Translations under genes and position numbers: made by a program
Shown: in pieces, positions 1 to 64,000 of the stretch
Numbering within the stretch: the stretch's first letter is position 1
Layout of the letters: each line of letters begins with the position of its first letter
Notes under the pieces: model-generated
What the model saw: the letters and a program-made list of their open reading frames with translations, nothing else
Told to the model about the DNA's origin: nothing
The model's database searches: none
IMG/VR virus record: IMGVR_UViG_3300009008_000017
Coordinates: 34,086 to 98,085 of that record
From: a virus
DNA: 64,000 nt
Strand: one strand, 5' to 3'

Positions 1-270
1 GCAAATGCGCCAATCGTCCAACATCCTCCTGGATTACCCGATCCTACGGGCGATATCGATCAATTTATTTTAAGCGATGTCAACAATATAAACTCTGCCG
101 GAGATATCGTTGAGAATGATCGATTATCGTACTTAAAAGCCCAGGCTAGAATAAGAAATCCTTTCACTGACGAGGATGAAATTGAGTATTTAAAAGTGCT
201 CACTCAGAACCAAAGACAGGGCGAGACAGTTGTCAGCGCCCGGATAGTTACCAAGATCGAAGATCTGTAA
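1..270 (+). CDS. C-terminal part of an unrecognised protein, probably structural
   Basis: The reading frame is open from the first base and stops at 268-270, giving the last 89 residues of a protein whose start lies outside the window. The visible part is acidic and hydrophilic, with no motif I recognise. It ends 66 nt before the tail-sheath start and lies upstream of a late-type promoter, so it probably closes a structural operon (head-tail connector or tail completion). That role is inferred from position only. Confidence 0.75.
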   Translation, partial: ANAPIVQHPPGLPDPTGDIDQFILSDVNNINSAGDIVENDRLSYLKAQARIRNPFTDEDEIEYLKVLTQNQRQGETVVSARIVTKIEDL

Positions 271-292
271 GGTGATATTTGGCAGAAAGAAG

Positions 293-300
293 CATATTTA
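293..300 (+). promoter_or_regulatory. Late-promoter-like element CATATTTA before the first sheath gene
   Basis: The sequence CATATTTATA lies 36 nt upstream of the ATG at 337, leaving room for a leader with a Shine-Dalgarno (taggag, about 322-327). The same word recurs before other late genes in this window (6632, 8337, 42003, 50764, 56813, 61022). Confidence 0.6.
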
Positions 301-336
301 TAGGCGTGCATAAGAGTCCTGTAGGAGACTGAACAT

Positions 337-3300
337 ATGGCTGAACAGACTTTTAGATCTCCCGGATTCTTTGAGCAAGAGGTTGACTTAACACAGAGAG
401 TTCAATCACCAACGGGAACTCCGGCAGGAGTAGTTGGTACTGCTCAGAGAGGTCCGGCATTTGTTCCTGTGACCGTCGGGTCTTTTGTAGATTTCCAGAC
501 TAAGTTTGGTAATCTTGATTCCAAAAGATTCGGCCCGTACGCAGTTAACGAATTTCTCAAGAATAGAGATGCTGTTACGTACGTGCGCGTTCTCGGCGCC
601 GGCGCAAATGATGAGACAGAAGAAATTAATACTACCCGTGTGCAAGGAAGCGTGAAAAATGCAGGCTTCAAGATCACACCAATTACAACAGATAAAAGGC
701 TCGGTCTTTCTACGACACATATCCTTGCTGCTAAACACCACATTTCTGCATCAGAACAATATGGATTCCCAATTTTCACACATAACGATTCATATAATTC
801 ATCTGCAGATGCCAATCTGGTAAGAGCAGTTATCTTCACTACAACAGACTCCAGAGTTGGTGTGTTGAGTGCATCTTTCGATGGCACCGACATGAGCGCT
901 GCTTTTTGTAAGTCAGGCGGAGATGCTCTTGCAACGATCGGAACGTCAGGAGACTTAAAAGACAAGTTCAAGTTGTTTATCTCCTCATCTGATACTTCAT
1001 TTGCAACAACCGACGGTCAACCGGGCATGAGGATTCTTACTGCTTCTCTTGATCCGAGGAACAAGAATTACATTAGAAATATTCTAAATACAGATCCTGC
1101 TCAATTCTCAACTCAAAAGCATCTTCTTTATGCTGCATTTGATGTTGAATACTGCCTGGCATCAATTTCTTCTGATGCTAATTCGGTAGGAATGCTTTCA
1201 GGATCAGCCGTGGTCTCTAATGACAATGCGGCAGGTGAAAGCTTCTTGACGGCGTTTGGTAGATACGACACCAGATACAACACGCCAAAAACAACAGATT
1301 TTATCTCCCAGCCTTTCGGCACAACAGAGTATCCTCTCTTTAGTTTTGAAACTATTGACGACGGTGCCTTTGCTGCAGGCAAATATAAGATTTCTATAGC
1401 AAACATTCGCGGGTCCCTTGACGAGAATAATCCGTACGGAACCTTCACAGTCCAGGTCCGAGCTTACAGTGACAATGACAAGTCGAAGGAAGTCTTGGAA
1501 GAATACCCACAATGCGATCTTAATCCTAATTCCGAGAAGTTTATAGGGAGAATGATCGGGGATAAAAAAGCATTCTTTAACTTTGATGCTGAGCTTGAAT
1601 CAGAGAGAAAAGTAACTGTATCGGGCAAATACCCTAATATGTCAAACGTCGTTCGAGTCGTACTCAGCGACGATGTTGTCAACGGAAATGTCCCAGCAGA
1701 AGCCTTACCTTTTGGTTTCAAGGGAATCCCAGCCCTTAAGACGAATGATAAGCTTGATGACTTTACCTCGCAGGCTGAAGTCGGATATCGCCTTGGAGGA
1801 AGAATTGGCAACGCTGCAACAGCCCTTCTCCAGGCATCGATTCTGCCGCCTGTCCCTTACACGTTTAAGTCGACAAACGGAGCAGTTAAAGACGGATCCG
1901 TTTTCTTCGTCGGCCAACAGGGAACCCAAGAAACAGTAGACAATAGAATCTACTGGGGTGCTAAAACAACTATGCTTGCAGCAGACAAGAGCGTCCAAAG
2001 TTCAGGTATTACGAACTCTGCCCTTAAGTCAAATGCAGGAACTTCTGTGAACCTAGGTTTAAAAGATCAAGCCAAGTTCCTCGGCATTTCGAAAATGGAT
2101 GTGTTGCTGACAGGATCCCAGATCATTCCTGCCAAGGCAGGCGATCGCAAGACATTCAATAACAATAAGTTTACCCTCGCCCGCGTCGCACTTTCCCGAC
2201 AGGCAGGACTTTCCGATACAGGGGCTTACACAGATACTGAGATCACAGGAACTATCGGTTCCAACATGCTTGAAGCAGCATACATTCGTGATGCCTATGT
2301 TGATCCCACCACTTACACAGTTTCTGACGGAACAAGGCTTAACAGAATTACATTCGCAACCCTGCTAAACCAGACGTCTTCTGTAACGTTTAATAAGTTC
2401 ACGGATTACATGAAGTTTACTAACGTTTTCCACGGCGGATTCGATGGCCTTAACATCTTAGATAAGAACGCTACCAGAATGAACGATAAGTCGATTTCCC
2501 TTGATACGGGTGGTGGCGCTAATTCATCATTTACGTCTCCTGGCATGGCATCGAATATGGCAGGAGCAGGCAAAGATAACAATGCCGTTCGATCTTATAG
2601 AGCTGCCATCGACGTAATGACAGATAGGTTTGCTTCTAATATTAATATTCTGTCTATTCCAGGCGTGAGAGAAACATTTGTAACAGATCATGCAATAGAC
2701 AAGGTCAAGGATTTTGGGCAAGCCCTCTACTTGATGGATATACCTGAATATGATAGCGACGGAAACAGGCTGTACGATGATTCAACAAATCGCCCAAGCG
2801 TTTCCAAGACCATCGCGAATTTCGAGGCACGTACTATTGATAGCAATACAACGGCAACGTATTTTCCAGGTGTGATTATCACGGATGATAGCAACGGATC
2901 AAGCGTTAATGTTCCTCCCTCTATAGCAGCCTTAGCTGCTCTAGGATTTAATGATCGGGTAAGCTTCCCGTGGTTCGCACCTGCAGGATTCAATCGAGGA
3001 TCACTTGATTTTGTCCAGAATGTGGATGTTCGACTCTCTGCGGGAGACAGGGATTCGCTTTATGATGCACGAATTAATCCTATTGCTACTTTCCCACAGC
3101 AAGGATTCGTGATCTTTGGGCAAAAAACCCTGCAGATGGCAAAATCTGCGCTGGATAGAGTTAACGTAAGAAGAATGCTTCTTGAGGTTAAACGAATAGT
3201 TTCGCAAGTGGCAAATGGATTTGTTTTTGAACAGAACACTCCTGCACTAAGAGCTAAATTTATTGCTGATGTATCACCTTTGCTTGCAGTAGTTCAGGCA

Positions 3301-3468
3301 CAGAGTGGGATTGAGCAATTCAAAGTTGTAATGGATGACTCTAACAACACCGCTGACGATATTGAGTCTAATAGGCTGAATGGACGCATTGTGATTGTCC
3401 CGACAAGAAGTATTGAGTTTATATCAATTGACTTCGTCATAACAAATGCCGGCGTAAGCTTTGAGTAG
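337..3468 (+). CDS. Contractile tail sheath protein, copy 1
   Basis: This 1043-residue protein would polymerise around the tail tube and contract on infection. The N-terminus (MAEQTFRSPGFFEQEV) is the usual sheath opening, equivalent to the PGVY-type start of gp18 proteins. The C-terminal 150 residues hold the conserved sheath domain: DRVNVRR, a helix with VANGFVFEQN, and a final beta segment with PTRSIEFISIDF. It is far longer than T4 gp18 (659 aa), with the extra mass in the middle as inserted outer domains. It is followed 36 nt later by a paralogue (3505-6609) and then by the tube gene, the classic sheath-tube order. Confidence 0.93.
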   Translation: MAEQTFRSPGFFEQEVDLTQRVQSPTGTPAGVVGTAQRGPAFVPVTVGSFVDFQTKFGNLDSKRFGPYAVNEFLKNRDAVTYVRVLGAGANDETEEINTTRVQGSVKNAGFKITPITTDKRLGLSTTHILAAKHHISASEQYGFPIFTHNDSYNSSADANLVRAVIFTTTDSRVGVLSASFDGTDMSAAFCKSGGDALATIGTSGDLKDKFKLFISSSDTSFATTDGQPGMRILTASLDPRNKNYIRNILNTDPAQFSTQKHLLYAAFDVEYCLASISSDANSVGMLSGSAVVSNDNAAGESFLTAFGRYDTRYNTPKTTDFISQPFGTTEYPLFSFETIDDGAFAAGKYKISIANIRGSLDENNPYGTFTVQVRAYSDNDKSKEVLEEYPQCDLNPNSEKFIGRMIGDKKAFFNFDAELESERKVTVSGKYPNMSNVVRVVLSDDVVNGNVPAEALPFGFKGIPALKTNDKLDDFTSQAEVGYRLGGRIGNAATALLQASILPPVPYTFKSTNGAVKDGSVFFVGQQGTQETVDNRIYWGAKTTMLAADKSVQSSGITNSALKSNAGTSVNLGLKDQAKFLGISKMDVLLTGSQIIPAKAGDRKTFNNNKFTLARVALSRQAGLSDTGAYTDTEITGTIGSNMLEAAYIRDAYVDPTTYTVSDGTRLNRITFATLLNQTSSVTFNKFTDYMKFTNVFHGGFDGLNILDKNATRMNDKSISLDTGGGANSSFTSPGMASNMAGAGKDNNAVRSYRAAIDVMTDRFASNINILSIPGVRETFVTDHAIDKVKDFGQALYLMDIPEYDSDGNRLYDDSTNRPSVSKTIANFEARTIDSNTTATYFPGVIITDDSNGSSVNVPPSIAALAALGFNDRVSFPWFAPAGFNRGSLDFVQNVDVRLSAGDRDSLYDARINPIATFPQQGFVIFGQKTLQMAKSALDRVNVRRMLLEVKRIVSQVANGFVFEQNTPALRAKFIADVSPLLAVVQAQSGIEQFKVVMDDSNNTADDIESNRLNGRIVIVPTRSIEFISIDFVITNAGVSFE

Positions 3469-3504
3469 AGCATAGTTAGAAATGATGATTTGGAGATTTA
3501 GATA

Positions 3505-6500
3505 ATGGCCGAACGTACTTTTAAAAGCCCAGGCGTAAGAGCTTTTGAGATCGATAGGTCTGGGCCTACCCCAACCGGTCCAACGGGCGTTCCAGCAGGC
3601 GTAATAGGCACTGCTAAAGAAGGCCCAGCTTTCGTACCGATCACAGTTGCCGACTTCTCCGAATTTGAATCTAAGTTTGGATTTGTAGGCGGCGATGAGT
3701 TCGGACCTATCGCTGCACAAGAATGGCTCAGAAATGCTGGGTCCCTTTCTTATGTGCGAGTACTTGGAGCCGGCAACGCGAAGAAAAGGTCTTCAAGCGA
3801 TGGAACGGTTACGAACGCAGGATTTATCGTAGGCCAGAGATTACCTTTGGATTCTGGGCTTTTAGGAGACAATCCAGAAGCAAACACCGGCGGAGAAGGA
3901 GAAGGAAGAACTTACTTCCTCGGATGCTACATGTCGCAATCCGCAGGATCAACAATCTTCTCCGATGCCGGAATAGGATCTGCTCAAAATCTTGGTACCA
4001 CAGTCGCAGCTTCAGTCCTTCGTGGTGTGCTAATGGCAGCATCAGGTGTCAACCTAAGGCTTTCATGCTCAAATGGTACGATGGGCCAGGGAAACACACC
4101 AACATCAACAATGACATCATCAATGTCAGGCCAGGGCAACCCATCCGCTGGTTTCTTAACGGGTACAATTAACTTTTCTAACGGGTCCCCTAAGTTTACC
4201 ATGCTTTTGCCTGGCCACAAAGGAAAAGATTATCCTCGAGTTCTTACAGCATCTTTAAATCCTGATGACAAAGATTACTTTGCAAACATCTTCAATAAAG
4301 ATCCCCAACAAGTTCAGAAGCACGGCTACGTTCTTTACTCGCATTATGATGTATATCCAGAATATGCCGTCGTGACAGGTTCGGGAATCTTGGCAACAGG
4401 ATCAAGCGTTGTGAACGGCGCAGTGTCAGGCTTATACTCAGGAAGCTCTGATGCTGTTTTCCTCCTTACAGGAACTCAAGGGAGAAACAACGGATCTGCC
4501 GCGGCGCCAAACTTCGAAGGATTCCGTGAGAGATTCCAGGCCGCTAAGACGCCATTCATTATCTCACAAGAATTTGGTGGAACCGCCAAGGATCTCTTCC
4601 GAGTGCATCTCTTAAGCGATGGTGTCATGAAGGGCAAATCTTCAGACTCAGTGGGTGCGAACACTAAATACAAGGTTTCTATTGAGAACGTAGGTAAATC
4701 TTCAGATGAACTTAACAAGTTCGGTACGTTCGATCTTGTCTTAAGAGACTTTTACGACAACGATGAGAATACATTCGTTTATGAGGCCTTCCGCGGCCTT
4801 AACCTTGATCCTGCATCGACCAATTACATCGGACGTCGAATTGGCGATACCGACATGTTCTACGATTTTGATCAGGCACAGGGATCCCAAAAGCTTGTGA
4901 TTGACGGAAAGTATGCTAACGTTTCTTCGCGCATAAGAGTTGAAATAGCATCTGATGTTGACAACGGTGAAATCGATCCTGAATCTCTGCCCCTAGGGTT
5001 TAGAGGTCTAGATCACCTTGTAACCTCTGGATCAAATGTTCTTAGCGCACCTCCAAACGCAAACTTCAGCCTACAGAGAGACCCAAGCATGACGCTCAAA
5101 TCAGTTGTGCAACCTCCTGTACCGCTTAGAGAGAACATCGCGATGGGTCTCGCGCCTAAGAAGGTGCCTAATAAGTCGCTTTACTGGGGCGTCCAATTCA
5201 CGAAGAAAACCCTCTTAAATGAGCCCAACAAGAGCAGCGTTATTGATCCAAGCATAGTCAGCTTTACGAAATTCTTCACTGATCACGCCGTATCTGACTT
5301 CAATGTATTGACAGGTTCTAATGCAGGTCAGGCTGATGAAAGCGGCGCAATTCTAGATTGTGATAGGTTTAATAACAACAAGTTTACTTTAGAAAACCTG
5401 CAGGTCGGTACGGGATCTGATGGTCTTGCATTAACCACGGACGCAGCTCTTGTTAACAGCTGGTCATACGCACGCGATGGAAACATCACTACGAATGCTG
5501 ATGCCAAGACCCGAAGGTTTGAGGTAAACGATACAACAAGCCCGGCGGTTCGAAGGCTCTCTAAGTTTACGATGCCATTCCAGGGTGGATTTGATGGATT
5601 TAACATCTTTAATAAAAACACCGCCTTGATGAACAACAACGCCGTTAAAGGTGAGATGGATGATTCTAACAGAGGTGGAATCAACGGCCCGACAGTTGCA
5701 GCCTTTAAGAAGGCTCTGGAAGTCATGGGTGAGAAGGCTGATGTTGAGATACAGCTCTTGGCTGTTCCTGGCATTAGAGAGGCTACCGTCACAAATGATG
5801 CTATAACGACTGTAGAGGACAGATTTGATGCACTCTACATCATGGATATCGGCGAGCGTGATAACGTAAACGCAGTGGTTACTTCCTCTGTGCAAAATGT
5901 CAATGTTTCAAATACCGTAGCATCATTCAACGACAGAGCCTTGGATTCATCCTTTGCTGCAGCATATTTCCCAGATGTTAATATGAACATCCAGGTGAAG
6001 ACACTGAATCAATCAACGAAGACTGTAGTAGCAAATTCTGCAACAGTTCGGGTTCCGCCGTCAGTTGCAGTTTTAGGTGCTTTCTCGTTCAACGATGCAG
6101 TGGCGTTCCCGTGGTTCGCTCCTGCTGGATTTGCCCGAGGATCTATGAACGCTCTATCTACTGCAGTAAGCCTAAATCAAACCAATATGGACGATTTGTA
6201 CGATAAGGATATCAACCCTATCGTTTCGTTCCCTAATAGTTCTGGCCCGGTAGTTTACGGACAGAAAACTCTGCAATCTGCAGCGTCTGCTCTTGACAGA
6301 GTCAACGTAAGAAGGCTCTTGATCGACGTAAGGCGCTCAGTTAAGCAAGTTGCACAGCAACTTATCTTCGAGCCTAATAGAGAATCAACCCTTCAAAGAT
6401 TCACTGCTTTGGTAACTCCAATCTTGAAGAGAGTTCAGGAAAACCAAGGTGTTGATCGATTTAGAGTTGTTATTGATTCTAGCACAACTACGCAGGCAGA

Positions 6501-6609
6501 CATTGAAAACAATACAGTTCGAGGGAAGATCTTCTTGCAGCCTACACGAACAGCAGAATTCATCTCGCTTGATTTCGTGGTAACAAATTCAGGAGTTGAT
6601 GGACTTTAA
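3505..6609 (+). CDS. Contractile tail sheath protein, copy 2
   Basis: This 1034-residue paralogue of the preceding gene shares its N-terminus (MAERTFKSPGVRAFEI), the internal FNNNKFTL and GGFDGFNI segments, and the C-terminal sheath core (DRVNVRRLLIDV, then PTRTAEFISLDFVVTNSGV). Central regions diverge strongly, so the duplication is old. Two full-length genes suggest either a sheath built from two subunits or one copy serving a special ring. The start ATG has a TGGAG Shine-Dalgarno about 10 nt upstream. There is no separate promoter between the copies, so they are probably cotranscribed. Confidence 0.92.
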   Translation: MAERTFKSPGVRAFEIDRSGPTPTGPTGVPAGVIGTAKEGPAFVPITVADFSEFESKFGFVGGDEFGPIAAQEWLRNAGSLSYVRVLGAGNAKKRSSSDGTVTNAGFIVGQRLPLDSGLLGDNPEANTGGEGEGRTYFLGCYMSQSAGSTIFSDAGIGSAQNLGTTVAASVLRGVLMAASGVNLRLSCSNGTMGQGNTPTSTMTSSMSGQGNPSAGFLTGTINFSNGSPKFTMLLPGHKGKDYPRVLTASLNPDDKDYFANIFNKDPQQVQKHGYVLYSHYDVYPEYAVVTGSGILATGSSVVNGAVSGLYSGSSDAVFLLTGTQGRNNGSAAAPNFEGFRERFQAAKTPFIISQEFGGTAKDLFRVHLLSDGVMKGKSSDSVGANTKYKVSIENVGKSSDELNKFGTFDLVLRDFYDNDENTFVYEAFRGLNLDPASTNYIGRRIGDTDMFYDFDQAQGSQKLVIDGKYANVSSRIRVEIASDVDNGEIDPESLPLGFRGLDHLVTSGSNVLSAPPNANFSLQRDPSMTLKSVVQPPVPLRENIAMGLAPKKVPNKSLYWGVQFTKKTLLNEPNKSSVIDPSIVSFTKFFTDHAVSDFNVLTGSNAGQADESGAILDCDRFNNNKFTLENLQVGTGSDGLALTTDAALVNSWSYARDGNITTNADAKTRRFEVNDTTSPAVRRLSKFTMPFQGGFDGFNIFNKNTALMNNNAVKGEMDDSNRGGINGPTVAAFKKALEVMGEKADVEIQLLAVPGIREATVTNDAITTVEDRFDALYIMDIGERDNVNAVVTSSVQNVNVSNTVASFNDRALDSSFAAAYFPDVNMNIQVKTLNQSTKTVVANSATVRVPPSVAVLGAFSFNDAVAFPWFAPAGFARGSMNALSTAVSLNQTNMDDLYDKDINPIVSFPNSSGPVVYGQKTLQSAASALDRVNVRRLLIDVRRSVKQVAQQLIFEPNRESTLQRFTALVTPILKRVQENQGVDRFRVVIDSSTTTQADIENNTVRGKIFLQPTRTAEFISLDFVVTNSGVDGL

Positions 6610-6628
6610 GGGACGTTTTTGTTCGATG

Positions 6629-6640
6629 CATATATTTATA
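6629..6640 (+). promoter_or_regulatory. Late-promoter-like element before the tail tube gene
   Basis: The sequence CATATATTTATA lies in the 54-nt gap between sheath copy 2 and the tube gene, 24 nt before the ATG at 6664. It contains the ATATTTAT core shared by the late elements, and a Shine-Dalgarno (aggaga, 6653-6658) lies between it and the start. Confidence 0.55.
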
Positions 6641-6663
6641 ACGTGTCACCCTAGGAGATTGTA

Positions 6664-7152
6664 ATGGCTGAGACCCTTTCTGTTGCTGAGATGCTTCCAA
6701 ATAAATTTGAACCTAAGCGCCAGTTTAGGTGGGTATTTGCAATTGAAGGCATTGATGCCTTCTTGATGAAGTCAGCCGCAAGACCTACAATTTCCACTGA
6801 GTCTGTAACGCTTCCTTTTATTAATCACACTCGCTATCTTGCTGGTCGAACAACATTCGGCGACATGTCCGTGACGCTTTACGATCCAATCGCACCTTCC
6901 GGTGCGCAGCAGGTCATGGAGTGGATTAGAACTCATTTTGAATCTGTTTCTGGCCGAGCAGGCTACGCAGATTTTTACAAGCGTGATTGCCAGATCAAGA
7001 TGCTTGACCCAATTGGAACAGTTGTTGAGCTTTGGGACGTCAAAGGCGCGTTTATCACAAACGCTGAGTATGGATCTTTGAGCTATGACACTAACGATGC
7101 CGCAGAGATTTCCATGACTCTTCGCTTTGACAACTGCGTGCTTCAATACTGA
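6664..7152 (+). CDS. Tail tube protein (gp19-like)
   Basis: The 162-residue product matches T4 gp19 in length (163 aa). It has the tail-tube pattern: a short N-terminal arm, then KRQFRWVFAIEG, the central GRTTFGDMSVTLYDP strand, and a C-terminal IS-TLRFDN strand. It would form the stacked hexameric rings of the inner tail tube. It sits directly after the sheath genes, has its own late-type promoter element, and likely needs high expression. Confidence 0.88.
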   Translation: MAETLSVAEMLPNKFEPKRQFRWVFAIEGIDAFLMKSAARPTISTESVTLPFINHTRYLAGRTTFGDMSVTLYDPIAPSGAQQVMEWIRTHFESVSGRAGYADFYKRDCQIKMLDPIGTVVELWDVKGAFITNAEYGSLSYDTNDAAEISMTLRFDNCVLQY

Positions 7153-7196
7153 TACTATCACCCTAAGATAAAGCTCTTTTAGTTCTGGTCATGCTA

Positions 7197-7225
7197 TTTA
7201 ACAGATAATCTATCTGTAATACAAT
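7197..7225 (+). promoter_or_regulatory. Sigma70-like promoter with a palindrome in the spacer
   Basis: TTTAAC (7197-7202) and TACAAT (7220-7225) are separated by 17 nt. The spacer holds a perfect inverted repeat, ACAGATA-ATC-TATCTGT (7201-7217), which could be an operator or a hairpin. The gene at 7245 follows with a cgaggagc Shine-Dalgarno. Confidence 0.5.
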
Positions 7226-7244
7226 TCCTATACGAGGAGCTTTC

Positions 7245-8084
7245 ATGTCTAGAAATGACGTATTTAGCGCTGCAAGCGCATCAGACCCCAGAGTGGCGGA
7301 AACATTAGAGCAGGCACAGCAGGATCTTGGATTCGATATCCCGATCGAGACTGTCCCTTTGCCTTCGCTAGGCAAGGCATATCCTCCGGATCACCCGCTG
7401 CATCTTAAAAACTCAGTTGACATTCGAGCGATGACAGCGAGAGAAGAAGATATCTTAACATCCAGAGCCTTTATTAAAAATGGTACTGTAATTACTAATC
7501 TGATTCGATCTTGCTTAACAGATAAGTCAATAGATCCGAGAACGCTCCTGTCAGGTGATCGAAACGCAATTCTTGTTGCCATTAGGATTACTGGCTACGG
7601 CGCAGATTATCATACTAATGTTACTTGCCCTGTATGCGGAACAGCTCAAGTGCATTCTTGCGCTCTGTCCGACTTGCCAATCAGGTCGCTTGAGTCAGAC
7701 CCAGTTACTCCCGGGAGAAATGAGTTTGAAGTTGTCCTCCCGGTGTCAGGTAAGAAAGTGACCCTATCTTTCCCGACAGGCTTGGACGAGGAAGAAGCAC
7801 TAACTATCTCGGAGAGAAAACGAAAACAGGGGATCGTAGTAGATAATCTCGTTACAGAGAGGCTCTTTAGAGCTATTACTTCCATCCAGGGTAATACAGA
7901 CAAGTCTTACATCAGCAAGTTTATCCGCAACATGCCCGCTAGGGATTCCTTAGAAATCAGGAGGTTCCTAGAGAAAAGCGAGCCTACCGTTAACATGGTG
8001 ACACTCTTCGCATGCGAAGCTTGTGAGCTGCAGGAGGAAATGCCCCTACCCATGGGGGCAAACTTTTTTTGGCCTGAAACCTGA
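7245..8084 (+). CDS. gp26-type baseplate/tail assembly chaperone, short product
   Basis: The 279-residue protein resembles the T4 baseplate protein family that includes gp26. It has the conserved block TNLIRSCLTDKSIDPRTLL (about 85-103), DRNAILVAIRITGYG, and two Cys pairs, C128-x2-C131 and C257-x2-C260, that could bind one zinc. It lies between the tube and tape-measure genes, the place where tail assembly chaperones are found in most long-tailed phages. The frame stops shortly after a run of seven T (8064-8070), and a conserved-looking extension continues in the +1 frame. The product is therefore probably made in a short form and a frameshifted long form. Confidence 0.8.
   Translation: MSRNDVFSAASASDPRVAETLEQAQQDLGFDIPIETVPLPSLGKAYPPDHPLHLKNSVDIRAMTAREEDILTSRAFIKNGTVITNLIRSCLTDKSIDPRTLLSGDRNAILVAIRITGYGADYHTNVTCPVCGTAQVHSCALSDLPIRSLESDPVTPGRNEFEVVLPVSGKKVTLSFPTGLDEEEALTISERKRKQGIVVDNLVTERLFRAITSIQGNTDKSYISKFIRNMPARDSLEIRRFLEKSEPTVNMVTLFACEACELQEEMPLPMGANFFWPET
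8064..8070 (+). promoter_or_regulatory. Probable programmed ribosomal frameshift site (T7 run)
   Basis: In the zero frame the codons read AAC TTT TTT TGG. Slipping +1 (or -2) over the seven T leads into GGC CTG AAA, which stays open to 8334. A strong AGGAGG lies upstream at 8032-8037. The alternative is a one-base homopolymer error in the assembly. Confidence 0.55.
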
Positions 8085-8334
8085 GGATCGTGAGCTTTTC
8101 TTAGAACAGGCATTTTTGCTTATGTACTATGGGGGCTTCACGTATTCTGAGGCATATAAGATTCCTACTCGTTACCGCGTTTGGTTCATAGATAGAATCA
8201 ATAAAGAGTTTAAAAAAGCCGCAGGGACGGGAAATGAGTCATCCCGTGCATCACACAATAATGATCCAGGAAGCAGAGCTATGAGGGGTATGTCGCGACA
8301 AACAGGCCCGTCTAGGACAAGAAGATTCACTTAG
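8071..8334 (+). CDS. Frameshifted C-terminal extension of the tail assembly chaperone
   Basis: This 87-residue segment (GLKPEDRELFLEQAFLLMYY...) is in the +1 frame relative to the gene at 7245. It has a well-formed helical core (FTYSEAYKIPTRYRVWFIDR) and a basic, disordered tail. No credible independent start exists: the only GTG, at 8023, has no ribosome site, and the AGGAGG at 8032 serves an ATG in the other frame. Translation by frameshift would give a protein of about 362 residues. In lambda-like phages the G/GT pair works the same way, recruiting the tape measure for tube assembly. Confidence 0.65.
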   Translation, partial: GLKPEDRELFLEQAFLLMYYGGFTYSEAYKIPTRYRVWFIDRINKEFKKAAGTGNESSRASHNNDPGSRAMRGMSRQTGPSRTRRFT

Positions 8335-8336
8335 CG

Positions 8337-8344
8337 CATATTTA
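8337..8344 (+). promoter_or_regulatory. Late-promoter-like element before the tape measure gene
   Basis: CATATTTA followed by ATC lies 22 nt before the ATG at 8367, right after the stop of the chaperone extension. Confidence 0.5.
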
Positions 8345-8366
8345 ATCTTGACTCCCGAGAACCTCT

Positions 8367-10529
8367 ATGGCCACCAAAGAACAAATAGAATTACAAAAGC
8401 AGCTCATCAGACTGGCTGAAGAATATGAGACTATTCTGCAGCGCATCCAAAGCGGAGAGATAAAAGGCAGAGTAGAAATAGAGGATGCTTACAAGCGTTT
8501 TTCTAAGCTCCAGAGAAAGGCGCAAGATGAGAGCAAGACTGATTACTCAAAGTTTCTCAAAGAAAATCCCAGGGTAAGAGACTCCTTTAACGAACTCAGC
8601 AAAGCGCAACAAAAAGCAACCGCGACATCGGATTCCTTGGGCAGAGGAATGAAAGGCCTAATGACCCAATTCGGCCCGGCAGGTCTTGGCATGGTCCTGG
8701 GCGGATCTGCTCTAGGGCTCACAAAACTCACTGGTGTTCTTAGAAAGGTCTCCGAGGGCTTTGACGGACTGTCCAAGCCTATCTTGATGTCTCGTGAGGC
8801 GATCACAAACGAGTTCGGGCAAGCTATAAACGACCAGGGTGAGTTGATGACTAACTTCGCCGGCGACGCCGCGAGGTCTCAAGAAAACCTTATGAATGAG
8901 CTTGCAAAGACCCCGCGGGGCCTTGCAGCAGCTGACCCTTACATGCGCAGCTTCTCTCAGAACTTTGCCAAAGCCCAGCAAGAACTTGTGCAACGGACCG
9001 CGAAGATGCGCCATGCCGTTGGCACTGAGATGGAGTTTTTGCAAGCCGCCTTTCGGTCTGACGCTAGCGTCAAGCAGATAGATGAACTGCGATTAGCTTT
9101 GGGTATGCAGGAAGAAGACCTGGCCTCAGTTGCAGCGCAGGCGCAGATAGGCGGAACTACTCTAGTCAGGCAAATGGCAGTCTCTGCAGAAGCAACTGAC
9201 AAGATGAGTAAAAGGTATGGTGTGAATTTTGGGCTTGTCAGAAAAGCTACAAACGCTCTTCGAAAAGACTTCGGCACTTTCGGTACTTTTAGCGAGCAGC
9301 AGCTGGCAAAAGTTGCAGCCCAAGCAGTTAAGCTAGGCGTCTCTCTTGACGGCATCAAGAAGCTGACGATTCACGATAGCTTTGATACTGCAGCAGAGAA
9401 AGCCGCGATGCTCGGCCAGTCCTTCGGTATGAATATCGACGCTTTTGACCTCTTTATGGAAGAAGATCCCGCTGAGCGCCTTCGAATGATCCAAGAGGCT
9501 GCTGAGCAAGCCGGGGTCGATGTCGCAAACATGTCACGTGTCGAGATGAAACACCTAGCTGATCTTACCGGCATGGACGTCAAGGATACCATGAAAGCCC
9601 TGAGCGATTCCGGCCAGAACCTTCGAAGCCAGCTGGGTGTTGCAGAAGAAGGCAAGGTTGCGGCAGAAGATCGAGTGGCACAAAATAATCGAATGATAAG
9701 TGTCCAGGCTCGTTTAGCTGATATTATGGAGAAGGTTGCGCCTAATATCGCAACAATAGGTACTGATACCGGCGCAGACATTGCCAAGGGCCAGCTTGAA
9801 CTACTTGCTGCCCAAGGAAATACTTTCCAGAAAATGGGCAATGCACAAATCAACGCCGCGGCAGCCCTTACTAAAGCATCCGGAAAATTAATTACTTTAA
9901 ATCCTCTCATTCAAGAGCTGGCGAAAAATATGGGTGATTTCGCGTCTCGAAAGCTTGTGGGAGAGGGAACCAAGGCGATCACCGGCGGCCTCGCCGCAAC
10001 GGATGACATGCTCAAAAAGGTCCAGGCCCAGCGGGAAGCCGGCGGAGGTCTTAGGGACGAAGCGTTCTTGAAGTCCCTGGGAGATAAGAAGCAACAGGCC
10101 TTTGCCCTCCAGATCATTAAGGTGTTTGACACAATAGGGAACCAGGCCATCCAGACTGCAAAAAAAGCTGCAGATGCAATGTCTGCGAAAAAACCCCTTG
10201 CAGGTACAGCGGAAAACCCGAGTCACGTCACCCTACCTACACCACTTCCCGTAAAGATAGAACCCGGAACTATCCAACAACCTCAGGCTGCAGCACGTCA
10301 AACTGCCACCGCGAATGTTCCAGTAACCGCAGACGGAGGAAAATTAAAGGCAGGAACACCCCAAGTTTCAAGCCCCATACCTATTGACTTAACTGTGAAT
10401 CTCCTCGCCAGTAATGACGTGCTTGCTACAGCCACTGCAAATGGAACCCCTGATGGGCAAGCTGCTCCCATAGGAACCCAACTAAACAACGGTAACCGTG
10501 CTGCGAAGGCGGTGGGCGTTAGCGCTTGA
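8367..10529 (+). CDS. Tape measure protein
   Basis: The 720-residue protein is almost entirely predicted helix and Ala/Gln/Lys rich, with an N-terminal coiled coil (1-95), a Gly-rich hydrophobic stretch (about 93-120, GLMTQFGPAGLGMVLGGSA) and long amphipathic helices to about 600. The last 110 residues are Pro/Ala/Thr rich. These are the hallmarks of tape measure proteins, which set tail length and pass through the tube. It follows the chaperone gene, as expected. At 720 aa it would correspond to a tail of roughly T4 length (gp29, 590 aa) or somewhat longer. Confidence 0.8.
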   Translation: MATKEQIELQKQLIRLAEEYETILQRIQSGEIKGRVEIEDAYKRFSKLQRKAQDESKTDYSKFLKENPRVRDSFNELSKAQQKATATSDSLGRGMKGLMTQFGPAGLGMVLGGSALGLTKLTGVLRKVSEGFDGLSKPILMSREAITNEFGQAINDQGELMTNFAGDAARSQENLMNELAKTPRGLAAADPYMRSFSQNFAKAQQELVQRTAKMRHAVGTEMEFLQAAFRSDASVKQIDELRLALGMQEEDLASVAAQAQIGGTTLVRQMAVSAEATDKMSKRYGVNFGLVRKATNALRKDFGTFGTFSEQQLAKVAAQAVKLGVSLDGIKKLTIHDSFDTAAEKAAMLGQSFGMNIDAFDLFMEEDPAERLRMIQEAAEQAGVDVANMSRVEMKHLADLTGMDVKDTMKALSDSGQNLRSQLGVAEEGKVAAEDRVAQNNRMISVQARLADIMEKVAPNIATIGTDTGADIAKGQLELLAAQGNTFQKMGNAQINAAAALTKASGKLITLNPLIQELAKNMGDFASRKLVGEGTKAITGGLAATDDMLKKVQAQREAGGGLRDEAFLKSLGDKKQQAFALQIIKVFDTIGNQAIQTAKKAADAMSAKKPLAGTAENPSHVTLPTPLPVKIEPGTIQQPQAAARQTATANVPVTADGGKLKAGTPQVSSPIPIDLTVNLLASNDVLATATANGTPDGQAAPIGTQLNNGNRAAKAVGVSA

Positions 10530-10542
10530 TAGGGAGTAGAAG

Positions 10543-10764
10543 TTGTCCAAGAAGATACCTATAAAGGCGCAGCAGTGGAGTCCTGCTCACGATGAGATCA
10601 TGAACTCTCCAGAGATTACGAGAATCTTACGAGAACTACCTGAAGAGAGCAGGGCTCAAGTTGAGAAGCACCTTCGAGATTATGTATCTGTCCTCGGCGG
10701 CGTGATCACGACTATGAGCAACTTCAAAACCGCGGCCCAGCAGCAGGAGGACAAAGATGGCTGA
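10543..10764 (+). CDS. Small helical protein between tape measure and baseplate genes
   Basis: I do not recognise this 73-residue, mostly helical protein. It starts with TTG, supported by an agggag Shine-Dalgarno at 10531-10536, and overlaps the next gene by 8 nt. Its central segment (SPEITRILRELPEESRAQVEKHL) is an amphipathic helix pair. Tight coupling to the 1137-residue baseplate gene suggests a tail-assembly partner. Confidence 0.75.
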   Translation: MSKKIPIKAQQWSPAHDEIMNSPEITRILRELPEESRAQVEKHLRDYVSVLGGVITTMSNFKTAAQQQEDKDG

Positions 10765-13700
10765 TGATACAAAAAAGGTCCTTATACCCAAGGATAGAAA
10801 TGGTGATGACCAGCTGGGTAATGACTTCACAGCTGCCAATGCCAACTATGCCGCGCTGCCGGGCTTTGGGAACGCAGGCCAAGATGATCTGCCACTAGAA
10901 TCTCCCCAGCCTCTAGACAACGTACAGCAGGTAAGCTTAGGTTCTGCAAGGCAAAAGGTTTTAGATGACACCAGAATTAATCCTCGTCAACCTGGCGTAA
11001 CTGATACGCTTGATTCGACATCACAGTTTCTACCAGATGAGCTTGCGCACTCCACAGTGGACAGACCGAGCACGCTTACGTTGGGCAGCATGTTCAACAA
11101 GGGCTTGCCTGGAATTAGGAAGTCACCCGCTGTCCCACGAGCCGGCGATGCACTAAGAGATATCAGCACTGATTCGCAGTCTTTGGATCCGCAAAACGCG
11201 CCACAGGGTCGAACAGTGGCCGGAACTCCGGGGCCCGCATACGGCAACCCCGATGAACAATCCGGCGCCGGCCCAGTTGTGCAGCGCACAGTATCAGCAG
11301 TGCTCACTAGAAATCGCTTTGCTGGCATGCACAAAAGAGTTTATGCTCCGGCCAACTCAAACCCCGATGATCAAGTCGTTGGCTCTTTTCAATCTCAGGT
11401 AGGAGCTTACGATTCTGAGGCTCCCACGAATGAGCCGACTCAAGCAGGATATGCCTTCACCCTTGAGGATCTTAAGGGCACAGCCGCTCAATTAATCAGT
11501 CAAGCTGCAGGGTTTTCTACCCAGAGCAGAGAGACAAATCAAGATCAGCGATATGCTAGTGAAGGTGTCGCAGTCTCTTCTGTTCGCCCTAGGAATCTCC
11601 AGGAGGGCGATATTACCAATGATGCCTTCATCAAGTCTAAAGCATCCACGGGAGAGTTTGATGAGCCCAATGACGGAGAGCCAATAGAAACTTTCGGACA
11701 GCTTAACACCCCAGATTCACCTTACGCTGGAATGAATCCAGTCCAGATGAAAAGTCTTGCAGATGCTATTATTGCTGCGACAGTGCTGGCTTTGGATACG
11801 GGTGCAGAGAGATCTTTTATAGATCTGCTCACTTCTAATGCAAGTCAAGGATCTGCCCCGGGTAGCCGACCCTACACTAAGGGCAAGTTCATCGAGAATA
11901 ATACATGGGGCAAACCCGCTCTTAGGTCTGACTTAGGGTTCGCACACACTTCTTTCCCTTATGACAAGGCAATTGATGCGGGTAAGTCTTTAGTCTTTGG
12001 AATTGAGGACACTGCGATAGCTACGTCTGACATTGGTGAAAGAGCTAATCTTACTGGAAACGCCCGGGCGACCAGGGGTAATATAGCTAATAATCCCGGA
12101 TTTTATGTTGTTTTCTGCAGGGCGGTCTTAAGAGACTCGCAGAATCTTCGGCAGAAGTTTGCAGAATTAGGATCCATAGCCTCGGGCGCCTCGCAGGAAT
12201 CATTAGTCGCATCAGCAACGCTAGTTGAATCTTTTAGATCTTCAAAACTAGTTGCTTGCATGAACGTCTTGGCGATGACGGGAGATTCTATTTTATCCCG
12301 GGCCCAAAGCCCATACAAAGTTGACCAAATAAAGTCCTCAGGGGACCCAGCGTTCTCTGCATTTGGTAGACCCTTAGAAGTGGGCAAAATACATTACAGG
12401 CCTTCTTCTCACGCTATGAAAAGCAGAGATAGCGAAATTGAACCAGGTGTAAGCCCAGCTTCTATGCGTCTTGCCTGGAGGAATGCTTCTGTCCCCAGCA
12501 TGTACTTGCTACCTGCAGAGATCGAGTATGGGAGTGTCCAGAACGCCCTTTCTACTCTTAGTAATGATTCACCAGCAGGTGCACACATCAGCATGGAGGG
12601 TATTACGAAAGCTGAGTCTAACGGCCGCCTGCCACAAGAGTTTGTCGAAAATCACGAGCGAACCCTCGACGCTGAATACGTTCCCTTCTATTTTCACGAC
12701 CTTCGCACAGGAGAGATAATAGCTTTTCACGCTTTCTTAGACAACCTAAGCGATAGTTTCTCAGCACGCTATAACGGTCAAAAAGCAATTGGTAGAGCAG
12801 AGGAAGTCCAGATTTATGACTCAACTTCAAGAGATATCGGATTTTCTTTCTACGTTGCTGCAACATCCCGTGAAGATTTTAATGAGATGTGGTTTAAGAT
12901 CAATAAGCTCGTAACGATGCTCTACCCACAATACACGCAGGGAAGAGGTACAGGAGATCAATCTTTCCAGCCAAAGAGAAATCCCATTGATTTCCTGGCA
13001 GGGCTTTCCGGTGAAAACTTCATTATGCCGTTCTCGCAAGTCCAATCGGCATCTCCAATGATCCGCCTCCGGATTGGCGATGTTGTGAAAACTAACTTTT
13101 CTAAGTTTAACCTGTCTCGCCTGTTTGGGCTAGGGACTGAGCAGTTTTCTCCTGTCCCGGGTGCTTCGATAGCAAACGCAGCTACTCTGAATATCATGCG
13201 ACTTCTTTTCCAAGGATTGGGACTTTTGCACAATAATCGAGGCTCTTCAGCTGGGGCTCAAGCCGGATCAAGCGCAGTTCTTTCATCACCAGCAACTTCA
13301 ATTAACTTCTTAGAGATAATGAGGCTTCTTCGGCAAAGAGCACGCCAAAAACCTGAGGGTGTAGGTACGTTCTGGAGCAGAAGAAGCGGACTTAAAATAG
13401 GGGATGTAGTGAGAATTAGCTTTCCAAGCGTGAGGACTCTTAATAGAGTTGACGGTTCCGGAAAGCTGTTTATTCCTTTTAAAGATGTGTATGCTAAGAT
13501 TGTAACTGATCCCGTCAATAAAGATGGCGAGCTTTCGATTGATCCGAACGGAGATGTCTTCTACAAGGTGCAAGTTGCATCTTCAGCAGACATGGCCCGA
13601 CTTGGAATTTATGACGTCGGTGGCGACGCGACGTACTTGATGAATCATCATGATGCATCGCTGATACCCATGGGCCTATTCAAGGAGTTCGCGGCTGTTA

Positions 13701-14170
13701 ATGTCGTGAGAATTGTAGCAGGCACCGGTGCTTACCTCGCAGGCGCTTTCTCAAGCCAGCTCTTTCTCTCTAACTTTAATAATGCAGTTGCTAGATCGTT
13801 CGATCAATCCAGCGGCAAGGGTCTTCCTGGATTTATCACACAGATGTCATTTGACTGGATTGGGAACGATGTAACGTGGGAAGTTGATCAAGGAGCAAGA
13901 GCGCCCAAGCTCGCAAAGATAACGTGCCGATTTAAACCTGTTCACGACATTGCTCCTGGTATTGATCACTTGGGCTATAACAGAGCACCAGTATACCCAG
14001 TAGGCGATGTGATGAACGATATCGTCGGAACCTCAGGTGATATACTAGATTCCCAGCTAGCTCAAGCAGCTGGTGATGCTATCGCGCATGGGACGTCAGT
14101 CGGGGTTAACGGAGCCACTGATGGCTTAACCAAGGATATCTTGGGAATGAAGCTCGGAGATGAGTCATGA
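10757..14170 (+). CDS. Large baseplate-region structural protein
   Basis: This 1137-residue protein matches no family I can name. The first 330 residues are polar and low in predicted structure, like a linker or binding arm. The rest is mixed alpha/beta with many aromatic strands, including a segment near the C-terminus (MSFDWIGNDVTWEV, ITCRFKPVHDIAPG) that resembles hub or tail-tip proteins. It lies between the tape measure and a gp53/LysM-like gene, overlaps that gene by 4 nt, and forms a four-gene translationally coupled run (10543-17333). A baseplate role is an inference from position. Confidence 0.7.
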   Translation: MADDTKKVLIPKDRNGDDQLGNDFTAANANYAALPGFGNAGQDDLPLESPQPLDNVQQVSLGSARQKVLDDTRINPRQPGVTDTLDSTSQFLPDELAHSTVDRPSTLTLGSMFNKGLPGIRKSPAVPRAGDALRDISTDSQSLDPQNAPQGRTVAGTPGPAYGNPDEQSGAGPVVQRTVSAVLTRNRFAGMHKRVYAPANSNPDDQVVGSFQSQVGAYDSEAPTNEPTQAGYAFTLEDLKGTAAQLISQAAGFSTQSRETNQDQRYASEGVAVSSVRPRNLQEGDITNDAFIKSKASTGEFDEPNDGEPIETFGQLNTPDSPYAGMNPVQMKSLADAIIAATVLALDTGAERSFIDLLTSNASQGSAPGSRPYTKGKFIENNTWGKPALRSDLGFAHTSFPYDKAIDAGKSLVFGIEDTAIATSDIGERANLTGNARATRGNIANNPGFYVVFCRAVLRDSQNLRQKFAELGSIASGASQESLVASATLVESFRSSKLVACMNVLAMTGDSILSRAQSPYKVDQIKSSGDPAFSAFGRPLEVGKIHYRPSSHAMKSRDSEIEPGVSPASMRLAWRNASVPSMYLLPAEIEYGSVQNALSTLSNDSPAGAHISMEGITKAESNGRLPQEFVENHERTLDAEYVPFYFHDLRTGEIIAFHAFLDNLSDSFSARYNGQKAIGRAEEVQIYDSTSRDIGFSFYVAATSREDFNEMWFKINKLVTMLYPQYTQGRGTGDQSFQPKRNPIDFLAGLSGENFIMPFSQVQSASPMIRLRIGDVVKTNFSKFNLSRLFGLGTEQFSPVPGASIANAATLNIMRLLFQGLGLLHNNRGSSAGAQAGSSAVLSSPATSINFLEIMRLLRQRARQKPEGVGTFWSRRSGLKIGDVVRISFPSVRTLNRVDGSGKLFIPFKDVYAKIVTDPVNKDGELSIDPNGDVFYKVQVASSADMARLGIYDVGGDATYLMNHHDASLIPMGLFKEFAAVNVVRIVAGTGAYLAGAFSSQLFLSNFNNAVARSFDQSSGKGLPGFITQMSFDWIGNDVTWEVDQGARAPKLAKITCRFKPVHDIAPGIDHLGYNRAPVYPVGDVMNDIVGTSGDILDSQLAQAAGDAIAHGTSVGVNGATDGLTKDILGMKLGDES

Positions 14171-14463
14171 CAATTTCTCGATACTCTAGAGACGATATCA
14201 TTAGCAGGGGAAAAGCTTACGGTTCTGCAGAGGGTGTCATGAGAATACGCGAAGCAGTTCGCCAGAACCGTCTTGCAGTGTCAGAAACTGTTCTTGAGCA
14301 AGCTTCGAGGCTGGATGTCATGGCCGGCCAAAAATATGGAGATGCCTCTCTGTGGTGGGTCATCGCAGCAGCCAGTAATATAGGCTGGGGCTTGCAAGTT
14401 CCTGCGGGAACAAGAGTCTTAATCCCTAGCAGTATTGAGCAAATTGCGGAAATCGTGGAATGA
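14167..14463 (+). CDS. gp53/LysM-like baseplate wedge protein
   Basis: The 98-residue protein has the LysM-like fold signature of small baseplate proteins: RLDVMAGQKYGDASLWWVIAA (about 49-69), then NIGWGLQVPAGTRVLIP. T4 gp53 and P2 gpX carry the same RLD-YGD-WW-IA pattern, usually ending in a G--L-IP strand. It would join wedges or contact the hub. The start overlaps the upstream stop (ATGA) and its own stop overlaps the next start. Confidence 0.75.
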   Translation: MTISRYSRDDIISRGKAYGSAEGVMRIREAVRQNRLAVSETVLEQASRLDVMAGQKYGDASLWWVIAAASNIGWGLQVPAGTRVLIPSSIEQIAEIVE

Positions 14464-17333
14464 GCCGACTCAAAAACAGAAGGCTCCGAGTTGCTGCCAA
14501 CGAAATTCGTAAAGGATCCGGTATAGGCGGAATGTCCCGTGCCCTCGGAGGGAAACTTAGCCCCGTCTCCCAGTATCAAGAGGATTTAAACCAGAACATT
14601 CTTCGGCTATCAAGAGAGATCTTAGAGAATCTTGATGGAGCCCTCTTGGGGAAAGACATAAAGGTCAAGGCAGACAAGTTGTTTTCCGCCCCGGGCCAGG
14701 CCGAAGCCATAAAAAAAGGAGAGCAAAGAGCGTTTACTGCAGATAATCCCTTTAAGAGTAACTTTAATCTTTACAATGAGAATAAGGATGACTCTAGCGG
14801 AGAAGTCGCTAGCAATTTCCAATGCTCTGATTTTGCTCCAAAAATTAGTGTGAATGTAAAGGAGCTTGGAAGCACGGGAAAAGAGAGCGAACCTGAGTAT
14901 ACAGTCACAGGCCTGTCATCCCAGGCAATAAAACCTCAGGATGCCCGACTCAGCGTTTTAACTGCTAAGCATTTCGAGTTTTGTCCTACGAATGCCCTGA
15001 CTTCTGAAATAGAAGTTTTTGCCAATGCGATTCCAACACATGAGCTGTCGAGATGTGTGCCCTATCTGGATGTAACTTTCTTTACTGCTGCTCCCCCTAC
15101 GAAGGATAAAAAACCGTTCTCCCTCAGCTTAGCCAAGGCTCTCGTAGGGGATAGCGACGTCTCAAATGAGTCAGGTACCAAGCAGCTGGCACAGTCTTAT
15201 AAGGGGCCACAGGGTGAGGAGATGACCCAGTTCGGAATGGAGCTTTTCACTCTTCCTCAAACTGTTACTCCGCTCAACAGGAAAGGTCGTACAGTTCCTA
15301 TACTTGACCCATTCCGCCCTCTAATGTCAATTACAAGTTTTGATGTTTCAGTTGTACCTGCTGCAGGCTTAATGGAGAAAAAGAAGGCAAAGCTTTCTAT
15401 TACACTTCACGACAGATCTCGTCTGCATGAAGTAGCAGAATTCGTTAGACCTCAAAACTATGCGGGATTAGAGCTACTGATTGAGTACGGGTGGTCTCAC
15501 CCAGATTCTAGTGGCCGCAACGCTTACGGTGAGTTTCTTAACGCGATGAGAAAGAAAGAGAAATACAGGCTTTATAACTCATCCTTCTCCCTGCAGAATA
15601 ACGGTGAGGTTAGCATAACTCTTGAGCTGATAGCATTAGGTGTAATTCACACAGAGGATACTTCTATTCTCAATAATAACACGATGAAACCTATTGGACA
15701 AGCTGTTGGTAATATCCGCGCCAAAGTTCAAGCTCAATTAAAGAAGCTGGCCAAGGGTAAAGTAAGAAAAGATATCAAGCCCCTGATATCTCTCGATGAA
15801 GGTCTTCTTAGCAATGCGACTGTATACACTGAGGACAACCCTATTTTTGATAAACCCTTTAGTAAAAAATCTATAGGTAAAATTGCAGGTGCCACCAGCG
15901 ATGACGTTGATGCCCTTGTTAAAAATCTAGAAAGCCTTAAACAATCCAGGAATCAGTTTAATACGCAGAAGAAAGTCTTAATTGAAGGTATTAAAACAAC
16001 TTTGTTTAACGAAACTGACGATCCGTTTTATCCAGAGAAACCAGATAAATTTGGCGGCGCAATTCGCCGAACAAAGGCGGCCAAGGGAGATGAGGGAAGC
16101 AGGCCTGAATACATTACTCTTGGAAAGCTTTTCTCTTTCTTTGTAGGGCGTCCCCTTGCTTCCACTAATAACTTCTCAGAAGTCCAGTTGTTTTTCTACG
16201 CATTTAGCACAGAAAGTGGATTTCAAGGAGAAGCTGTTAAAGATAATCCTCTATCGAACTACACGATCGACCAGTTTCTTATAAAGAAAGAAGATGTAGT
16301 TCAGGTATTAGATAGAATGATGCAGAACTTAGGTACTGCAGAGATCCCGATAGAAACCTTTATGAACTACATCATAAAGACATTTGTCGTGTATCCTTTT
16401 GCACCACTCACTAAGCCCGACATGGTCGACGACGAAGTAGTGCAGGCAACTCTCGTAAAAAATGGACAGAGAAGCAACATCAGTGCTGACGCTAAAGATC
16501 CAATCCGAGAAAAGTATAAAGCAGCTACGGAAGGATTTAGGCCCCCAAAGATCCAGGTTATGTTCGACGCTATGCCTCTTGATCCTACCAGTTCTCCCTC
16601 TAGATCAGCGGCAAATGAAGCCACAGTTTTGAGGGTGCACATATTTGACAATCACACAGGGCGACATGCCACAATTGTTAATGGACTCAAAGCTGGAAGT
16701 GATACTTTAGATCTTTTAAAGCAAGCAAACAAAGCGCACTCAAGTGCGCTAAGATCAGGAGAAGCTGCAAAATCCGATCCCGCACAAGCTAAAAATAAAT
16801 TCATGAGAGATCTGGAAGCTGCAGGCGTAAAGCTAAAGGCGATCAAGACTGGAGGCGTCCTCGATGGGTATATGTTGGATACCAGCTTTGAAAAACTTAA
16901 GAAAGTTATAAAGCGCGGTTTCCCTTCTTTGACCTACGGGGCTGATGGCTCTGTGATCACGTCGGCGCGCTTTAGCTCCTTGCAGAGTAGCGGGTACAAA
17001 AACACGATGATGAAAAGAGCAGGAAGAAACACTGAGATGACAGCTAGGGGTACACAGCCAAATGGCCTACCCCTTCAAATTCAACCTGCAGACGCTAGCA
17101 TCTCCATGCTAGGGTGCCCAATAATCAGATATGCGCAACACTTTTTCGTGGATTTTGGAACAGGGACTTCAATGGACGACCTCTACTTCGTAAAGACCAT
17201 AAATCACAAGATCTCCCCTGGAACATTTACAACTTCTTTAACTCTAGCGAACAGAGACGGCGATGCAGCATTCCAGAGCATGTTCAACCTTCTTAACAAG
17301 TCAATCGAGATGATCAAGGGGGCAGGTGGCTGA
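14460..17333 (+). CDS. Baseplate hub-like protein
   Basis: This 957-residue protein probably belongs to the hub. A central domain contains FDVSVVPAAGLMEKKKAKLS and LLIEYGWSHPD, strands that fit a tube-like beta-barrel. The C-terminus (about 905-945) has VDFGTGTSMDDLYFVK followed by HKISPGTFTTSLTL, the pattern that closes gp27/gpD-type hub proteins, in which a V-H-I-PG-F-T-L strand pairs with the tube. No lysozyme domain is visible. It starts with ATGA overlap on the LysM-like gene and ends the tail operon, 64 nt before the replication block. Confidence 0.65.
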   Translation: MSRLKNRRLRVAANEIRKGSGIGGMSRALGGKLSPVSQYQEDLNQNILRLSREILENLDGALLGKDIKVKADKLFSAPGQAEAIKKGEQRAFTADNPFKSNFNLYNENKDDSSGEVASNFQCSDFAPKISVNVKELGSTGKESEPEYTVTGLSSQAIKPQDARLSVLTAKHFEFCPTNALTSEIEVFANAIPTHELSRCVPYLDVTFFTAAPPTKDKKPFSLSLAKALVGDSDVSNESGTKQLAQSYKGPQGEEMTQFGMELFTLPQTVTPLNRKGRTVPILDPFRPLMSITSFDVSVVPAAGLMEKKKAKLSITLHDRSRLHEVAEFVRPQNYAGLELLIEYGWSHPDSSGRNAYGEFLNAMRKKEKYRLYNSSFSLQNNGEVSITLELIALGVIHTEDTSILNNNTMKPIGQAVGNIRAKVQAQLKKLAKGKVRKDIKPLISLDEGLLSNATVYTEDNPIFDKPFSKKSIGKIAGATSDDVDALVKNLESLKQSRNQFNTQKKVLIEGIKTTLFNETDDPFYPEKPDKFGGAIRRTKAAKGDEGSRPEYITLGKLFSFFVGRPLASTNNFSEVQLFFYAFSTESGFQGEAVKDNPLSNYTIDQFLIKKEDVVQVLDRMMQNLGTAEIPIETFMNYIIKTFVVYPFAPLTKPDMVDDEVVQATLVKNGQRSNISADAKDPIREKYKAATEGFRPPKIQVMFDAMPLDPTSSPSRSAANEATVLRVHIFDNHTGRHATIVNGLKAGSDTLDLLKQANKAHSSALRSGEAAKSDPAQAKNKFMRDLEAAGVKLKAIKTGGVLDGYMLDTSFEKLKKVIKRGFPSLTYGADGSVITSARFSSLQSSGYKNTMMKRAGRNTEMTARGTQPNGLPLQIQPADASISMLGCPIIRYAQHFFVDFGTGTSMDDLYFVKTINHKISPGTFTTSLTLANRDGDAAFQSMFNLLNKSIEMIKGAGG

Positions 17334-17363
17334 GTTATTGAAACTGCATCCGGCCTAGTAAGA

Positions 17364-17392
17364 GTGTAAATCTTGAGCTGAGTCCATATAAT
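17364..17392 (+). promoter_or_regulatory. GTGTAAAT-type promoter before the family A polymerase
   Basis: GTGTAA (17364-17369, followed by ATCT) and TATAAT (17387-17392) are 17 nt apart. The same pair occurs at 39561, 44317 and, inverted, at 43864. The -10 box ends only 5 nt before the GTG at 17398, so the transcript would be nearly leaderless. Confidence 0.6.
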
Positions 17393-17397
17393 AGCGT

Positions 17398-18588
17398 GTG
17401 AAAGTTTGCATCAACCAGAGTATCCTAGGATCCGAACAGCACCTAGTAACTGATTTTAAGTCAGGTGCATCTTGGGTTAATGAGCCACCCGAAGATGCAC
17501 TTACGGTGGGATTCAGTGACAGCGAAGAGCTTCAAGTAATATCACGCCTTTCAGGAATCTCAATACCCCGCCACCCCGACCCTAAGTTTGCAGGCCCTTT
17601 TAAGACATTTGGAATTAAAAATATACTCTGGTCGCAAGCTTTGCCTAGGAGTGTGTACAAGAAGTACTTTCAGAATATCCAGGATGCTATCAGATTGAAC
17701 GCGGACTCTGATCAATACGATTACTTTAAAGAGAGGGTTTCAAGGCAACAGAAGCTAATCTCGTCATTGCAGCCTGCCCACATCGATGAAAAGATCTTTG
17801 CTCGAAGGTACGGAGATCCTGCTACTGTTAATAAGTCGGTCTTGACTTCCTTCATGCCTATGAAGGGTGTGACTAAGAAAGTAGGCTACAATCTTACCGG
17901 CACCAACACAGGACGACTCACGATATCAGAAGGCCCCCAGATTCTTACGCTTAAGGCGGAGATGAGGGATATCTTGACCTCTCGCTATGAAGGGGGAAAG
18001 ATCATGCAGTTCGATTACGTAAGCCTGGAGCCTCGCGTTGCACTCATCCTCTCCGGCCAGGATCCTATCAAAGATATCTACACTGACCTCTGCGACAAAG
18101 TTCTGGACAGCCAGCACGGTCGACAAACTGCAAAGTTGCTGACCATTGCCACGCTGTATGGCATGGGTGTTCGCCGGGTCAAAGAGTTGATCGGGGTGAG
18201 CAAGCACACAGCGCTGGATGTTCTCAAGAATCTGGAGATCTTCTTCGGGGTGGGTGAGGTAAAAGCTCACTTGGAGGAAGAAGCAAAGTCTGGTTTTATC
18301 AAGAATCACTTTGGTAGAAACATCCGAGTTCGCAATAATGCGTCACACGTGCTCTACAACAACTATATACAATCCTCAGCGATGGATGCAGCACTCGAAG
18401 GCTTTTATCAGATTGTGCAAGGTGTAGAGAAGGAAGGCCACAAGTGTGTTCCGCTCTTTCTTTTGCATGATGCGATTATTTTTGACTGCCACCCTGAGTG
18501 CTTTGACAAGCTTGAGGATATAATGGCACCAGGGCAACAAATACCTGCTTTTAAATCGCGGCTCTACATGGGCGCGGAGGAACTATAA
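17398..18588 (+). CDS. Short family A DNA polymerase (polymerase domain only)
   Basis: The 396-residue protein keeps the Pol I palm and fingers but has no room for a 3'-5' or 5'-3' exonuclease. Motif A is FDYVSLEPR (D206). Motif B is R242-x3-K246-x7-Y254-G255, with Ile at the place of Klenow Phe762. Motif C is LLHDAII (H357, D358), where Ala359 replaces the usual Glu. The first aspartates of motifs A and C are present, so some activity is possible. Roles could be repair, primer-gap filling or accessory synthesis beside the DnaE at 44366. It starts with GTG without a Shine-Dalgarno and overlaps the next gene by one base. Confidence 0.85.
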   Translation: MKVCINQSILGSEQHLVTDFKSGASWVNEPPEDALTVGFSDSEELQVISRLSGISIPRHPDPKFAGPFKTFGIKNILWSQALPRSVYKKYFQNIQDAIRLNADSDQYDYFKERVSRQQKLISSLQPAHIDEKIFARRYGDPATVNKSVLTSFMPMKGVTKKVGYNLTGTNTGRLTISEGPQILTLKAEMRDILTSRYEGGKIMQFDYVSLEPRVALILSGQDPIKDIYTDLCDKVLDSQHGRQTAKLLTIATLYGMGVRRVKELIGVSKHTALDVLKNLEIFFGVGEVKAHLEEEAKSGFIKNHFGRNIRVRNNASHVLYNNYIQSSAMDAALEGFYQIVQGVEKEGHKCVPLFLLHDAIIFDCHPECFDKLEDIMAPGQQIPAFKSRLYMGAEEL

Positions 18589-19190
18589 TGGATTTAGATA
18601 TCGAAAAGATGCAAGCTGATTATGAGAAGTTTAAAGCTCTCACTGGAAAGACAGGCAAGCGGGCTAAACAGCTTAATGCACTGATCGATAAGCTTGGAGA
18701 ACGCCTTGTGATGGCTCCCTCTTCAGAGCGCAACGAGTATTTTAACTCTTTCCCTGGGGGTCTGCTAGATCATGCACTTAAGATCCTGGAGGCTAGCTAC
18801 AAGGTTGCTAAGGGATGTGGCATCGAGGTGTCCAACGAGTCTGTGATCTTGTGTTCTTTGTTTTGTCTGATTGGGAAGGTAGGGGATGATAATCAAGATC
18901 TTTATCTACCCCAAGACAACAAGTGGCGAAAGGACAACCTTGGTGAGAACTACAAGTTCAATGATAAACTTCGCCACATGCGAACCACACACCGAAGCCT
19001 CTACTTGCTTCAAAAGTTTGGTGTTGGGTTAAACTACGATGAGTGGATGGCTATTCTGCTTGCTGATGGTTTGACAGACGACACGCGCCTTTACTCTATG
19101 AGAGAGCCCTCACTAGCGCTCGTAATTTCCTCGGCAAACAAGCTTGTTCAGGCACGTTCTCGAGAAGATAGTATTCCAGTTCCGTTTTAA
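18588..19190 (+). CDS. HD-fold-like protein with lost HD doublet
   Basis: The 200-residue protein resembles HD phosphohydrolases in layout: a helix with GGLLDHALKI (H62) followed by LFCLIGKVGD (91-100), where active enzymes have HDIGKVG. Here the HD pair is Cys93-Leu94, so metal binding and catalysis are probably gone. Remaining histidines (HMRTTHRS, near 130) may bind nucleotide. Its start overlaps the polymerase stop, so the two are coupled, and a regulatory or structural partner role for the polymerase is plausible. I rate the fold assignment as moderate. Confidence 0.6.
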   Translation: MDLDIEKMQADYEKFKALTGKTGKRAKQLNALIDKLGERLVMAPSSERNEYFNSFPGGLLDHALKILEASYKVAKGCGIEVSNESVILCSLFCLIGKVGDDNQDLYLPQDNKWRKDNLGENYKFNDKLRHMRTTHRSLYLLQKFGVGLNYDEWMAILLADGLTDDTRLYSMREPSLALVISSANKLVQARSREDSIPVPF

Positions 19191-19194
19191 GTCA

Positions 19195-19202
19195 ATACTT
19201 AT
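19195..19202 (+). promoter_or_regulatory. Late-type element variant (ATACTTAT)
   Basis: CAATACTTAT differs from the CATATTTAT consensus at one core base and ends 4 nt before the ATG at 19207, which has no Shine-Dalgarno. It would leave no untranslated leader, like the element at 34141. Confidence 0.3.
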
Positions 19203-19206
19203 CTAC

Positions 19207-19872
19207 ATGGCTAAAGTAGTAAAGAGATTTAGACCGAAATACGTGAAGCGTCTGAGAGACCGCCCGTCAGGCATAGGACAGACGGGTGCTAGCGCAACTT
19301 CAGATCGTCAAAATCCACCAGACATTCATCGTCTAGGTTGGGCCCCAAGGCCCTTTCCAAGATCGGGAATGACAGGCGAGCCTAATAGTTCGATTATGGG
19401 CAGAATGGGATCTGGCACACTCTCAGCATACACTGATACTGATCGAGAAGAGTTTGAAGATCAGTCTGGCATGCCTGGAAAAGGCGGGAACTATAAGAGT
19501 GATATGACAAGACAGTATATTAGCAAACTAAAGGCGCGCCCAGTAATTGGATTACCTGTAGGCCCTATCGGAGAATCAGAGCTTCGCGAAGTAATACGAG
19601 GAATGATAGCCGATCTCAACGAAGACCCCATGGGAAGAGAAGCTTTCAATTATGAGATGCTTAGAAGCCAAGAAGAAGACGACGAAGAAGAGGACGACGA
19701 AGATGATCTTGATGAGTTCTCTGGGGCAGGTGCAGTCGCGGGATTTACACTACCTTTAGGCGCTTCCAATCACCCGTCTACCCTGAAATCTCGAGGAGAT
19801 TTTACTGCCAAAATGTACGGCGGAGAGCGTGTGAGAACTATTAAATTACAGCGAATGAAATTGACTGATTAA
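19207..19872 (+). CDS. Acidic protein with an internal LR-helix motif
   Basis: I do not recognise this 221-residue protein. The start MAKVVKRFRP at 19207 fits better than an upstream in-frame start inside the previous gene. A basic N-terminus is followed by a Gly/Arg/Pro-rich linker, then the helix ESELREVIRGMI (123-134), then a run of Asp/Glu (156-170). Helix plus acidic stretch is also seen at the N-termini of the proteins at 51487, 57815 and 63824, so it may share their location or partner. Confidence 0.75.
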   Translation: MAKVVKRFRPKYVKRLRDRPSGIGQTGASATSDRQNPPDIHRLGWAPRPFPRSGMTGEPNSSIMGRMGSGTLSAYTDTDREEFEDQSGMPGKGGNYKSDMTRQYISKLKARPVIGLPVGPIGESELREVIRGMIADLNEDPMGREAFNYEMLRSQEEDDEEEDDEDDLDEFSGAGAVAGFTLPLGASNHPSTLKSRGDFTAKMYGGERVRTIKLQRMKLTD

Positions 19873-19875
19873 TCA

Positions 19876-19904
19876 TTGAACATCCTTGCATGCTAGGTTA
19901 GAAT
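19876..19904 (+). promoter_or_regulatory. Sigma70-like promoter of the SSB-UvsX operon
   Basis: TTGAAC (19876-19881), a 17-nt spacer and TAGAAT (19899-19904) lie in the gap before the SSB gene. A good ribosome site (acaaggag) follows before the ATG at 19937. Confidence 0.65.
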
Positions 19905-19936
19905 ACACCTGACCATCAAGCTACAAGGAGAAAAAG

Positions 19937-20743
19937 ATGGCTATTGATTTTGATGCGATTCGTCGCAAGGTTGCTCAACTTTCTGGCAACGGACGTCGAG
20001 GCTCTGCCTTTTGGCGCCCAGAAGAGGGTGAGCACACCGTTCGGATTGTGCCCTTCACCGATAACGACGGGCAACCTTTTAAAGAGCGTTGGTTCTACTA
20101 CAATGTAGGTGAGAACCGCGGCATTCTGGCACCGAAGCAGTTCGGCAAGCCCGATCCCATTCAGGAGCTGATCAACAAGCTTCGTGATGAAGGCTCGCCC
20201 GAGTCGGCTGAGCTCTGCAAGCGCCTCTATCCCAAGATGCGTGCATACGCTCCGGTTGTTGTCCGCGGCGAAGAAGACAAGGGCACCCAGCTCTGGTCGT
20301 TCGGCAAGATGGTCTACCAGGACATCCTCAACATTATGCTTGACCCCGACTACGGTGATATCACGGATCCTCTAGAAGGTCGTGACATCAAGGTGACCCT
20401 GTCCAAGCAGCCTGGTCAAAACTGGGCCAAGACGTCAGTCATGCCTCGAGGTAAAGCAACTAAGCTTTCCGGTGACGACGACAAGATTAAAACGTGGACT
20501 TCTACCATTCCTAACTTGGATGAGATCTATTCTCTTGAGTCGTATGAAGAGATTGAAAAGAAAGTCAATGACTGGCTTAACGGCTCTTCAGCGGCAGACG
20601 ACGACGGCATGACCGGCGGGTCCTCCACCAAGACTACAACTACAAGTGCTCCCACTACTGAAAGCACTACCAAAACCACCACTGAGTCGAAGTCATACAC
20701 TTCACTCGATGACGCGTTCGCTGATCTACTCGGCGACGACTAG
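19937..20743 (+). CDS. Single-stranded DNA-binding protein (gp32-like)
   Basis: The 268-residue protein has the gp32 layout. A basic N-terminal LAST-like arm (FDAIRRKVAQLSG) comes first, then an OB-fold core (FWRPEEGEHTVRIVPF, LWSFGKMVYQDILNIM), then a Ser/Thr-rich linker and an acidic tail ending DDAFADLLGDD for partner binding. T4 gp32 binds zinc through one His and three Cys. Here only one Cys is visible in the core, so the zinc site appears lost. It coats single-stranded DNA at forks and recruits UvsX and helicase. It leads an operon with uvsX directly behind. Confidence 0.87.
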   Translation: MAIDFDAIRRKVAQLSGNGRRGSAFWRPEEGEHTVRIVPFTDNDGQPFKERWFYYNVGENRGILAPKQFGKPDPIQELINKLRDEGSPESAELCKRLYPKMRAYAPVVVRGEEDKGTQLWSFGKMVYQDILNIMLDPDYGDITDPLEGRDIKVTLSKQPGQNWAKTSVMPRGKATKLSGDDDKIKTWTSTIPNLDEIYSLESYEEIEKKVNDWLNGSSAADDDGMTGGSSTKTTTTSAPTTESTTKTTTESKSYTSLDDAFADLLGDD

Positions 20744-20751
20744 GAGAAGAG

Positions 20752-21939
20752 ATGGCAAAGAAAGCCGCAGGAAGAAAGTCAAAAGGTTCTGACGACTTCA
20801 CAGCGGATCTCATCAAGTCACTGAATAAAGATCACGGAAGCAGAATTGCTTACAATCTCAGTGTTGATGAGTCGCCAACTCACGTGAAGGCTTGGGTGTC
20901 GACAGGCATCCGACAGCTGGATTACATTGTTGCTAATCGTAAGGGAGGCGGACTTCCTTGTGGCAGGATCGTAGAAATCTTCGGCCCTCCTTCGATCGGT
21001 AAATCACATATCGCCCTACAAATCGCCCGCAATACGCAGGCGATGGGCGGTGTTGTGGTTTATATCGACACAGAAAACGGCACCTCAGTGGAAAACCTGG
21101 GGCTGCTAGGTATCGATGTTTCCAAGCGTTTCGTCTTCATTGAAACTGCTTGCACTGAAGAAGTATTTGCTGTTGCTGAGTCCACAATCGCCAAGGCAAG
21201 GGGCTTAAATAAAAAAGTTCCTATCACCATTGTGTGGGATTCAGTCGCTGCATCTTCTCCCAAAGCGGAGCTTGTAGGTGACTATGATAAGGACTCCATA
21301 GGTCTGCAAGCTCGCGCCATCTCGAAGGGTATGCGCAAGATCACACAGGTGATTGGAAACACGAACACGCTCTTTATCGCTTTGAACCAGACGAGAACGA
21401 AGATCGGTGTAATGTATGGAGATCCTACAACTACACCGGGTGGTATGGCACTTCCTTTTCACTCGTCTGTACGAATTAAGCTCGGTGCCGGCTCCCCTAT
21501 CAAAAACAAAGACGGCGATGTTGTCGGTATTAACGTGTCAGCAAAATCTATCAAGAACAAGGTAGCGCCACCGTTCAGGACTTGCCAGTTTGAGATCCAC
21601 TTCGGCGTGGGTGTCAAAGAGCATGAGCAAGTCACCGATTTACTGCGATCTTCTGAAGATGTAACTGTAGATGGAAAGACATACTCAGTTGAAGGTTCAG
21701 GTGCCTGGAAGACGCTGGCGGTCTCTGATGAAAAGACCGGAGAAGTCTTAGTAGAGAAGAAGTTCACCAAGAGCGGCATGGAAGATCTACTTAAGAGCCC
21801 TGAATATAGCCCACATATTGAGTTGATGCTGGAACACATCTTGGTAAAGAAGTTTCAGGGCAATCCTGACTTTGATACCGACTCTTACGAGGAAGTTCGA
21901 GCAGTTGCAATGGATTTGGCGGAGAATGATCTAAGTTGA
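20752..21939 (+). CDS. uvsX: UvsX/RecA-family recombinase
   Basis: The 395-residue protein matches UvsX (391 aa) in length. Walker A is GPPSIGKS (78-85). A GGLPCGRIVEIFG strand precedes it, and Walker B and loop regions follow (ITIVWDSVAASSP, then FIALNQTRTKIG). It forms filaments on single-stranded DNA and drives strand exchange and recombination-dependent replication. It lies 8 nt downstream of the SSB gene, and its stop overlaps the TTG start of the dUTPase gene. Confidence 0.93.
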   Translation: MAKKAAGRKSKGSDDFTADLIKSLNKDHGSRIAYNLSVDESPTHVKAWVSTGIRQLDYIVANRKGGGLPCGRIVEIFGPPSIGKSHIALQIARNTQAMGGVVVYIDTENGTSVENLGLLGIDVSKRFVFIETACTEEVFAVAESTIAKARGLNKKVPITIVWDSVAASSPKAELVGDYDKDSIGLQARAISKGMRKITQVIGNTNTLFIALNQTRTKIGVMYGDPTTTPGGMALPFHSSVRIKLGAGSPIKNKDGDVVGINVSAKSIKNKVAPPFRTCQFEIHFGVGVKEHEQVTDLLRSSEDVTVDGKTYSVEGSGAWKTLAVSDEKTGEVLVEKKFTKSGMEDLLKSPEYSPHIELMLEHILVKKFQGNPDFDTDSYEEVRAVAMDLAENDLS

Positions 21940-22400
21940 GCCTATACATCAAAGTAAAAAAGACACATCCGGACGCAGTAATCCCGCGCCAAAAAGTTGG
22001 TGATGTGGGGTGGGACCTTACCGCAGTCGAAGATGGAACCATTCAGCCTGGAAAAGTTGCAGTAGCACCCACAGGCTTGATGTTAGCTGAGAATCCTTTT
22101 GCTAACGATATTCACAACCAGATCTTGCTTAAGATCGAGGGTCGAAGCGGCCTAGCTAGCAAGCACTGTGTTTTCCCAGTAGGAGGCATAATCGACCCCA
22201 GCTACCGCGGAGAGATGGGTGTGATGCTCTACAATGGTGGAGATACTCCTTACGAGTTCAAGAAGGGTGACAGAGTTGCTCAGATTGTCGTTTATGAGGT
22301 CCATGCAAAAACTATGAGCAATAAAACATGCTTCATGGAAGCAGACACTGTACGCACATCTGAGCGAGGTAGTAAAGGTTTTGGCTCCTCTGGAAGATAG
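21936..22400 (+). CDS. dut: Trimeric dUTPase
   Basis: All five conserved motifs are present in 154 residues: GDVGWDL (22-28), GRSGL (69-73), GGIIDPSYRGE (83-93), GDRVAQI (111-117) and the C-terminal P-loop-like RGSKGFGSSG (144-153). The enzyme hydrolyses dUTP to dUMP, keeping uracil out of DNA and feeding ThyX. The start is TTG, coupled to the uvsX stop. A second, unrelated dUTPase-type protein is encoded at 29092. Confidence 0.95.
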   Translation: MSLYIKVKKTHPDAVIPRQKVGDVGWDLTAVEDGTIQPGKVAVAPTGLMLAENPFANDIHNQILLKIEGRSGLASKHCVFPVGGIIDPSYRGEMGVMLYNGGDTPYEFKKGDRVAQIVVYEVHAKTMSNKTCFMEADTVRTSERGSKGFGSSGR

Positions 22401-23337
22401 ACCTGTCCTCATCTTCGACGCGATGAACCTGTTTCTACGTGTCTATTCGGCAAACCCGTCGATTAGCAAGCACGGTCATCACGTCGGAGGTGTGGTCGGT
22501 TTCTTAAAGTCGATGCGCAACATCATAGATCGCTTTAGCCCTAGGCAGATCTATGTTGTGTGGGAAGGCGGAGGTTCTTCTAGGAGAAGATCCATCTACC
22601 CGGAATATAAGAAGGGTAAAAAGCCAGCTCGAATGAACAAGTTTTATGAGCAGGACATTCCCGACACTCAGCAGAATCGAAATAAGCAGATTGCTAGCTT
22701 AATTAGCATGATGAAAAAGATGCCCATCTGCCAGCTCTACGTCGGTGACTGTGAGGGCGACGACGTCATTGGTTATCTCTGCAAGTATAAATTACGTGAT
22801 CTGCCCAAGGTGATAGTGTCCTCAGATCAGGATTATTACCAGCTCTTAAATGATAATACAAGAATCTTTCGCCTGGGGCGCAAAGAGATCGTAACTCGCG
22901 ATCACATTCCTGATCTTTTAGGTGTGAGCGCTAATAACTACTGTGTTGCTAAAGCGGCAGTCGGTGACAGCTCCGACAACATCGCCGGGATCAAAGGTGC
23001 CGGCTACAAGACAATGGCTAAAAGATTTTCTTTCCTTGCTGACGATGAAGAAGCTGACATACAAAAAATATTTGAGTATGCTTCTGCACACGCAGAGGGA
23101 AAAATTAAAATCTACCGAGAGATAGCGGACAACTTTGACATCTTGGAACGTAACTGGCGCCTGACATATTTAGATTCGCGAAATTTAGCGGCGGGCCAAG
23201 TGAATCAAATCGAACAAATCGTAGATACATTTGAACCAAAGAGGAATAAGATCGGGATGATGAGAGATCTGATTGCTGAAGGCATCCAAAACTTTGACGT
23301 CGAATCGCTTTTCCTTAGCTTTACTTACCTAGATTAA
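22381..23337 (+). CDS. 5'-3' exonuclease / flap nuclease (T4 RNase H-like)
   Basis: The 318-residue protein carries the FEN/RNase H acidic centres: VLIFDAMN near the N-terminus, GDCEGDDVIGYL, SSDQDYYQLL, and GDSSDNIAGIKGAG with its helix-hairpin DNA-binding motif. T4 RNase H (305 aa) is the nearest model. It removes RNA primers and flaps on the lagging strand. It starts at TTG inside the end of dut (20-nt overlap), within a continuous uvsX-dut-nuclease-helicase operon. Confidence 0.9.
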   Translation: MAPLEDRPVLIFDAMNLFLRVYSANPSISKHGHHVGGVVGFLKSMRNIIDRFSPRQIYVVWEGGGSSRRRSIYPEYKKGKKPARMNKFYEQDIPDTQQNRNKQIASLISMMKKMPICQLYVGDCEGDDVIGYLCKYKLRDLPKVIVSSDQDYYQLLNDNTRIFRLGRKEIVTRDHIPDLLGVSANNYCVAKAAVGDSSDNIAGIKGAGYKTMAKRFSFLADDEEADIQKIFEYASAHAEGKIKIYREIADNFDILERNWRLTYLDSRNLAAGQVNQIEQIVDTFEPKRNKIGMMRDLIAEGIQNFDVESLFLSFTYLD

Positions 23338-23347
23338 GAGGTTCTAC

Positions 23348-24772
23348 GTGACACAAGAGTCCGGCATATCATTCGCGTCTTATGGAAAAGACTTCCAAGA
23401 AAAAATCGTTCAAGGACTCCTTACAGACAGCATGTGGGCAGAACAAATGGCTGAGGTTATCGACACTCAGTTCTTTGACCTGAAGTATCTCAGGTTCCTG
23501 GCAGATCGATACTTCACTTACCACCAGAAATACAAGGATTTTCCAACTCTTCCGCTTCTTGTCTCTATCATTCGTGACGACCTGAAGACGGGTAATGATA
23601 CAATCCTCCGCGACCAGATCGTTGAGTATCTCCAGCGCATCCGCCACAATCCCAACATGGGAGATTTGGAATATGTCAAGGATAAAGCACTCGACTTCTG
23701 TCGCAAGCAAGCTTTCCGAGGCGCCCTGGAAGAAGCTGTTGATCTTATTCAGGTTGACAAGTTCGACTCGGTGATGGATCTGATGAGAAACGCCCTGTCA
23801 GTTGGTACCACACCCTCCGTTGGCCACGATTTCTTTGAAGATATGGAAGCTCGCTTCGTTCGAGTTAGTCGATCACCCATTCCAACGGGCATTGACAAGA
23901 TTGATGCAAAAGATATCCTCAACGGTGGTCTAGGCAAAGGCGAGATCGGTGTCATCACAGCACCTACAGGAGTTGGCAAGTCACACATGCTGGTAAATCT
24001 TGGATGCTCAGCTTTAAAAGCAGGATTTAACGTAATACACTATACCTTTGAGCTTACCGAGACAGGTACAGGCCTTCGTTACGATTCCAATCTTTGCCAG
24101 ATCCCTAGCAACGAAGTTCAGGATCGCAAGGATGAAGTTATCGAATACTACAAGGAAAAAGGTGATCAGCTCGGAAAACTGATGATCAAGGAGTATCCTA
24201 CGGGAACTGCTACCGTACAAACCCTCAGAGCGCATATAGAAAAATTAAGCTTAAAAGGATTTATTCCGCAAGTGCTGATTATCGATTACGCAGACATTAT
24301 GAGATCATCCCGACAGTATGATTCAATGAGGCATGAGCTAAAGAAGGTGTATGAGGATCTCCGAAATTTAGCAATGGAAAAGAACATGCCCATCTGGACA
24401 GCGTCCCAATCTAATAGAGACTCAGCTAACTCTGATATCGTGGGATTGGAAAACATGTCAGAATCTTACGGAAAAGCACAAGTTGCCGATGTTGTGATCT
24501 CCATATCTCGGAAGCCCGCAGAGAAATCCGAGGGTTTCGGGCGCCTGTATATTGCTAAGAACCGAGCAGGTCGGGACGGAATCGTGTTTCCTGTAAAACT
24601 CAATACAGCAATGAGCAGGTTCAGCATACTAGAAAATTCAGAAGAAATGTCCTTTATGGACGCAAAGAAAAAGAATGAAGGTGACCTGAAACATCTCTTG
24701 CAACAAAAGTGGAAACAAGTAAGCAAAGTTGAAGTAAAAGATAATAAGGTAAAGGAAGAAGGTAAGACGTAG
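23348..24772 (+). CDS. Replicative DNA helicase (DnaB/gp41-like)
   Basis: The 474-residue protein has an N-terminal helical domain (to about 150) and a RecA-type motor: Walker A APTGVGKS (205-212), Walker B VLIIDYADIM, and a motif with ASQSNRD and MSESYGKAQVAD as in DnaB/gp41 helicases. It forms the hexamer that unwinds at the fork. I see no primase domain here, so the primase is encoded elsewhere. The start is GTG with aagagg upstream. Confidence 0.92.
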   Translation: MTQESGISFASYGKDFQEKIVQGLLTDSMWAEQMAEVIDTQFFDLKYLRFLADRYFTYHQKYKDFPTLPLLVSIIRDDLKTGNDTILRDQIVEYLQRIRHNPNMGDLEYVKDKALDFCRKQAFRGALEEAVDLIQVDKFDSVMDLMRNALSVGTTPSVGHDFFEDMEARFVRVSRSPIPTGIDKIDAKDILNGGLGKGEIGVITAPTGVGKSHMLVNLGCSALKAGFNVIHYTFELTETGTGLRYDSNLCQIPSNEVQDRKDEVIEYYKEKGDQLGKLMIKEYPTGTATVQTLRAHIEKLSLKGFIPQVLIIDYADIMRSSRQYDSMRHELKKVYEDLRNLAMEKNMPIWTASQSNRDSANSDIVGLENMSESYGKAQVADVVISISRKPAEKSEGFGRLYIAKNRAGRDGIVFPVKLNTAMSRFSILENSEEMSFMDAKKKNEGDLKHLLQQKWKQVSKVEVKDNKVKEEGKT

Positions 24773-24775
24773 AAG

Positions 24776-27244
24776 ATGGCAACCTATGATGACGTTTTCT
24801 CGGAGAGTTTAGAATATTTTGATGGCGACGAGCTGGCAGCCTCAGTATTCGCCACCAAGTACGCATTGCAAGATACCGAAGGTAATTTCCTAGAATCAAA
24901 CCCTGATCAGATGCACCGCAGGCTCGCACGTGAGTTCGCTCGCGTTGAGGCTAAGTATGATAATCCCATGACTGAAGAGGAGGTTTACAACCTTCTAAAG
25001 GGCTTTAAGTATGTAGTCCCACAAGGATCACCAATGTCAGGTATTGGCAACTCTCACCAGATCCAGTCTCTATCTAACTGCTTTGTAGTCGATAACCCAC
25101 AAGATTCGTACGGGGGCATTCTTAAGACTGATCAAGAGCAAGTTCAGATTATGAAACGACGCGGAGGCGTAGGGTTCGATATCTCTACCATCCGTCCGCA
25201 GGGGCTGAGAACATCTAATGCTGCTAAGACAACTGACGGCATCGGTGTTTTTATGGAGCGCTTTTCTAACTCCTGTCGTGAGGTGGCGCAAGGCGGTCGC
25301 AGAGGTGCACTCATGCTCACCATCTCAGTTCATCACCCTGATATTGAGACATTCATCAACATCAAGCGCGATCTGTCCAAAGTGACAGGGGCTAATATTT
25401 CAATTCGACTGACTGATGAGTTTATGCAAGCTGTCGAGAACGACGCTGATTACGAGTTGCGCTTCCCGGTAGAACCCGAAGAAGAAAGAGTTGTAACTCA
25501 GCAAGCTTCTGCATCTAATATTTGGGATCAGATCATCGAGTCAGCACACGGGTCAGCAGAGCCAGGTTTGCTCTTCTGGGATAATGTTCTCAATTATACA
25601 CCTGCGCAGATCTACAAGGACCAGGGATTTCACACCATTAGCACCAATCCGTGCAGTGAGATCACGCTGTCAGCTTACGATAGCTGCAGACTTCTTCTCC
25701 TCAACCTGACTTCTTTTGTTGAAAATCCCTTCCAGGATAGCGCTCGTTTCGATTACGAGCTTTTTAGCGAATGCACCCAGAAGGCACAAAGATTAATGGA
25801 CGATCTTATTGATCTTGAGATTGAGTGCGTTGATCGAATTATTAAAAAGATCAAGAAAGATCCGGAGTCAAAGGATGCAAAGCGTGTTGAGCTTGAACTC
25901 TGGCAGAAGATCCGCAAGGCAGCCCTCGACGGCCGCCGAACCGGCCTCGGTGTGACAGGCTTGGGTGATACCCTCGCGATGCTCAATCTCAACTACGGTT
26001 CTCCCGATAGCATTCAAGAGACAGAGGACATCTACCGCACGCTTTCCATCGCTGCTTACAAGAGCTCATGTCAGCTTGCAGCTGAACGAGGTGCCTTCCC
26101 TGTCTACAGCTACGAGCAAGAGGAGGGGCACCCCTTTATGGAGCGCCTCTTTAAAGCCTACCCACAGTTACGACATTTACACCGAGAGCACGGAAGGCGT
26201 AACATTGCCTTAACCACCACTGCTCCGTGCGGAAGCGTTTCTACGTTAACGCAGACAACGTCAGGTATCGAACCTGCATTCATGCTCAAGTACACGAGGC
26301 GCAAGAAGATCAATCCGAATGATCCTGATGCTCAAGTTGATTTCGTGGACGATCTCGGTGATAAGTGGCAGGAGTTTGATGTCTATCACCACAACTTCAA
26401 GAAGTGGATGGACGTCACTGGTAAAGCTGAGATCAATGATAGCCCATACGCAGGATCGACCGCCAACGAGATCGTATGGGAGTCAGCAGTAGATATCCAG
26501 GCTGCAGCACAGCTCTGGGTGTGCCATGCGATCAGCAAGACGATCAATCTACCCGGGGATGTTTCTGTTGACGATGTTAAGAAAGTGTATTGGCGTGGGT
26601 GGAAGAAGGGCCTGAAGGGAGTCACAGTATATCGCGACGGTTCCCGCTCAGGTGTATTAGTATCTGATGATGCTGCAGCAAAAAACCAAGACGGTTTTTA
26701 TGAGACTCCTGCCCCAAAACGCCCAGAAACTTTGACATGTGAGATTCATCACGCCTCTATCAGGGGTGAGAAATGGACCATTGTCATGGGATTGATGGAC
26801 GGAAAGCCATACGAGATCTTTGGGGGAATGGCTAACAAGATTGAGATTCCTCGATACTATAAGAAGGGAACACTCACTAAGCGCCCACGAAAGACAAAGA
26901 ACTCTATTTATGATCTTCGTTTCGGTCATGAAGGAGATGAGTTTTGCATCAAGGACGTGGTTGAAGTATTTGATAATCCAAACTACTCAGCATTCACTCG
27001 AACTATCTCACTGGCTTTGCGCCACGGAGCTCCTGTTTCCTTTATGGTCGAGCAGCTCCAGAAAGACAAAGAAGCAGATATGTTCTCTTTTTCTCGAGTC
27101 ATCGCTCGAGTTCTCAAGAACTACATCAAAGATGGAACTAAAGCCTCTGAAAAGACGTGCGAAAATTGTGGAGCTGAAGGGACATTAATCTATCAAGAAG
27201 GTTGTGTTACTTGCCTAAGCTGCGGCACTGGCAAGTGCGGTTAA
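24776..27244 (+). CDS. nrdJ: Class II (B12-dependent) ribonucleotide reductase
   Basis: The 822-residue enzyme reduces ribonucleotides to deoxyribonucleotides. Seen in sequence: the N-terminal SLSNCFVV cysteine, MKRRGGVGFDIS, the active-site loop NPCSEI, APCGSVSTL, and a C-terminal Cys tail (795-822) with CENCG and CVTCLSCGTGKCG that re-reduces the active site, as in NrdJ. There is no companion small subunit nearby, as expected for class II, which uses adenosylcobalamin. This makes dNTP synthesis oxygen-independent but dependent on host B12. Confidence 0.93.
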   Translation: MATYDDVFSESLEYFDGDELAASVFATKYALQDTEGNFLESNPDQMHRRLAREFARVEAKYDNPMTEEEVYNLLKGFKYVVPQGSPMSGIGNSHQIQSLSNCFVVDNPQDSYGGILKTDQEQVQIMKRRGGVGFDISTIRPQGLRTSNAAKTTDGIGVFMERFSNSCREVAQGGRRGALMLTISVHHPDIETFINIKRDLSKVTGANISIRLTDEFMQAVENDADYELRFPVEPEEERVVTQQASASNIWDQIIESAHGSAEPGLLFWDNVLNYTPAQIYKDQGFHTISTNPCSEITLSAYDSCRLLLLNLTSFVENPFQDSARFDYELFSECTQKAQRLMDDLIDLEIECVDRIIKKIKKDPESKDAKRVELELWQKIRKAALDGRRTGLGVTGLGDTLAMLNLNYGSPDSIQETEDIYRTLSIAAYKSSCQLAAERGAFPVYSYEQEEGHPFMERLFKAYPQLRHLHREHGRRNIALTTTAPCGSVSTLTQTTSGIEPAFMLKYTRRKKINPNDPDAQVDFVDDLGDKWQEFDVYHHNFKKWMDVTGKAEINDSPYAGSTANEIVWESAVDIQAAAQLWVCHAISKTINLPGDVSVDDVKKVYWRGWKKGLKGVTVYRDGSRSGVLVSDDAAAKNQDGFYETPAPKRPETLTCEIHHASIRGEKWTIVMGLMDGKPYEIFGGMANKIEIPRYYKKGTLTKRPRKTKNSIYDLRFGHEGDEFCIKDVVEVFDNPNYSAFTRTISLALRHGAPVSFMVEQLQKDKEADMFSFSRVIARVLKNYIKDGTKASEKTCENCGAEGTLIYQEGCVTCLSCGTGKCG

Positions 27245-27264
27245 TTTAATTAAAAGAGGTAAAA

Positions 27265-27867
27265 TTGAAGAAGCAGGTTAAAGTTGATGGACGAATTAGC
27301 GAAGTAAAGCTAATGAACAATCCTATTGTGGTTCGGGTTAATAAATTTAATGAAGATGGTGCTAAGAAGTTCACGCAGGATATGGCGTCAGCTCATAACT
27401 CTGGTCAAAGCATCATTCCTATCGTGATCGACTCCTACGGAGGTCAAGTTTACTCTTTGATGTCAATGATCTCAGACATCAAGTGTGCAGACTTACCTGT
27501 TGCTACCATAGTGGAAGGTAAGGCTATGTCTTGCGGAGCTGTTCTTTTCACGTTTGGAGAAGACGGTCATCGATACATGGCACCTGATGCTACGGTGATG
27601 ATTCACGACGTGAGCAGCGGCGGTTTTGGCAAAGTGGAGGAACTTAAAGCTGATGCAGCCGAAGCCGATCGATTAGACCAAAAGATCTTCTCGATGATGT
27701 CACAAAACTGCGGTAAGAAAGACGACTACTTCAAGAAGATCGTCCATAAGAAAGGTCACGCCGACTGGTTCCTGGATGCTGATGAGTGCAAGAAACATAA
27801 CATCTGCAATCACATTCGTGTTCCGTCATTTACGGTTAGCATCGACGTGAATATGGAACTTGACTAG
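27265..27867 (+). CDS. ClpP-like serine protease
   Basis: The 200-residue protein has the ClpP/crotonase protease fold with a plausible triad. Ser89 lies in GKAMSCGA, His114 in VMIHDVSSGG, and Asp167 in HADWFLDADE, with spacing close to E. coli ClpP (98/123/172). The oxyanion glycines are in DSYGG (56-60). It starts at TTG after an agaggt site, 20 nt behind nrdJ. Possible roles are turnover of host or phage proteins. A prohead-protease role is less likely so far from capsid genes. Confidence 0.82.
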   Translation: MKKQVKVDGRISEVKLMNNPIVVRVNKFNEDGAKKFTQDMASAHNSGQSIIPIVIDSYGGQVYSLMSMISDIKCADLPVATIVEGKAMSCGAVLFTFGEDGHRYMAPDATVMIHDVSSGGFGKVEELKADAAEADRLDQKIFSMMSQNCGKKDDYFKKIVHKKGHADWFLDADECKKHNICNHIRVPSFTVSIDVNMELD

Positions 27868-28489
27868 CAAGCGACTAGTACTCATTGGATTTTTTCTTTT
27901 GGGGTGCGAACCAGAAGAGCACGTAGTTGATTATCCGGATCACGGCGCTCACCCCATCAAGGTTACGAGCATAGAAGAAGGTATCCAGGCTTTCTCTCTA
28001 GACGATGACTTTGTGCTAGGAAAGCTATCAGACAATCAGCTTGTTAACGTTGTCACGATTATGGATGTTGCTAAAAAGCAAAAATTTGATGAGTTTACGC
28101 TGCTGGCTATTGCATTCCGAGAATCATCTTTCAAGACGGGACTAATATCCAGACAGGGAGATGTAGGAGTCTTCCAGATCAACGGTCGCTGGTGGTGGAA
28201 GAAACTAGGATACACAAGTCGGGCAGACTTTACTGCAAAAAACCAAGACGTAGCTACCAGCGCAAGAAACGCGATCATTATTATAAAAAAATTTAAGAGA
28301 TTCAAGACCTGTCGAGGAGATAAGGTTTTTGCCTGCTATAACGGCGGGCCAGGATGGCAACTCTCCAAGAACGTTGAAAAGATCAAAGCTTACCAGAAAC
28401 GTGTTATTCGTGCCCGATACTTAATTTCGCGCCACATGAAGCGTTGGAAGCAGGAGATCAAAGGTGAGCGATCCCAACCATCCCCGTAA
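27860..28489 (+). CDS. Lytic transglycosylase, probable lipoprotein
   Basis: The 209-residue protein has an SLT-type lysozyme fold: catalytic Glu88 in AFRESSF, GVFQINGRWW (103-112) and ACYNGGPG. The N-terminus has a short hydrophobic signal and a lipobox-like FLLGC (Cys16), so it may be anchored to a membrane in the periplasm. It would cut peptidoglycan, either at lysis or during DNA entry. The TTG start overlaps the ClpP-like gene by 8 nt. Confidence 0.82.
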   Translation: MTSKRLVLIGFFLLGCEPEEHVVDYPDHGAHPIKVTSIEEGIQAFSLDDDFVLGKLSDNQLVNVVTIMDVAKKQKFDEFTLLAIAFRESSFKTGLISRQGDVGVFQINGRWWWKKLGYTSRADFTAKNQDVATSARNAIIIIKKFKRFKTCRGDKVFACYNGGPGWQLSKNVEKIKAYQKRVIRARYLISRHMKRWKQEIKGERSQPSP

Positions 28490-28751
28490 GTTCGGTGGGG
28501 GAAAGTTTCGTATCCACCATGTTGTGGATGACTGGGATCTTGGGTTCTATGATGGAAGCGCAGTCAAGCTCATTCTCGAGGCAAAATTTGGCGAGCAAGA
28601 GATACAAGATATAGAAAAAGCGATAGAGTATCTTAGGCACCAAATTAGGTCGAGGGGTGAAGAGATTGAACGAGCAAATGAGGAACAGACTGCGACTTGG
28701 CGCCCTGGCTGTGGTAATTACATCGTTAGTGATACCGAATCCGACGATTGA
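28464..28751 (+). CDS. DUF3310-like small phage protein
   Basis: The 95-residue protein contains the pattern GFYDGSAVKLILEAK followed by DIEKAIEYLRHQI, which resembles the DUF3310 family of phage proteins. The function of that family is not established. It starts with GTG, 26 nt inside the end of the transglycosylase gene, and may itself overlap a small membrane ORF (28678-28821). Confidence 0.65.
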   Translation: MSDPNHPRKFGGGKFRIHHVVDDWDLGFYDGSAVKLILEAKFGEQEIQDIEKAIEYLRHQIRSRGEEIERANEEQTATWRPGCGNYIVSDTESDD

Positions 28752-28821
28752 CGCCCTCTCTCGCATAGCCCTTATCGGACTTTTTGCCGACTGGGCATAT
28801 CAGCTATATAAACGTTCATAA
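28678..28821 (+). CDS. Possible 47-residue membrane protein overlapping the DUF3310-like gene
   Basis: An ATG at 28678 opens a 47-residue frame with a basic start (MRNRLRLG), a hydrophobic segment (ALAVVITSLVIP) and a second one (IALIGLFADWAYQLY). This is the shape of a small holin or antiholin, and it lies next to a cell-wall hydrolase. It overlaps the neighbour in another frame and has only a weak ribosome site, so it could be a chance frame. Confidence 0.4.
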   Translation: MRNRLRLGALAVVITSLVIPNPTIDALSRIALIGLFADWAYQLYKRS

Positions 28822-28834
28822 AACTTAGTATAAT
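28806..28834 (+). promoter_or_regulatory. Weak promoter candidate before the gene at 28854
   Basis: TATAAT (28829-28834) is clear. At 17 nt upstream the -35 region reads ATATAAAC, which matches the GTGTAAAT motif at only half its bases. Confidence 0.35.
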
Positions 28835-28853
28835 ACGTCATTGGAGCTTTGAA

Positions 28854-29090
28854 ATGGCAAAGAAGATTTATCGTCTTGATGATGAAGTGGTCGCAGAAGT
28901 GGCCCGTTCCCTACAGCGCGCCCTGCTTACAGGCACTGACATTGTTGATCACATTCGCGCTATTGAACTTAACGTTGCTCGAGGGTCAAACATGATCGTA
29001 TTAAGCCCAGAGTATCTTGAAAGAACCCAGACAAATGACCAACGCATGGTCGACGAAGCTGAAGAATTATCTTTCGAGGGTGAAAAATAA
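28854..29090 (+). CDS. Small hypothetical protein
   Basis: This 78-residue helical protein is not recognised. It opens MAKKIYRLDDEVVAEVARSL, with a TTGGAG ribosome site 8 nt upstream. It is followed within 1 nt by the dUTPase-2-like gene, and the pair is probably transcribed from the TATAAT at 28829. Confidence 0.7.
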   Translation: MAKKIYRLDDEVVAEVARSLQRALLTGTDIVDHIRAIELNVARGSNMIVLSPEYLERTQTNDQRMVDEAEELSFEGEK

Positions 29091-29091
29091 A

Positions 29092-29460
29092 TTGGATCGT
29101 CTTGAGCAGATATTCTGGCTGCAAGAATCATTTATGAAGGTGCTCTCCGACAACAAGGAGAAGCTTCCAGAATGGCCTGTGGATCCTTCTGACAAGAAAG
29201 CCCAGCAGTTTATAAGGGATATTATCCATCGAGGCACAGAGGAGGCTTTCGAAGCTCTCCTCCACCTTAAGAACTGGAAGCCTCATAAGCACACCGAGGT
29301 CAAAGAGTTTGACAGAGATGCTTTTCTCGAGGAAATGGTAGATGATTTCACCTATAAGCTCGAAGCTCTTATTCTAATGGGGTTTACACCCGAAGACTTC
29401 TTTAAGTCATTCTGCTTGAAAAACGGCAAGAATGTTAATCGTGTAAGAGGTGATTATTAA
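29092..29460 (+). CDS. All-alpha NTP pyrophosphatase (dimeric dUTPase / MazG-like)
   Basis: I start this at TTG 29092, just after the upstream stop, giving 122 residues. The all-alpha pyrophosphatase motifs are visible: EEAFE, then a WKPHK linker, then EEMVDD (E-x2-D), and a tail with K-x2-N-x2-R before the C-terminus, as in dimeric dUTPases. It would hydrolyse dUTP or another dNTP to the monophosphate. This phage thus has both the trimeric (21936) and this unrelated type. A homologous domain is fused to a HAD enzyme at 33200. Confidence 0.68.
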   Translation: MDRLEQIFWLQESFMKVLSDNKEKLPEWPVDPSDKKAQQFIRDIIHRGTEEAFEALLHLKNWKPHKHTEVKEFDRDAFLEEMVDDFTYKLEALILMGFTPEDFFKSFCLKNGKNVNRVRGDY

Positions 29461-29495
29461 GTCTTAAGTGATATTTAGTATTGCGAGAGACTATA

Positions 29496-30803
29496 ATGCC
29501 CCTTACTCGAATCCGAACAGACGATCTACTGTCAGGTTCTGTAGCTAACGGAACTTTAAATGCGACTGCGATCACCGGACAAGCTGCTGCAACGTCAGCA
29601 GATGACGCTGACTTAGTCCTAATATACGACAACGGCGCTTCTGCTCTTAAAAAGATGACGCGTGCTAATTTTACCGCAGGCCTCTCAACCACGCTTTCCG
29701 GTGCATATGACGCAGGCAGATTTATCACTGCTTCTAATGGCGCCGTTGATATTCAAGTTTCAAGTAATACAAACGCTCCAACTGAACTGCTCAGGCTTGT
29801 AGTATCAGGTAATGTAAGCGGCACCGACTCCGGGCCAAGATTATCTTTCCATGTACCGTACTCAGACACCGCTTACATAGGTGCAGCGATTGACGGAATT
29901 AAAAGTCAGACGTCAGAGAATAACTCTACAACTGAGTTCCAGTTCTCCACGTCAGATAATAATCAAACCCTTTCGCATAACGTAACAATAAATACAAACG
30001 GCCTAGCAGTCGCAGGCACCTCGGCCACAGTTCCCACCCTCGGCAGCGAACCTCATGCATTTTATGTCGCGACCACCGGTGACGGTAGTGCGCTGACTGT
30101 TAAAAATAGCAATGGTTACGTAGGCATAGGTGAGACAAGCCCAGATTATAATCTTCACATATCTTCTACAGGAGATGCGGCGATCTTTATCGAAGCAGAC
30201 ACTGACAATTCAGGCGAGGCGGATAATCCCTTTATAAAGCTTTCGCAAGACAACACAGCAGTGCAATCTATCATAGGTCTTTGCGGCGCTACTGACAAGG
30301 ATCCTGAGAATAACACTTACACAGGTGTTGTTAATAACAACATGCTGATAGGAACCACGACAAACTACGGTTTACAGATTGGCACCAACGATAACGTAAG
30401 GATAACAGTTGAGAACGATGGTGACATTAAGCTAGTATCAACTAAAGACGACACAACATCTTCCTCTGCTAACTTGTTTATAAATTCAAGCACGGGATTC
30501 CTTGCAAGGTCAACCTCGGACAGGCGTCAAAAGAAAGATATAACTGCTATTTCAAGTTCTCTTGATGATCTCTGTAGGCTTTCTCCTAGGCATTTTTACG
30601 ACGTCAATGACGAAAACAACGAAGTTAGAATTGCGGGCTTTGTTGCTGATGAAGTTCAACCTGTTTTCCCCGAGCTTGTACCTGAGAGAGAGCTACCAGA
30701 GGAGATCTACAGGTCAGTAGCTTACGATCGACTTGGTGCATATATAGTTAGCGCGATTAAAGAGATAAAGCAGCGATTAGAAGCTTTAGAAGGCGGGAGT
30801 TAA
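29496..30803 (+). CDS. Tail fibre/spike protein with S74 intramolecular chaperone
   Basis: I start at ATG 29496 (MPLTRIRTDDLL), the usual fibre opening, with gagaga upstream; 435 residues. The body is beta-rich with Asn/Thr/Ser repeats. The last 100 residues form a peptidase S74 chaperone: SDRRQKKDI (self-cleavage at Ser-Asp is typical), then GFVADEVQPVFPELV and AIKEIKQRLEAL. The chaperone trimerises the fibre and is then released. It likely binds the host surface. Confidence 0.85.
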   Translation: MPLTRIRTDDLLSGSVANGTLNATAITGQAAATSADDADLVLIYDNGASALKKMTRANFTAGLSTTLSGAYDAGRFITASNGAVDIQVSSNTNAPTELLRLVVSGNVSGTDSGPRLSFHVPYSDTAYIGAAIDGIKSQTSENNSTTEFQFSTSDNNQTLSHNVTINTNGLAVAGTSATVPTLGSEPHAFYVATTGDGSALTVKNSNGYVGIGETSPDYNLHISSTGDAAIFIEADTDNSGEADNPFIKLSQDNTAVQSIIGLCGATDKDPENNTYTGVVNNNMLIGTTTNYGLQIGTNDNVRITVENDGDIKLVSTKDDTTSSSANLFINSSTGFLARSTSDRRQKKDITAISSSLDDLCRLSPRHFYDVNDENNEVRIAGFVADEVQPVFPELVPERELPEEIYRSVAYDRLGAYIVSAIKEIKQRLEALEGGS

Positions 30804-30805
30804 TA

Positions 30806-33154
30806 ATGGGCACAACAGGAATACGCGGAACACAGATTAAAGACGAGACGGTGAAGTCCATCGACATAGCGTCGGGATCCATCAAGAAGGGCGAAGTCAG
30901 CTCGCAAGTGATATCAAGCCAGGCGACCATAGACTCGGTTGACACTTCCAACGACATGCTCCTTATTTACGATGCTAACAATGATGCACTTAAGAAAGTG
31001 GCACCTACCAACCTAGGCGTAGGCGGATCCGGATCTCCTGGTGGGTCTGATACTCAAGTTCAATACAATAATGGCGGCTCCTTTGGCGGTGCCACACAGC
31101 TTATATACGATGATTCAAACCATCGGTTAGGCATAGGATCAACTAGTGCTCCCGACTACACACTAGATGTAGCCGGAAACATTGGAGTAGATCAATACAT
31201 CTATCACAATGGAGATGGCAACACGCTCATCAATTTTACTGATGATAAAATAATCCTCAAGGCTGGCGGCAAAGCCATGATTACTATGGAGGAAAAAGGT
31301 TCTGCACCCCACGAAATTACGCTTAACGATGGAGGCAACAATATTGACTTTGTTGTCAAGGGTAACGGCTCCAATGCAGGAAACCCCGCATTTAAGGTGG
31401 ACGCTTCTAACAATAGGGTGGGGATTAACGGGGTGGGCGACCCCAGCGTGGAGTTGGACGTCAGTGGCGATGTTAACTTTGATGGTGCTGCCGTGTTCAA
31501 CGAATCAAGCGCAGACAAAGATTTTCGTGTAGAGAGCAATGGCAATGCTAACATGCTTTTCGTCAACGGCGGCACCGATCGGGTTGGTATCGGAACTGAT
31601 ACACCTCTAACTACATTGCATATAAGTGGAGCCGCGGCAACCGATTCTTGCATTACTATTCAAGGTCAGGCCGACGCCGGCATACGTCTTGCAGCGGATA
31701 AAGCCAACGGTGATGAAGGCAACAACCCCTATATCGACTGGTATCAAGACGGTCAAAACCCGACAAGTAGAAACAATAGAGTGGCAGTGATTGCTATGGA
31801 AGGTGACGCCGGCACCGCCTTTACAGGATCCTTGGCGAACTCTCTTTTCGTCGACACTTTCTGCCCTAATTCACAGCAGTCAAATGTAAGAAGATTCCAG
31901 ATCGCCACTGATTGCTCCTCCTCATCGGACGGTGCAAACCACAGCGCTAGATTAACCATTGAGGGAGGCCACGGTTATGTCGGGCTTCACACGAATGCTG
32001 CAACATCTCCTCTCCACGTCTACTCAAATGAAAGTGGAAACTTCGCCGCACTGATCGACAATGATAACGGTTCATCTGGGCACGGCTTAAAAGTTACAAG
32101 CGACGGCACAGGCACCGGAACTAACCTTCTCGATGTTGAGGCAGCTTCAACTACGGTATTCCGAGTTAGAGGCGACGGTCGCGTTGGTATCGGCAAGGTA
32201 TCATCGCTGCCGGCAGCTGTTCTCACGGTTTCCAGCAGTAATACAGACGGCGATATCGCTGTAGCACACAAGATACAACACATTGGTGACTCGGATACCT
32301 ACATTGAGTTTGCTGACGATGAAATTGCACTGGCCGCCGGCGGCAGAACATTCATAAAAATAGAAGAAGCCAGCACAGATAAATTGATAATAAATAACGG
32401 CGGTTTAGACATTGATTTAAAAGTAAGTGGTGAAAATCTAGCCAATCTTATTCGAACCGACGCCGCGAATGATCGGGTTGGCATAGGAACAAGCAGTCCG
32501 GACGGTATCCTTCACATCGATAACGGAACCTCCAACACCGAGGTCATCATCGAGAAAGACGCAGGCACTTCAGGTAGCATCGTGTTCCACAACGCTGGAA
32601 CCCGAGAAGCAGACATCGCCTTCTCTACCAACGAGGACATTGAGATCACCAACTGGGTGGCCGACAAGGACATCACGCTTAATATTGTCTCCGGAAGTAC
32701 AGAAGCAGCAGCACTTACAATAGATGCTAGCACAGGTGCACTCATCGCTAATAAGCAGTTCGCTCGAGGAGTTGCTTCGCTCAATCTGGGCAGCGGCACA
32801 ACTTCAACTATAGATCCCTCAGTGGAAGGTGCTGGAACTATTCTAGTAACCTGTTCTTCGATCACTGTTCCCACCAGTGAGCCAAACGAAAGCCAACACA
32901 TTTGCTCCATTCCTGACGGCAAGATCGCCGGCCAAATATTGACCGTCTGCCTCATCACAGATTGCCTAGATGGTTCAACCGGTCTCGATAGCATGGGCGC
33001 ATTAATTTTTGGAATGGACACTCCCATACCGTCGTCCAGGGCACTCACGACCATGGGCTCAGCGCTGGGTGGCACACCGCAAGGTGCCAGCTTTACCTTA
33101 TTGTGGACTGGGAGCGGATGGATGGTATTGTCCACGTTCGGCGGCATATCCTGA
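30806..33154 (+). CDS. Second tail fibre protein
   Basis: The 782-residue protein is built of repeated beta-rich segments such as NRVGIG, HRLGIG and DRVGIGT, each followed by a strand like LHI, typical of fibre shafts. The N-terminal part (TSNDMLLIYDANNDALKKV) resembles the upstream fibre (ADLVLIYDNGASALKKM), so the attachment modules are homologous. It lacks an S74 domain and may depend on the neighbour's chaperone or need none. The ATG follows 2 nt after the upstream stop, with a gggag site. Confidence 0.8.
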   Translation: MGTTGIRGTQIKDETVKSIDIASGSIKKGEVSSQVISSQATIDSVDTSNDMLLIYDANNDALKKVAPTNLGVGGSGSPGGSDTQVQYNNGGSFGGATQLIYDDSNHRLGIGSTSAPDYTLDVAGNIGVDQYIYHNGDGNTLINFTDDKIILKAGGKAMITMEEKGSAPHEITLNDGGNNIDFVVKGNGSNAGNPAFKVDASNNRVGINGVGDPSVELDVSGDVNFDGAAVFNESSADKDFRVESNGNANMLFVNGGTDRVGIGTDTPLTTLHISGAAATDSCITIQGQADAGIRLAADKANGDEGNNPYIDWYQDGQNPTSRNNRVAVIAMEGDAGTAFTGSLANSLFVDTFCPNSQQSNVRRFQIATDCSSSSDGANHSARLTIEGGHGYVGLHTNAATSPLHVYSNESGNFAALIDNDNGSSGHGLKVTSDGTGTGTNLLDVEAASTTVFRVRGDGRVGIGKVSSLPAAVLTVSSSNTDGDIAVAHKIQHIGDSDTYIEFADDEIALAAGGRTFIKIEEASTDKLIINNGGLDIDLKVSGENLANLIRTDAANDRVGIGTSSPDGILHIDNGTSNTEVIIEKDAGTSGSIVFHNAGTREADIAFSTNEDIEITNWVADKDITLNIVSGSTEAAALTIDASTGALIANKQFARGVASLNLGSGTTSTIDPSVEGAGTILVTCSSITVPTSEPNESQHICSIPDGKIAGQILTVCLITDCLDGSTGLDSMGALIFGMDTPIPSSRALTTMGSALGGTPQGASFTLLWTGSGWMVLSTFGGIS

Positions 33155-33164
33155 TCTTCCTGGC

Positions 33165-33193
33165 TTGAACAATATGAAAATAGTGCATACAAT
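33165..33193 (+). promoter_or_regulatory. Sigma70-like promoter before the pyrophosphatase-HAD fusion
   Basis: TTGAAC (33165-33170), a 17-nt spacer and TACAAT (33188-33193) precede the ATG at 33200 by only 6 nt. No Shine-Dalgarno is present, so the mRNA would start at or very near the AUG. Confidence 0.6.
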
Positions 33194-33199
33194 GCTTAT

Positions 33200-34156
33200 A
33201 TGAAAACGCTACCACAGTTGTTCCAGATCCAGGACCAGTTCTCAGAACTATTCCAAAAGAAGGATGACCTTTCCTTGGAGGAGAGGGAGCGGCTAACACA
33301 GGAGTTCTCTCTAGCACTCCACAGTGAGGTGTCAGCCCTGATCAGTGAGATCAACTTTAAGAACCATCATCAGGATCGTAAGCAGGTGGTGGAGAACAGC
33401 ATCCTTTTCGAGGGCGTTGATGTCTTCCGATATCTCTTAGCTATCTTAAATCTCTGGGGCTTCAGTGCAGAGGATTTCTCGCAGGCTTTCGACGACAAGG
33501 AGAACTACCTCCAGGTCAAGTATGTCAAGAACGCGCAGAAGTGGCAAGGCCAACCGGTCATCCTCGTGGATGCCGACGATGTGATTGTGGAGTTCCGGAA
33601 GGGCTACAGTGAGTATCTTAATGCTATGGAAGGCATCGATGTTGACGTCAACTCCAAAGAATATTATTTCACCAACGGCATTCCAAAGGACCGCTACAAT
33701 CCTGAGCAACTATTCCAGGATTTCATCGATCAGCGACGCCTCAGAGATTTAGAGCCTATCACGCCCACAATTCAAGCAATCAACGACTTGTACGACCAGG
33801 GCTATTGGATCCAGATTCTTACAGCTAGACCTGACTGGAACAAAACATGCCAGTATGACACTTATACTTGGCTTGAAAATAGCGGCCTAAAATTCCACAA
33901 AATTGACTTTTCGCCTGAGAAGATGATTTGGGCTGCAAATAGTGAGTATTACGATTCTGAGTCGATTGTGTGCGCTATTGATGATAGTTCCAAGCACACT
34001 ATGGAATATGCTAAGCATGGGATCAAAGTGGCATCGCCAGTCACGCCTTATAACGAGGAGTTGCGAGGGGTAGAGAACGTCATTATGTTCGAGACAAAGC
34101 AAGAACTTGCTGATATCATTAAACAGTTCTCACTCCGGCGCATATTTAGCGTATGA
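33200..34156 (+). CDS. All-alpha NTP pyrophosphatase fused to a HAD 5'-nucleotidase
   Basis: The 318-residue protein has two parts. Residues 1-112 look like the dUTPase-2/MazG fold (HSEVSALISEI, then FEGVDVFRYLLAIL and AFDDKENYL-KY), homologous to the gene at 29092. Residues 118-310 are a HAD phosphatase of the 5'-nucleotidase type: ILVDADDVIVEF (nucleophile Asp and second Asp), ILTARPDW, and CAIDDSSKH. Together they could turn a dNTP into a deoxynucleoside in two steps. The next gene also encodes a HAD enzyme and overlaps by 4 nt. Confidence 0.72.
   Translation: MKTLPQLFQIQDQFSELFQKKDDLSLEERERLTQEFSLALHSEVSALISEINFKNHHQDRKQVVENSILFEGVDVFRYLLAILNLWGFSAEDFSQAFDDKENYLQVKYVKNAQKWQGQPVILVDADDVIVEFRKGYSEYLNAMEGIDVDVNSKEYYFTNGIPKDRYNPEQLFQDFIDQRRLRDLEPITPTIQAINDLYDQGYWIQILTARPDWNKTCQYDTYTWLENSGLKFHKIDFSPEKMIWAANSEYYDSESIVCAIDDSSKHTMEYAKHGIKVASPVTPYNEELRGVENVIMFETKQELADIIKQFSLRRIFSV
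34141..34148 (+). promoter_or_regulatory. Late-promoter-like element before the tagged HAD protein
   Basis: CATATTTA lies inside the end of the upstream gene, only 4 nt before the ATG at 34153. Distance and lack of a ribosome site suggest leaderless or coupled translation. Confidence 0.4.
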
Positions 34157-34824
34157 TGCGTATTACAGTTGGACAATTACGAACCCTTATAAAGGAAGCA
34201 ATGCAGGAGCTGAATCCTGATCTTGACCCAGATTGCAAGAGCTTTGCAGTATTTGATTTCGATGAGACGCTGGCACTGACGGATTCGAAAATTTTGATAA
34301 CAGATGACCAGGGAAAAAAGATCCGATCTCTTACCCCCGCGCAGTATGCTCTTTATGTTCCCGAGCCGGGAGAGAACTTTGACTTTAGTGAATTTGAAAT
34401 TGTCAAAGACGGTAAACCAACTGCTTTGATGGATGTTCTGCGAGATGTGGCTGCCTGCGGAACCACCGCCGCGGCCATTTTAACAGCTCGAGGCCCTAAA
34501 TCACAAGACCCTATTAGAGAGTTTCTTGCAGACATGGGGGTAAAATTGCAGATAATCGACACTGTAAACACCTCAGATCCCCAAGCCAAAGCCCGGAAGA
34601 TAAAAGGCTACGTTAGATCTTATAGCCCACAAGTCTTGCACTTTTTTGAGGATTCACCTAAGAATCTCGCTGCAGTAAAGAAGATGGCAGAGTCTGATCG
34701 TGAATTTGAGAACGTAGATGTGATTTTGCATAAGATGGTGGATGGCAACAAGGTAGACGTCGAGCACGTCGTGTATAAAGGATTAAGCGCAATCGCAGCT
34801 CCTGAAGATTCAAAACACATTTGA
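34153..34824 (+). CDS. HAD-family phosphatase with an N-terminal LR-helix tag
   Basis: Two ATGs in tandem (34153, 34156) give 223 or 222 residues. Residues 3-22 (ITVGQLRTLIKEAMQEL) match the tag found on the proteins at 50800, 51487 and 61058. The catalytic domain follows: VFDFDETLAL (nucleophile Asp), ILTARGPKS, and FFEDSPKNL. The enzyme is probably a polynucleotide or nucleotide phosphatase, comparable to the T4 PseT phosphatase half, but no kinase domain is attached. The tag and a CATATTTA element suggest late synthesis and perhaps packaging. Confidence 0.72.
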   Translation: MMRITVGQLRTLIKEAMQELNPDLDPDCKSFAVFDFDETLALTDSKILITDDQGKKIRSLTPAQYALYVPEPGENFDFSEFEIVKDGKPTALMDVLRDVAACGTTAAAILTARGPKSQDPIREFLADMGVKLQIIDTVNTSDPQAKARKIKGYVRSYSPQVLHFFEDSPKNLAAVKKMAESDREFENVDVILHKMVDGNKVDVEHVVYKGLSAIAAPEDSKHI

Positions 34825-34849
34825 ACAACTAGCTTACTCAACATATAAT
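34821..34849 (+). promoter_or_regulatory. Sigma70-like promoter of thyX
   Basis: TTGAAC (34821-34826), a 17-nt spacer and TATAAT (34844-34849) form the best match to this promoter class. A strong AAGGAGG (34867-34873) follows before the TTG start at 34879. Confidence 0.7.
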
Positions 34850-34878
34850 AACTTATAACTTCACACAAGGAGGCAGTT

Positions 34879-35862
34879 TTGCCACAGAACCTTAGTCTTG
34901 AGCCCGTTACCCTTCCTATGCCCCTTCGCTTCGGCGAGGAACCACAGACCGAGTTTGTCAATGATCTTGACGCACTGCGTGTTGAGCTTGTCGATAGTCC
35001 AACAGCTGAGCAGATGCGTCATGTGGCATATCGCTACGTGAAGGCAACGTGGGCCGACGCGCCCGAAGATACTGATCCGATGAATGCAACTCAAAAAGAG
35101 TTGTCAGAAACTCTTGAGGACGTGATGCAGTTTCGAGCACTCCCAGCCGGAATGGAGGCTATGAGCTTTACATTCTTAATCGGCGGGATCGATCTGCAGA
35201 CCGTCACTCACCTAATCCGTCACCGTGCCGGCACCTTTGCAGCACAATGCACCGGTGATCGCTGGCAGTCGCATAGCCGAGTACTGGCACCTGCTGCTGT
35301 TCAAAACAGCCCGGAAATCTATGGCCGCTGGAAGGACCACATTGAAGCAGGCAAGAAGCTTTACGCAGATATGATCGATACTAGGCAGATCAGCATTATG
35401 GACGCACGGACCATTCTGCCCCGTGCTATCGAAACCTTCTACTACGCGCGTTTCAACCTGAAAGATCTGATCGGTTTCATCCGCCAGCGATGTGACAAGC
35501 AGATCCAGCCCGCAGCAGACAACCTGATGGCTGCCAAGATGGCTCTGGAAGTTTGCAAGGTTATTCCTGAGGCTGCAGCCTGCATCGGTACTCGGACCCT
35601 TACTGCGCCTGCCATGCACTACGTTCGCAACATGCGCACTGGCACCGGAACCAACCTCTACTGGCCTGATGCCGACACCGATGCACACATTGAGTATCAC
35701 CCCAACGACACCATCTATCAAGCTGAGCGTGATGATGTTAATGGCACCAACCCTCCGCCTGATGAGGCAGGTGAGAATAGTAAGTTTCGGCAGCACTGGA
35801 ATGCGCTTCTCGCACAGATCAGTGACATCGAGATGGAATACAAGGATAAAATGGGTCGCTAA
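34879..35862 (+). CDS. thyX: ThyX-type flavin-dependent thymidylate synthase
   Basis: The 327-residue protein has the ThyX signature region RHRAGTFAAQCTGDRW (114-129). Compared with the consensus RHRxxSxNExSxR, the position of the active-site Ser is Cys124 and the arginine is shifted by two. The downstream FNLKDLIGFIRQRCD helix and the paired helical layout fit the family. It makes dTMP from dUMP using FADH2 and methylene-tetrahydrofolate. It is longer than typical ThyX (220-250 aa), with about 60 extra N-terminal residues. The start is TTG with AAGGAGG. Confidence 0.82.
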   Translation: MPQNLSLEPVTLPMPLRFGEEPQTEFVNDLDALRVELVDSPTAEQMRHVAYRYVKATWADAPEDTDPMNATQKELSETLEDVMQFRALPAGMEAMSFTFLIGGIDLQTVTHLIRHRAGTFAAQCTGDRWQSHSRVLAPAAVQNSPEIYGRWKDHIEAGKKLYADMIDTRQISIMDARTILPRAIETFYYARFNLKDLIGFIRQRCDKQIQPAADNLMAAKMALEVCKVIPEAAACIGTRTLTAPAMHYVRNMRTGTGTNLYWPDADTDAHIEYHPNDTIYQAERDDVNGTNPPPDEAGENSKFRQHWNALLAQISDIEMEYKDKMGR

Positions 35863-35863
35863 C

Positions 35864-36136
35864 TTGCCTTTCTCTAATCCAAACACAGCACGAAGGCGCC
35901 GGGCCATTTACCGGTGCTTTCACTTAGGTCTCACTTACTTTTCGATTAATGAGGCTCTTAATAATCAGGACGAAAAACCCTTGTCGATCGAAGATTATAA
36001 AGTTTGGAAATCTCTGCTTTACCCAATCTCAGCGGGAGATACCCTTATGAAGAAAGCTATTATCGAAGAGGGTAAATCCCTGTCTTGGGTTGCGAAACAG
36101 ATAAATAAGAGGCGACAAACCCAGACGCTATCATGA
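35864..36136 (+). CDS. Small basic hypothetical protein
   Basis: The most compact start is TTG 35864, just after the thyX stop, giving 90 residues. An Arg cluster (ARRRRAIYR) opens it and a basic helix (SLSWVAKQINKRR) closes it, which would suit nucleic-acid binding. I do not recognise it. It overlaps the Smr gene by 4 nt. Confidence 0.6.
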   Translation: MPFSNPNTARRRRAIYRCFHLGLTYFSINEALNNQDEKPLSIEDYKVWKSLLYPISAGDTLMKKAIIEEGKSLSWVAKQINKRRQTQTLS

Positions 36137-36342
36137 AAGAGCTAGATTTGCACGGTCTCACTCACGATCGAATAAGGGATATCGTCACAAGTTGGGTTCA
36201 CAGCAACCCTCCTCCTTGCAAGATTATCACAGGAAATAGTGCTGCTATGGAGAAGCTGGTTCGAGAAGCTCTTGACAAGCACTATCGCTGTGAGTATGAA
36301 AGCTATCACAATCTAGGAGCACTCATTGTCACAAGAAGATGA
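36133..36342 (+). CDS. Stand-alone Smr domain protein
   Basis: The 69-residue protein is almost exactly one Smr (MutS2 C-terminal) domain: LDLHGLTHD (4-12), KIITGNS (30-36, usually TGxG) and a final GALIVT strand. Smr domains nick or bind DNA or RNA. LDLHG is intact, while the second glycine of TGxG is Ser. It could act in recombination or RNA cleavage. It is coupled to genes on both sides by overlaps. Confidence 0.75.
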   Translation: MKELDLHGLTHDRIRDIVTSWVHSNPPPCKIITGNSAAMEKLVREALDKHYRCEYESYHNLGALIVTRR

Positions 36343-36550
36343 AGAAAAAGTAGTCGAATTACCCGAAGAGTTTGCGGGCCTCGACCTGTACACAAAATCA
36401 GAATATGAAGCTGGAAGAGCGCTAATCATGGGGCTTATCCATTCCCTTCAAATTGAACAATCTAAAGCTCAGCTGTATTTTATGCTCATACCACTAGCGT
36501 TTTCAGTCGGATTACTGCTAGGTTACTACATTTCATTTATTAACCTTTGA
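36326..36550 (+). CDS. Small C-tail-anchored membrane protein
   Basis: The 74-residue protein has a charged N-terminal half and one hydrophobic segment near the C-terminus (YFMLIPLAFSVGLLLGYYI), so its N-terminus probably faces the cytoplasm. The TTG start lies within the end of the Smr gene. No family is recognised. Confidence 0.68.
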   Translation: MSQEDEEKVVELPEEFAGLDLYTKSEYEAGRALIMGLIHSLQIEQSKAQLYFMLIPLAFSVGLLLGYYISFINL

Positions 36551-36563
36551 GAGGATATCACAA

Positions 36564-37001
36564 ATGAAGGTTTATATCGCATCCCCGTTCTTTAACCCCA
36601 AGCAAGTTGAGCAAGTTGAGTTTCTTAAAGAAGCCCTCACTGCAGCAGGTCATGAATACTTTAGCCCAAAGGATTTCTTTGTGCTCAAGCCTAATGCTAC
36701 GCAAGAGGATCGCACACGTATCTTTGATGTGAACTGCGAGAAGATCCAGTGGGCTGACTTTGTCCTGTGCAACACGGAAGCCAAGGATCTTGGCACTATT
36801 TGGGAGGCAGGTTATGCTTACGGCATCGAAAAGCCGGTCGTCTTCTTTGCTGAGGGCTTGCCCGATGGTAAGTTTAACGTGATGCTTAGTGAAGCCGGCA
36901 AGTCAGTCAACACCACGCGTGAGCAGATGCAAGACTACCTTAGTCGTGTTTCCGACGCAGGGGAGCTCATCTTCGAACAATATTCAGGATTTACTCAGTA
37001 G
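36564..37001 (+). CDS. Nucleoside 2-deoxyribosyltransferase-like protein
   Basis: The 145-residue protein fits the NDT family: N-terminal KVYIASPFFNP, then ADFVLCNTEAKDLGTIWEAGYAYG with the catalytic Glu81, and KPVVFF. These enzymes swap or remove bases on deoxynucleosides, supporting salvage or handling of unusual bases. A gagagg site precedes the ATG, and its stop overlaps the GTG of the next gene. Confidence 0.82.
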   Translation: MKVYIASPFFNPKQVEQVEFLKEALTAAGHEYFSPKDFFVLKPNATQEDRTRIFDVNCEKIQWADFVLCNTEAKDLGTIWEAGYAYGIEKPVVFFAEGLPDGKFNVMLSEAGKSVNTTREQMQDYLSRVSDAGELIFEQYSGFTQ

Positions 37002-37135
37002 TGAGAAAGACCCTACTGTTACTCTTTGCTTTTGGTTTAATGGCATCGTGTGTTCATAAGCCTAGGGTTACTATCCAAGGGTGGCGTCTAGTGCTTGATT
37101 GCGACCCCCAGGAACCTGCTTGCGAAGAGTTTTAA
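37001..37135 (+). CDS. 44-residue lipoprotein
   Basis: A GTG at 37001 opens a short frame with a basic start (MRKTLLLLFAFG), a clean lipobox LMASC (Cys17) and a 27-residue mature part with two more Cys. It is too short to be an enzyme. Size and lipidation suit an outer-membrane spanin or a superinfection-exclusion lipoprotein, and two secreted barrel-like proteins follow. Confidence 0.6.
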   Translation: MRKTLLLLFAFGLMASCVHKPRVTIQGWRLVLDCDPQEPACEEF

Positions 37136-37155
37136 GATTTAACAGGAGAAATAAA

Positions 37156-37713
37156 ATGAAATTCTTAAAAAATACAATCACACACCTTGCACTAGCTTTT
37201 ATGATTTTAGCTGGTGCTCCATCAACAGCAATGGCCGATGACCATGCTGTTGATATCACCGGAGACAGCGCGGACTGGAAAAAGCGTTCAGGCCTTCGGT
37301 TTGGGTATAACTACCTTAGTAACGGAGATAAACCCACTAATGGTGAAGAGGCAAAGCTTCGTAGCCCGCATATGTTTGCCATAGGCTATGAGCTTCAACA
37401 GACTATGTCAGGCGGCGACTGGTTAGACATCTTGTTTATCCAGAACGTTACCATTAGCGGCCTAGAGCAGAGTGTCATTGCACCTTCTGCAAATGTTTTG
37501 GTGGGCTTTGAGATTAATGACACGCTTCAGCTAGCTGTAGGTGGCAACCTCTCGGTCTATGACCCATCTCCGGACGGAAACTATATCCACCTTGTAACTG
37601 CTTTGGGCTTTACAGCTGCCGCAGGAAAGCTGAGTGTTCCACTTCATCTTGTGTATGTTCCTGACGTTAACGGGTTCTGGCGGTTTGCGATCACCACCGG
37701 CGTGAACTGGTAG
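37156..37713 (+). CDS. Secreted protein, probable outer-membrane beta-barrel (1)
   Basis: I start at ATG 37156 (aggaga site), giving 185 residues. The N-terminus is a classic signal peptide (KFLKNTITHLALAFMILA, cut after AMA-DD). The rest alternates hydrophobic and polar residues in strand-sized blocks (LRFGYNYLS, MFAIGYEL, LQLAVGGNLSVY, FRFAITTGVNW) and ends in an aromatic residue, as barrel proteins do. Its function in the phage is unknown. Blocking or replacing a surface receptor is one possibility. Confidence 0.7.
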   Translation: MKFLKNTITHLALAFMILAGAPSTAMADDHAVDITGDSADWKKRSGLRFGYNYLSNGDKPTNGEEAKLRSPHMFAIGYELQQTMSGGDWLDILFIQNVTISGLEQSVIAPSANVLVGFEINDTLQLAVGGNLSVYDPSPDGNYIHLVTALGFTAAAGKLSVPLHLVYVPDVNGFWRFAITTGVNW

Positions 37714-37723
37714 GAGAAGAACG

Positions 37724-38251
37724 ATGAGATATCTGTTAATTTTTAGTTTATTGCTACCTGCAGCTGCCCAAGCGGATGAGCAACGGATCGGTTTCGTTGC
37801 TGGCTCTACACACGGCGTAGGCTTAGGATACAGTAGGCAGCATAAGGACGGAACGGGCTGGCAAGTCTCAGCTCTTCCGATTGTTGAGGATGACTTTGAT
37901 GCCACCGTTTTTCTCGGGGGAACCTACTTCAAGACTCTAAACTCCACAAGCTGGGGTCGTGCATACTGGTCATTAGGAATGGCTGCTTTTTACAATCGGA
38001 ATACTGACGAGCAGTTTGAGTGGGTTTGCGACGCTAATGATGAGAACTGTCGCGACGTAAGTCAGGGATCACGCTTGGATGAAGGCCTTATGCTTTCCTT
38101 TGGTCCGGGCGTAGGCTTGGAACGACGCTGGAAGCAGTTCGCTGTGTCTCTAGAGCTTCCCCTTGCAGTCCAGATCGGCTATGTCGAGCACAAGGTCCAG
38201 TTCTTGGGTATGCACCCAATTCCGAACTTCTCTCTAATGTATTTCTGGTAG
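37724..38251 (+). CDS. Secreted protein, probable outer-membrane beta-barrel (2)
   Basis: The 175-residue protein has a signal peptide (MRYLLIFSLLLPAAAQA, cut before DEQ), amphipathic strands (IGFVAGSTHGVGLGYS, TVFLGGTYFKT, LMLSFGPGVGLERRW) and a C-terminal aromatic end (SLMYFW) recognised by the BAM machinery in barrel proteins. Two Cys in a loop could form a disulfide. It is 10 nt behind the first barrel-like gene and shares its layout but little sequence. Confidence 0.7.
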   Translation: MRYLLIFSLLLPAAAQADEQRIGFVAGSTHGVGLGYSRQHKDGTGWQVSALPIVEDDFDATVFLGGTYFKTLNSTSWGRAYWSLGMAAFYNRNTDEQFEWVCDANDENCRDVSQGSRLDEGLMLSFGPGVGLERRWKQFAVSLELPLAVQIGYVEHKVQFLGMHPIPNFSLMYFW

Positions 38252-38265
38252 GAGATTGCAGGTAG

Positions 38266-38592
38266 ATGCGCTTCGAGCTTATCACTGAAGAAAACCTTGA
38301 CGACTATACCGACAACGGTGAGTTTCCTAACTTTGTTCATTATCCCATGAAGAAACTAAGAGAAGATTTCTATGATGTTAAGAAGAAAGATACACTCATC
38401 TTCTGGGGCGCCGAAGGTCACAATATAAAATCGAAGAATGTCACGTTAAAATCCATCGGAAAGTTTGACGGGACGCTAGAAGAAGCATTAGATGTCTTGA
38501 AATCTTCTTTGCCGCCAAGCCAGGTGATGCTTGTTCATACTGAGCACGGTGAGATATACAGAGCAATTGTTCCTCGAAGGAGAATGAGATGA
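38266..38592 (+). CDS. Hypothetical protein
   Basis: I do not recognise this 108-residue alpha/beta protein. It has a KKKDTLIFWGAEGHNIKSK strand region and a basic C-terminus (PRRRMR). It overlaps the epimerase gene by 4 nt, so the two are translated together. Confidence 0.68.
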   Translation: MRFELITEENLDDYTDNGEFPNFVHYPMKKLREDFYDVKKKDTLIFWGAEGHNIKSKNVTLKSIGKFDGTLEEALDVLKSSLPPSQVMLVHTEHGEIYRAIVPRRRMR

Positions 38593-39557
38593 AATTTGTT
38601 ATTACAGGTGAAGCCGGTTTTATCGGGCGCAACCTCCCTCTAGCATTTGAGAAGCACGGTCACACGTTTGTTTCACTACTTAATCATTCAGCTTTTGTTT
38701 GTCTCCCTACAGGTGAGCCCTGTGTGCATCGCAACTCAGAAGATCGCTGGTTCTCTGTCCTGGAAGAGAATGATATCGACCTGGTGATCCACAATGCAGC
38801 CTTGGTAGGCACGGATGTGGTGGCACTAAACCCAAACGAAGCATCCCTAACTAACGTCTCAGGCACACACATCATCTGTCGTGCAGCAGAACGAGCTGGA
38901 GCTGCCGTCTCCTATATGGGCACCACAGTGATCTACAATACTGCGCTTTACCAGCGCATTAAGATCCATGAACGATCTGAGCATCTACCTAAGACGCTTT
39001 ACGGCTCTCAAAAGCTTGCGTCAGAATACATCGTTCAGAGTGCATGCACCCGCTGGAATGTTGTTCGCCCGCTCTTCGCTTACGGCGGCGTGGGTGACAT
39101 GAACTCTCTGATTGCCAAAACCCTCTACGCTTCTCGTGATGGTCGTGATAGCATCAATATGTTCCTGGATCCGATGAAGGTGAAAGATTACATGCACGTT
39201 ACCGACTACTGCGATGCCGTTGCCCTATCCTGCCACCTGCAGATGTGGGGTAGCGACTACAATGTCGCAGCTGAGAACCCTTATAACACTCGTGAGATCG
39301 TGGAGATGATGTCCGAGGTCTCGGGCCGCGACCTAGAAGAGGTGATCAAATGGCACCCGCACACCGACTACCTCGGAAACCATCGCCTTCTTTCCAAGAA
39401 GTTTAGAGATGCCACGGGATGGGAGCCGAAATACACACTCCTCCAAGGCATTCAGGAATCCTGGGAGTCAATCTTGGAAGATAGAAGCGGCTACAATCCC
39501 CTCGTGTACCTGGATGAAGCAGATAAGCGCGGATTAGATCTCACGCAGTTCTACTAG
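38589..39557 (+). CDS. NAD-dependent sugar epimerase/dehydratase (1)
   Basis: The 322-residue protein is an extended short-chain dehydrogenase: NAD-binding GEAGFIG (7-13), HNAALVG, and catalytic Tyr138-x3-Lys142 (YGSQK). It probably acts on a nucleotide sugar, modifying surface glycans or supplying a sugar for DNA modification. It is only distantly like the second epimerase (49823). Confidence 0.83.
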   Translation: MKFVITGEAGFIGRNLPLAFEKHGHTFVSLLNHSAFVCLPTGEPCVHRNSEDRWFSVLEENDIDLVIHNAALVGTDVVALNPNEASLTNVSGTHIICRAAERAGAAVSYMGTTVIYNTALYQRIKIHERSEHLPKTLYGSQKLASEYIVQSACTRWNVVRPLFAYGGVGDMNSLIAKTLYASRDGRDSINMFLDPMKVKDYMHVTDYCDAVALSCHLQMWGSDYNVAAENPYNTREIVEMMSEVSGRDLEEVIKWHPHTDYLGNHRLLSKKFRDATGWEPKYTLLQGIQESWESILEDRSGYNPLVYLDEADKRGLDLTQFY

Positions 39558-39560
39558 GCT

Positions 39561-39589
39561 GTGTAAATCTCTTACTTATAGAATATAAT
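39561..39589 (+). promoter_or_regulatory. GTGTAAAT-type promoter before the DinG-like helicase
   Basis: GTGTAA (39561-39566, followed by ATCT), 17 nt, then TATAAT (39584-39589). The first ten bases match the promoter at 17364 exactly. A caaggag site lies before the TTG start. Confidence 0.62.
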
Positions 39590-39610
39590 AGGGCGCAAGG
39601 AGAACCTCAC

Positions 39611-41236
39611 TTGTCACTTCAAGACGCCTTTCCATTTGACGAACCACGTCAGGCACAGATCGATGCCATCGCTTTCACTATTAATACTTTCTTAAAAAGT
39701 GATAAACGCTTCTGTATCATCGAGGCAGGAACCGGCGTAGGTAAGTCTGCTATCGGTGTCACCATCGGACGAGTTCTTAACTCTAAGTACGAGCAGTTTA
39801 CCGACCAGGATCCTGTCAAAGGTACATACTTTGTCACCACGCAGAAGATCTTGCAAGACCAGTACGTCAAGGATTTCGGTGGCTACGGTAAGAAGATGAA
39901 ATCTATCGCTTCCTCTGCTAACTACCCATGTAGATATCATAAGGGCAATAGCTGCGGTGAGTCAAAGCAACTCCTCAGAACAGCCGAGAGATCTAGTAAG
40001 TTCTTCAAAGTTTGCACGATGAACTGCAACTACAATCAGGCGAAGGACGAGTTTATTAACTCGCCCGAGTCAGTGGTCAACTTTCCCTACCTGCTCACCG
40101 AGGCAACCTACAGCGGCAAGCTTAAACCGCGTCACTTGCTGGTGCTAGACGAGGCACACAATATCGAGTCACAGCTTAGTCGCTTCATCGAGGTGTCAGT
40201 TTCGGAGTGGTTCTCTAAAAAGACACTCAAAGCAGGTTGGACGAAGGCAGAAACTCAGTTTCAAGCACATAAGTGGATCAGCGAAGTTTACTACACCAAA
40301 GTTTGCGACCGACTCAAGCACATCGAAAAGATGATGAGCAAATACGGCGGGCTAAAAGACAAGCTAGATGAGATGATGGGTTTCGCCAAGCAGTTGGACA
40401 TGTTGCGCTCTCATGTTGATCGGCTCCGCATGTTTCTCAAGCACTACGACAAGGAAAACTGGATCGTGGAGTTCGAGAACTACAAAGGTCGAGGCAAACG
40501 CCGCATTACCTTCAAACCTGTGGATGTGTCCAAATTTGGGCAGGATTACCTTTTTAGGCTAGGGACCAAGGTTTTAATGATGTCGGCGACGATCCTTGAC
40601 AGAGAAGCATTCTGTCAATCTCTGGGTATCTCTGCGGGTGATGTGGAGTTTCTTTCTCTGCCTTCACCCTTTCCGACGGAAAATCGACCTATCATCGAAC
40701 TACCGGTGGGGCCAATGAATGCCAAAGAGATCGACAACACCCTGCCCAAGATGGCGAAGGTCGTGGAGGAGTTATTGGAAGCACATCCCGACGAGAAAGG
40801 GATTGTCCACTGCCACACGTTCAAGATTGCCAACTACCTAAAAGACAACATCAATTCCAAGCGCCTGCTCATTCACGAGACATCAAATCGGGAGGAGATG
40901 CTGCAAAAGCACATGCAGTCAAACAAACCAACGGTTCTGCTTAGTCCGTCAATGTCAGAGGGTGTGGATCTACGTGATGACTGCTCACGCTTCCAGATTA
41001 TCTGCAAGATCCCGTATCCCTACTTGGGTGACAAGGTGGTGAAGAAGCGCATGAACAAGTGGCCCGGCTGGTATCCCCTCCAAACCGCGAAATCCATCGT
41101 CCAGGCAGTAGGGCGCAGTATCCGGTCTGTAGACGATCACGCAGTGACTTACATTTTAGATGGCCAGTGGCGTAGCTTTTACGGAAGGAACAAGAAGTTC
41201 TTTCCTGATGATTTTCAAAAATGCATTAAGAGGTGA
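39611..41236 (+). CDS. DinG/XPD-type iron-sulfur DNA helicase
   Basis: The 541-residue protein is a superfamily 2 helicase: Walker A GTGVGKS (40-46), VLDEAHNIE (DEAH), a Q-rich VTTQKILQDQY motif, and a C-terminal block with SMSEGVDL and QAVGRSIRS. Between motifs I and II lie four Cys (107, 115, 135, 139), the iron-sulfur site of XPD/DinG helicases. It would unwind forks, R-loops or D-loops with 5'-3' polarity. The start is TTG. Confidence 0.87.
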   Translation: MSLQDAFPFDEPRQAQIDAIAFTINTFLKSDKRFCIIEAGTGVGKSAIGVTIGRVLNSKYEQFTDQDPVKGTYFVTTQKILQDQYVKDFGGYGKKMKSIASSANYPCRYHKGNSCGESKQLLRTAERSSKFFKVCTMNCNYNQAKDEFINSPESVVNFPYLLTEATYSGKLKPRHLLVLDEAHNIESQLSRFIEVSVSEWFSKKTLKAGWTKAETQFQAHKWISEVYYTKVCDRLKHIEKMMSKYGGLKDKLDEMMGFAKQLDMLRSHVDRLRMFLKHYDKENWIVEFENYKGRGKRRITFKPVDVSKFGQDYLFRLGTKVLMMSATILDREAFCQSLGISAGDVEFLSLPSPFPTENRPIIELPVGPMNAKEIDNTLPKMAKVVEELLEAHPDEKGIVHCHTFKIANYLKDNINSKRLLIHETSNREEMLQKHMQSNKPTVLLSPSMSEGVDLRDDCSRFQIICKIPYPYLGDKVVKKRMNKWPGWYPLQTAKSIVQAVGRSIRSVDDHAVTYILDGQWRSFYGRNKKFFPDDFQKCIKR

Positions 41237-41238
41237 TC

Positions 41239-42000
41239 ATGAGCGAAGACGAAGAAAATAAGCTTGGTAAAGTCATTGAGTTTCCTTATCATAAGCTTAG
41301 GAAAAACTCTGCACCTACCGAAGAAAAATATGTCAATGCGCTTGACCGTTTTGACCCGTCAGAGATGGAAGATGCCACGCTGGTAGCTACTTTGCAATCT
41401 TGCCCGCTCTATGTGATCGGAGACGTGTTTGATCCTCGCTGGTGGGCTCGACGCGTCGCCTGGATGATGAGGCTTGGAATGTCAACTAATCATCCTGTTG
41501 TTGGAGACGTTTTTCCAGAGATCAAGCACTGCACTTTAATCGAATACAGTTTTCCCAAGCTCGATTTATGCTGGTTCGACCAAGATACGATGCTCTCTGC
41601 AATTAAGATTGTGACAGATAAGTCGATCAAGCAGAATGACATCGATGTTGCAGAGAGATCCTTAGATCGAAAAGGCCACAATCCCAAGAAGTATCTACTA
41701 AGTTTCTTTGAGCCTAACCCAAAGATTAACACGTCAGATTGGGAAGTTATTCCTATGGCGGATTTCTCATATACGCTCCACGACATGGCAGATGCCTTAG
41801 GTGAAAACCTTGATATGGCTCGGAGCTTAGATGATTGCGGTTCGTGGATGCTTCTGCTGGACGAGTTTACTACACGTTACCTGTCATATTACAACAGAAA
41901 CGATGCCAACAACACAGCCATGATGCGCTACTTCGCACAGCAGTTAGGCCTAGACAAGATACTGGATAAAGTGGCCAAACAGGGCACTGGATTATTTTAA
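41239..42000 (+). CDS. Hypothetical protein
   Basis: I choose ATG 41239 because the aagagg site (41228-41233) is well spaced for it; 253 residues. It is alpha-helical and rich in Asp and Trp, with no motif I can place. It is coupled to the helicase gene, so a replication or repair partner is possible. Confidence 0.7.
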   Translation: MSEDEENKLGKVIEFPYHKLRKNSAPTEEKYVNALDRFDPSEMEDATLVATLQSCPLYVIGDVFDPRWWARRVAWMMRLGMSTNHPVVGDVFPEIKHCTLIEYSFPKLDLCWFDQDTMLSAIKIVTDKSIKQNDIDVAERSLDRKGHNPKKYLLSFFEPNPKINTSDWEVIPMADFSYTLHDMADALGENLDMARSLDDCGSWMLLLDEFTTRYLSYYNRNDANNTAMMRYFAQQLGLDKILDKVAKQGTGLF

Positions 42001-42002
42001 AG

Positions 42003-42010
42003 CATATTTA
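42003..42010 (+). promoter_or_regulatory. Late-promoter-like element before the ligase-like gene
   Basis: CATATTTA lies 16 nt upstream of the ATG at 42027, with a caggag site between them. Confidence 0.5.
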
Positions 42011-42026
42011 GAAACAGGAGAAAATA

Positions 42027-43160
42027 ATGGGCGGTGCAGCTGGACATATGGCACATCCTTTCGATCTTCCCGCAGTTCGAAATGGAAAAGACCTGATCAA
42101 GTTCTTTGACGACGCGTCAGAATACCTTGCCAATAATGAGTCGAGCGTAAAGATCGACGGCGTCAATGTAAGCTTTAAGCTCGTCGACGGGCCGAACGGC
42201 AAAGAGTTCGCGATGGATCGTGGAAGCTTAAGCCCGCTGGATATCGGTGGCATCACTCGAGCGAAACTTGACCAACGCTTTCCAGAGGGTCACGGTATGA
42301 TCGCGGCAGGAAACGAGATGCTCGATCTGCTTAACACTGCACTCCCGGACATTCAATCAGAGCTTGAAGAGCTCGGAATGTACGACGATCCGACAATGTT
42401 CCTAAACACGGAGTATGTTTCAGGCAAGACCAATGTGACAGATTACGACCAGAAGTTTCTGGCCATTCACGGTCTCAACCAGTTCTACGAGAAGATATCA
42501 CGCATCAAGAGTAAAGCGCGTCGACCAGGCGCTCCACGACCGGAAGGGGTAAAAGCTCCTAGTGCGGAAGTAGCATATGACAAATCCGTCATGAAGCGTC
42601 TTATTGACAAGCTTGGAGCTGCAGCCAAGAAGCAAGGCTTCGAGGTTTACGGTGATGTCCCGGCTGCTCTCAAAGGAGATGCTCAGACTGCTGATTTCTC
42701 CGGCACTCTCTCGTCGCCGTTTGAGGTGGTGAGGTCCGAGGGCGAAGCGGAAACTAAACCCTTGTCCCAATGGCTTCAGGCAGCAAACCACCCGGGAGTT
42801 GAAAAGATAACTTTAGGTAGCGGCAAGAAGGTGAATGCTCTCAGCAAAGAGGTCTATATGTCCATTATCGATGGAGTGCCCGTTGATGAGCTTGTCCCAG
42901 ACTCAGGCCAACAGCAGACTGCCATTGACGCAGCAGTCATCTACCATGCTACTCGAATGCTAGGAAACGATATCCTTGATGTGCTTACCTCACCAATGGG
43001 CGATGTTCGCGCTCACGAAGGTGTGGTTCTCCGAGACGAGCGCTTTGGTTCACGCCCAGTAAAGATCACGGGTGATTTTATCGTAGGTGGCTTGGAATCT
43101 GCGTTCCAGAAGAACGAAAGCCTTCTCAGGAACTACGTTAAAGCTATTCTTAAATCTTAA
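42027..43160 (+). CDS. Nucleotidyltransferase of the RNA/DNA ligase superfamily
   Basis: The 377-residue protein has the covalent nucleotidyltransferase motif I, SVKIDGVNVSF with Lys42-x-Asp44-Gly45, and late motifs HEGVVLRD (330-337) and VKITGDF with Lys346, as in RNA ligases and mRNA capping enzymes. The opening MGGAAGHMAHPFDL is unlike T4 Rnl1/Rnl2. It likely seals RNA or DNA after AMP transfer. The last 14 residues (ESLLRNYVKAILKS) match the LR-helix tag and the end of the convergent gene at 43157. Confidence 0.72.
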   Translation: MGGAAGHMAHPFDLPAVRNGKDLIKFFDDASEYLANNESSVKIDGVNVSFKLVDGPNGKEFAMDRGSLSPLDIGGITRAKLDQRFPEGHGMIAAGNEMLDLLNTALPDIQSELEELGMYDDPTMFLNTEYVSGKTNVTDYDQKFLAIHGLNQFYEKISRIKSKARRPGAPRPEGVKAPSAEVAYDKSVMKRLIDKLGAAAKKQGFEVYGDVPAALKGDAQTADFSGTLSSPFEVVRSEGEAETKPLSQWLQAANHPGVEKITLGSGKKVNALSKEVYMSIIDGVPVDELVPDSGQQQTAIDAAVIYHATRMLGNDILDVLTSPMGDVRAHEGVVLRDERFGSRPVKITGDFIVGGLESAFQKNESLLRNYVKAILKS

Positions 43161-43828
43161 TCGATCGCGGTTCGGATGAACGCGCGCAACAGGCTTTCCT
43201 GTAAAGCTTTCCCAGATAGGATGTCAAAGATCGCCTGCTTTGAAGCATCACTCAGCTGGAAGGGAAGCATGTCTTTAAATGCCTCTTCATTCCCGTCAAC
43301 CAGGTGGCGCCGCATATCGGTGCCGCTTACTGGGACAGTTTCATTGCGATCAAGGGCGACTTTGTCCAGCTTCTCAAGTACGAAATCTTGATCCAAATAC
43401 CTCAGCAACTGTTCTTCGCTGTAGTTGTTTTCGATATCAACTGGGTCCGAGTAGATAGTAAAGTGATCTTCAGAGTTTTGCTCAGAGGAATTCTGTAGAA
43501 GCTCATACGCTTTGCGAATAGGCGCGCCCCCGGTGCCTAGAAGATGAAGCGTGACGTTGCTAGGTAGTATTTTGCCTAGATGATCCTCCCAGACTTTTCG
43601 CATGTCATCTCCGTAGATCGGGTGCACCCCGGGCTTCGGTACTTCGATTTTTCTTGCGCCCTGCTTGACCGTCCGCGTGTCGCTTGGATCTTTAATCTTT
43701 CTAACGCCCCTGCTAGACAGAGAGACGAAGAGCTCCACTTTGTCGTTTTCCTTTGCAGCCTTTTCGACCATAGCATGATGCCCGGCGTGATAAGGCTTAA
43801 AACTACCTGCGACTATTCCGACTTTCAT
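43157..43828 (-). CDS. NMN adenylyltransferase-like / cytidylyltransferase-fold protein
   Basis: This is the only minus-strand gene here (223 residues). The HIGH-superfamily site is GSFKPYHAGHH (8-18, H14-x2-H17), with a C-terminal SGTDMRRHL in place of the ISSTxxR motif. It could make NAD from NMN, or transfer a nucleotide to another phosphate. Its 3' end overlaps the ligase-like gene by 4 nt and both proteins end in the same motif (here ESLLRAFIRTAID). NAD made here could feed a ligase or offset host NAD loss. Confidence 0.78.
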   Translation of the reverse strand: MKVGIVAGSFKPYHAGHHAMVEKAAKENDKVELFVSLSSRGVRKIKDPSDTRTVKQGARKIEVPKPGVHPIYGDDMRKVWEDHLGKILPSNVTLHLLGTGGAPIRKAYELLQNSSEQNSEDHFTIYSDPVDIENNYSEEQLLRYLDQDFVLEKLDKVALDRNETVPVSGTDMRRHLVDGNEEAFKDMLPFQLSDASKQAIFDILSGKALQESLLRAFIRTAID

Positions 43829-43843
43829 AATGAAACTCCAGGC

Positions 43844-43851
43844 ATAAATAT
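43844..43851 (-). promoter_or_regulatory. Late-type element on the minus strand
   Basis: Read on the minus strand the sequence is CAATATTTATG, carrying the ATATTTAT core, about 15 nt before the start at 43828, with GGAG between. Confidence 0.4.
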
Positions 43852-43863
43852 TGAATCGAATTT

Positions 43864-43891
43864 ATTATAACACACGTATGTAGATTTACAC
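43864..43891 (-). promoter_or_regulatory. GTGTAAAT-type promoter of the minus-strand gene
   Basis: On the minus strand GTGTAAATCT is followed after a 16-nt spacer by TATAAT (43869-43864). It matches the plus-strand promoters at 17364 and 39561 over the first ten bases. Confidence 0.58.
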
Positions 43892-43912
43892 GGTCCGGGG
43901 TAGTATTAATAC

Positions 43913-44149
43913 ATGTCTAAAAAGAGAAGATTTAAACCGGGTGACATGGTCCAGGTTTTGTCTGGGGATGATCATGAAAAATACAAGAAAGACGATGTAG
44001 GCTTAGTGCTCCCCGGGAAAATGGCGTGGCCCTTGTCAAGGGCACACTCAAACGGAAAAAGAACCCTTATGTATTCAGTCTTAATATTCGGAACTAAGCA
44101 CTGGATAGATGGAAAAGCACTTCGATTGATTGAGAAGGTAAATGGATAG
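43913..44149 (+). CDS. Small SH3/KOW-like protein (1)
   Basis: The 78-residue basic protein looks like an SH3-type beta barrel: FKPGDMVQVL, a DVGLVL turn, then LMYSVLIFG and HWIDGKALRLI. Such domains bind nucleic acid or protein tails. It overlaps the next gene by 8 nt and resembles 44142 and 48249, which also flank dnaE. Confidence 0.65.
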   Translation: MSKKRRFKPGDMVQVLSGDDHEKYKKDDVGLVLPGKMAWPLSRAHSNGKRTLMYSVLIFGTKHWIDGKALRLIEKVNG

Positions 44150-44333
44150 AGATCTCACTTATCTAAGAGAAGGAGATCTAGTCTGTATTCCCATGCAGGA
44201 ACCGCCCGTCGTAGGATTCGTTGCCAGAACTCCACCCCCAACTGCCACTTTTGTCCGGATCCTTGTTGACGGGAAGCTTGACTGGTGGCACATAACCGAC
44301 TGCGATATTATAAGTTGTGTAAATCCAGAATAG
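44142..44333 (+). CDS. Small SH3-like protein (2)
   Basis: The 63-residue protein follows the pattern REGDLVCIP, GFVART, FVRILVDGKLDWW and closes with a short strand. The start ATG has an agaaggt site inside the preceding gene. It lies upstream of the dnaE promoter. Confidence 0.62.
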   Translation: MDRDLTYLREGDLVCIPMQEPPVVGFVARTPPPTATFVRILVDGKLDWWHITDCDIISCVNPE

Positions 44334-44345
44334 GTGTTTTATAAT
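44317..44345 (+). promoter_or_regulatory. GTGTAAAT-type promoter of dnaE
   Basis: GTGTAA (44317-44322, followed by ATCC), 17 nt, then TATAAT (44340-44345). A CGGAGA ribosome site precedes the GTG at 44366, leaving a leader of about 14 nt. Confidence 0.62.
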
Positions 44346-44365
44346 CTTAGCACCGGAGATAAAAA

Positions 44366-47300
44366 GTGTCATTTGACGATTTCAAGAAACCTAATCGATT
44401 CGTAGGCATGCACGGCCACGATGGTTATTCCACTTACGATGGCCTAGGATACCCAGCAGATCACCTGGACTTTGTCTTGGAGAACGGCATGGATGCCCTC
44501 TCTATTACCAACCACGGTAACTGCAACTCCCTCCCTTTCCTCTGGAAGCACGGCGAGAAACTACGCAAGCAAGGTCGAAATGTTAGAACCATCTCAGGAT
44601 GTGAGTTCTATTTTGTTCCATCGCTTAAGGAGTGGGAGAAGCAGTATCAAAACCATCGAGATCGAGTAAAGGCGGAACGGGATGCTAAAAAGCAAGAAGC
44701 CCTATCTAAGATCGATGTCAATAAAGATGCCGAGGATGATGAGGCTCAGGGGGGCCACGTTATTGAGGATGAGGAAGCCAGCAAGACTTACGACCCCGAC
44801 GCCTTGGATTGGAAGCGCCGGTATCACTTAGTTGTCACAGCGCGGAACTTGACCGGCCTGCAAAACCTCTTCAGGTTAATCAAGCGCTCGTACAAGGAAG
44901 GGTTTTATCGGTTTCCACGCATTGACTTTGAAATGTTGAAGGAGCACGGGGAAGGGCTCCAGGTGTCGTCTGCCTGTCTGGCAGGCATCGCCACTGGAAC
45001 CGTCTTTAAGGGGCAGGCTCACAAGAAAGATTTTGAGGAGATCATGCGGGATCTCGGTAATCTCACAGATCGCTTTCATGATGCGCTAAGTCCGGATCGT
45101 TTCTTCTGGGAGATCCAGTTCAACTCCTTGGACGCACAACACACCACAAATCACTACCTGCTAGAGATGGCCAAACGCCACAACCTTCCTCTCATCGCCA
45201 CCGCAGACAGTCACTATCCACGACCGGACCTGTGGGAAGCCCGGGAGCTCTACAAGAAGCTCGGCTGGATGCGTGATAAGCCCACCCCTCTCCCCACCTT
45301 CGACGAGCTCAAGTGTGAGCTTTATCCCAAGAACGCGGAACAGATGTGGGAGGAGTACGGAAGGCATTACACTCAGCACGACTTCTACAATGGCACCGAA
45401 GACATGGTCCGGCAAGCAATCGAGCGTACACATGACCTGACCTGGAACGAGTTCGAGGACGTCTGGATCGACAGCAAAGCCAAGCTGCCTAACTACGCCA
45501 ATCCCCAGCGTTCACACGCGTGCTATCCCGAGCCGCCTGAGGACACCCCGTTCCAGCAGCTAGCTAAGCTGGTCAAGGCGGCGATGATCCGCGAGGGCCT
45601 AGGTGACAAGCCCGAGTACGTCGCGCGTGTCAAGGAGGAGATGGACGACATCAAGTTCCTGGGCTTCGAGAACTACTTCCTGACCATGTATGACGTGTTC
45701 CATCTCGCAGAGAAGAAGACGCTGTTCGGGCCGGCCCGTGGTTCGGGTGGTGGCTCGCTGGTCAACTACCTGCTGGGCATCACGCAGATCGACCCCCTCC
45801 CGTTTGGCCTGCTGTGGTCGCGCTTCCTGGGCCGCCACCGCACGTCCTGGCCTGACATCGACTCTGACGCGGGAGACCGCGACGCGCTGATCGATGCAGC
45901 TCGAGTCCTCTTTGGAGAGGATGCGGTCATTCCCGTGTCCAACTTCAACACGCTGAAACTCAAGTCCATCGTTAAGGATGTGGCCAAGTTCTACCAGATC
46001 GACTTCGCCGAAGTGAACCGGATCACTGGTCCCCTCCAGGGTGAGGTGGAACCCTTCGCCCGAGATGCCAACACCGAGAAGTCCGTCTTTGTGCTCAAGC
46101 ACGACGACTGTATGAAGTACTCCGATAACTACCGGACCTTTATGGAGAAGTATCCGCACGTGGAGAAGCACGTGAGCACGTTGTTTATGGAACAACGAGC
46201 CATCGGCCGACATGCTGGGGGCGTCCTCATCGCTGATGAGAATGAGTTAGCCGAGACCATGCCCCTGATCGGTGTGCGTGGTGAGCTCCAGACCCCCTGG
46301 ACCGAGGGTATGAACTTCCGGAACCTGGAAGACAACGGTTTCATCAAGTTCGACTTCCTCGGCCTAACCCTAATGAAGGATGTGGAGAACTGCATCAAGC
46401 GCGTCCTGCGGACGCCTGACAATCCTCAGCCTAGCTTTGCGCAGATTAAAGAGTATTTTGACGAGCATCTTAACTGCCGATATGTCAAGCAGGATGACCC
46501 TAAGGTGTGGGAGCACTCCTATCACCATCAGAATTTCGCCCCGGGCCTCTTTCAGTTTACGGCTCAGGGAGCTCGCAACTTCTGTCAGCAGGCTAAACCC
46601 GATAACATTGAGGAACTAGCGGCCATTACTGCTATCTATCGCCCGGGCCCACTCAAGGCTAATGTCCACATCAAGTACGTGGAAGCCAAGAACGACCGGG
46701 ACAACATTGTCTACGACCACCCCGTGATCGAGCGCGTCCTCGGCCCCACCTGCGGTTTCATCACCTTTCAGGAGCAGTTCATGACCCTGGCAGTCGAGCT
46801 CGCAGGGTTTACTCCCGGTGAGTCTGACAAGATGCGTAAGACGCTGGTGAAGAAGTCCTTAGACACCATCGGTAAGAAGGGTTCCGAACGTGACCAGCTG
46901 CGTAAGCAATTCGTGGAAGGTGCTCAACGCCTCCATGACCTAGATCCCAAGATCACTCACGCGCTTTTCGATAAGATCGAGTTCTTCTCCCTTTATGGTT
47001 TCAATAAGTCGCACGCCGTGGCTTACGCCATCGATAGCTACTACGCCGCCTGGCTCTACACCTACCATCCCAAGGAGTGGATCGCTACTGTGCTCCAGTC
47101 AGAGAACAACTCCCCTAACGGTCTGGCTAAGACCATCCGGGAGGTCAAGGTCCTGGGTTACAAGTTTGCACCATCGGATATCAACTACTCCGGTGAGGAG
47201 TGGGATTATAATCCTGAGCGAAAAGCCTTTGTACCTCCCCTGTCTTCTATTAAAGGTGTTGGTGGTAAAGCGATGGAGGAGATCATCGAGCATCGTCCTT

Positions 47301-48256
47301 TCCGCAATCTACGCGAGCTCTTCTTTAATGAGGAGGGTAAGTGGCGTCACTCCAAGGTAAATAAGACCTGCTTCGGTGCGCTCTGTCAGATTGAGGCTTT
47401 CACCTCGCTGCAGGAGTTCCAAGACGGTGACCTTGACAACCATCGCCAGCTCTACCACTTGATCGTTGATAACTACGAGCAGATCCGAAAGTCGGATGAA
47501 GGTAAGAAGAAGTGGTTGGATAAGCTAGAAGCCATCGGTGACAAGAACCGCGAGGAGGTCGATAAGATCATCTCCGTCTACACCAAGACCAAGATGCCTG
47601 AGATGGAGGAAGCCGCTCGATCTCTCGTCCTTGATGCTAATGTGATGGACTGGACTTACATCGATCACTTAGTAGATTCCCTCAAGACTATCGAGCACCC
47701 TAAACCTCGACGACAGCTCCAGATCGATCGCTGCTTCGAACGGATTGCAAAGAACGGCGATCGTCGTGAAAAGATCCTTGAGCGCATCGATGCTTTCTTC
47801 GATCTAGACGAGGCAATGGGTTCTGTTGCGCACATTGAAGACTGGTCGCGTGATGAGAAGATTCGTCTCTACCAGGAGATCACGTCTGCTATCAATAATG
47901 CGTTGGTCTTTCCTGCCGAGGTGATGAAGCGAATCACCAAGACTGATATGCCCTCTGTCTGTGAGATCCCTGGCGGGGAGAAGGCTGTTGCTTGGGGTTG
48001 CGCCGCCGAGATCCAGAAGAAGACCACCAAGAAGGGTAAAGAGTTCTATCGCCTTCGAATGATCGATGACCAGAACAGATCTTGCTGGCTTCGAGTATGG
48101 GGTAAGTTCTTCGAGTGGGGTGAGGAGCGCGGACAAAAGCTCTACTACGAACCACCCGATTTCTCCTACTGGTTGATGGAGGTGGATGTAGATCCTAACT
48201 GGGGCGCTTCCACCGCAGCCTTTAAGATGCGCAGGATCCCCCTAGCCGATGATTAA
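44366..48256 (+). CDS. dnaE: DNA polymerase III alpha subunit (family C)
   Basis: The 1296-residue protein is a bacterial-type replicative polymerase. The PHP domain is at the N-terminus (GMHGHDGYSTYDG, DALSITNHGN). A charged insert with Asp/Glu runs (about 90-140) follows. The palm has GSGGGSLVNYLLGITQIDP and the catalytic aspartates in WPDIDSDAGDRD. FFSLYGFNKSHAVAYA marks the fingers, and a C-terminal OB-like region with WLRVWGKF ends it. No proofreading subunit or clamp motif is obvious. With the helicase and SSB it is the likely main replicase. The part at 45400-46000 is unusually GC-rich. The start is GTG. Confidence 0.92.
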   Translation: MSFDDFKKPNRFVGMHGHDGYSTYDGLGYPADHLDFVLENGMDALSITNHGNCNSLPFLWKHGEKLRKQGRNVRTISGCEFYFVPSLKEWEKQYQNHRDRVKAERDAKKQEALSKIDVNKDAEDDEAQGGHVIEDEEASKTYDPDALDWKRRYHLVVTARNLTGLQNLFRLIKRSYKEGFYRFPRIDFEMLKEHGEGLQVSSACLAGIATGTVFKGQAHKKDFEEIMRDLGNLTDRFHDALSPDRFFWEIQFNSLDAQHTTNHYLLEMAKRHNLPLIATADSHYPRPDLWEARELYKKLGWMRDKPTPLPTFDELKCELYPKNAEQMWEEYGRHYTQHDFYNGTEDMVRQAIERTHDLTWNEFEDVWIDSKAKLPNYANPQRSHACYPEPPEDTPFQQLAKLVKAAMIREGLGDKPEYVARVKEEMDDIKFLGFENYFLTMYDVFHLAEKKTLFGPARGSGGGSLVNYLLGITQIDPLPFGLLWSRFLGRHRTSWPDIDSDAGDRDALIDAARVLFGEDAVIPVSNFNTLKLKSIVKDVAKFYQIDFAEVNRITGPLQGEVEPFARDANTEKSVFVLKHDDCMKYSDNYRTFMEKYPHVEKHVSTLFMEQRAIGRHAGGVLIADENELAETMPLIGVRGELQTPWTEGMNFRNLEDNGFIKFDFLGLTLMKDVENCIKRVLRTPDNPQPSFAQIKEYFDEHLNCRYVKQDDPKVWEHSYHHQNFAPGLFQFTAQGARNFCQQAKPDNIEELAAITAIYRPGPLKANVHIKYVEAKNDRDNIVYDHPVIERVLGPTCGFITFQEQFMTLAVELAGFTPGESDKMRKTLVKKSLDTIGKKGSERDQLRKQFVEGAQRLHDLDPKITHALFDKIEFFSLYGFNKSHAVAYAIDSYYAAWLYTYHPKEWIATVLQSENNSPNGLAKTIREVKVLGYKFAPSDINYSGEEWDYNPERKAFVPPLSSIKGVGGKAMEEIIEHRPFRNLRELFFNEEGKWRHSKVNKTCFGALCQIEAFTSLQEFQDGDLDNHRQLYHLIVDNYEQIRKSDEGKKKWLDKLEAIGDKNREEVDKIISVYTKTKMPEMEEAARSLVLDANVMDWTYIDHLVDSLKTIEHPKPRRQLQIDRCFERIAKNGDRREKILERIDAFFDLDEAMGSVAHIEDWSRDEKIRLYQEITSAINNALVFPAEVMKRITKTDMPSVCEIPGGEKAVAWGCAAEIQKKTTKKGKEFYRLRMIDDQNRSCWLRVWGKFFEWGEERGQKLYYEPPDFSYWLMEVDVDPNWGASTAAFKMRRIPLADD

Positions 48257-48452
48257 TCCGGGACAACTTGTCAGAATCACAAAGACAGCTGTGCAGGACA
48301 GTCGCCATCTAAATAAGTTGGGTGTCTTGCTGAAGGATAATGGTGTGGACGATTGTGGCATTCCAGAAGTATATATTTTAGTCGATGGTGATAGAATATG
48401 GGTATACCCAGACGGATATGAGGTGATTGATGATCAAGTTTCCGATCTCTAA
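48249..48452 (+). CDS. Small SH3-like protein (3)
   Basis: The 67-residue protein has INPGQLVRI, LGVLLKD, VYILVDGDRIWVYPDGYEVI, a pattern close to 44142. Its start overlaps the dnaE stop by 8 nt and it overlaps the kinase fusion gene by 23 nt. Confidence 0.62.
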   Translation: MINPGQLVRITKTAVQDSRHLNKLGVLLKDNGVDDCGIPEVYILVDGDRIWVYPDGYEVIDDQVSDL

Positions 48453-49338
48453 GGTCGTTCTAGAGGGTTGCGACCTAAGTGGCAAGACCTCGCTCTATAA
48501 CTCCATTCATAAGCGATCTGGATTCCGATGGAACATTGATGATAGGTCATCTTTGTCAATGTGCGTCTACGCTAATCAATATGATCGGGATGATTACTAC
48601 CTTAGAAAGAACCTCACGATGGAGCTATCTAACCTGAACAATCACTTTGTTCTTCTCCATCCTGACCTGGACGTGATTCATAACAGATATCTCGACCGAG
48701 GAGATGAGTTCCAGGATGTCGACTCTCTGATCGACCTGCACACAAGGTTCAGCAAGGAGTTTGAAAAGATCTGCATGTTACCTAACGTTCATGCCTTCAC
48801 TTCAGGGACGCTGAAGGACCAGGCCGATCGATTGATGAGTAACTTCTCTGACTGGGAAGCAAGGACACCTGAACAGATCGGTCGTTTGGCCTATGAGTTC
48901 GCCAAGTTCAGCCCGAACCGTGAGTGCACAACGATGCAGTTCCACTTCTACGATGACGGAACCTTTGAGGAGGTGAATGACAATATTGAATTTACTCCTG
49001 GCGAGGAAGTGTACTACGCTCGAATCAGAGGCAAACTGATCGGAAAGATAGAAGATGAGCTTCGCGGCCGAAACCCTTATAAGCGCAAGGAGACAGACCA
49101 GTCACGAAGGTTTGTGTTCTCCGGAGAGGAATGCATCTCCTTCATCCAGGTTCTCGTTCGGGATGGTTTGATGGATGTCCACGCTGTATTTCGAAGTTCT
49201 GATACAGAGCGCAAGACAGCCACCGACATTCAGCTAATCCATTACCTAGGCAGAGAGGCCTTTAGGTTGCTCAGATTGAACCCAGATGAATATAAAGTTC
49301 GCTTCCGGTTTAACATAAACAGTGCTCACGTACTTTAA
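48430..49338 (+). CDS. P-loop dNMP kinase-like domain fused to a thymidylate synthase-like domain
   Basis: I start at ATG 48430 (gagg site), giving 302 residues. Residues 1-140 are a P-loop nucleotide kinase: GCDLSGKT (13-20), HPDLDVIHNRYLDRGDE (77-93). Residues 160-302 align with thymidylate synthase: SRR (225-227, phosphate arginines), Cys235 (catalytic), then exactly 20 residues on R255-S256-x-D258, and Asp266 where ThyA has Asn177. His300 is near the ThyA His207 position and the chain ends two residues later, so the C-terminal 55 residues of TS are missing. The Pro and His around the Cys are Glu and Ile. Asp at the Asn177 position is the dCMP-reading residue of T4 dCMP hydroxymethylase. 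A modified-dCMP synthase plus kinase is the attractive reading, unproven. Confidence 0.68.
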   Translation: MIKFPISKVVLEGCDLSGKTSLYNSIHKRSGFRWNIDDRSSLSMCVYANQYDRDDYYLRKNLTMELSNLNNHFVLLHPDLDVIHNRYLDRGDEFQDVDSLIDLHTRFSKEFEKICMLPNVHAFTSGTLKDQADRLMSNFSDWEARTPEQIGRLAYEFAKFSPNRECTTMQFHFYDDGTFEEVNDNIEFTPGEEVYYARIRGKLIGKIEDELRGRNPYKRKETDQSRRFVFSGEECISFIQVLVRDGLMDVHAVFRSSDTERKTATDIQLIHYLGREAFRLLRLNPDEYKVRFRFNINSAHVL

Positions 49339-49340
49339 TC

Positions 49341-49369
49341 TTAAACAAATCAAAATTTTTATCTAGAAT
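49341..49369 (+). promoter_or_regulatory. Sigma70-like promoter of the lipoprotein gene
   Basis: TTAAAC (49341-49346), 17 nt, then TAGAAT (49364-49369). The gene at 49415 follows with an aaagga site, and a terminator follows the gene. Confidence 0.5.
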
Positions 49370-49414
49370 ACCTTATCATTAACTTACGTTCAAGGCACAG
49401 AAAGGAAAATAATA

Positions 49415-49759
49415 ATGCGCCTAGCACTAGTAACAATGTTCGCAATCGGTCTGATGGGTTGTCCCGACGACAAGGCAGCCACCACGGCTGCTGCAACCAC
49501 CACAACCGGTACCGCCACAATGGCAACTGGTAATGAAGGTACGACTAATACGGAGACCACTGAGGGAACCGAAACGAATACCGAAAATACCAACAACACT
49601 GGTAGCACCACCAATACAGAAGGTGCTGCTACTGAGACCAATGCAGCCGCGGCCAACGAAGCTGCTGCAGCAGCACCAACCACGGCAACGGAGGAAACTC
49701 CTGCCGCAACGAACACCAACACCGATGAGACGAAAACTACTAACAATAGTAACGACTAA
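49415..49759 (+). CDS. Thr/Asn/Ala/Glu-rich lipoprotein
   Basis: The 114-residue protein has a signal peptide and lipobox (IGLMGC, Cys16). The mature part is almost wholly low-complexity Thr, Asn, Ala and Glu, so it is an extended, probably disordered, surface-anchored chain. It has its own promoter and a Rho-independent terminator, so it is a single-gene transcription unit. By analogy with small phage lipoproteins (for example T5 Llp) it may act in superinfection exclusion. No sequence evidence beyond anchoring supports this. Confidence 0.72.
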   Translation: MRLALVTMFAIGLMGCPDDKAATTAAATTTTGTATMATGNEGTTNTETTEGTETNTENTNNTGSTTNTEGAATETNAAAANEAAAAAPTTATEETPAATNTNTDETKTTNNSND

Positions 49760-49781
49760 TCAAATCGATTTTGGTAATCGT

Positions 49782-49808
49782 GAAGGGGGCCTCTGTGCCC
49801 CCTTCTTT
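49782..49808 (+). terminator. Rho-independent terminator
   Basis: The stem GAAGGGGGC (49782-49790) pairs perfectly with GCCCCCTTC (49797-49805) across a 6-nt loop (CTCTGT), followed by TTTATTT. This ends the lipoprotein unit and isolates the epimerase gene. Confidence 0.88.
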
Positions 49809-49822
49809 ATTTGGAGACAAAA

Positions 49823-50752
49823 ATGACAAGACATGCGCTGGTGACGGGAGCCGCTGGGTTTATAGGATCTAATCTTTGCCGCAAGCTTTTGCAAGAAGGC
49901 TGGAAGGTTACAGGAGTAGACGATCTGAGCAGCGGCCATCTTGAGCTTGTCCAGGGATTAAAAGGGCTGACATTGGTCGTAAATGACTTCGCTTCTGAAC
50001 CCATTGTAGAAGCTGTGGAGTCAGGAGACTTTGACGTAGTATTTCACGTCGCCGCAGTGCCACGCGTAAGCTATTCAGTCGAAAATCCATCAGATACAAC
50101 TCTTAATAACGTGGCTAAGACAGTAAAGTTAATGGAGTCTTGCAGGGGAAAGATCGATAGGTTTGTATTCTCTTCGTCTTCGTCAGTCTACGGGGGCGCC
50201 GAAGTAATGCCCACACCTATAGATCAGCCTCGAGATCCAAAGTCTCCTTATGCTTGGCAGAAGTCTTCTGTAGAAGATCTGCTTAGAATGTTTGGTAATC
50301 TATACGATTTCGACTCCGTGTGCCTGCGCTACTTTAATGTGTTTGGACCTAATCAATACGGTGACTCACCCTACTCCACAGCCATCTCCGCATGGTGTCA
50401 CGCTGTAAAAGAAGGATTACCTCTTCGAAAAGACGGCACAGGTGAACAGAGTCGTGATATGTGCTATGTTGACAATGTTGTAGATGTTAATATACGAGCA
50501 GCCAACCACGAAGGTGCACTTAAAGGTGAGGCTTTCAACGTCGCATGCGGTGATCGAACTAGCAACAATGAGATCTTGGCTGCTTTCGAGTCCCGATTTG
50601 GAGATATCGACGTAAAGCAGGCTCCATTTCGACCCGGAGATGTCATGCACACTCAGGCAGATATTTCCGAGACAGAAAGAGTATTTGGTTACAAGCCCCT
50701 TGTAAGATTTTGGGACGGTCTTGAAAAGACGTTTGACTGGTGGGGAATATAG
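49823..50752 (+). CDS. NAD-dependent sugar epimerase (2), UDP-glucose 4-epimerase type
   Basis: I start at ATG 49823 (ggaga site), giving 309 residues. Features are GAAGFIG (9-15), HVAAVPRV, SSSSVYGG, Tyr143-x3-Lys147 (YAWQK), RYFNVFGPNQ and FRPGDVMHT. It is closer to GalE/RmlB-type enzymes than the first epimerase. It lies just downstream of the terminator, possibly reached by readthrough. Confidence 0.85.
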   Translation: MTRHALVTGAAGFIGSNLCRKLLQEGWKVTGVDDLSSGHLELVQGLKGLTLVVNDFASEPIVEAVESGDFDVVFHVAAVPRVSYSVENPSDTTLNNVAKTVKLMESCRGKIDRFVFSSSSSVYGGAEVMPTPIDQPRDPKSPYAWQKSSVEDLLRMFGNLYDFDSVCLRYFNVFGPNQYGDSPYSTAISAWCHAVKEGLPLRKDGTGEQSRDMCYVDNVVDVNIRAANHEGALKGEAFNVACGDRTSNNEILAAFESRFGDIDVKQAPFRPGDVMHTQADISETERVFGYKPLVRFWDGLEKTFDWWGI

Positions 50753-50763
50753 CAGTAGACCAT

Positions 50764-50771
50764 CATATTTA
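50764..50771 (+). promoter_or_regulatory. Late-promoter-like element
   Basis: CATATTTATT lies 28 nt before the ATG at 50800, with a cggag site between. Confidence 0.55.
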
Positions 50772-50787
50772 TTCCTGATAGTGCACC

Positions 50788-50853
50788 CGGAGTGTTTTTA
50801 TGAATCTCACTGAAAATGATTTACGCCTTCTGGTTCGCAGTATTCTACGGGAA
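50788..50853 (+). repeat. Direct repeat, copy 1 (ribosome site plus LR-helix tag)
   Basis: This 66-nt segment is 57/66 identical to 51475-51540. It spans the CGGAGTG ribosome site, the ATG and the first 18 codons. Most changes are synonymous or conservative. Confidence 0.85.
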
Positions 50854-51426
50854 GAATCAGCAAAACCTGGCCCGTCCAGCGTGAACAAAGCAGATTTTTA
50901 TCAGAAGCTCCCTGTGGAGAAGCAAGATGATCTGCAAAAAGCTGTCGATAAGTTTGCTAAAGCACAAGTCCCCACGCTTGTCAATGTCGCAAAAAACATG
51001 TCAGGAAAGTCAGGTAAAAAAAGCTCAGAAGTACTCGCATCTTTTCTAAAAAATCCTACGCTTAAAATTCCTCCAATGAAGCTAGGAAGAAATTTAAAAC
51101 TAGGTGGTGAGTTTGGAGCTGGTAATAATTCAAAAGTAAAAGCTGTCGTTGAAAAGGGAAAGCTCAAAGGGTTTACGTTCTCAGGCGAGCTTGGCCCAGG
51201 CTTGGAAATTAAAAATGTTTTCGTACAGACCCCTACGATCTCTCTCAGCAAAGAAGCGACAGCCGAGCTAGACATGGGTCTAACGCAGGACATGGCTAGC
51301 GCAAAAGCAGGCCTAAACTATAAGATTCCAGGCGGATCTATAACAGGTGCAGCAGCAGGAAATATAGCTCTCGATTCATCCAAGTCCGATTATGAATTCT
51401 CTATTGGCTTAAGCAAGAAGTTCTAA
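50800..51426 (+). CDS. LR-tagged protein with a probable beta-rich C-terminal domain
   Basis: The 208-residue protein opens NLTENDLRLLVRSILRE, the tag shared with 51487. The middle is Lys/Ala-rich helix. From 90 on it is alternating strands (LGRNLKLGGEFGAG, GFTFSGELGPGLEI, AELDMGLTQDMASA, YEFSIGLSKKF) that end in an aromatic residue, as beta-barrels do, but no signal peptide is present. I do not recognise a family. A virion-associated role fits the tag and late promoter. Confidence 0.72.
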   Translation: MNLTENDLRLLVRSILREESAKPGPSSVNKADFYQKLPVEKQDDLQKAVDKFAKAQVPTLVNVAKNMSGKSGKKSSEVLASFLKNPTLKIPPMKLGRNLKLGGEFGAGNNSKVKAVVEKGKLKGFTFSGELGPGLEIKNVFVQTPTISLSKEATAELDMGLTQDMASAKAGLNYKIPGGSITGAAAGNIALDSSKSDYEFSIGLSKKF

Positions 51427-51453
51427 AATGAGAAAATCTACAGGAATTTGTTG

Positions 51454-51463
51454 CATATCTATT
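51454..51463 (+). promoter_or_regulatory. Late-type element variant with adjacent palindrome
   Basis: CATATCTATT differs from the consensus by one base. It overlaps a perfect inverted repeat ATCTAT-TAAA-ATAGAT (51457-51472). The ATG at 51487 follows 23 nt later. Confidence 0.35.
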
Positions 51464-51474
51464 AAAATAGATCA

Positions 51475-51540
51475 CGGAGTGTTTTTATGAAGCTCACTGA
51501 AAACGATTTACGCCTTCTGATTCGCAACATCCTGCGCGAG
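51475..51540 (+). repeat. Direct repeat, copy 2 (ribosome site plus LR-helix tag)
   Basis: This is the second copy of the 66-nt repeat at 50788-50853. Beyond it the two genes are unrelated, so a tag cassette has been duplicated onto a different protein. Confidence 0.85.
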
Positions 51541-52893
51541 CAGGACGAAGAAGAAGTTGAAGAAGAAACCGAAGAAGAGGCTGAGGCCGAAGAAGCGGTC
51601 GTTGAACCCGAAGTCAAAGAACCCGAGGTTGATCCTGAGCTCCAGTCCCTAGCAAAGGAATATGAAGACGCAAGTTCATTTAAAGCGAAAGCTGAGGCTA
51701 TAGCTAATATCTTGCGTCGCCCTGAGTTCTTTGGAACTGATATCGTAGGGCCCACCAAAGGGAAGCAGGTAAAAGGCAAGAATTCCATGCGGTTCGGAGT
51801 AGGTGCAGGTGCAAAAGACAAGCATGATTTTAAAGACATCGCTGATAAGATCTATGCTGTCTTGGCTCCAGAAAAAGTAAATCCAGTTCGCGTGTTCGGT
51901 CCCGATACTGGCCCCAATGAGAGCGGAACTTACACATCTTATGTTCTTCCTGACCTGGACAACCTAATGTTCACGTTCGGAGGAGCAGGTGAGACATCTG
52001 GACAACGCAAAGGTGGCTACGAATATGAGATGAACGTGATCTTCCCGAACCTGAAGGATGCAGGTTTAGAAGCAGAGCTTGGCGCAGATAATACAATCTC
52101 AGATGTTTACGTTGTGACTAAGGATGGCAAGCTTGGTATTGAGGTAAAACTCCCTGACGCACAGCTCGGTGAACCCACACTCAAGTATAATATTAAAGAT
52201 AAATCTTTCTTCCCGTCAGTTGAGAAGGGCATTAACGTAGATGTAGCTAATCTGATCAATGCTGACGACACAAGCACAGACGCTTATAACCGAATGGTGA
52301 TTATTCGTGATAAGGTCAACACACAAAGATCAGCTGACGGAGAAGATTCTGAGCTTTCACCCTTCCAGGACATTATCGATAAGATCACTAGAGCCGAGTA
52401 TGACCAGATTGTTAAGCCTGCCCTGCGCGCAGACACAGAAGCAGGAAGTGATATCAGCGGAGTGAAGATCGGTGAGTTTAAGATCGGTTCTGACCGCATG
52501 AGGGACTACTACCTTGGAAAGAAAGCAGGCCTAGTTCAAGTGAAGGGTAAGGGACTCTATCATTTGCATCCGGATTTTGAGATCAAGATTAAAGACGAGG
52601 ATGGCAACGAGAAGAGAACCATCCTCTTCGACTTCAGTGATCAAGTCTCAGGCGGAGTCCAGTTTCGAAACATGAAGGGCAACCGATATGGCATCAGATC
52701 AGACACAAGAAGTGCTCCTCTTAAAAAGATCCGACAGTCCCCCATCGATCTTGACAGCGAAGCTGACAGAGAGGCATTCGCAGCAGTTGTGCCTGACATG
52801 ACCTTTCCAGATCCAAAATCTTTGATGGATGACAAATCCCTAGCAGAGTCAGTTCAAAACCGCTGGCAACTTTTGGCCGGCATAAAAGAATAA
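51487..52893 (+). CDS. LR-tagged probable PD-(D/E)xK nuclease
   Basis: The 468-residue protein has the tag KLTENDLRLLIRNILRE, then a poly-Glu/Asp stretch (19-50). A nuclease-like core follows: GGYEYEMNVIFPNL (helix with Glu), SDVYVV (Asp206), GIEVKL (Glu219-x-Lys221) and AQLGEP, the order of the PD-(D/E)xK fold. It may cut host or competitor DNA, or process phage DNA. The tag suggests delivery in the capsid. The C-terminal 250 residues are unrecognised. Confidence 0.65.
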   Translation: MKLTENDLRLLIRNILREQDEEEVEEETEEEAEAEEAVVEPEVKEPEVDPELQSLAKEYEDASSFKAKAEAIANILRRPEFFGTDIVGPTKGKQVKGKNSMRFGVGAGAKDKHDFKDIADKIYAVLAPEKVNPVRVFGPDTGPNESGTYTSYVLPDLDNLMFTFGGAGETSGQRKGGYEYEMNVIFPNLKDAGLEAELGADNTISDVYVVTKDGKLGIEVKLPDAQLGEPTLKYNIKDKSFFPSVEKGINVDVANLINADDTSTDAYNRMVIIRDKVNTQRSADGEDSELSPFQDIIDKITRAEYDQIVKPALRADTEAGSDISGVKIGEFKIGSDRMRDYYLGKKAGLVQVKGKGLYHLHPDFEIKIKDEDGNEKRTILFDFSDQVSGGVQFRNMKGNRYGIRSDTRSAPLKKIRQSPIDLDSEADREAFAAVVPDMTFPDPKSLMDDKSLAESVQNRWQLLAGIKE

Positions 52894-52916
52894 ATTTCAC
52901 CGCGTTGTGTTATAAT
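52888..52916 (+). promoter_or_regulatory. Promoter before the IMPDH-like gene
   Basis: GAATAAAT (-35 region, partial match to GTGTAAAT) is 17 nt from TATAAT (52911-52916). The leader carries a cggaga site before the GTG at 52940. Confidence 0.5.
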
Positions 52917-52939
52917 CCATAGTAAGCAACGGAGAGAGC

Positions 52940-53965
52940 GTGAAGATCCCTGAAACACTATCCTACGACGACGTGCTACTGGTTCCGCAATACAGCGAAA
53001 TCAGATCCCGCGAGGAGTGCGACACTTCCACAGTGCTCGGACCTGGTGTGGAGCTAAAGATACCGATCATCTCATCCTGCATGGACACTGTGACAGAGGC
53101 AGAGATGGCAGCGGTACTGGCTAGGATGGGTGGATTAGGCATCATTCACCGCTACAACACACCCAAAGATCAGGCTGAGCTCGTGAGGAGAGCAGTTGAG
53201 CATGCAGAGGGTGGCCCCGTTGCTGCAGCTATTGGAGTGACAGGTGACTATTTCAAACGCGCAAGCTTACTACTGGATGCTGGAGCCTCTGCTCTTTGTG
53301 TCGATGTGGCACACGGCCACCATATCCTTGTGAAAGAGGTGCTGGAGGAGCTACGTGCAACTCACGGAGAAGAGCTCTGCATCATCGCAGGAAACGTGGC
53401 AACCAAGCAAGGCATTAATGACTTAGCAGATTGGGGAGCAAATGCCGTACGATGCAACATTGGTGGAGGCTCTATATGCAGCACTCGAATCCAAACGGGA
53501 CACGGTGTTCCGGGCTTTGAGACGATTTTACGATGCTACCAGACAGACCGGAACGTAGCGATCATTGCTGATGGCGGCATTCGAAACAGCGGCGATATCG
53601 TTAAGTCCATTGCTGCAGGATCTGACTGCGTGATGCTAGGCTCTCTTCTTTCTGGAACTGATGAGTCACCCGGTGATTTCGTGTATGTTAACGGAGAAAA
53701 GCGCAAGGTCTATAGAGGCATGGCTAGCCAAGAAGCACAGTTCGACTGGCGAGGAAGAGCTAGCAGTCTAGAAGGTGTATCCGCCACTGTACCTTACAAA
53801 GGATCTGCCGATTTAATACTTAATAATCTGGTGCAAGGTTTGCGGAGCGGCATGTCTTATTCCGGGGCAAGAACTCTCAAGGAGTTGCAGCACCGCGCAC
53901 AATTTATCAAGCAGACTTCTGCAGGAGAGACCGAAAGTGGAACGCATATTCTCTCTAATCGTTAA
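52940..53965 (+). CDS. IMP dehydrogenase / GMP reductase family enzyme
   Basis: The 341-residue TIM-barrel protein has the IMPDH hallmarks [43 protein letters not shown] and the catalytic-loop [15 protein letters not shown] with Cys180. It has no CBS domains and a short flap, which is nearer to GMP reductase, but [10 protein letters not shown] and the SAGETES tail are IMPDH-like. It would shift purine pools toward GMP or interconvert IMP and GMP. The start is GTG. Confidence 0.85.
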
Positions 53966-54668
53966 AGTAATCTTGCAAGCACTGGGTTCAAGCATGAAGC
54001 CCACACCTGATCCGGAGCCTGAAGAACCCGTACAGGTAAAGGAAGAACTCACGCCTGAACCCGTCAAGGAGAAGAAAGTGACACATCAAAAGAAGTATTT
54101 GTGGCTGTTAGACAATGGACACGGAGAGACAACGCCCGGTAAGAGATCACCGAAGTTCGATGATGGAACGCGGATGTTTGAATACGAGTTCAATCGTGCT
54201 GTTGTGGCAAGGATTAAGAATCGACTTGATGAGATAGGTGTGGCTTACCTCGACCTTGTTCCAGGGGACAGCGACGTATCTCTGAGTGACCGTGTGTCCC
54301 TAGCTAAATCTTGTGATGATCAAGGCCTTGAAAAGGTTTACATCTCAGTGCACGGCAATGCAGCAACTGATGATTGGTCATCTGCGAATGGCATCGAAAC
54401 CTTCTGTTACCCAGGATCTACCACGGGTCATAGGCTTGGTGATGTGTTCCAGAAACACTTGATCGACCAGACGGGGTGGAGAGATAGAGGGGTAAAAGAA
54501 GCCAAGTTCTATGTGCTTCGAAAAACTACTATGCCAGCTATCTTAACTGAAAACGGATTCTTTAGCAATAAACAACAATGTGAACAAATGCTCTCGGCAG
54601 AGTATAGAGATAAGATAGCCGAAGCACACGTTCAAGCTATCCTCGAAATAGAAAAGGACAGTATCTAA
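53937..54668 (+). CDS. N-acetylmuramoyl-L-alanine amidase (amidase_3)
   Basis: The 243-residue protein has zinc ligands His62 (DNGHGE), Glu84 (FEYEFNR) and His139 (SVHGNA), and catalytic Glu205 (TENGFF). The N-terminal 17 residues are hydrophobic ([14 protein letters not shown]), which could be a signal-anchor that releases at lysis, followed by a Pro/Glu linker. The GTG start with AGGAGA upstream lies inside the IMPDH-like gene. ATG 53992 would lose the hydrophobic segment. It is the likely endolysin. Confidence 0.88.
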   Translation: MERIFSLIVKVILQALGSSMKPTPDPEPEEPVQVKEELTPEPVKEKKVTHQKKYLWLLDNGHGETTPGKRSPKFDDGTRMFEYEFNRAVVARIKNRLDEIGVAYLDLVPGDSDVSLSDRVSLAKSCDDQGLEKVYISVHGNAATDDWSSANGIETFCYPGSTTGHRLGDVFQKHLIDQTGWRDRGVKEAKFYVLRKTTMPAILTENGFFSNKQQCEQMLSAEYRDKIAEAHVQAILEIEKDSI

Positions 54669-54862
54669 TGATCGAGATCGACAATGTAAACATCCTGCGG
54701 ATCGCTATTGCCAAGTTTTTGGCAGGCTTTCCTGAGAAGACGATTAATCTTCACTCGCACGCAGCGATAAAGATCCTCTCCGGTGAACTTTCTGAGCATC
54801 TAAAATCTGAGTTCAGCTCCGATAGCGTCGAGCAGCTCCAGTTTGATTTTGACGGTGAGTAG
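54668..54862 (+). CDS. Small hypothetical protein
   Basis: The 64-residue protein is helical and acidic at the C-terminus (QLQFDFDGE). I do not recognise it. It is coupled to the amidase stop (1-nt overlap) and abuts the thymidine kinase gene. Confidence 0.62.
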   Translation: MIEIDNVNILRIAIAKFLAGFPEKTINLHSHAAIKILSGELSEHLKSEFSSDSVEQLQFDFDGE

Positions 54863-55435
54863 ATGCCCACACCGGAGTTTAAGATATACTGCGGTCCAAT
54901 GTTTGGATCTAAAACAACACGCCTAATGGCTGCTGTTGACAGGTATCGATACCAGAATCGAAATGTTATAGCTTTCAAACCTAGGCTAGACGATCGATAT
55001 GATGAATCAGATATTGTCACTCATAACGGGGGCAAGATCCCTGCAGTAACAGTTTTCGACGCGGAAGATATCTATAAACATCTGGCCGAGTCCGACGAAG
55101 TCTATGACGTCGTTGCTGTGGATGAAGCCTTTCTCATCGAGGGTGTGTCCGATGTGCTCCGGTGGCTGTATAGCAAAGGAGTGACTATCGTGGTATCTAC
55201 GCTAGATCTTTCTGCTGCTTGCAATCCTTTTGATGAAGTACAACAAATGATGCCTTGGGCAACCCATGTTGAGAAGTGCCCAGCCGTTTGTCCCGTCTGC
55301 AGTAAGGATGCCTACTACACTTACAAGAAGAATGATGACGGAATTGAGATCGCGATCGGGGGAGCCGAGCTTTATGAGCCTCGCTGCTTTGATCATCACC
55401 CTTTAATGAACCAGCGAGAAGCTCATGATTCCTAA
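54863..55435 (+). CDS. tdk: Thymidine kinase (type II)
   Basis: The 190-residue protein is a TK1-type kinase: P-loop CGPMFGSKT (10-18), where the usual SGK order is GSK. It has VDEAFLI in place of DEAQF, and a zinc site CPVCSKDAYYTYKK with IGGAELYEPRCFDHH (lasso loop). It makes dTMP from thymidine. The altered P-loop and Walker B may lower or change activity. Confidence 0.87.
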   Translation: MPTPEFKIYCGPMFGSKTTRLMAAVDRYRYQNRNVIAFKPRLDDRYDESDIVTHNGGKIPAVTVFDAEDIYKHLAESDEVYDVVAVDEAFLIEGVSDVLRWLYSKGVTIVVSTLDLSAACNPFDEVQQMMPWATHVEKCPAVCPVCSKDAYYTYKKNDDGIEIAIGGAELYEPRCFDHHPLMNQREAHDS

Positions 55436-56318
55436 TCCGCGCGACGTAGATCTCGTCATCTACCATAAAAATTGCACTGATGGATTTGGTGCTGCATATT
55501 CAGCATGGAGACTTCTAGGCAATAGAGCCGAGTATCTTGCATGCTCTCACGGTGAAGATCCACCCAATGTTAAAGGCAAGAATGTTGCCATCTGCGACTT
55601 TTCATTTAAAAATGACGTCACAAAGAAGATGATCGAGGACGCTGACTCCCTGGTTATTCTTGACCACCACAAATCAGCAATGGTCGAGTTGCACGATATT
55701 CCTGACGCCATCTTCAATATGGAGAAATCAGGAGCTGTGATTACCTGGGAGTTTTTCCATCCGGGCAAGGACGTTCCAAAGTTTGTCCAGTATATTGAGG
55801 ATAGAGATTTGTGGAAGTGGGAGCTTCCTTACTCACGTGAGTTCGCTGCAGCATTTGATATGGTCCAGTTTAACTTCGAAGATTTCGACAAATTCGTTGA
55901 CGATTCTGTCTTTGACGATGCAGTGAAACGTGGATCTTACATTCTCGCTTATTCAAAGACTGTTGTGAAGAAGATTGCAGCAAAGGCTATCCCACGAAAA
56001 CTTGCCGGACACGAAGCCCTCGTGGTCAATGCATCACATTGGATGTCTGAGGTTGGAAATGCGCTGTCTCCTCATTGTGATCTTGCGATGATCTGGTTTC
56101 ACGATCACGAGGATAAGAAGATCAAGGTAAGCCTAAGAGCTTTCCACGACAACATCGACGCGTCAGAGATTGCCAAGAAGTACGGCGGCGGAGGTCACAA
56201 GTCAGCAGCAGGGTTTACTTGGGAAAAAGGTATCGAGGAGCTATTTGACAAGCCAAAACCGAAGCGCAAAAGATCTACTAAAAAGACTGATTCTGCAAAA
56301 TCAAAAGACAGCTCATGA
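55425..56318 (+). CDS. DHH-family phosphoesterase
   Basis: The 297-residue protein has motif I YHKNCTDGFGA, VAICDFSF, LDHHKS (80-84) and the C-terminal DHHA1 motif GGGGHKSAAGF (about 261-271). The family covers RecJ-type exonucleases and nano-RNA or cyclic-dinucleotide phosphodiesterases. The length suits NrnA or GdpP-catalytic-like enzymes. A basic Lys/Arg tail ends it. It overlaps tdk by 11 nt. Confidence 0.83.
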   Translation: MIPNPRDVDLVIYHKNCTDGFGAAYSAWRLLGNRAEYLACSHGEDPPNVKGKNVAICDFSFKNDVTKKMIEDADSLVILDHHKSAMVELHDIPDAIFNMEKSGAVITWEFFHPGKDVPKFVQYIEDRDLWKWELPYSREFAAAFDMVQFNFEDFDKFVDDSVFDDAVKRGSYILAYSKTVVKKIAAKAIPRKLAGHEALVVNASHWMSEVGNALSPHCDLAMIWFHDHEDKKIKVSLRAFHDNIDASEIAKKYGGGGHKSAAGFTWEKGIEELFDKPKPKRKRSTKKTDSAKSKDSS

Positions 56319-56797
56319 TCGACGTTGAATGCGGAAATTGTGGATGCAACACCACGCCAGCATGCCCTGAGCATGAAAAAGATGGTAGGCCTTCCTGGGA
56401 CAAAGTTTGGATGCGTGTGGCGCATACTATTGCTGAGAGGTCTGTCGATCCTCGACACCAGGTGGGAACAATCATCGTGACGGAGGATAACACCCAGCTT
56501 CTTTCTCTAGGCTATAATGGCAACTACAAAGGTGGGCCAAACAAAGTAGAATCAGAGGTCCCTGGCCAATCTGGTCTCATTCACGCAGAGCAGAACGCAT
56601 TAATAAAACTAGATTACAATAATCCCAAGAAAAAGAAGATGTATGTGACATTGTCACCTTGCAGTCACTGTGCTAAGATGATAGTTAACGCAAACGTAAA
56701 TGAAGTGATTTATGATGATCTATACAGAGATTCCACAGGAATAGAAATCATGAAGTCCGCAGGATTAACTGTTAGAAGATTTTCTCAGCCTAAGTAA
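56315..56797 (+). CDS. dCMP deaminase
   Basis: The 160-residue enzyme has the zinc motif HAEQNAL (90-96, catalytic Glu92) and PCSHC (115-119). Residues 6-17 hold four Cys (CGNCGC, C17), likely a second zinc site not found in all homologues. It turns dCMP into dUMP for thymidylate synthesis. Confidence 0.9.
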   Translation: MIDVECGNCGCNTTPACPEHEKDGRPSWDKVWMRVAHTIAERSVDPRHQVGTIIVTEDNTQLLSLGYNGNYKGGPNKVESEVPGQSGLIHAEQNALIKLDYNNPKKKKMYVTLSPCSHCAKMIVNANVNEVIYDDLYRDSTGIEIMKSAGLTVRRFSQPK

Positions 56798-56812
56798 TAA
56801 GCTGAAAGAGTT

Positions 56813-56820
56813 CATATTTA
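56813..56820 (+). promoter_or_regulatory. Late-promoter-like element of the SOD-to-tubulin block
   Basis: CATATTTATT lies 20 nt before the ATG at 56841, with gggag between. It likely drives genes from 56841 onward. Confidence 0.55.
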
Positions 56821-56840
56821 TTACAGCATGGGAGTGCTCT

Positions 56841-57125
56841 ATGTCTAATCCGCTTACTCACGAAAAAGTTTTGGCAATCATCGCCGAGGAAAGACAAAAG
56901 ATACAAGATGATCTTTGCAATAGCAAGAAGCACTCCCTAGGAAAGAAGGCAGATCTAATCAGCAAAGGATTACGAGTCTGCTGCAAGAAATCTAATAAGG
57001 ATTACTACGTTGCCAAAAGGAAAAAAGTAGGCAAAAACATGATGTTCATACTGGTAGACCCAGAGGGAAATAGCCTAGATCCCATGCCAGCTGAACAACT
57101 TTTAAAAGGTTATAGGTTAGATTAA
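56841..57125 (+). CDS. Small basic late protein
   Basis: I do not recognise this 94-residue, Lys-rich protein. A helix (HEKVLAIIAEERQKI) is followed by a short strand region (YYVAKRKKVG, MMFILVDPEG). It leads the late block and is 1 nt from the SOD-like gene. Confidence 0.7.
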   Translation: MSNPLTHEKVLAIIAEERQKIQDDLCNSKKHSLGKKADLISKGLRVCCKKSNKDYYVAKRKKVGKNMMFILVDPEGNSLDPMPAEQLLKGYRLD

Positions 57126-57126
57126 T

Positions 57127-57813
57127 ATGAAGAAGAAAGATGTGGCAAAAAATATCCGTGAATCTTTGGGTATGAGAAATACTGAGAGCCTCGATGAGGC
57201 GCTAGTAGTTCAAGCAAAGCCGTTTGCTATTCCAACAGAAGCCCTCTCAGGCGAAAACATTAGAAATCATTACAGCCTGTACGAGACTTACGCAAAAGAT
57301 TTTAACAAAATAAGCGCAGAACTCGATGGTGCAGACAGATCTAATGCTTCATCAAATCACTCAGCGTTTAGAAGCTTGAAAATAGATGAAGTCTACAATT
57401 TAAATGCCACGTATTTGCACGAGCTTTACTTTGCTAACATCGGTGATTTGCAGAGCGAAATTACAATGGATACGCTTTCTTTCATGCGCCTTGAAAGAGA
57501 CTTCGGTTCTTTTGACGCATGGCAAATGGATTTTCTTGCTTGCGCAAAGTCATCTCGCTGCGGCTGGGTTATCACTGGATTTAATGTTTTTACTCACACT
57601 TACATGAACTATGTTGTTGATCTTCATTCTCTTAACATGCCCGTTGGTGTCATTCCCGTAATTGTTCTGGATGTCTGGCAGCATGCTTACTACAAGGACT
57701 ACTTAAAGGATGTATCTGCATATACAGTCAACATGATGAAGGAATTAAACTGGAACGTGATTGAGCAGAGGTTTGGGCGAACTGATAAGATCGCCCAGGT
57801 TATGAGAGGTTAA
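57127..57813 (+). CDS. Fe/Mn superoxide dismutase-like protein
   Basis: The 228-residue protein follows the Fe/Mn SOD fold, with the four metal ligands in place. His48 is in RNHYSLYETYAK, His98 in NATYLHELYF, and Asp182 and His186 in DVWQHAYYKDY. FGSFDAWQMDFLACAKSSRCGWV and ELNWNVIEQRF are also family features. Gln185 replaces the usual Glu of WEHAYY and the first helix is one residue short, so activity is not certain. The N-terminus (DVAKNIRESLG) loosely resembles the LR tag. Late position suggests it may be a virion protein that removes superoxide. Confidence 0.78.
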   Translation: MKKKDVAKNIRESLGMRNTESLDEALVVQAKPFAIPTEALSGENIRNHYSLYETYAKDFNKISAELDGADRSNASSNHSAFRSLKIDEVYNLNATYLHELYFANIGDLQSEITMDTLSFMRLERDFGSFDAWQMDFLACAKSSRCGWVITGFNVFTHTYMNYVVDLHSLNMPVGVIPVIVLDVWQHAYYKDYLKDVSAYTVNMMKELNWNVIEQRFGRTDKIAQVMRG

Positions 57814-57814
57814 G

Positions 57815-58441
57815 ATGAACGACAAAGATCTAAGAAAATTGATTGCAGAGGAATTTGCTGCAATAATATCAGAACAAGAAACTCAAGAAGTGCCTACAGG
57901 TGATGAACCTGATGTGCCTGCCCCAGATTCAGTAGATGTCCAGATTGATGAGCTTTTGCTGCAATATGAAAAGCTTTCTCTTCCTGACGAAGAAGAGGTT
58001 CTTGAAGAAGTTTTGACTACTACTTCTCTTCGGTTTATTTTAGAACAAGAAGAAGTTGATGTTGAAGTCGACGTCGAAGAAGAGGGCGAAGAAGAAGGCG
58101 ACGATGAGGGTGGAGAAGAAGCTGAAGCTGAAGAGGAAGATGAAGAAGTAGAGGTTGAGGAAAAAATGCCTAAGCTTGACGTCATTACTTTTGCAACTAA
58201 AGTGGCACGCCTCGCAGAGATCCCTGAGAAGGTTTTAGATCTAAAAGACGCGATCATCAATCGCGCTATACATTATCTTCAGACAAATTACGATGAGAAT
58301 GTCGCAAAAGAATTTGAGACTGCTCTAATGGACAAGTTTCAGCTGGCCGTGCCGGAAGAAGAAGTTGAAAAGCTTGTTGCTTCTGATTTACCCGCACCTC
58401 CAGCAGTTGGAGCAGGCCCAGGAGGCGGCGCCGGAGGCTGA
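57815..58441 (+). CDS. LR-tagged, very acidic protein
   Basis: The 208-residue protein opens NDKDLRKLIAEEF and has a 50-residue acidic run (about 85-128), a helical domain (about 130-190) and a Gly/Ala/Pro tail. It resembles scaffold or inner-capsid proteins in composition. No family is recognised. Confidence 0.72.
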   Translation: MNDKDLRKLIAEEFAAIISEQETQEVPTGDEPDVPAPDSVDVQIDELLLQYEKLSLPDEEEVLEEVLTTTSLRFILEQEEVDVEVDVEEEGEEEGDDEGGEEAEAEEEDEEVEVEEKMPKLDVITFATKVARLAEIPEKVLDLKDAIINRAIHYLQTNYDENVAKEFETALMDKFQLAVPEEEVEKLVASDLPAPPAVGAGPGGGAGG

Positions 58442-58723
58442 GTGGCTAAGTACAAGGACTTTGATCGACGCAAGTCTATCCATGTAAAGCTTTATACCGA
58501 GACTCATGCAGCATTCAGAGTTGAACTCATGAAAAAGAAGCTGTCTATGCAGGAAGTCTTTGAGGATTTTGCTCAAAGGGTTGTGTCTGGAGACGGTTTT
58601 GCCCATCGGGTCCTAGAGACAATTGAGAAAAGAAAGAGAAATCGGGAGATTGAAAAGCTTTCTGAGACAGACGTTGAATCTCTTTTTGATGCAATAGAAG
58701 ATAATCAAAGTTATGAGGGATGA
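58442..58723 (+). CDS. Probable ribbon-helix-helix protein
   Basis: The 93-residue protein starts with GTG. A strand (SIHVKLYTETH) is followed by two helices (AAFRVELMKKKL, MQEVFEDFAQRV), the RHH DNA-binding layout, then a charged helix. It may act as a late regulator or a DNA-packing protein. Confidence 0.58.
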   Translation: MAKYKDFDRRKSIHVKLYTETHAAFRVELMKKKLSMQEVFEDFAQRVVSGDGFAHRVLETIEKRKRNREIEKLSETDVESLFDAIEDNQSYEG

Positions 58724-58947
58724 TGTTTAGAAACGCTAGGAAGATAAAAGATCTTGAAGCTGAAGTGAGAGACCTAAAGCTGCTTTGCACTCAACTAACC
58801 AACAACGCTATTTCTCTAATGAAAGAGCAGGCGATGCTTGCAGATGTTTTAAAAAAAGTACTTGAACATCAAAAAGTCATTGATAGGCTTATAAATACTA
58901 AATACACGATCACTACGGCGAACGACGATGATGACATCATCCACTAG
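58720..58947 (+). CDS. Small coiled-coil protein
   Basis: The 75-residue protein is one long heptad-patterned helix (IKDLEAEVRDLKLLCTQL) with an acidic tail (NDDDDIIH). It overlaps the upstream stop by 4 nt and precedes the holin candidate. Confidence 0.65.
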   Translation: MMFRNARKIKDLEAEVRDLKLLCTQLTNNAISLMKEQAMLADVLKKVLEHQKVIDRLINTKYTITTANDDDDIIH

Positions 58948-58955
58948 GGCGAAAA

Positions 58956-59144
58956 ATGGTACAATCACTTCTAGACTCAAAGCTTAAAAAATTCATCTCA
59001 CGAAAGTTTCTTGTGTGGCTTTCTTCTACTTCCTTGCTAATGTATGGCAAAATCACCGGTGAACAGTGGGTTTACATCTCAATGATTTATATTGGAACGC
59101 AGGCGGTCATCGACTCCTTCCTCCAGTGGAAAGGTAAATCCTAG
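58956..59144 (+). CDS. Holin-like small membrane protein
   Basis: The 62-residue protein has a basic N-terminus (SKLKKFISRKF), a hydrophobic segment (LVWLSSTSLLMYGKI) and a second (WVYISMIYIGTQAVIDSFL), the layout of many small phage holins with the motif GKI-G-W. It overlaps the next gene by one base. Confidence 0.62.
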   Translation: MVQSLLDSKLKKFISRKFLVWLSSTSLLMYGKITGEQWVYISMIYIGTQAVIDSFLQWKGKS

Positions 59145-59548
59145 TGATTTTTCTCTCTAAGGCATGGGCGTGGATCAAAAAGTCCTGGAAGTTGGTTGTC
59201 GGTCTCATTGTAGGATTCCTCGCCGCATTTTTTGCGCTAAGGGAAGGTCCTGTCTCCGAGGGTTTCAGGGCACTCATGAAGATACGCAAGGACGAAGAAG
59301 AGCTAGAAGAAAAGATTGAAGATGAACTTTCATCTCAATCTGAAAAAGAAAAGAGAATCGACGAGGAAACACAAAAGCGCCTCGCAGAGATAGAAGAGCA
59401 GTTCAGGGAAAAGAATCAAGAACTTGAACAAGACAAAAAAGAAGAAGTAAAAAGAATAGTACGGGAAACCGACGGTGATCCGAGTGAGCTAGCAAGGCGA
59501 CTCAGTGAATTGACAGGTTTATCCGTAGCTAGTAACGATGTAGAATAG
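59144..59548 (+). CDS. Inner-membrane spanin-like protein
   Basis: The 134-residue protein has an N-terminal membrane segment (KLVVGLIVGFLAAFFAL, 16-32) and a long charged coiled coil (45-115), like Rz-type inner spanins. A partner could be the lipoprotein at 37001 or the protein at 60585. The GTG start follows directly on the holin candidate. Confidence 0.58.
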   Translation: MIFLSKAWAWIKKSWKLVVGLIVGFLAAFFALREGPVSEGFRALMKIRKDEEELEEKIEDELSSQSEKEKRIDEETQKRLAEIEEQFREKNQELEQDKKEEVKRIVRETDGDPSELARRLSELTGLSVASNDVE

Positions 59549-59565
59549 ATTGATATGGAGATATC

Positions 59566-60588
59566 ATGAGCGAATTTGATTTTATTGATGATTATGCTGA
59601 GCCTCAAGCTAATCTTGAGACTCTTGCTGAGAATGCTGCAGAGTCAGCCATTAACATTGCCTTCATTGGCGTCGGCGGCGGAGGATGCAAGATTGCCAAG
59701 GCTTTCTTAGATCTAGGCTTTACCAAGACAATCCTGCTGAACACAACAACTAAGGATTTCCAGACAGGTATTAATGAGGACCACCTTGTTGCTCTCCCTG
59801 GTGCTGATGGTCTGGCAAAGAACATTGAGCTCGGTCGACAAGTTCTGTCTGAGAACAGCGCCTTTGTAGAAGACGCTCTTCGTACGAAGTTAGGTAAAGT
59901 TGATTGGCTCTTCGTCTGTGCAGGCGGAGGTGGTGGTACAGGATCATCTGCTTACACTCTGGACCCCGTTTTCAAGAGATTCCTAGAAACCAATGAGGCA
60001 ACTGGTAAAGTTGTCTACGTTATCTCCCAGCCTACTGCACAAGAGAAGCTTAATTCTACCATCAAGAAAAATGCAGCATCCCTTCTGAAGGATGTTCAAA
60101 AAGATCCCTACGTTGTTCTTGACAATGAGAAACAGCTCAATGCTTTCCGCGGCCGCGTTGGTGTTCTAGGTCTTTACCCGGCAGCAAATAAAGCTTTTGC
60201 CAAGATGTTTTGGCAGCTTCTTCGTCTTGCTGACGAACCCTCACCCGTTCAAGTGTTTGACGGCAAGGATCTTGAGAGATTTTTAAGCTCACCCGGCCGT
60301 ATGGTTGTAGGTTCTTCGATTTGTGCACCAGGACCTAACTTAGGTGTGCAGCTCTACCAGACTTGCCTAAATAATTCTCCTTGCCCGACGCCAAAGGGGC
60401 ATGCTGAGACAGGTGTTCTTCTGCAAGTAATCACTGAAGATCATGCTAACGATGTAAGTATCAGCGGTCACCTTGAAGCATCAACTGCCTACGTGGGCGG
60501 AAGAACCAATACGCTTTTCTCAGGCATTTATGTTCGTGATGATCTTCCGGGACTCGTGACAGTATTAGCTTTAGGCGGCTTGAAGTGA
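59566..60588 (+). CDS. FtsZ/tubulin-family GTPase
   Basis: The 340-residue protein has the nucleotide-binding loops of tubulin/FtsZ: FIGVGGGGCKIA (T1, 33-44), CAGGGGGTGSS (T4, 118-128) and LDNEKQLNAF (T6). The T7 catalytic loop region reads VFDGKDL (230-236), keeping D-x2-D though the leading Asn is Val, so filament-linked GTP hydrolysis is possible. It is closer to FtsZ than to eukaryotic tubulin by eye. Phage relatives such as PhuZ centre phage DNA in the cell. It is placed among lysis and virion genes here. Confidence 0.87.
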   Translation: MSEFDFIDDYAEPQANLETLAENAAESAINIAFIGVGGGGCKIAKAFLDLGFTKTILLNTTTKDFQTGINEDHLVALPGADGLAKNIELGRQVLSENSAFVEDALRTKLGKVDWLFVCAGGGGGTGSSAYTLDPVFKRFLETNEATGKVVYVISQPTAQEKLNSTIKKNAASLLKDVQKDPYVVLDNEKQLNAFRGRVGVLGLYPAANKAFAKMFWQLLRLADEPSPVQVFDGKDLERFLSSPGRMVVGSSICAPGPNLGVQLYQTCLNNSPCPTPKGHAETGVLLQVITEDHANDVSISGHLEASTAYVGGRTNTLFSGIYVRDDLPGLVTVLALGGLK

Positions 60589-61010
60589 GATTTCTCTTAG
60601 CTGCAGCACTGATTGTTGCACCGCAGCTATCTTATGCTGAGTGTGCTGATCTGACCCCGCTTAATCAAGGGCAAACAGCGCCGTGTGACGGCGTGCATGT
60701 AAAAGCAGCAGCGATGGCTAAGATTGTAGTTGATATAGAAAATGCTAAGAAGCAGTGTGATCTTCGGGTAGATGAGCAAAAGAAAAAATCCGATGCTATA
60801 TGCACCGGAGAGCTTGGTAAGCGCGATGTTGAGATCCTCACAATAAAGAATATTCACGAGTTAAAAGAGGATATGCGGAAGAAGCAGATTAACTTTCTTG
60901 TAACTCAACTTGATAAGTCACAGCGCCCTGGCTGGTATTTCGTTGCAGGTACTGTAGCAGGAATTGCAGTCACTATGGCATCTGCTTGGACTTTAAACCA
61001 GATAAAATAG
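60585..61010 (+). CDS. Secreted protein with C-terminal membrane anchor
   Basis: The 141-residue protein starts with GTG at the tubulin stop. A signal peptide (LLAAALIVAPQLSYA) is followed by a domain with Cys at four places, a helix (INFLVTQLDKSQ) and a C-terminal membrane segment (YFVAGTVAGIAVTMASAWTL). An export signal plus C-terminal anchor suits a spanin-type or envelope protein. No lipobox is seen. Confidence 0.65.
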   Translation: MRFLLAAALIVAPQLSYAECADLTPLNQGQTAPCDGVHVKAAAMAKIVVDIENAKKQCDLRVDEQKKKSDAICTGELGKRDVEILTIKNIHELKEDMRKKQINFLVTQLDKSQRPGWYFVAGTVAGIAVTMASAWTLNQIK

Positions 61011-61021
61011 CAGTGCAAGAC

Positions 61022-61029
61022 CATATTTA
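61022..61029 (+). promoter_or_regulatory. Late-promoter-like element
   Basis: CATATTTATT lies 28 nt before the ATG at 61058, with a ccggag site between, the same spacing as at 50764. Confidence 0.57.
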
Positions 61030-61057
61030 TTTCGACTCACTGTTACCGGAGTAGATA

Positions 61058-62872
61058 ATGGCCGTTAAGATCACTGAAACTGCCTTGCGAGAATTTGTAA
61101 GGAACATGCTTCTAGAAGAAGCAGGAGACGATGCTCCCGCAGAGGAGACAAATCCACCTGCAGTATCTGAAATACCGATGGATAAACCGGATACTCCTTT
61201 AGAGGCAGATCCCCAAGTTGTTGATAATGAGCTTGGACCACCCACTGCAGATCCTTCCTACGTTCCCGATGGAATGCCTGAGTTAAAAGTTGCAGTTGGA
61301 AAACTTCTAGATGATGTTCCTGACTCTGCAATCGGAACTGCTTATAAAATAGTTCGAAAATCCCTGGATAACCTGCACAGCGTTCTGAGGCAAAGGTCTG
61401 AGATCAGCCCGGGAGTAGAAGTTGTCATACCCGGTAGCTTCGAGCCTGGTGATCCTATTTCTACTGAGGAACCCGCTGATATCCTTGACTTAAGCGAAAG
61501 CACAAGCCTGGAAAGATTAGTATACTTTATTTCTGAAGCACCTTATGAGCCCGGCCGAGTAAGCATGGATAGCTCTTTAGTTAAAGGAGTTTCCGATCCC
61601 ACAGATCCTTTTGCGAACATAGAATTCGCCGAAGAAGATGAAGAGTTCGAAGAAGAAGAAATAGAAGTTTCTCCCGCATCCCCGGGCCCTCGAAGAGTTG
61701 TAGATGCTCCAAAGGGAGATGTAACAGCGGCCGGATTCGGCACTGATGACGAACAACCCGATTCTGATCTTGAAAAAATGATCGGAAGCCAAATGTCCTC
61801 AGCGCAAGCTGAAAAGATGCGAAAAGATCAGGAGGCTGCAGAAAAAGCTCAGGCTGTTATTGATAAAGAACAGGGTGTAGTTTCTCAGATGCTAGTAGAT
61901 AAAAGCCTAGCTAAGAGAATCGAGATCGCAAAAGAAATGTTTGCCAGCAAGGCAAGTGCTATAGATGCAGCACTCGCGAAAGGTGACGATCTAGATACAG
62001 TTCTTGATTTTGACGAGCTTGAGAGAGTTCAAGAAGAGCTTGAGTCAACTGATGCGTTCACCCAGTCAATGCAGGCAGGATCAGCAAAGTTTAGTGAAAT
62101 GTCTGACGAGCTTAAGTCACGCTATGCAGATGTTTTTCTCGGCGGTGGTGAGCCAATGAAGTCTAGTGTGTTTAGAAACCTTCAAGATTCTGCATTCATG
62201 AAATTTATGCTGGGCTTAGCTATTGGTCCCGATGTATTTGATGAGAAGTTTGTTGAATTTATAATCTCTCCCCCAGAGGATGCTAAGAAAATTAGAAGCT
62301 TCCTGATAAAGCACACTGATGTGGCGAGAATAATGTCGAACCCCACAGCAGGCGGTGTCGAAAAAGTCTTGGACCAGCTTCGTGAAAAATCCGCTGGGAG
62401 CGACCTAGTCGACCAGTACAAACATCTTGTAACTCTTTACTTGGCTAATGATATTGATTTCCCTGGAGCAAAATCTTCAAAGTTTCACTTCAACAAAAAA
62501 GTTGGAAACGATGCTCTAGAGAAAGCAGTATCTGGCCTTATTCGGAGGGGCGAAAAAGAAGCCTACGATAATCTTGAACAGCTTCTTAACGATCCAAAGA
62601 ACAAGAAGACAGTTGCAGGCCACTTAGGCAAGGGCTGGAAGATTGAACCCTGGCGGTCCAAAGAAGCTGAAGAGGAAGTACCAGCCCTAGAACCCCAGCC
62701 GGACGCTAGTCCTGCCGCGACAATTAAACGCTCAGCAGGCGGCAGAACTTTCCGCCGACGAGCAGCATCTGAGATATCTGAATCCATGACACCTGCAGAT
62801 GCTATCTTGCAATCTGCTCCGGTAAATCCCGACCTAGACAAAGCCCTCCTTCTTGTGAAGGGCATTGCATGA
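61058..62872 (+). CDS. LR-tagged large virion-associated candidate
   Basis: The 604-residue protein opens KITETALREFVRNMLLEEAG. An acidic, Pro-rich disordered region (20-230, with an EEDEEFEEEE run) is followed by a helical domain (about 230-545) and a Pro/Arg-rich tail. I do not recognise a family. The tag's MLLEE could be a prohead-protease site, if one exists in this phage. Confidence 0.72.
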   Translation: MAVKITETALREFVRNMLLEEAGDDAPAEETNPPAVSEIPMDKPDTPLEADPQVVDNELGPPTADPSYVPDGMPELKVAVGKLLDDVPDSAIGTAYKIVRKSLDNLHSVLRQRSEISPGVEVVIPGSFEPGDPISTEEPADILDLSESTSLERLVYFISEAPYEPGRVSMDSSLVKGVSDPTDPFANIEFAEEDEEFEEEEIEVSPASPGPRRVVDAPKGDVTAAGFGTDDEQPDSDLEKMIGSQMSSAQAEKMRKDQEAAEKAQAVIDKEQGVVSQMLVDKSLAKRIEIAKEMFASKASAIDAALAKGDDLDTVLDFDELERVQEELESTDAFTQSMQAGSAKFSEMSDELKSRYADVFLGGGEPMKSSVFRNLQDSAFMKFMLGLAIGPDVFDEKFVEFIISPPEDAKKIRSFLIKHTDVARIMSNPTAGGVEKVLDQLREKSAGSDLVDQYKHLVTLYLANDIDFPGAKSSKFHFNKKVGNDALEKAVSGLIRRGEKEAYDNLEQLLNDPKNKKTVAGHLGKGWKIEPWRSKEAEEEVPALEPQPDASPAATIKRSAGGRTFRRRAASEISESMTPADAILQSAPVNPDLDKALLLVKGIA

Positions 62873-63255
62873 ATAAGCGCTTCTTAAAGGAGCTTAGTAG
62901 TGAACTTAGGCAGGGTGCTGCTGAAAAGCAGCAGTATACTTCGAGGCTTCTTTCTGAGATGCCAATGCCTGTCCTTCCTAGAGAAAATTTTAGATCAAGA
63001 TGGGAAGTTTTGGAGTCACCAAAGCGTCTTGCACGATCATATAGCTTCCTAAGTAGCAAAAAAATGCAGGAATTTATAAATGAGCTTTTAGAATATCAGG
63101 GAAAAACAAATCACGCTGGTGACATTAGAATCAATCATGGCGATGTAATGATTGAAGTCTATACCAAGGACTTGAACTGCCTTACAGAGCTAGATTATGA
63201 GTACGCCAAGATGGCTGATCTTATCTACCAGGACCTGGAGTATTACGGTGATTAA
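62869..63255 (+). CDS. Pterin-4a-carbinolamine dehydratase-like protein
   Basis: The 128-residue protein shows the PCD/DCoH fold pattern: WEVLE, LARSYSFLSSKKMQEFINEL, NHAGDIRINHGDVMIEVYTKD and CLTELDYEYAKMAD. The active-site histidines are altered: HHP is NHA and the TH motif is TK, so enzyme function is doubtful. It may serve as a structural dimer module. It overlaps the upstream stop by 4 nt. Confidence 0.58.
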   Translation: MNKRFLKELSSELRQGAAEKQQYTSRLLSEMPMPVLPRENFRSRWEVLESPKRLARSYSFLSSKKMQEFINELLEYQGKTNHAGDIRINHGDVMIEVYTKDLNCLTELDYEYAKMADLIYQDLEYYGD

Positions 63256-63616
63256 TCAGAACGAAGAGAGGTTTTTCGCTTCCGAAAGCCTCCAGGGAAC
63301 TTTGACACCCGATTTACTAGAAGGAAGATCTACAGCAGGTTCTTTTGCGTTAATGGCAGGAGGCCAGGAATATGAGCTTCATTCTTATGATGAAGGGCCA
63401 ACCGGCGTCACTATGATTTTTAATTGCAGCGCTGATATGTTGCCGGCAATACTTGACGCAAATGCATCGGGTATTAATTTGCGCTGCGGAAAAAATGAAA
63501 TAACCCGGGATCTTTCGAGATATGAGATCAGCTGGGATATAATTAGAATTGGGTCATCTAACTACAAGGTGACACTATCTTTTTCGAAGAACCAGGCAGG
63601 AATAATAAATGGCTAA
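63248..63616 (+). CDS. Hypothetical protein, beta-rich
   Basis: The GTG at 63248, overlapping the previous stop, gives a compact 122-residue protein. It is mostly strands (GSFALMAGG, TGVTMIFNC, YKVTLSFSK). No family is recognised. Confidence 0.65.
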   Translation: MINQNEERFFASESLQGTLTPDLLEGRSTAGSFALMAGGQEYELHSYDEGPTGVTMIFNCSADMLPAILDANASGINLRCGKNEITRDLSRYEISWDIIRIGSSNYKVTLSFSKNQAGIING

Positions 63617-63827
63617 CGAGAAATCAAATCCAAAGCCCGCTGAAAAAAATACGCAGGCCACTCCTCCGGGACCGTTTGATAAGTTTATTGATGACCAGCT
63701 CAAGAGAGAGCAGAAGAATATAGCGCGCCACAAAAGCGTAGCCGATCAAGGTGAAACACCGCAGCAGAAATACAACAGGCTTTACCGAGAAAATCCCGGT
63801 AACAAGACGGTCTGGAGAAAAAAATGA
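63609..63827 (+). CDS. Small basic hypothetical protein
   Basis: The 72-residue protein is polar and Pro/Lys/Gln-rich, with a central basic helix (FIDDQLKREQKNIARHK). It overlaps both neighbours by 4-8 nt. Not recognised. Confidence 0.68.
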   Translation: MANEKSNPKPAEKNTQATPPGPFDKFIDDQLKREQKNIARHKSVADQGETPQQKYNRLYRENPGNKTVWRKK

Positions 63828-64000
63828 GTAAGAAGATAACAACAGGATCTCAGCTTGAGAAGTTCCTGAAGCGCCTTGTAAGTGAGAGCATGGACCAGGC
63901 CCAGGAAGAGCTTGAAAACTTAAGCGAAAATTCTATTCCGCATCTTCGAGAGCAAGAAGAAGCCGAAGAAGAAGTTGAGGAAGAAGAAGTTGAGGAAGAA
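63824..64000 (+). CDS. LR-tagged acidic protein, N-terminal part
   Basis: The frame runs to the window edge, giving 59 residues. It opens SKKITTGSQLEKFLKRLVSES, a divergent form of the tag, followed by a Glu-rich stretch (EEAEEEVEEEEVEEE). The ATG overlaps the upstream stop. The layout matches 51487 and 57815. Confidence 0.72.
   Translation, partial: MSKKITTGSQLEKFLKRLVSESMDQAQEELENLSENSIPHLREQEEAEEEVEEEEVEEE

Follow-up and report, generated by a model that had tools for sequence, protein, structure and literature searches.

In a family of large, uncultured aquatic viruses that infect bacteria, one short helical peptide, referred to here as the LR tag, is borne by scores of unrelated proteins, usually at the N-terminus. 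The window in which it was first noticed comprises 64,000 nucleotides (positions 34,086 to 98,085 of the viral record IMGVR_UViG_3300009008_000017), and the tag is probably a capsid-targeting sequence that loads its bearers into the head, the prohead protease cutting it. An initial annotation of the window had described nine copies and read them as a packaging tag for enzymes, acting at either terminus. That reading is supported, at the sequence level, by a gp21-type protease, by the [LI]xE ends of the tags and by a late-promoter-like motif, but the tag is neither enzyme-only nor terminus-only, and its recurrence is much larger than first claimed.

Recurrence of the LR tag in a T4-like clade

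Among 12 contigs of one T4-like clade, 244 of 2,567 proteins have an N-terminal LR helix, where 5.2 are expected (proteins of at least 60 residues, contig G000 included), and 25 have a C-terminal one, again against 5.2 expected (proteins of at least 80 residues, contigs other than G000). The excess at protein ends, on which the initial annotation had let its reading depend, is found at both termini. A single phage may carry the tag on as many as 57 of 322 proteins, and the load reaches 18-19% of the proteome. G000 entered the untrained-pattern (see below) and N-terminal counts; it was absent from profile training and was excluded from the tag-end, C-terminal, island, family, interdomain, scaffold-box and late-motif counts because G002 is the same species. 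Start sites are approximate, since genes were called with a simple purpose-made caller.

The untrained pattern L[RK]xx[IVL][RK]xx[LMI] starts within residues 1-10 in 1-8% of the proteins of eight contigs, and elsewhere in proteins of the same contigs at 0.04-0.21% per 10-residue bin. At the DNA level, the class B tag pattern was found in at least 120 viral_contigs stretches with ATG and in none with GAA replacing ATG, and the class A pattern in 44 stretches with ATG versus nine with GAA; because the ATG counts are far above the GAA counts, the patterns are anchored to the start codon. Chance or composition as the cause of the recurrence is ruled out by the internal windows, by the GAA-for-ATG control and by shuffled N-termini, of which a mean of 0.075 proteins passed the tag profile. 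The clade consensus, MKxLRxYIRxILxE or MKITKRQLRRIIKEE...LxE, spans about 14-26 residues and is amphipathic (hydrophobic moment 0.55 versus 0.36 for shuffled sequences); besides N-termini, copies lie at C-termini and between domains.

The copies in the window

The window was scanned with a 12-column profile built from 227 N-termini of other contigs, the window's own species omitted, over the 19,369 12-mers of the 68 proteins called. All nine sites that had been claimed exist (Table 1). Seven are among the nine best 12-mers, the other two of which, in a DnaE-like protein (10.7) and the DnaB-like protein 23348 (9.7), had not been claimed; the two remaining sites, in ORFs 34153 and 63824, lay outside the called protein set (start called downstream, and ORF open at the window end, respectively) and scored 18.7 and 8.9 separately. 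Because the DnaE-like and DnaB-like proteins match the scores of the weaker copies, and some family matches among the tagged proteins may stem from native helices, the core motif alone is no proof of targeting.

Table 1. Positions of LR tags and associated elements in the window
Feature	Position	Strand	Detail
Late-promoter-like element	293..301	+	before tail sheath gene (337)
Internal LR helix GESELREVIRGMIADLNE, ORF 19207-19872	19570..19623	+	score 8.5
Late-promoter-like element, 1 mismatch	34141..34149	+	before ORF 34153
N-terminal LR tag, HAD-like ORF 34153-34824	34153..34209	+	ends MQE; start codon uncertain
Late-promoter-like element, 1 mismatch	42003..42011	+	before C-tagged ORF 42027
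C-terminal LR helix NESLLRNYVKAILKS, ligase-like ORF 42027-43160	43113..43157	+	score 12.1
C-terminal LR helix QESLLRAFIRTAID, NMNAT-like ORF 43157-43828	43160..43201	-	score 9.7
Late-promoter-like element, 1 mismatch	43844..43852	-	before C-tagged ORF 43157
Late-promoter-like element CATATTTAT	50764..50772	+	before tagged ORF 50800
N-terminal LR tag, ORF 50800-51426	50800..50853	+	ends ILRE before E; score 13.5
Late-promoter-like element, 1 mismatch	51454..51462	+	before tagged ORF 51487
N-terminal LR tag, ORF 51487-52893	51487..51540	+	ends ILRE before Q; score 14.2
C-terminal box NRWQLLAGIKE, ORF 51487	52858..52890	+	scaffold C-terminus is NRWALLAGIK
Late-promoter-like element	56813..56821	+	before operon 56841-57127-57815
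N-terminal extension, Fe/Mn superoxide dismutase 57127-57813	57127..57198	+	ends LDE before A
N-terminal LR tag, acidic ORF 57815-58441	57815..57874	+	ends IISE; score 14.6
Late-promoter-like element CATATTTAT	61022..61030	+	before tagged ORF 61058
N-terminal LR tag, ORF 61058-62872	61058..61117	+	ends LLE; score 11.5
Weak LR helix near N-terminus, acidic ORF 63824	63824..63889	+	score 8.9 at residue 15

Six proteins had been said to open with the helix. For 50800, 51487, 57815 and 61058 this holds, whereas the copy in 63824 is weak and that in 34153 has its score provided that ATG 34153 is the start: CATATTTAG ends 3 bases ahead of this codon, 48 bases downstream in the same frame, another ATG offers a better ribosome site (AAGGAAGCAATG), and in the relatives of 34153 in G008 and G006 the tag is internal. 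ORF 63824 encodes 225 residues in the same-species contig G002 and is kin to the tagged protein 198948 of G008. The nine bearers had also been taken as unrelated; the leaders of 50800 and 51487 are near-identical, with upstream bases also common to both, so these two copies are not independent.

The C-terminal copies on 42027 and 43157 and the internal copy in 19207 were borne out by the profile. Like C-termini are found in relatives of 42027 in G009 (117133) and G010 (33978) and are absent in G007 and G008; relatives of 43157 have a like ending in G009, G010, G015 and G016, not in G006 and G007. The relatives of 19207 in G015 and G016 measure 76 residues and open with the tag, and those of 57815 have the tag in G009, G015 and G016, not in G010. 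Three of the window bearers (57815, 63824 and 61058) are acidic. The bodies of 51487 and 42027 gave no usable match in solved structures, the structure model of 50800 was too poor for use (pLDDT 35), and phage records contained, at the limits used, no isolate relatives of 51487 or of the head-module tagged protein described below.

Linkage to head genes and the predicted cut site

Within the 98,085-base record, T4-type head genes closely precede the window, in a part that the initial annotation could not see: TerL (phrog_2, E 3.1e-47), portal (phrog_213, E 2.5e-72), a gp21-type protease (phrog_207, E 1.3e-52) and a gp23-type capsid protein (phrog_138, E 9.2e-71). A gp22-like scaffold was assigned by position, acidity and conservation, PHROGs giving E 0.089. 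The record fits a T4-like (gp20-gp21-gp22-gp23) head module of terminase, portal, protease and capsid. A tagged protein of 133-148 residues is encoded 3' of gp21, next to it or separated by a single ORF, in 11 of 11 contigs, and a tagged ORF follows gp21 within 2.6 kb in 66 of 72 testable loci, not all independent. All 20 tested tag-bearing viral contigs above 102 kb have gp21, though gp23 was present in two of three control contigs above 120 kb, T4-type head genes being common among large contigs. No gp21 was seen in 24 of 36 and 12 of 22 contigs with tag DNA patterns (of the 24, 20 were inspected, over the first 20 kb of each); the viral ones measure at most 101,404 bases.

Tag and scaffold are also connected through a C-terminal box (Table 1), which in scaffold-type form occurs in 23 proteins within their last 22 residues, against 0.49 expected (proteins of at least 80 residues, contigs other than G000). 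Eleven of these are scaffold proteins, one from each of the 11 contigs, and seven of the other 12 carry the LR tag at the N-terminus. The scaffold's own N-terminal region holds a similar helix.

At the tag end, [LI]xE was found in 136 of 183 proteins of at least 100 residues, versus 25 and 39 of 183 in body windows, and was absent from the examined window in the other 47; the control [LI]xD occurred at 30 tag ends versus 39 and 41 body windows (183 each). Conservation of the tags ceases at the closing [LI]-x-E, and the C-terminal copies are without a cut site. The gp21 sites of T4 itself are IAE, LRE and LTE, and the predicted cut in the clade's major capsid protein is L[RK]E in 11 of 11 contigs; in the phage of the window the capsid protein has LLRE before Q at this position, and the tag of 51487 closes with ILRE before Q. 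In a structure model of the head-module tagged protein, residues 5-24, which span the tag and the predicted cut LAE (residues 20-22), form a confident helix followed by disorder.

Tagged proteins and candidate cargo

The 236 tagged bodies group into 166 sequence families, of which 137 have a single member. Family searches covered 120 of the 239 tagged proteins, of at least 110 residues and lying within fetched stretches, with G016, head-module orthologues and some of the shortest proteins set aside. Enzymes or enzyme-like proteins among the bearers include superoxide dismutase, Alt-like (an ADP-ribosylase in G008), HAD-like and kinase-like proteins. One member of the tagged set matches phrog_832, and a GroEL-like family match may stem from a native helix. 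The dismutase 57127 (Sod_Fe_C, 5e-17) is proposed as processed cargo: [LIV][ND]E follows the N-terminal helix in 10 of the 10 contigs having the enzyme (L or I in seven, V in three), and the helix of the window protein fails the tag profile (-10.8, far under threshold).

A late-promoter-like motif precedes many tagged genes

Tagged genes are enriched for the late promoter motif that head and tail genes have: it precedes 29 of 76 of them, and likewise 21 of 42 core head and tail genes and 135 of 1,024 others. When inferred operons were considered, 89 of 239 tagged genes had the motif versus 509 of 2,332 other genes (the Fisher test used a denominator rounded to 2,450). A late motif for every tagged gene is rejected, as 150 of the 239 are without one in their inferred operon. 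In the window, an element like CATATTTAT had been ascribed to every bearer or its operon. Allowing one mismatch within 80 bases upstream, we found it for 34153, 42027, 43157, 50800, 51487 and 61058, and 57815 and 63824 lie in operons behind 56841 and 61058; for 19207 none was found. The tagged island of G006 at 53-58 kb has no late motif. A AACCTGTGTA motif was considered as driver of the G006 islands, an idea dropped because none of the 239 tagged genes received it in the operon walk and a broad late motif precedes 45264, shortly before the island at 31.9-44.4 kb.

Comparison with known systems

The internal proteins of T4 are described as diverse defence proteins with the capsid-targeting sequence (CTS) as the sole conserved part, and the CTS closes at [LI]xE, where gp21 cuts (PMC3012670, PMC9958956). 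Like the clade tag, the CTS is a short N-terminal peptide on unrelated, fast-changing proteins (IPII, IPIII and others). The letters differ (MKTYQEFIAE in T4), the T4 CTS is N-terminal and occurs on few proteins, and the clade tag is also C-terminal and interdomain. Homology in sequence is unsupported, as T4 ipI, ipII and ipIII score negative with the tag profile (-13.6, -7.5 and -10.1). The best reading of these sequence comparisons is that the tag would work like the T4 CTS while differing in sequence and being far more widely used; loading up to 57 different proteins would far outdo T4. Closer in its letters is the end of the T4 gp24 propeptide (MAKINELLRE, NC_000866), a 10-residue N-terminal peptide ending in LLRE that gp21 removes (PMC9958956); gp24 is a capsid shell protein, whereas the clade tags are proposed to sit on cargo. 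For the giant phages SPN3US and phiKZ, PMC5694885 describes N-terminal propeptides of packaged and ejected head proteins that a gp21-related protease cuts after glutamate, several of them longer than 100 residues, in contrast to the much shorter clade tags, and at A-x-E (SPN3US) or S/A/G-x-E (phiKZ) rather than the predicted [LI]-x-E.

By gp21, the nearest isolates are Microcystis phage Mel-JY01 (46% identity) and Pelagibacter phage HTVC008M (44%). The Mel-JY01 scaffold terminates in a similar KLAGI box; one of the 43 genes in its first 50 kb passes the tag profile, with a membrane-like N-terminus. In HTVC008M, which possesses genes for gp21, scaffold and capsid, the RecA-like UvsX alone passes among 203 genes. 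Neither isolate thus shows an LR-tagged set like that of the clade. Within the limited collection of literature searched, neither the tag letters nor a capsid targeting sequence of marine metagenomic phages was met.

A model for head loading and its alternatives

We infer that bearers bind the scaffold, are cleaved, reside in the virion and are delivered. During head assembly, the LR helix would attach to the prohead's core of gp22-like scaffold, so that any protein bearing it would be enclosed; the active gp21-type protease would then cleave the tags at N-termini and between domains, just behind their closing [LI]-x-E, the mature cargo staying in the head and the tag being cleared with the digested scaffold, while C-terminal tags would remain on their proteins. 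Two groups of users may be distinguished, namely small proteins of the head core, whose genes lie between those for gp21 and gp22, and an extensive, rapidly varying cargo (superoxide dismutase, ligase-, NMNAT-, HAD- and Alt-like enzymes and many small unknown proteins), which presumably enters the next host along with the DNA. The 239 natural N-terminal tags, together with the C-terminal and internal copies, provide a directly testable sequence rule; if it is true, the cargo that an uncultured phage delivers to its host could be read from sequence alone, and a ready stock of short peptides would be available for loading proteins into phage heads.

An unlikely alternative has the LR helix serving solely as a structural part of the prohead core, its bearers being scaffold helpers like T4 gp67 and gp68, mostly digested and not delivered. 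The best conserved bearers are indeed the small head-module proteins, the acidic window bearers resemble core proteins and the scaffold has its own helix; yet superoxide dismutase and Alt-, HAD- and kinase-like proteins are hardly expected as core helpers, nor is the high variability of the tagged bodies. Still less probable is docking of the helix to some other partner from phage or host (for instance a complex for replication or transcription, or the membrane) with the capsid uninvolved: an amphipathic helix is a general binding device and most tagged genes are without a late motif in their inferred operon, but the closing [LI]xE, the adjacency to gp21, the co-occurrence with the scaffold box and the late-motif enrichment argue for the head, as does gp21 in every large tag-bearing contig tested, though head genes are common in contigs of that size. 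It is very improbable that the shared N-terminus is a functionless peptide, kept by copying of a mobile promoter and start-region cassette. The 50800 and 51487 leaders fit such copying, and identical residues use the same codon at 0.38-0.60 versus 0.31-0.48 by chance; DNA-level copying is weakened, however, because codons differ widely and copies exist at C-termini and between domains, and the hydrophobic spacing is kept, as mostly is the closing E.

Beyond capsid targeting as such, a bolder extension seems to us possible, if somewhat doubtful: the LR helix and the RWxxLAGI box might form a position-independent code that packs and injects up to about a fifth of the proteome, with some polyproteins split in the capsid. 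A candidate is ORF 78480 of G009, which the prohead protease might cut into separate effectors inside the capsid; its product, of 1,054 residues, has a leader resembling the tag and three copies that were scored.

LR helices are concentrated at protein termini

All nine copies of the short amphipathic LR helix that the initial annotation had reported on unrelated proteins are present in the window (ORFs are named here by window coordinate). After training on 227 N-termini taken from other contigs, with the window's species left out, a profile was run on 19,369 12-mers from 68 called window proteins; seven of the nine best 12-mers were claimed copies, the other two lying in DnaE-like and DnaB-like proteins, and the copies in 34153 and 63824, scored apart from the 68-protein set, reached 18.7 and 8.9. 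Shuffled N-termini gave 0.075 passing proteins. The weak points are the marginal copy in 63824, the nearly identical leaders of 50800 and 51487, and the ambiguous start of the HAD-like 34153, which may be made in both tagged and untagged forms, since CATATTTAG stops 3 bases 5′ of its ATG and an in-frame ATG 48 bases further on has a better ribosome site. A Tubulin/FtsZ-like GTPase is also encoded close to tagged genes in this T4-like phage.

The initial annotation had proposed a motif search of relatives, and the excess at termini was found. In 12 contigs of the same T4-like clade (G000 and G002 being one species, that of the window), 244 of the 2,567 proteins with 60 aa or more have the helix starting within the first 14 residues, against 5.2 expected from internal windows, a ratio somewhat inflated because N-termini were used in training; the tag core lies at the C-terminus of 25 of 2,134 proteins (5.2 expected). 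An untrained pattern points the same way: in eight contigs it occurs in the first ten residues of 1–8% of proteins vs 0.04–0.21% per bin elsewhere. Tag loads are highest in G008 (57/322), G009 (49/261) and G006 (43/352), and lowest in G012 (1/85). Two consensus forms, MKxLRxYIRxILxE and MKITKRQLRRIIKEE...LxE, often occur on runs of consecutive genes. In an independent test made without gene calls, with GAA in place of ATG as control, the second form as a DNA pattern gave at least 120 ATG-anchored stretches in viral_contigs and none with GAA; for the first form the numbers were 44 and 9. In genome_contigs the second form was found in 8 stretches on 5 contigs from 4 MAGs, one contig, of 101,404 bases, being equal in length to a pattern-bearing IMG/VR contig.

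Tagged genes are linked to the head module

The source record has 98,085 bases, of which the window takes positions 34,086–98,085, and carries a T4-type head module upstream of it, with large terminase, portal, gp21-type protease and gp23-type capsid protein (PHROGs 2, 213, 207 and 138; E 3.1e-47 to 2.5e-72). The scaffold was assigned from position, acidity and conservation (best PHROGs E only 0.089, no family match). The two closest isolates in phage records have gp21 at 46% and 44% identity, and many relatives are present in IMG/VR, 11 of which were retrieved full length; one of these relatives is G002, a 235,681-base contig whose gp21 and 51487 proteins are identical to those of the source record.

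In 11/11 contigs a tagged protein of 133–148 aa is encoded after gp21, separated from it by no more than one ORF; its predicted model has a confident N-terminal helix (residues 5–24), then disorder. Among 72 gp21 loci with enough sequence, not all independent, a tagged ORF was found within 2.6 kb in 66, and two such ORFs in 26; the other six loci include at least one variant that is visibly tagged. Searched in the final 22 residues, the RWxxLAGI-type C-terminal box of the scaffold occurs in 23 proteins (0.5 expected), 11 of them scaffolds; seven of the 12 others, including window 51487, are N-tagged (Fisher 4e-5, denominator rounded). A small bS21-like protein, recognised by eye, is encoded between protease and scaffold. 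A gp21 was detected in 12/36 and 10/22 contigs bearing the DNA patterns, and in 20/20 pattern-bearing viral contigs over 102 kb; in 20 gp21-negative contigs, inspected across their first 20 kb, 12 have many genes in common with the clade and eight have 0–3 clade genes and no tagged protein in that stretch. This association is weak by itself, because control contigs carry gp23 too (2/9 overall, 2/3 of those over 120 kb).

Coordinates of features discussed in the text
Feature	Genome	Coordinates	Basis
Region of CATATTTAG and ATG 34153	window	34141-34209
Fe/Mn superoxide dismutase	window	57127-57813	Sod_Fe_C 5e-17
Tubulin/FtsZ-like GTPase	window	59566-60588	Pfam Tubulin E 1.2e-07; 32.6 bits, slightly below 33-bit cut-off
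RNA polymerase ADP-ribosylase match	G008	174903-175760	tagged
Candidate polyprotein	G009	G009:C1:78480-81644	1,054-residue ORF
bS21-like protein	G007	64938-65159	by eye
bS21-like protein	G009	33596-33820	by eye
bS21-like protein	G010	114553-114810	by eye
bS21-like protein	Mel-JY01	22183-22410	annotated RpsU

A glutamate motif ends most tags

Within residues 8–26 from the core's L, [LI]xE occurs in 136/183 tagged proteins, against 25/183 and 39/183 in two body windows, and was not found in 47. With D for E the counts were 30 vs 39 and 41, and with Q 17 vs 21 and 22. Conservation drops to near background directly past the E. In the clade's capsid proteins the propeptide is predicted to end in L[RK]E, with A, S or Q as the next residue (11/11). 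In T4 (NC_000866), IAE is found in IPII and IPIII, LRE at gp24 residue 10 and LTE at gp23 residue 65, in agreement with published peptides of 10 and 65 residues (PMC9958956); according to the SPN3US work, T4 and giant-phage proteases all cleave after glutamate (PMC5694885). The superoxide dismutase, present in 9/11 related contigs, has [LIV][ND]E after an N-terminal helix in 10/10 contigs having it (L/I in seven, V in three), a possible processing site by its sequence; the window's protein scores far below the profile threshold.

Tagged bodies are diverse and the position of the tag varies

Tagged bodies with 40 aa or more number 236 and fall into 166 families, 137 of them singletons. A scan of 120 tagged proteins matched 14 Pfam families, one PADLOC family and at least 25 PHROGs; among the matches are Fe/Mn superoxide dismutase, zeta-toxin-type kinase, HD domain, DUF192, PAP2, RNA polymerase ADP-ribosylase and a GroEL-like protein, whose N-terminal helix may be native. 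T4 Alt falls under the ADP-ribosylase name. Alt resides in the T4 head and ADP-ribosylates the RNA polymerase of the host (PMC9958956). The G007 homologue of the tagged ADP-ribosylase match lacks the N-terminal tag and starts where the tag ends, with a tag-like stretch at residue 90 (score 8.7, threshold 9); likewise, relatives of tagged G008 248446 in G006, G009 and G010 (about 50% identical) begin near the junction. Homologues in the set were found for 103/236 bodies, 58 having one that fails the profile, and several of these have a weaker tag.

The C-terminal copy of the ligase-like protein is kept in G002, G009 and G010 and absent in G008 and G007; that of the NMNAT-like protein is kept in G002, G009, G010, G015 and G016 and absent in G006 and G007. 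In HAD-like proteins the tag is N-terminal (window), internal (G008 11530, G006 89454) or C-terminal (G006 17057, called HAD by eye from its DFDDTL motif). At least two matches occur in 19 proteins, some surely by chance. One long G009 ORF, a candidate capsid-processed polyprotein, has three scored copies between domains and a leader that resembles the tag, with [LI]xE after each; the body of tagged G006 31913 has relatives in one segment of this ORF and in part of G006 33849.

A putative capsid-targeting sequence

The economical reading, drawn from sequence comparison, is that the LR helix is a putative capsid-targeting sequence (CTS): the helix would join the scaffold core, gp21 would cleave after [LI]xE, and the cargo would stay in the head and be injected later. 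According to PMC3012670, T4 internal proteins are diverse defence proteins with only the CTS in common; CTS fusions bring foreign proteins into the core (PMC9958956). The LR tag is proposed to work like the T4 CTS; we do not claim descent from it, because T4 internal proteins score negatively with the tag profile and the tag set was not found in HTVC008M, where head genes are present. New features are a different tag sequence, its occurrence on up to 18–19% of called proteins, copies at C-termini and between domains, and a box common to tagged proteins and scaffold. In the literature searched, no paper contained the tag letters or treated marine metagenomes and capsid-targeting sequences together.

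A putative late motif is enriched before head and tagged genes

In G002, CATATTTAT (searched up to 80 bases upstream, with up to one mismatch) precedes 18/284 genes: seven that carry an N- or C-terminal tag, one that leads a tagged operon, those for portal, scaffold, adaptor, sheath and tube, an ORF in the tail region, and four more. Counting genes with their own upstream gap, the broader ATA[ACT]TTA[TA], picked after inspecting several of the same contigs, precedes 21/42 core genes (capsid, scaffold, portal, sheath), 29/76 N-tagged, 5/8 C-tagged and 135/1,024 other genes (tagged vs other, p = 1.8e-7); a narrower motif gave 18/76 tagged vs 126/1,074 others (p = 0.006). By operon, 89/239 tagged genes have the motif and 150 have none, so that expression of many may not be confined to the late phase. 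In G006 the motif was not found ahead of the tagged island at 53–58 kb and is present ahead of that at 31.9–44.4 kb. A further conserved motif, in most cases similar to AAATCTTAAAACCTGTGTAGA, lies 50–85 bases 5′ of the start codons of 12 G006 genes.
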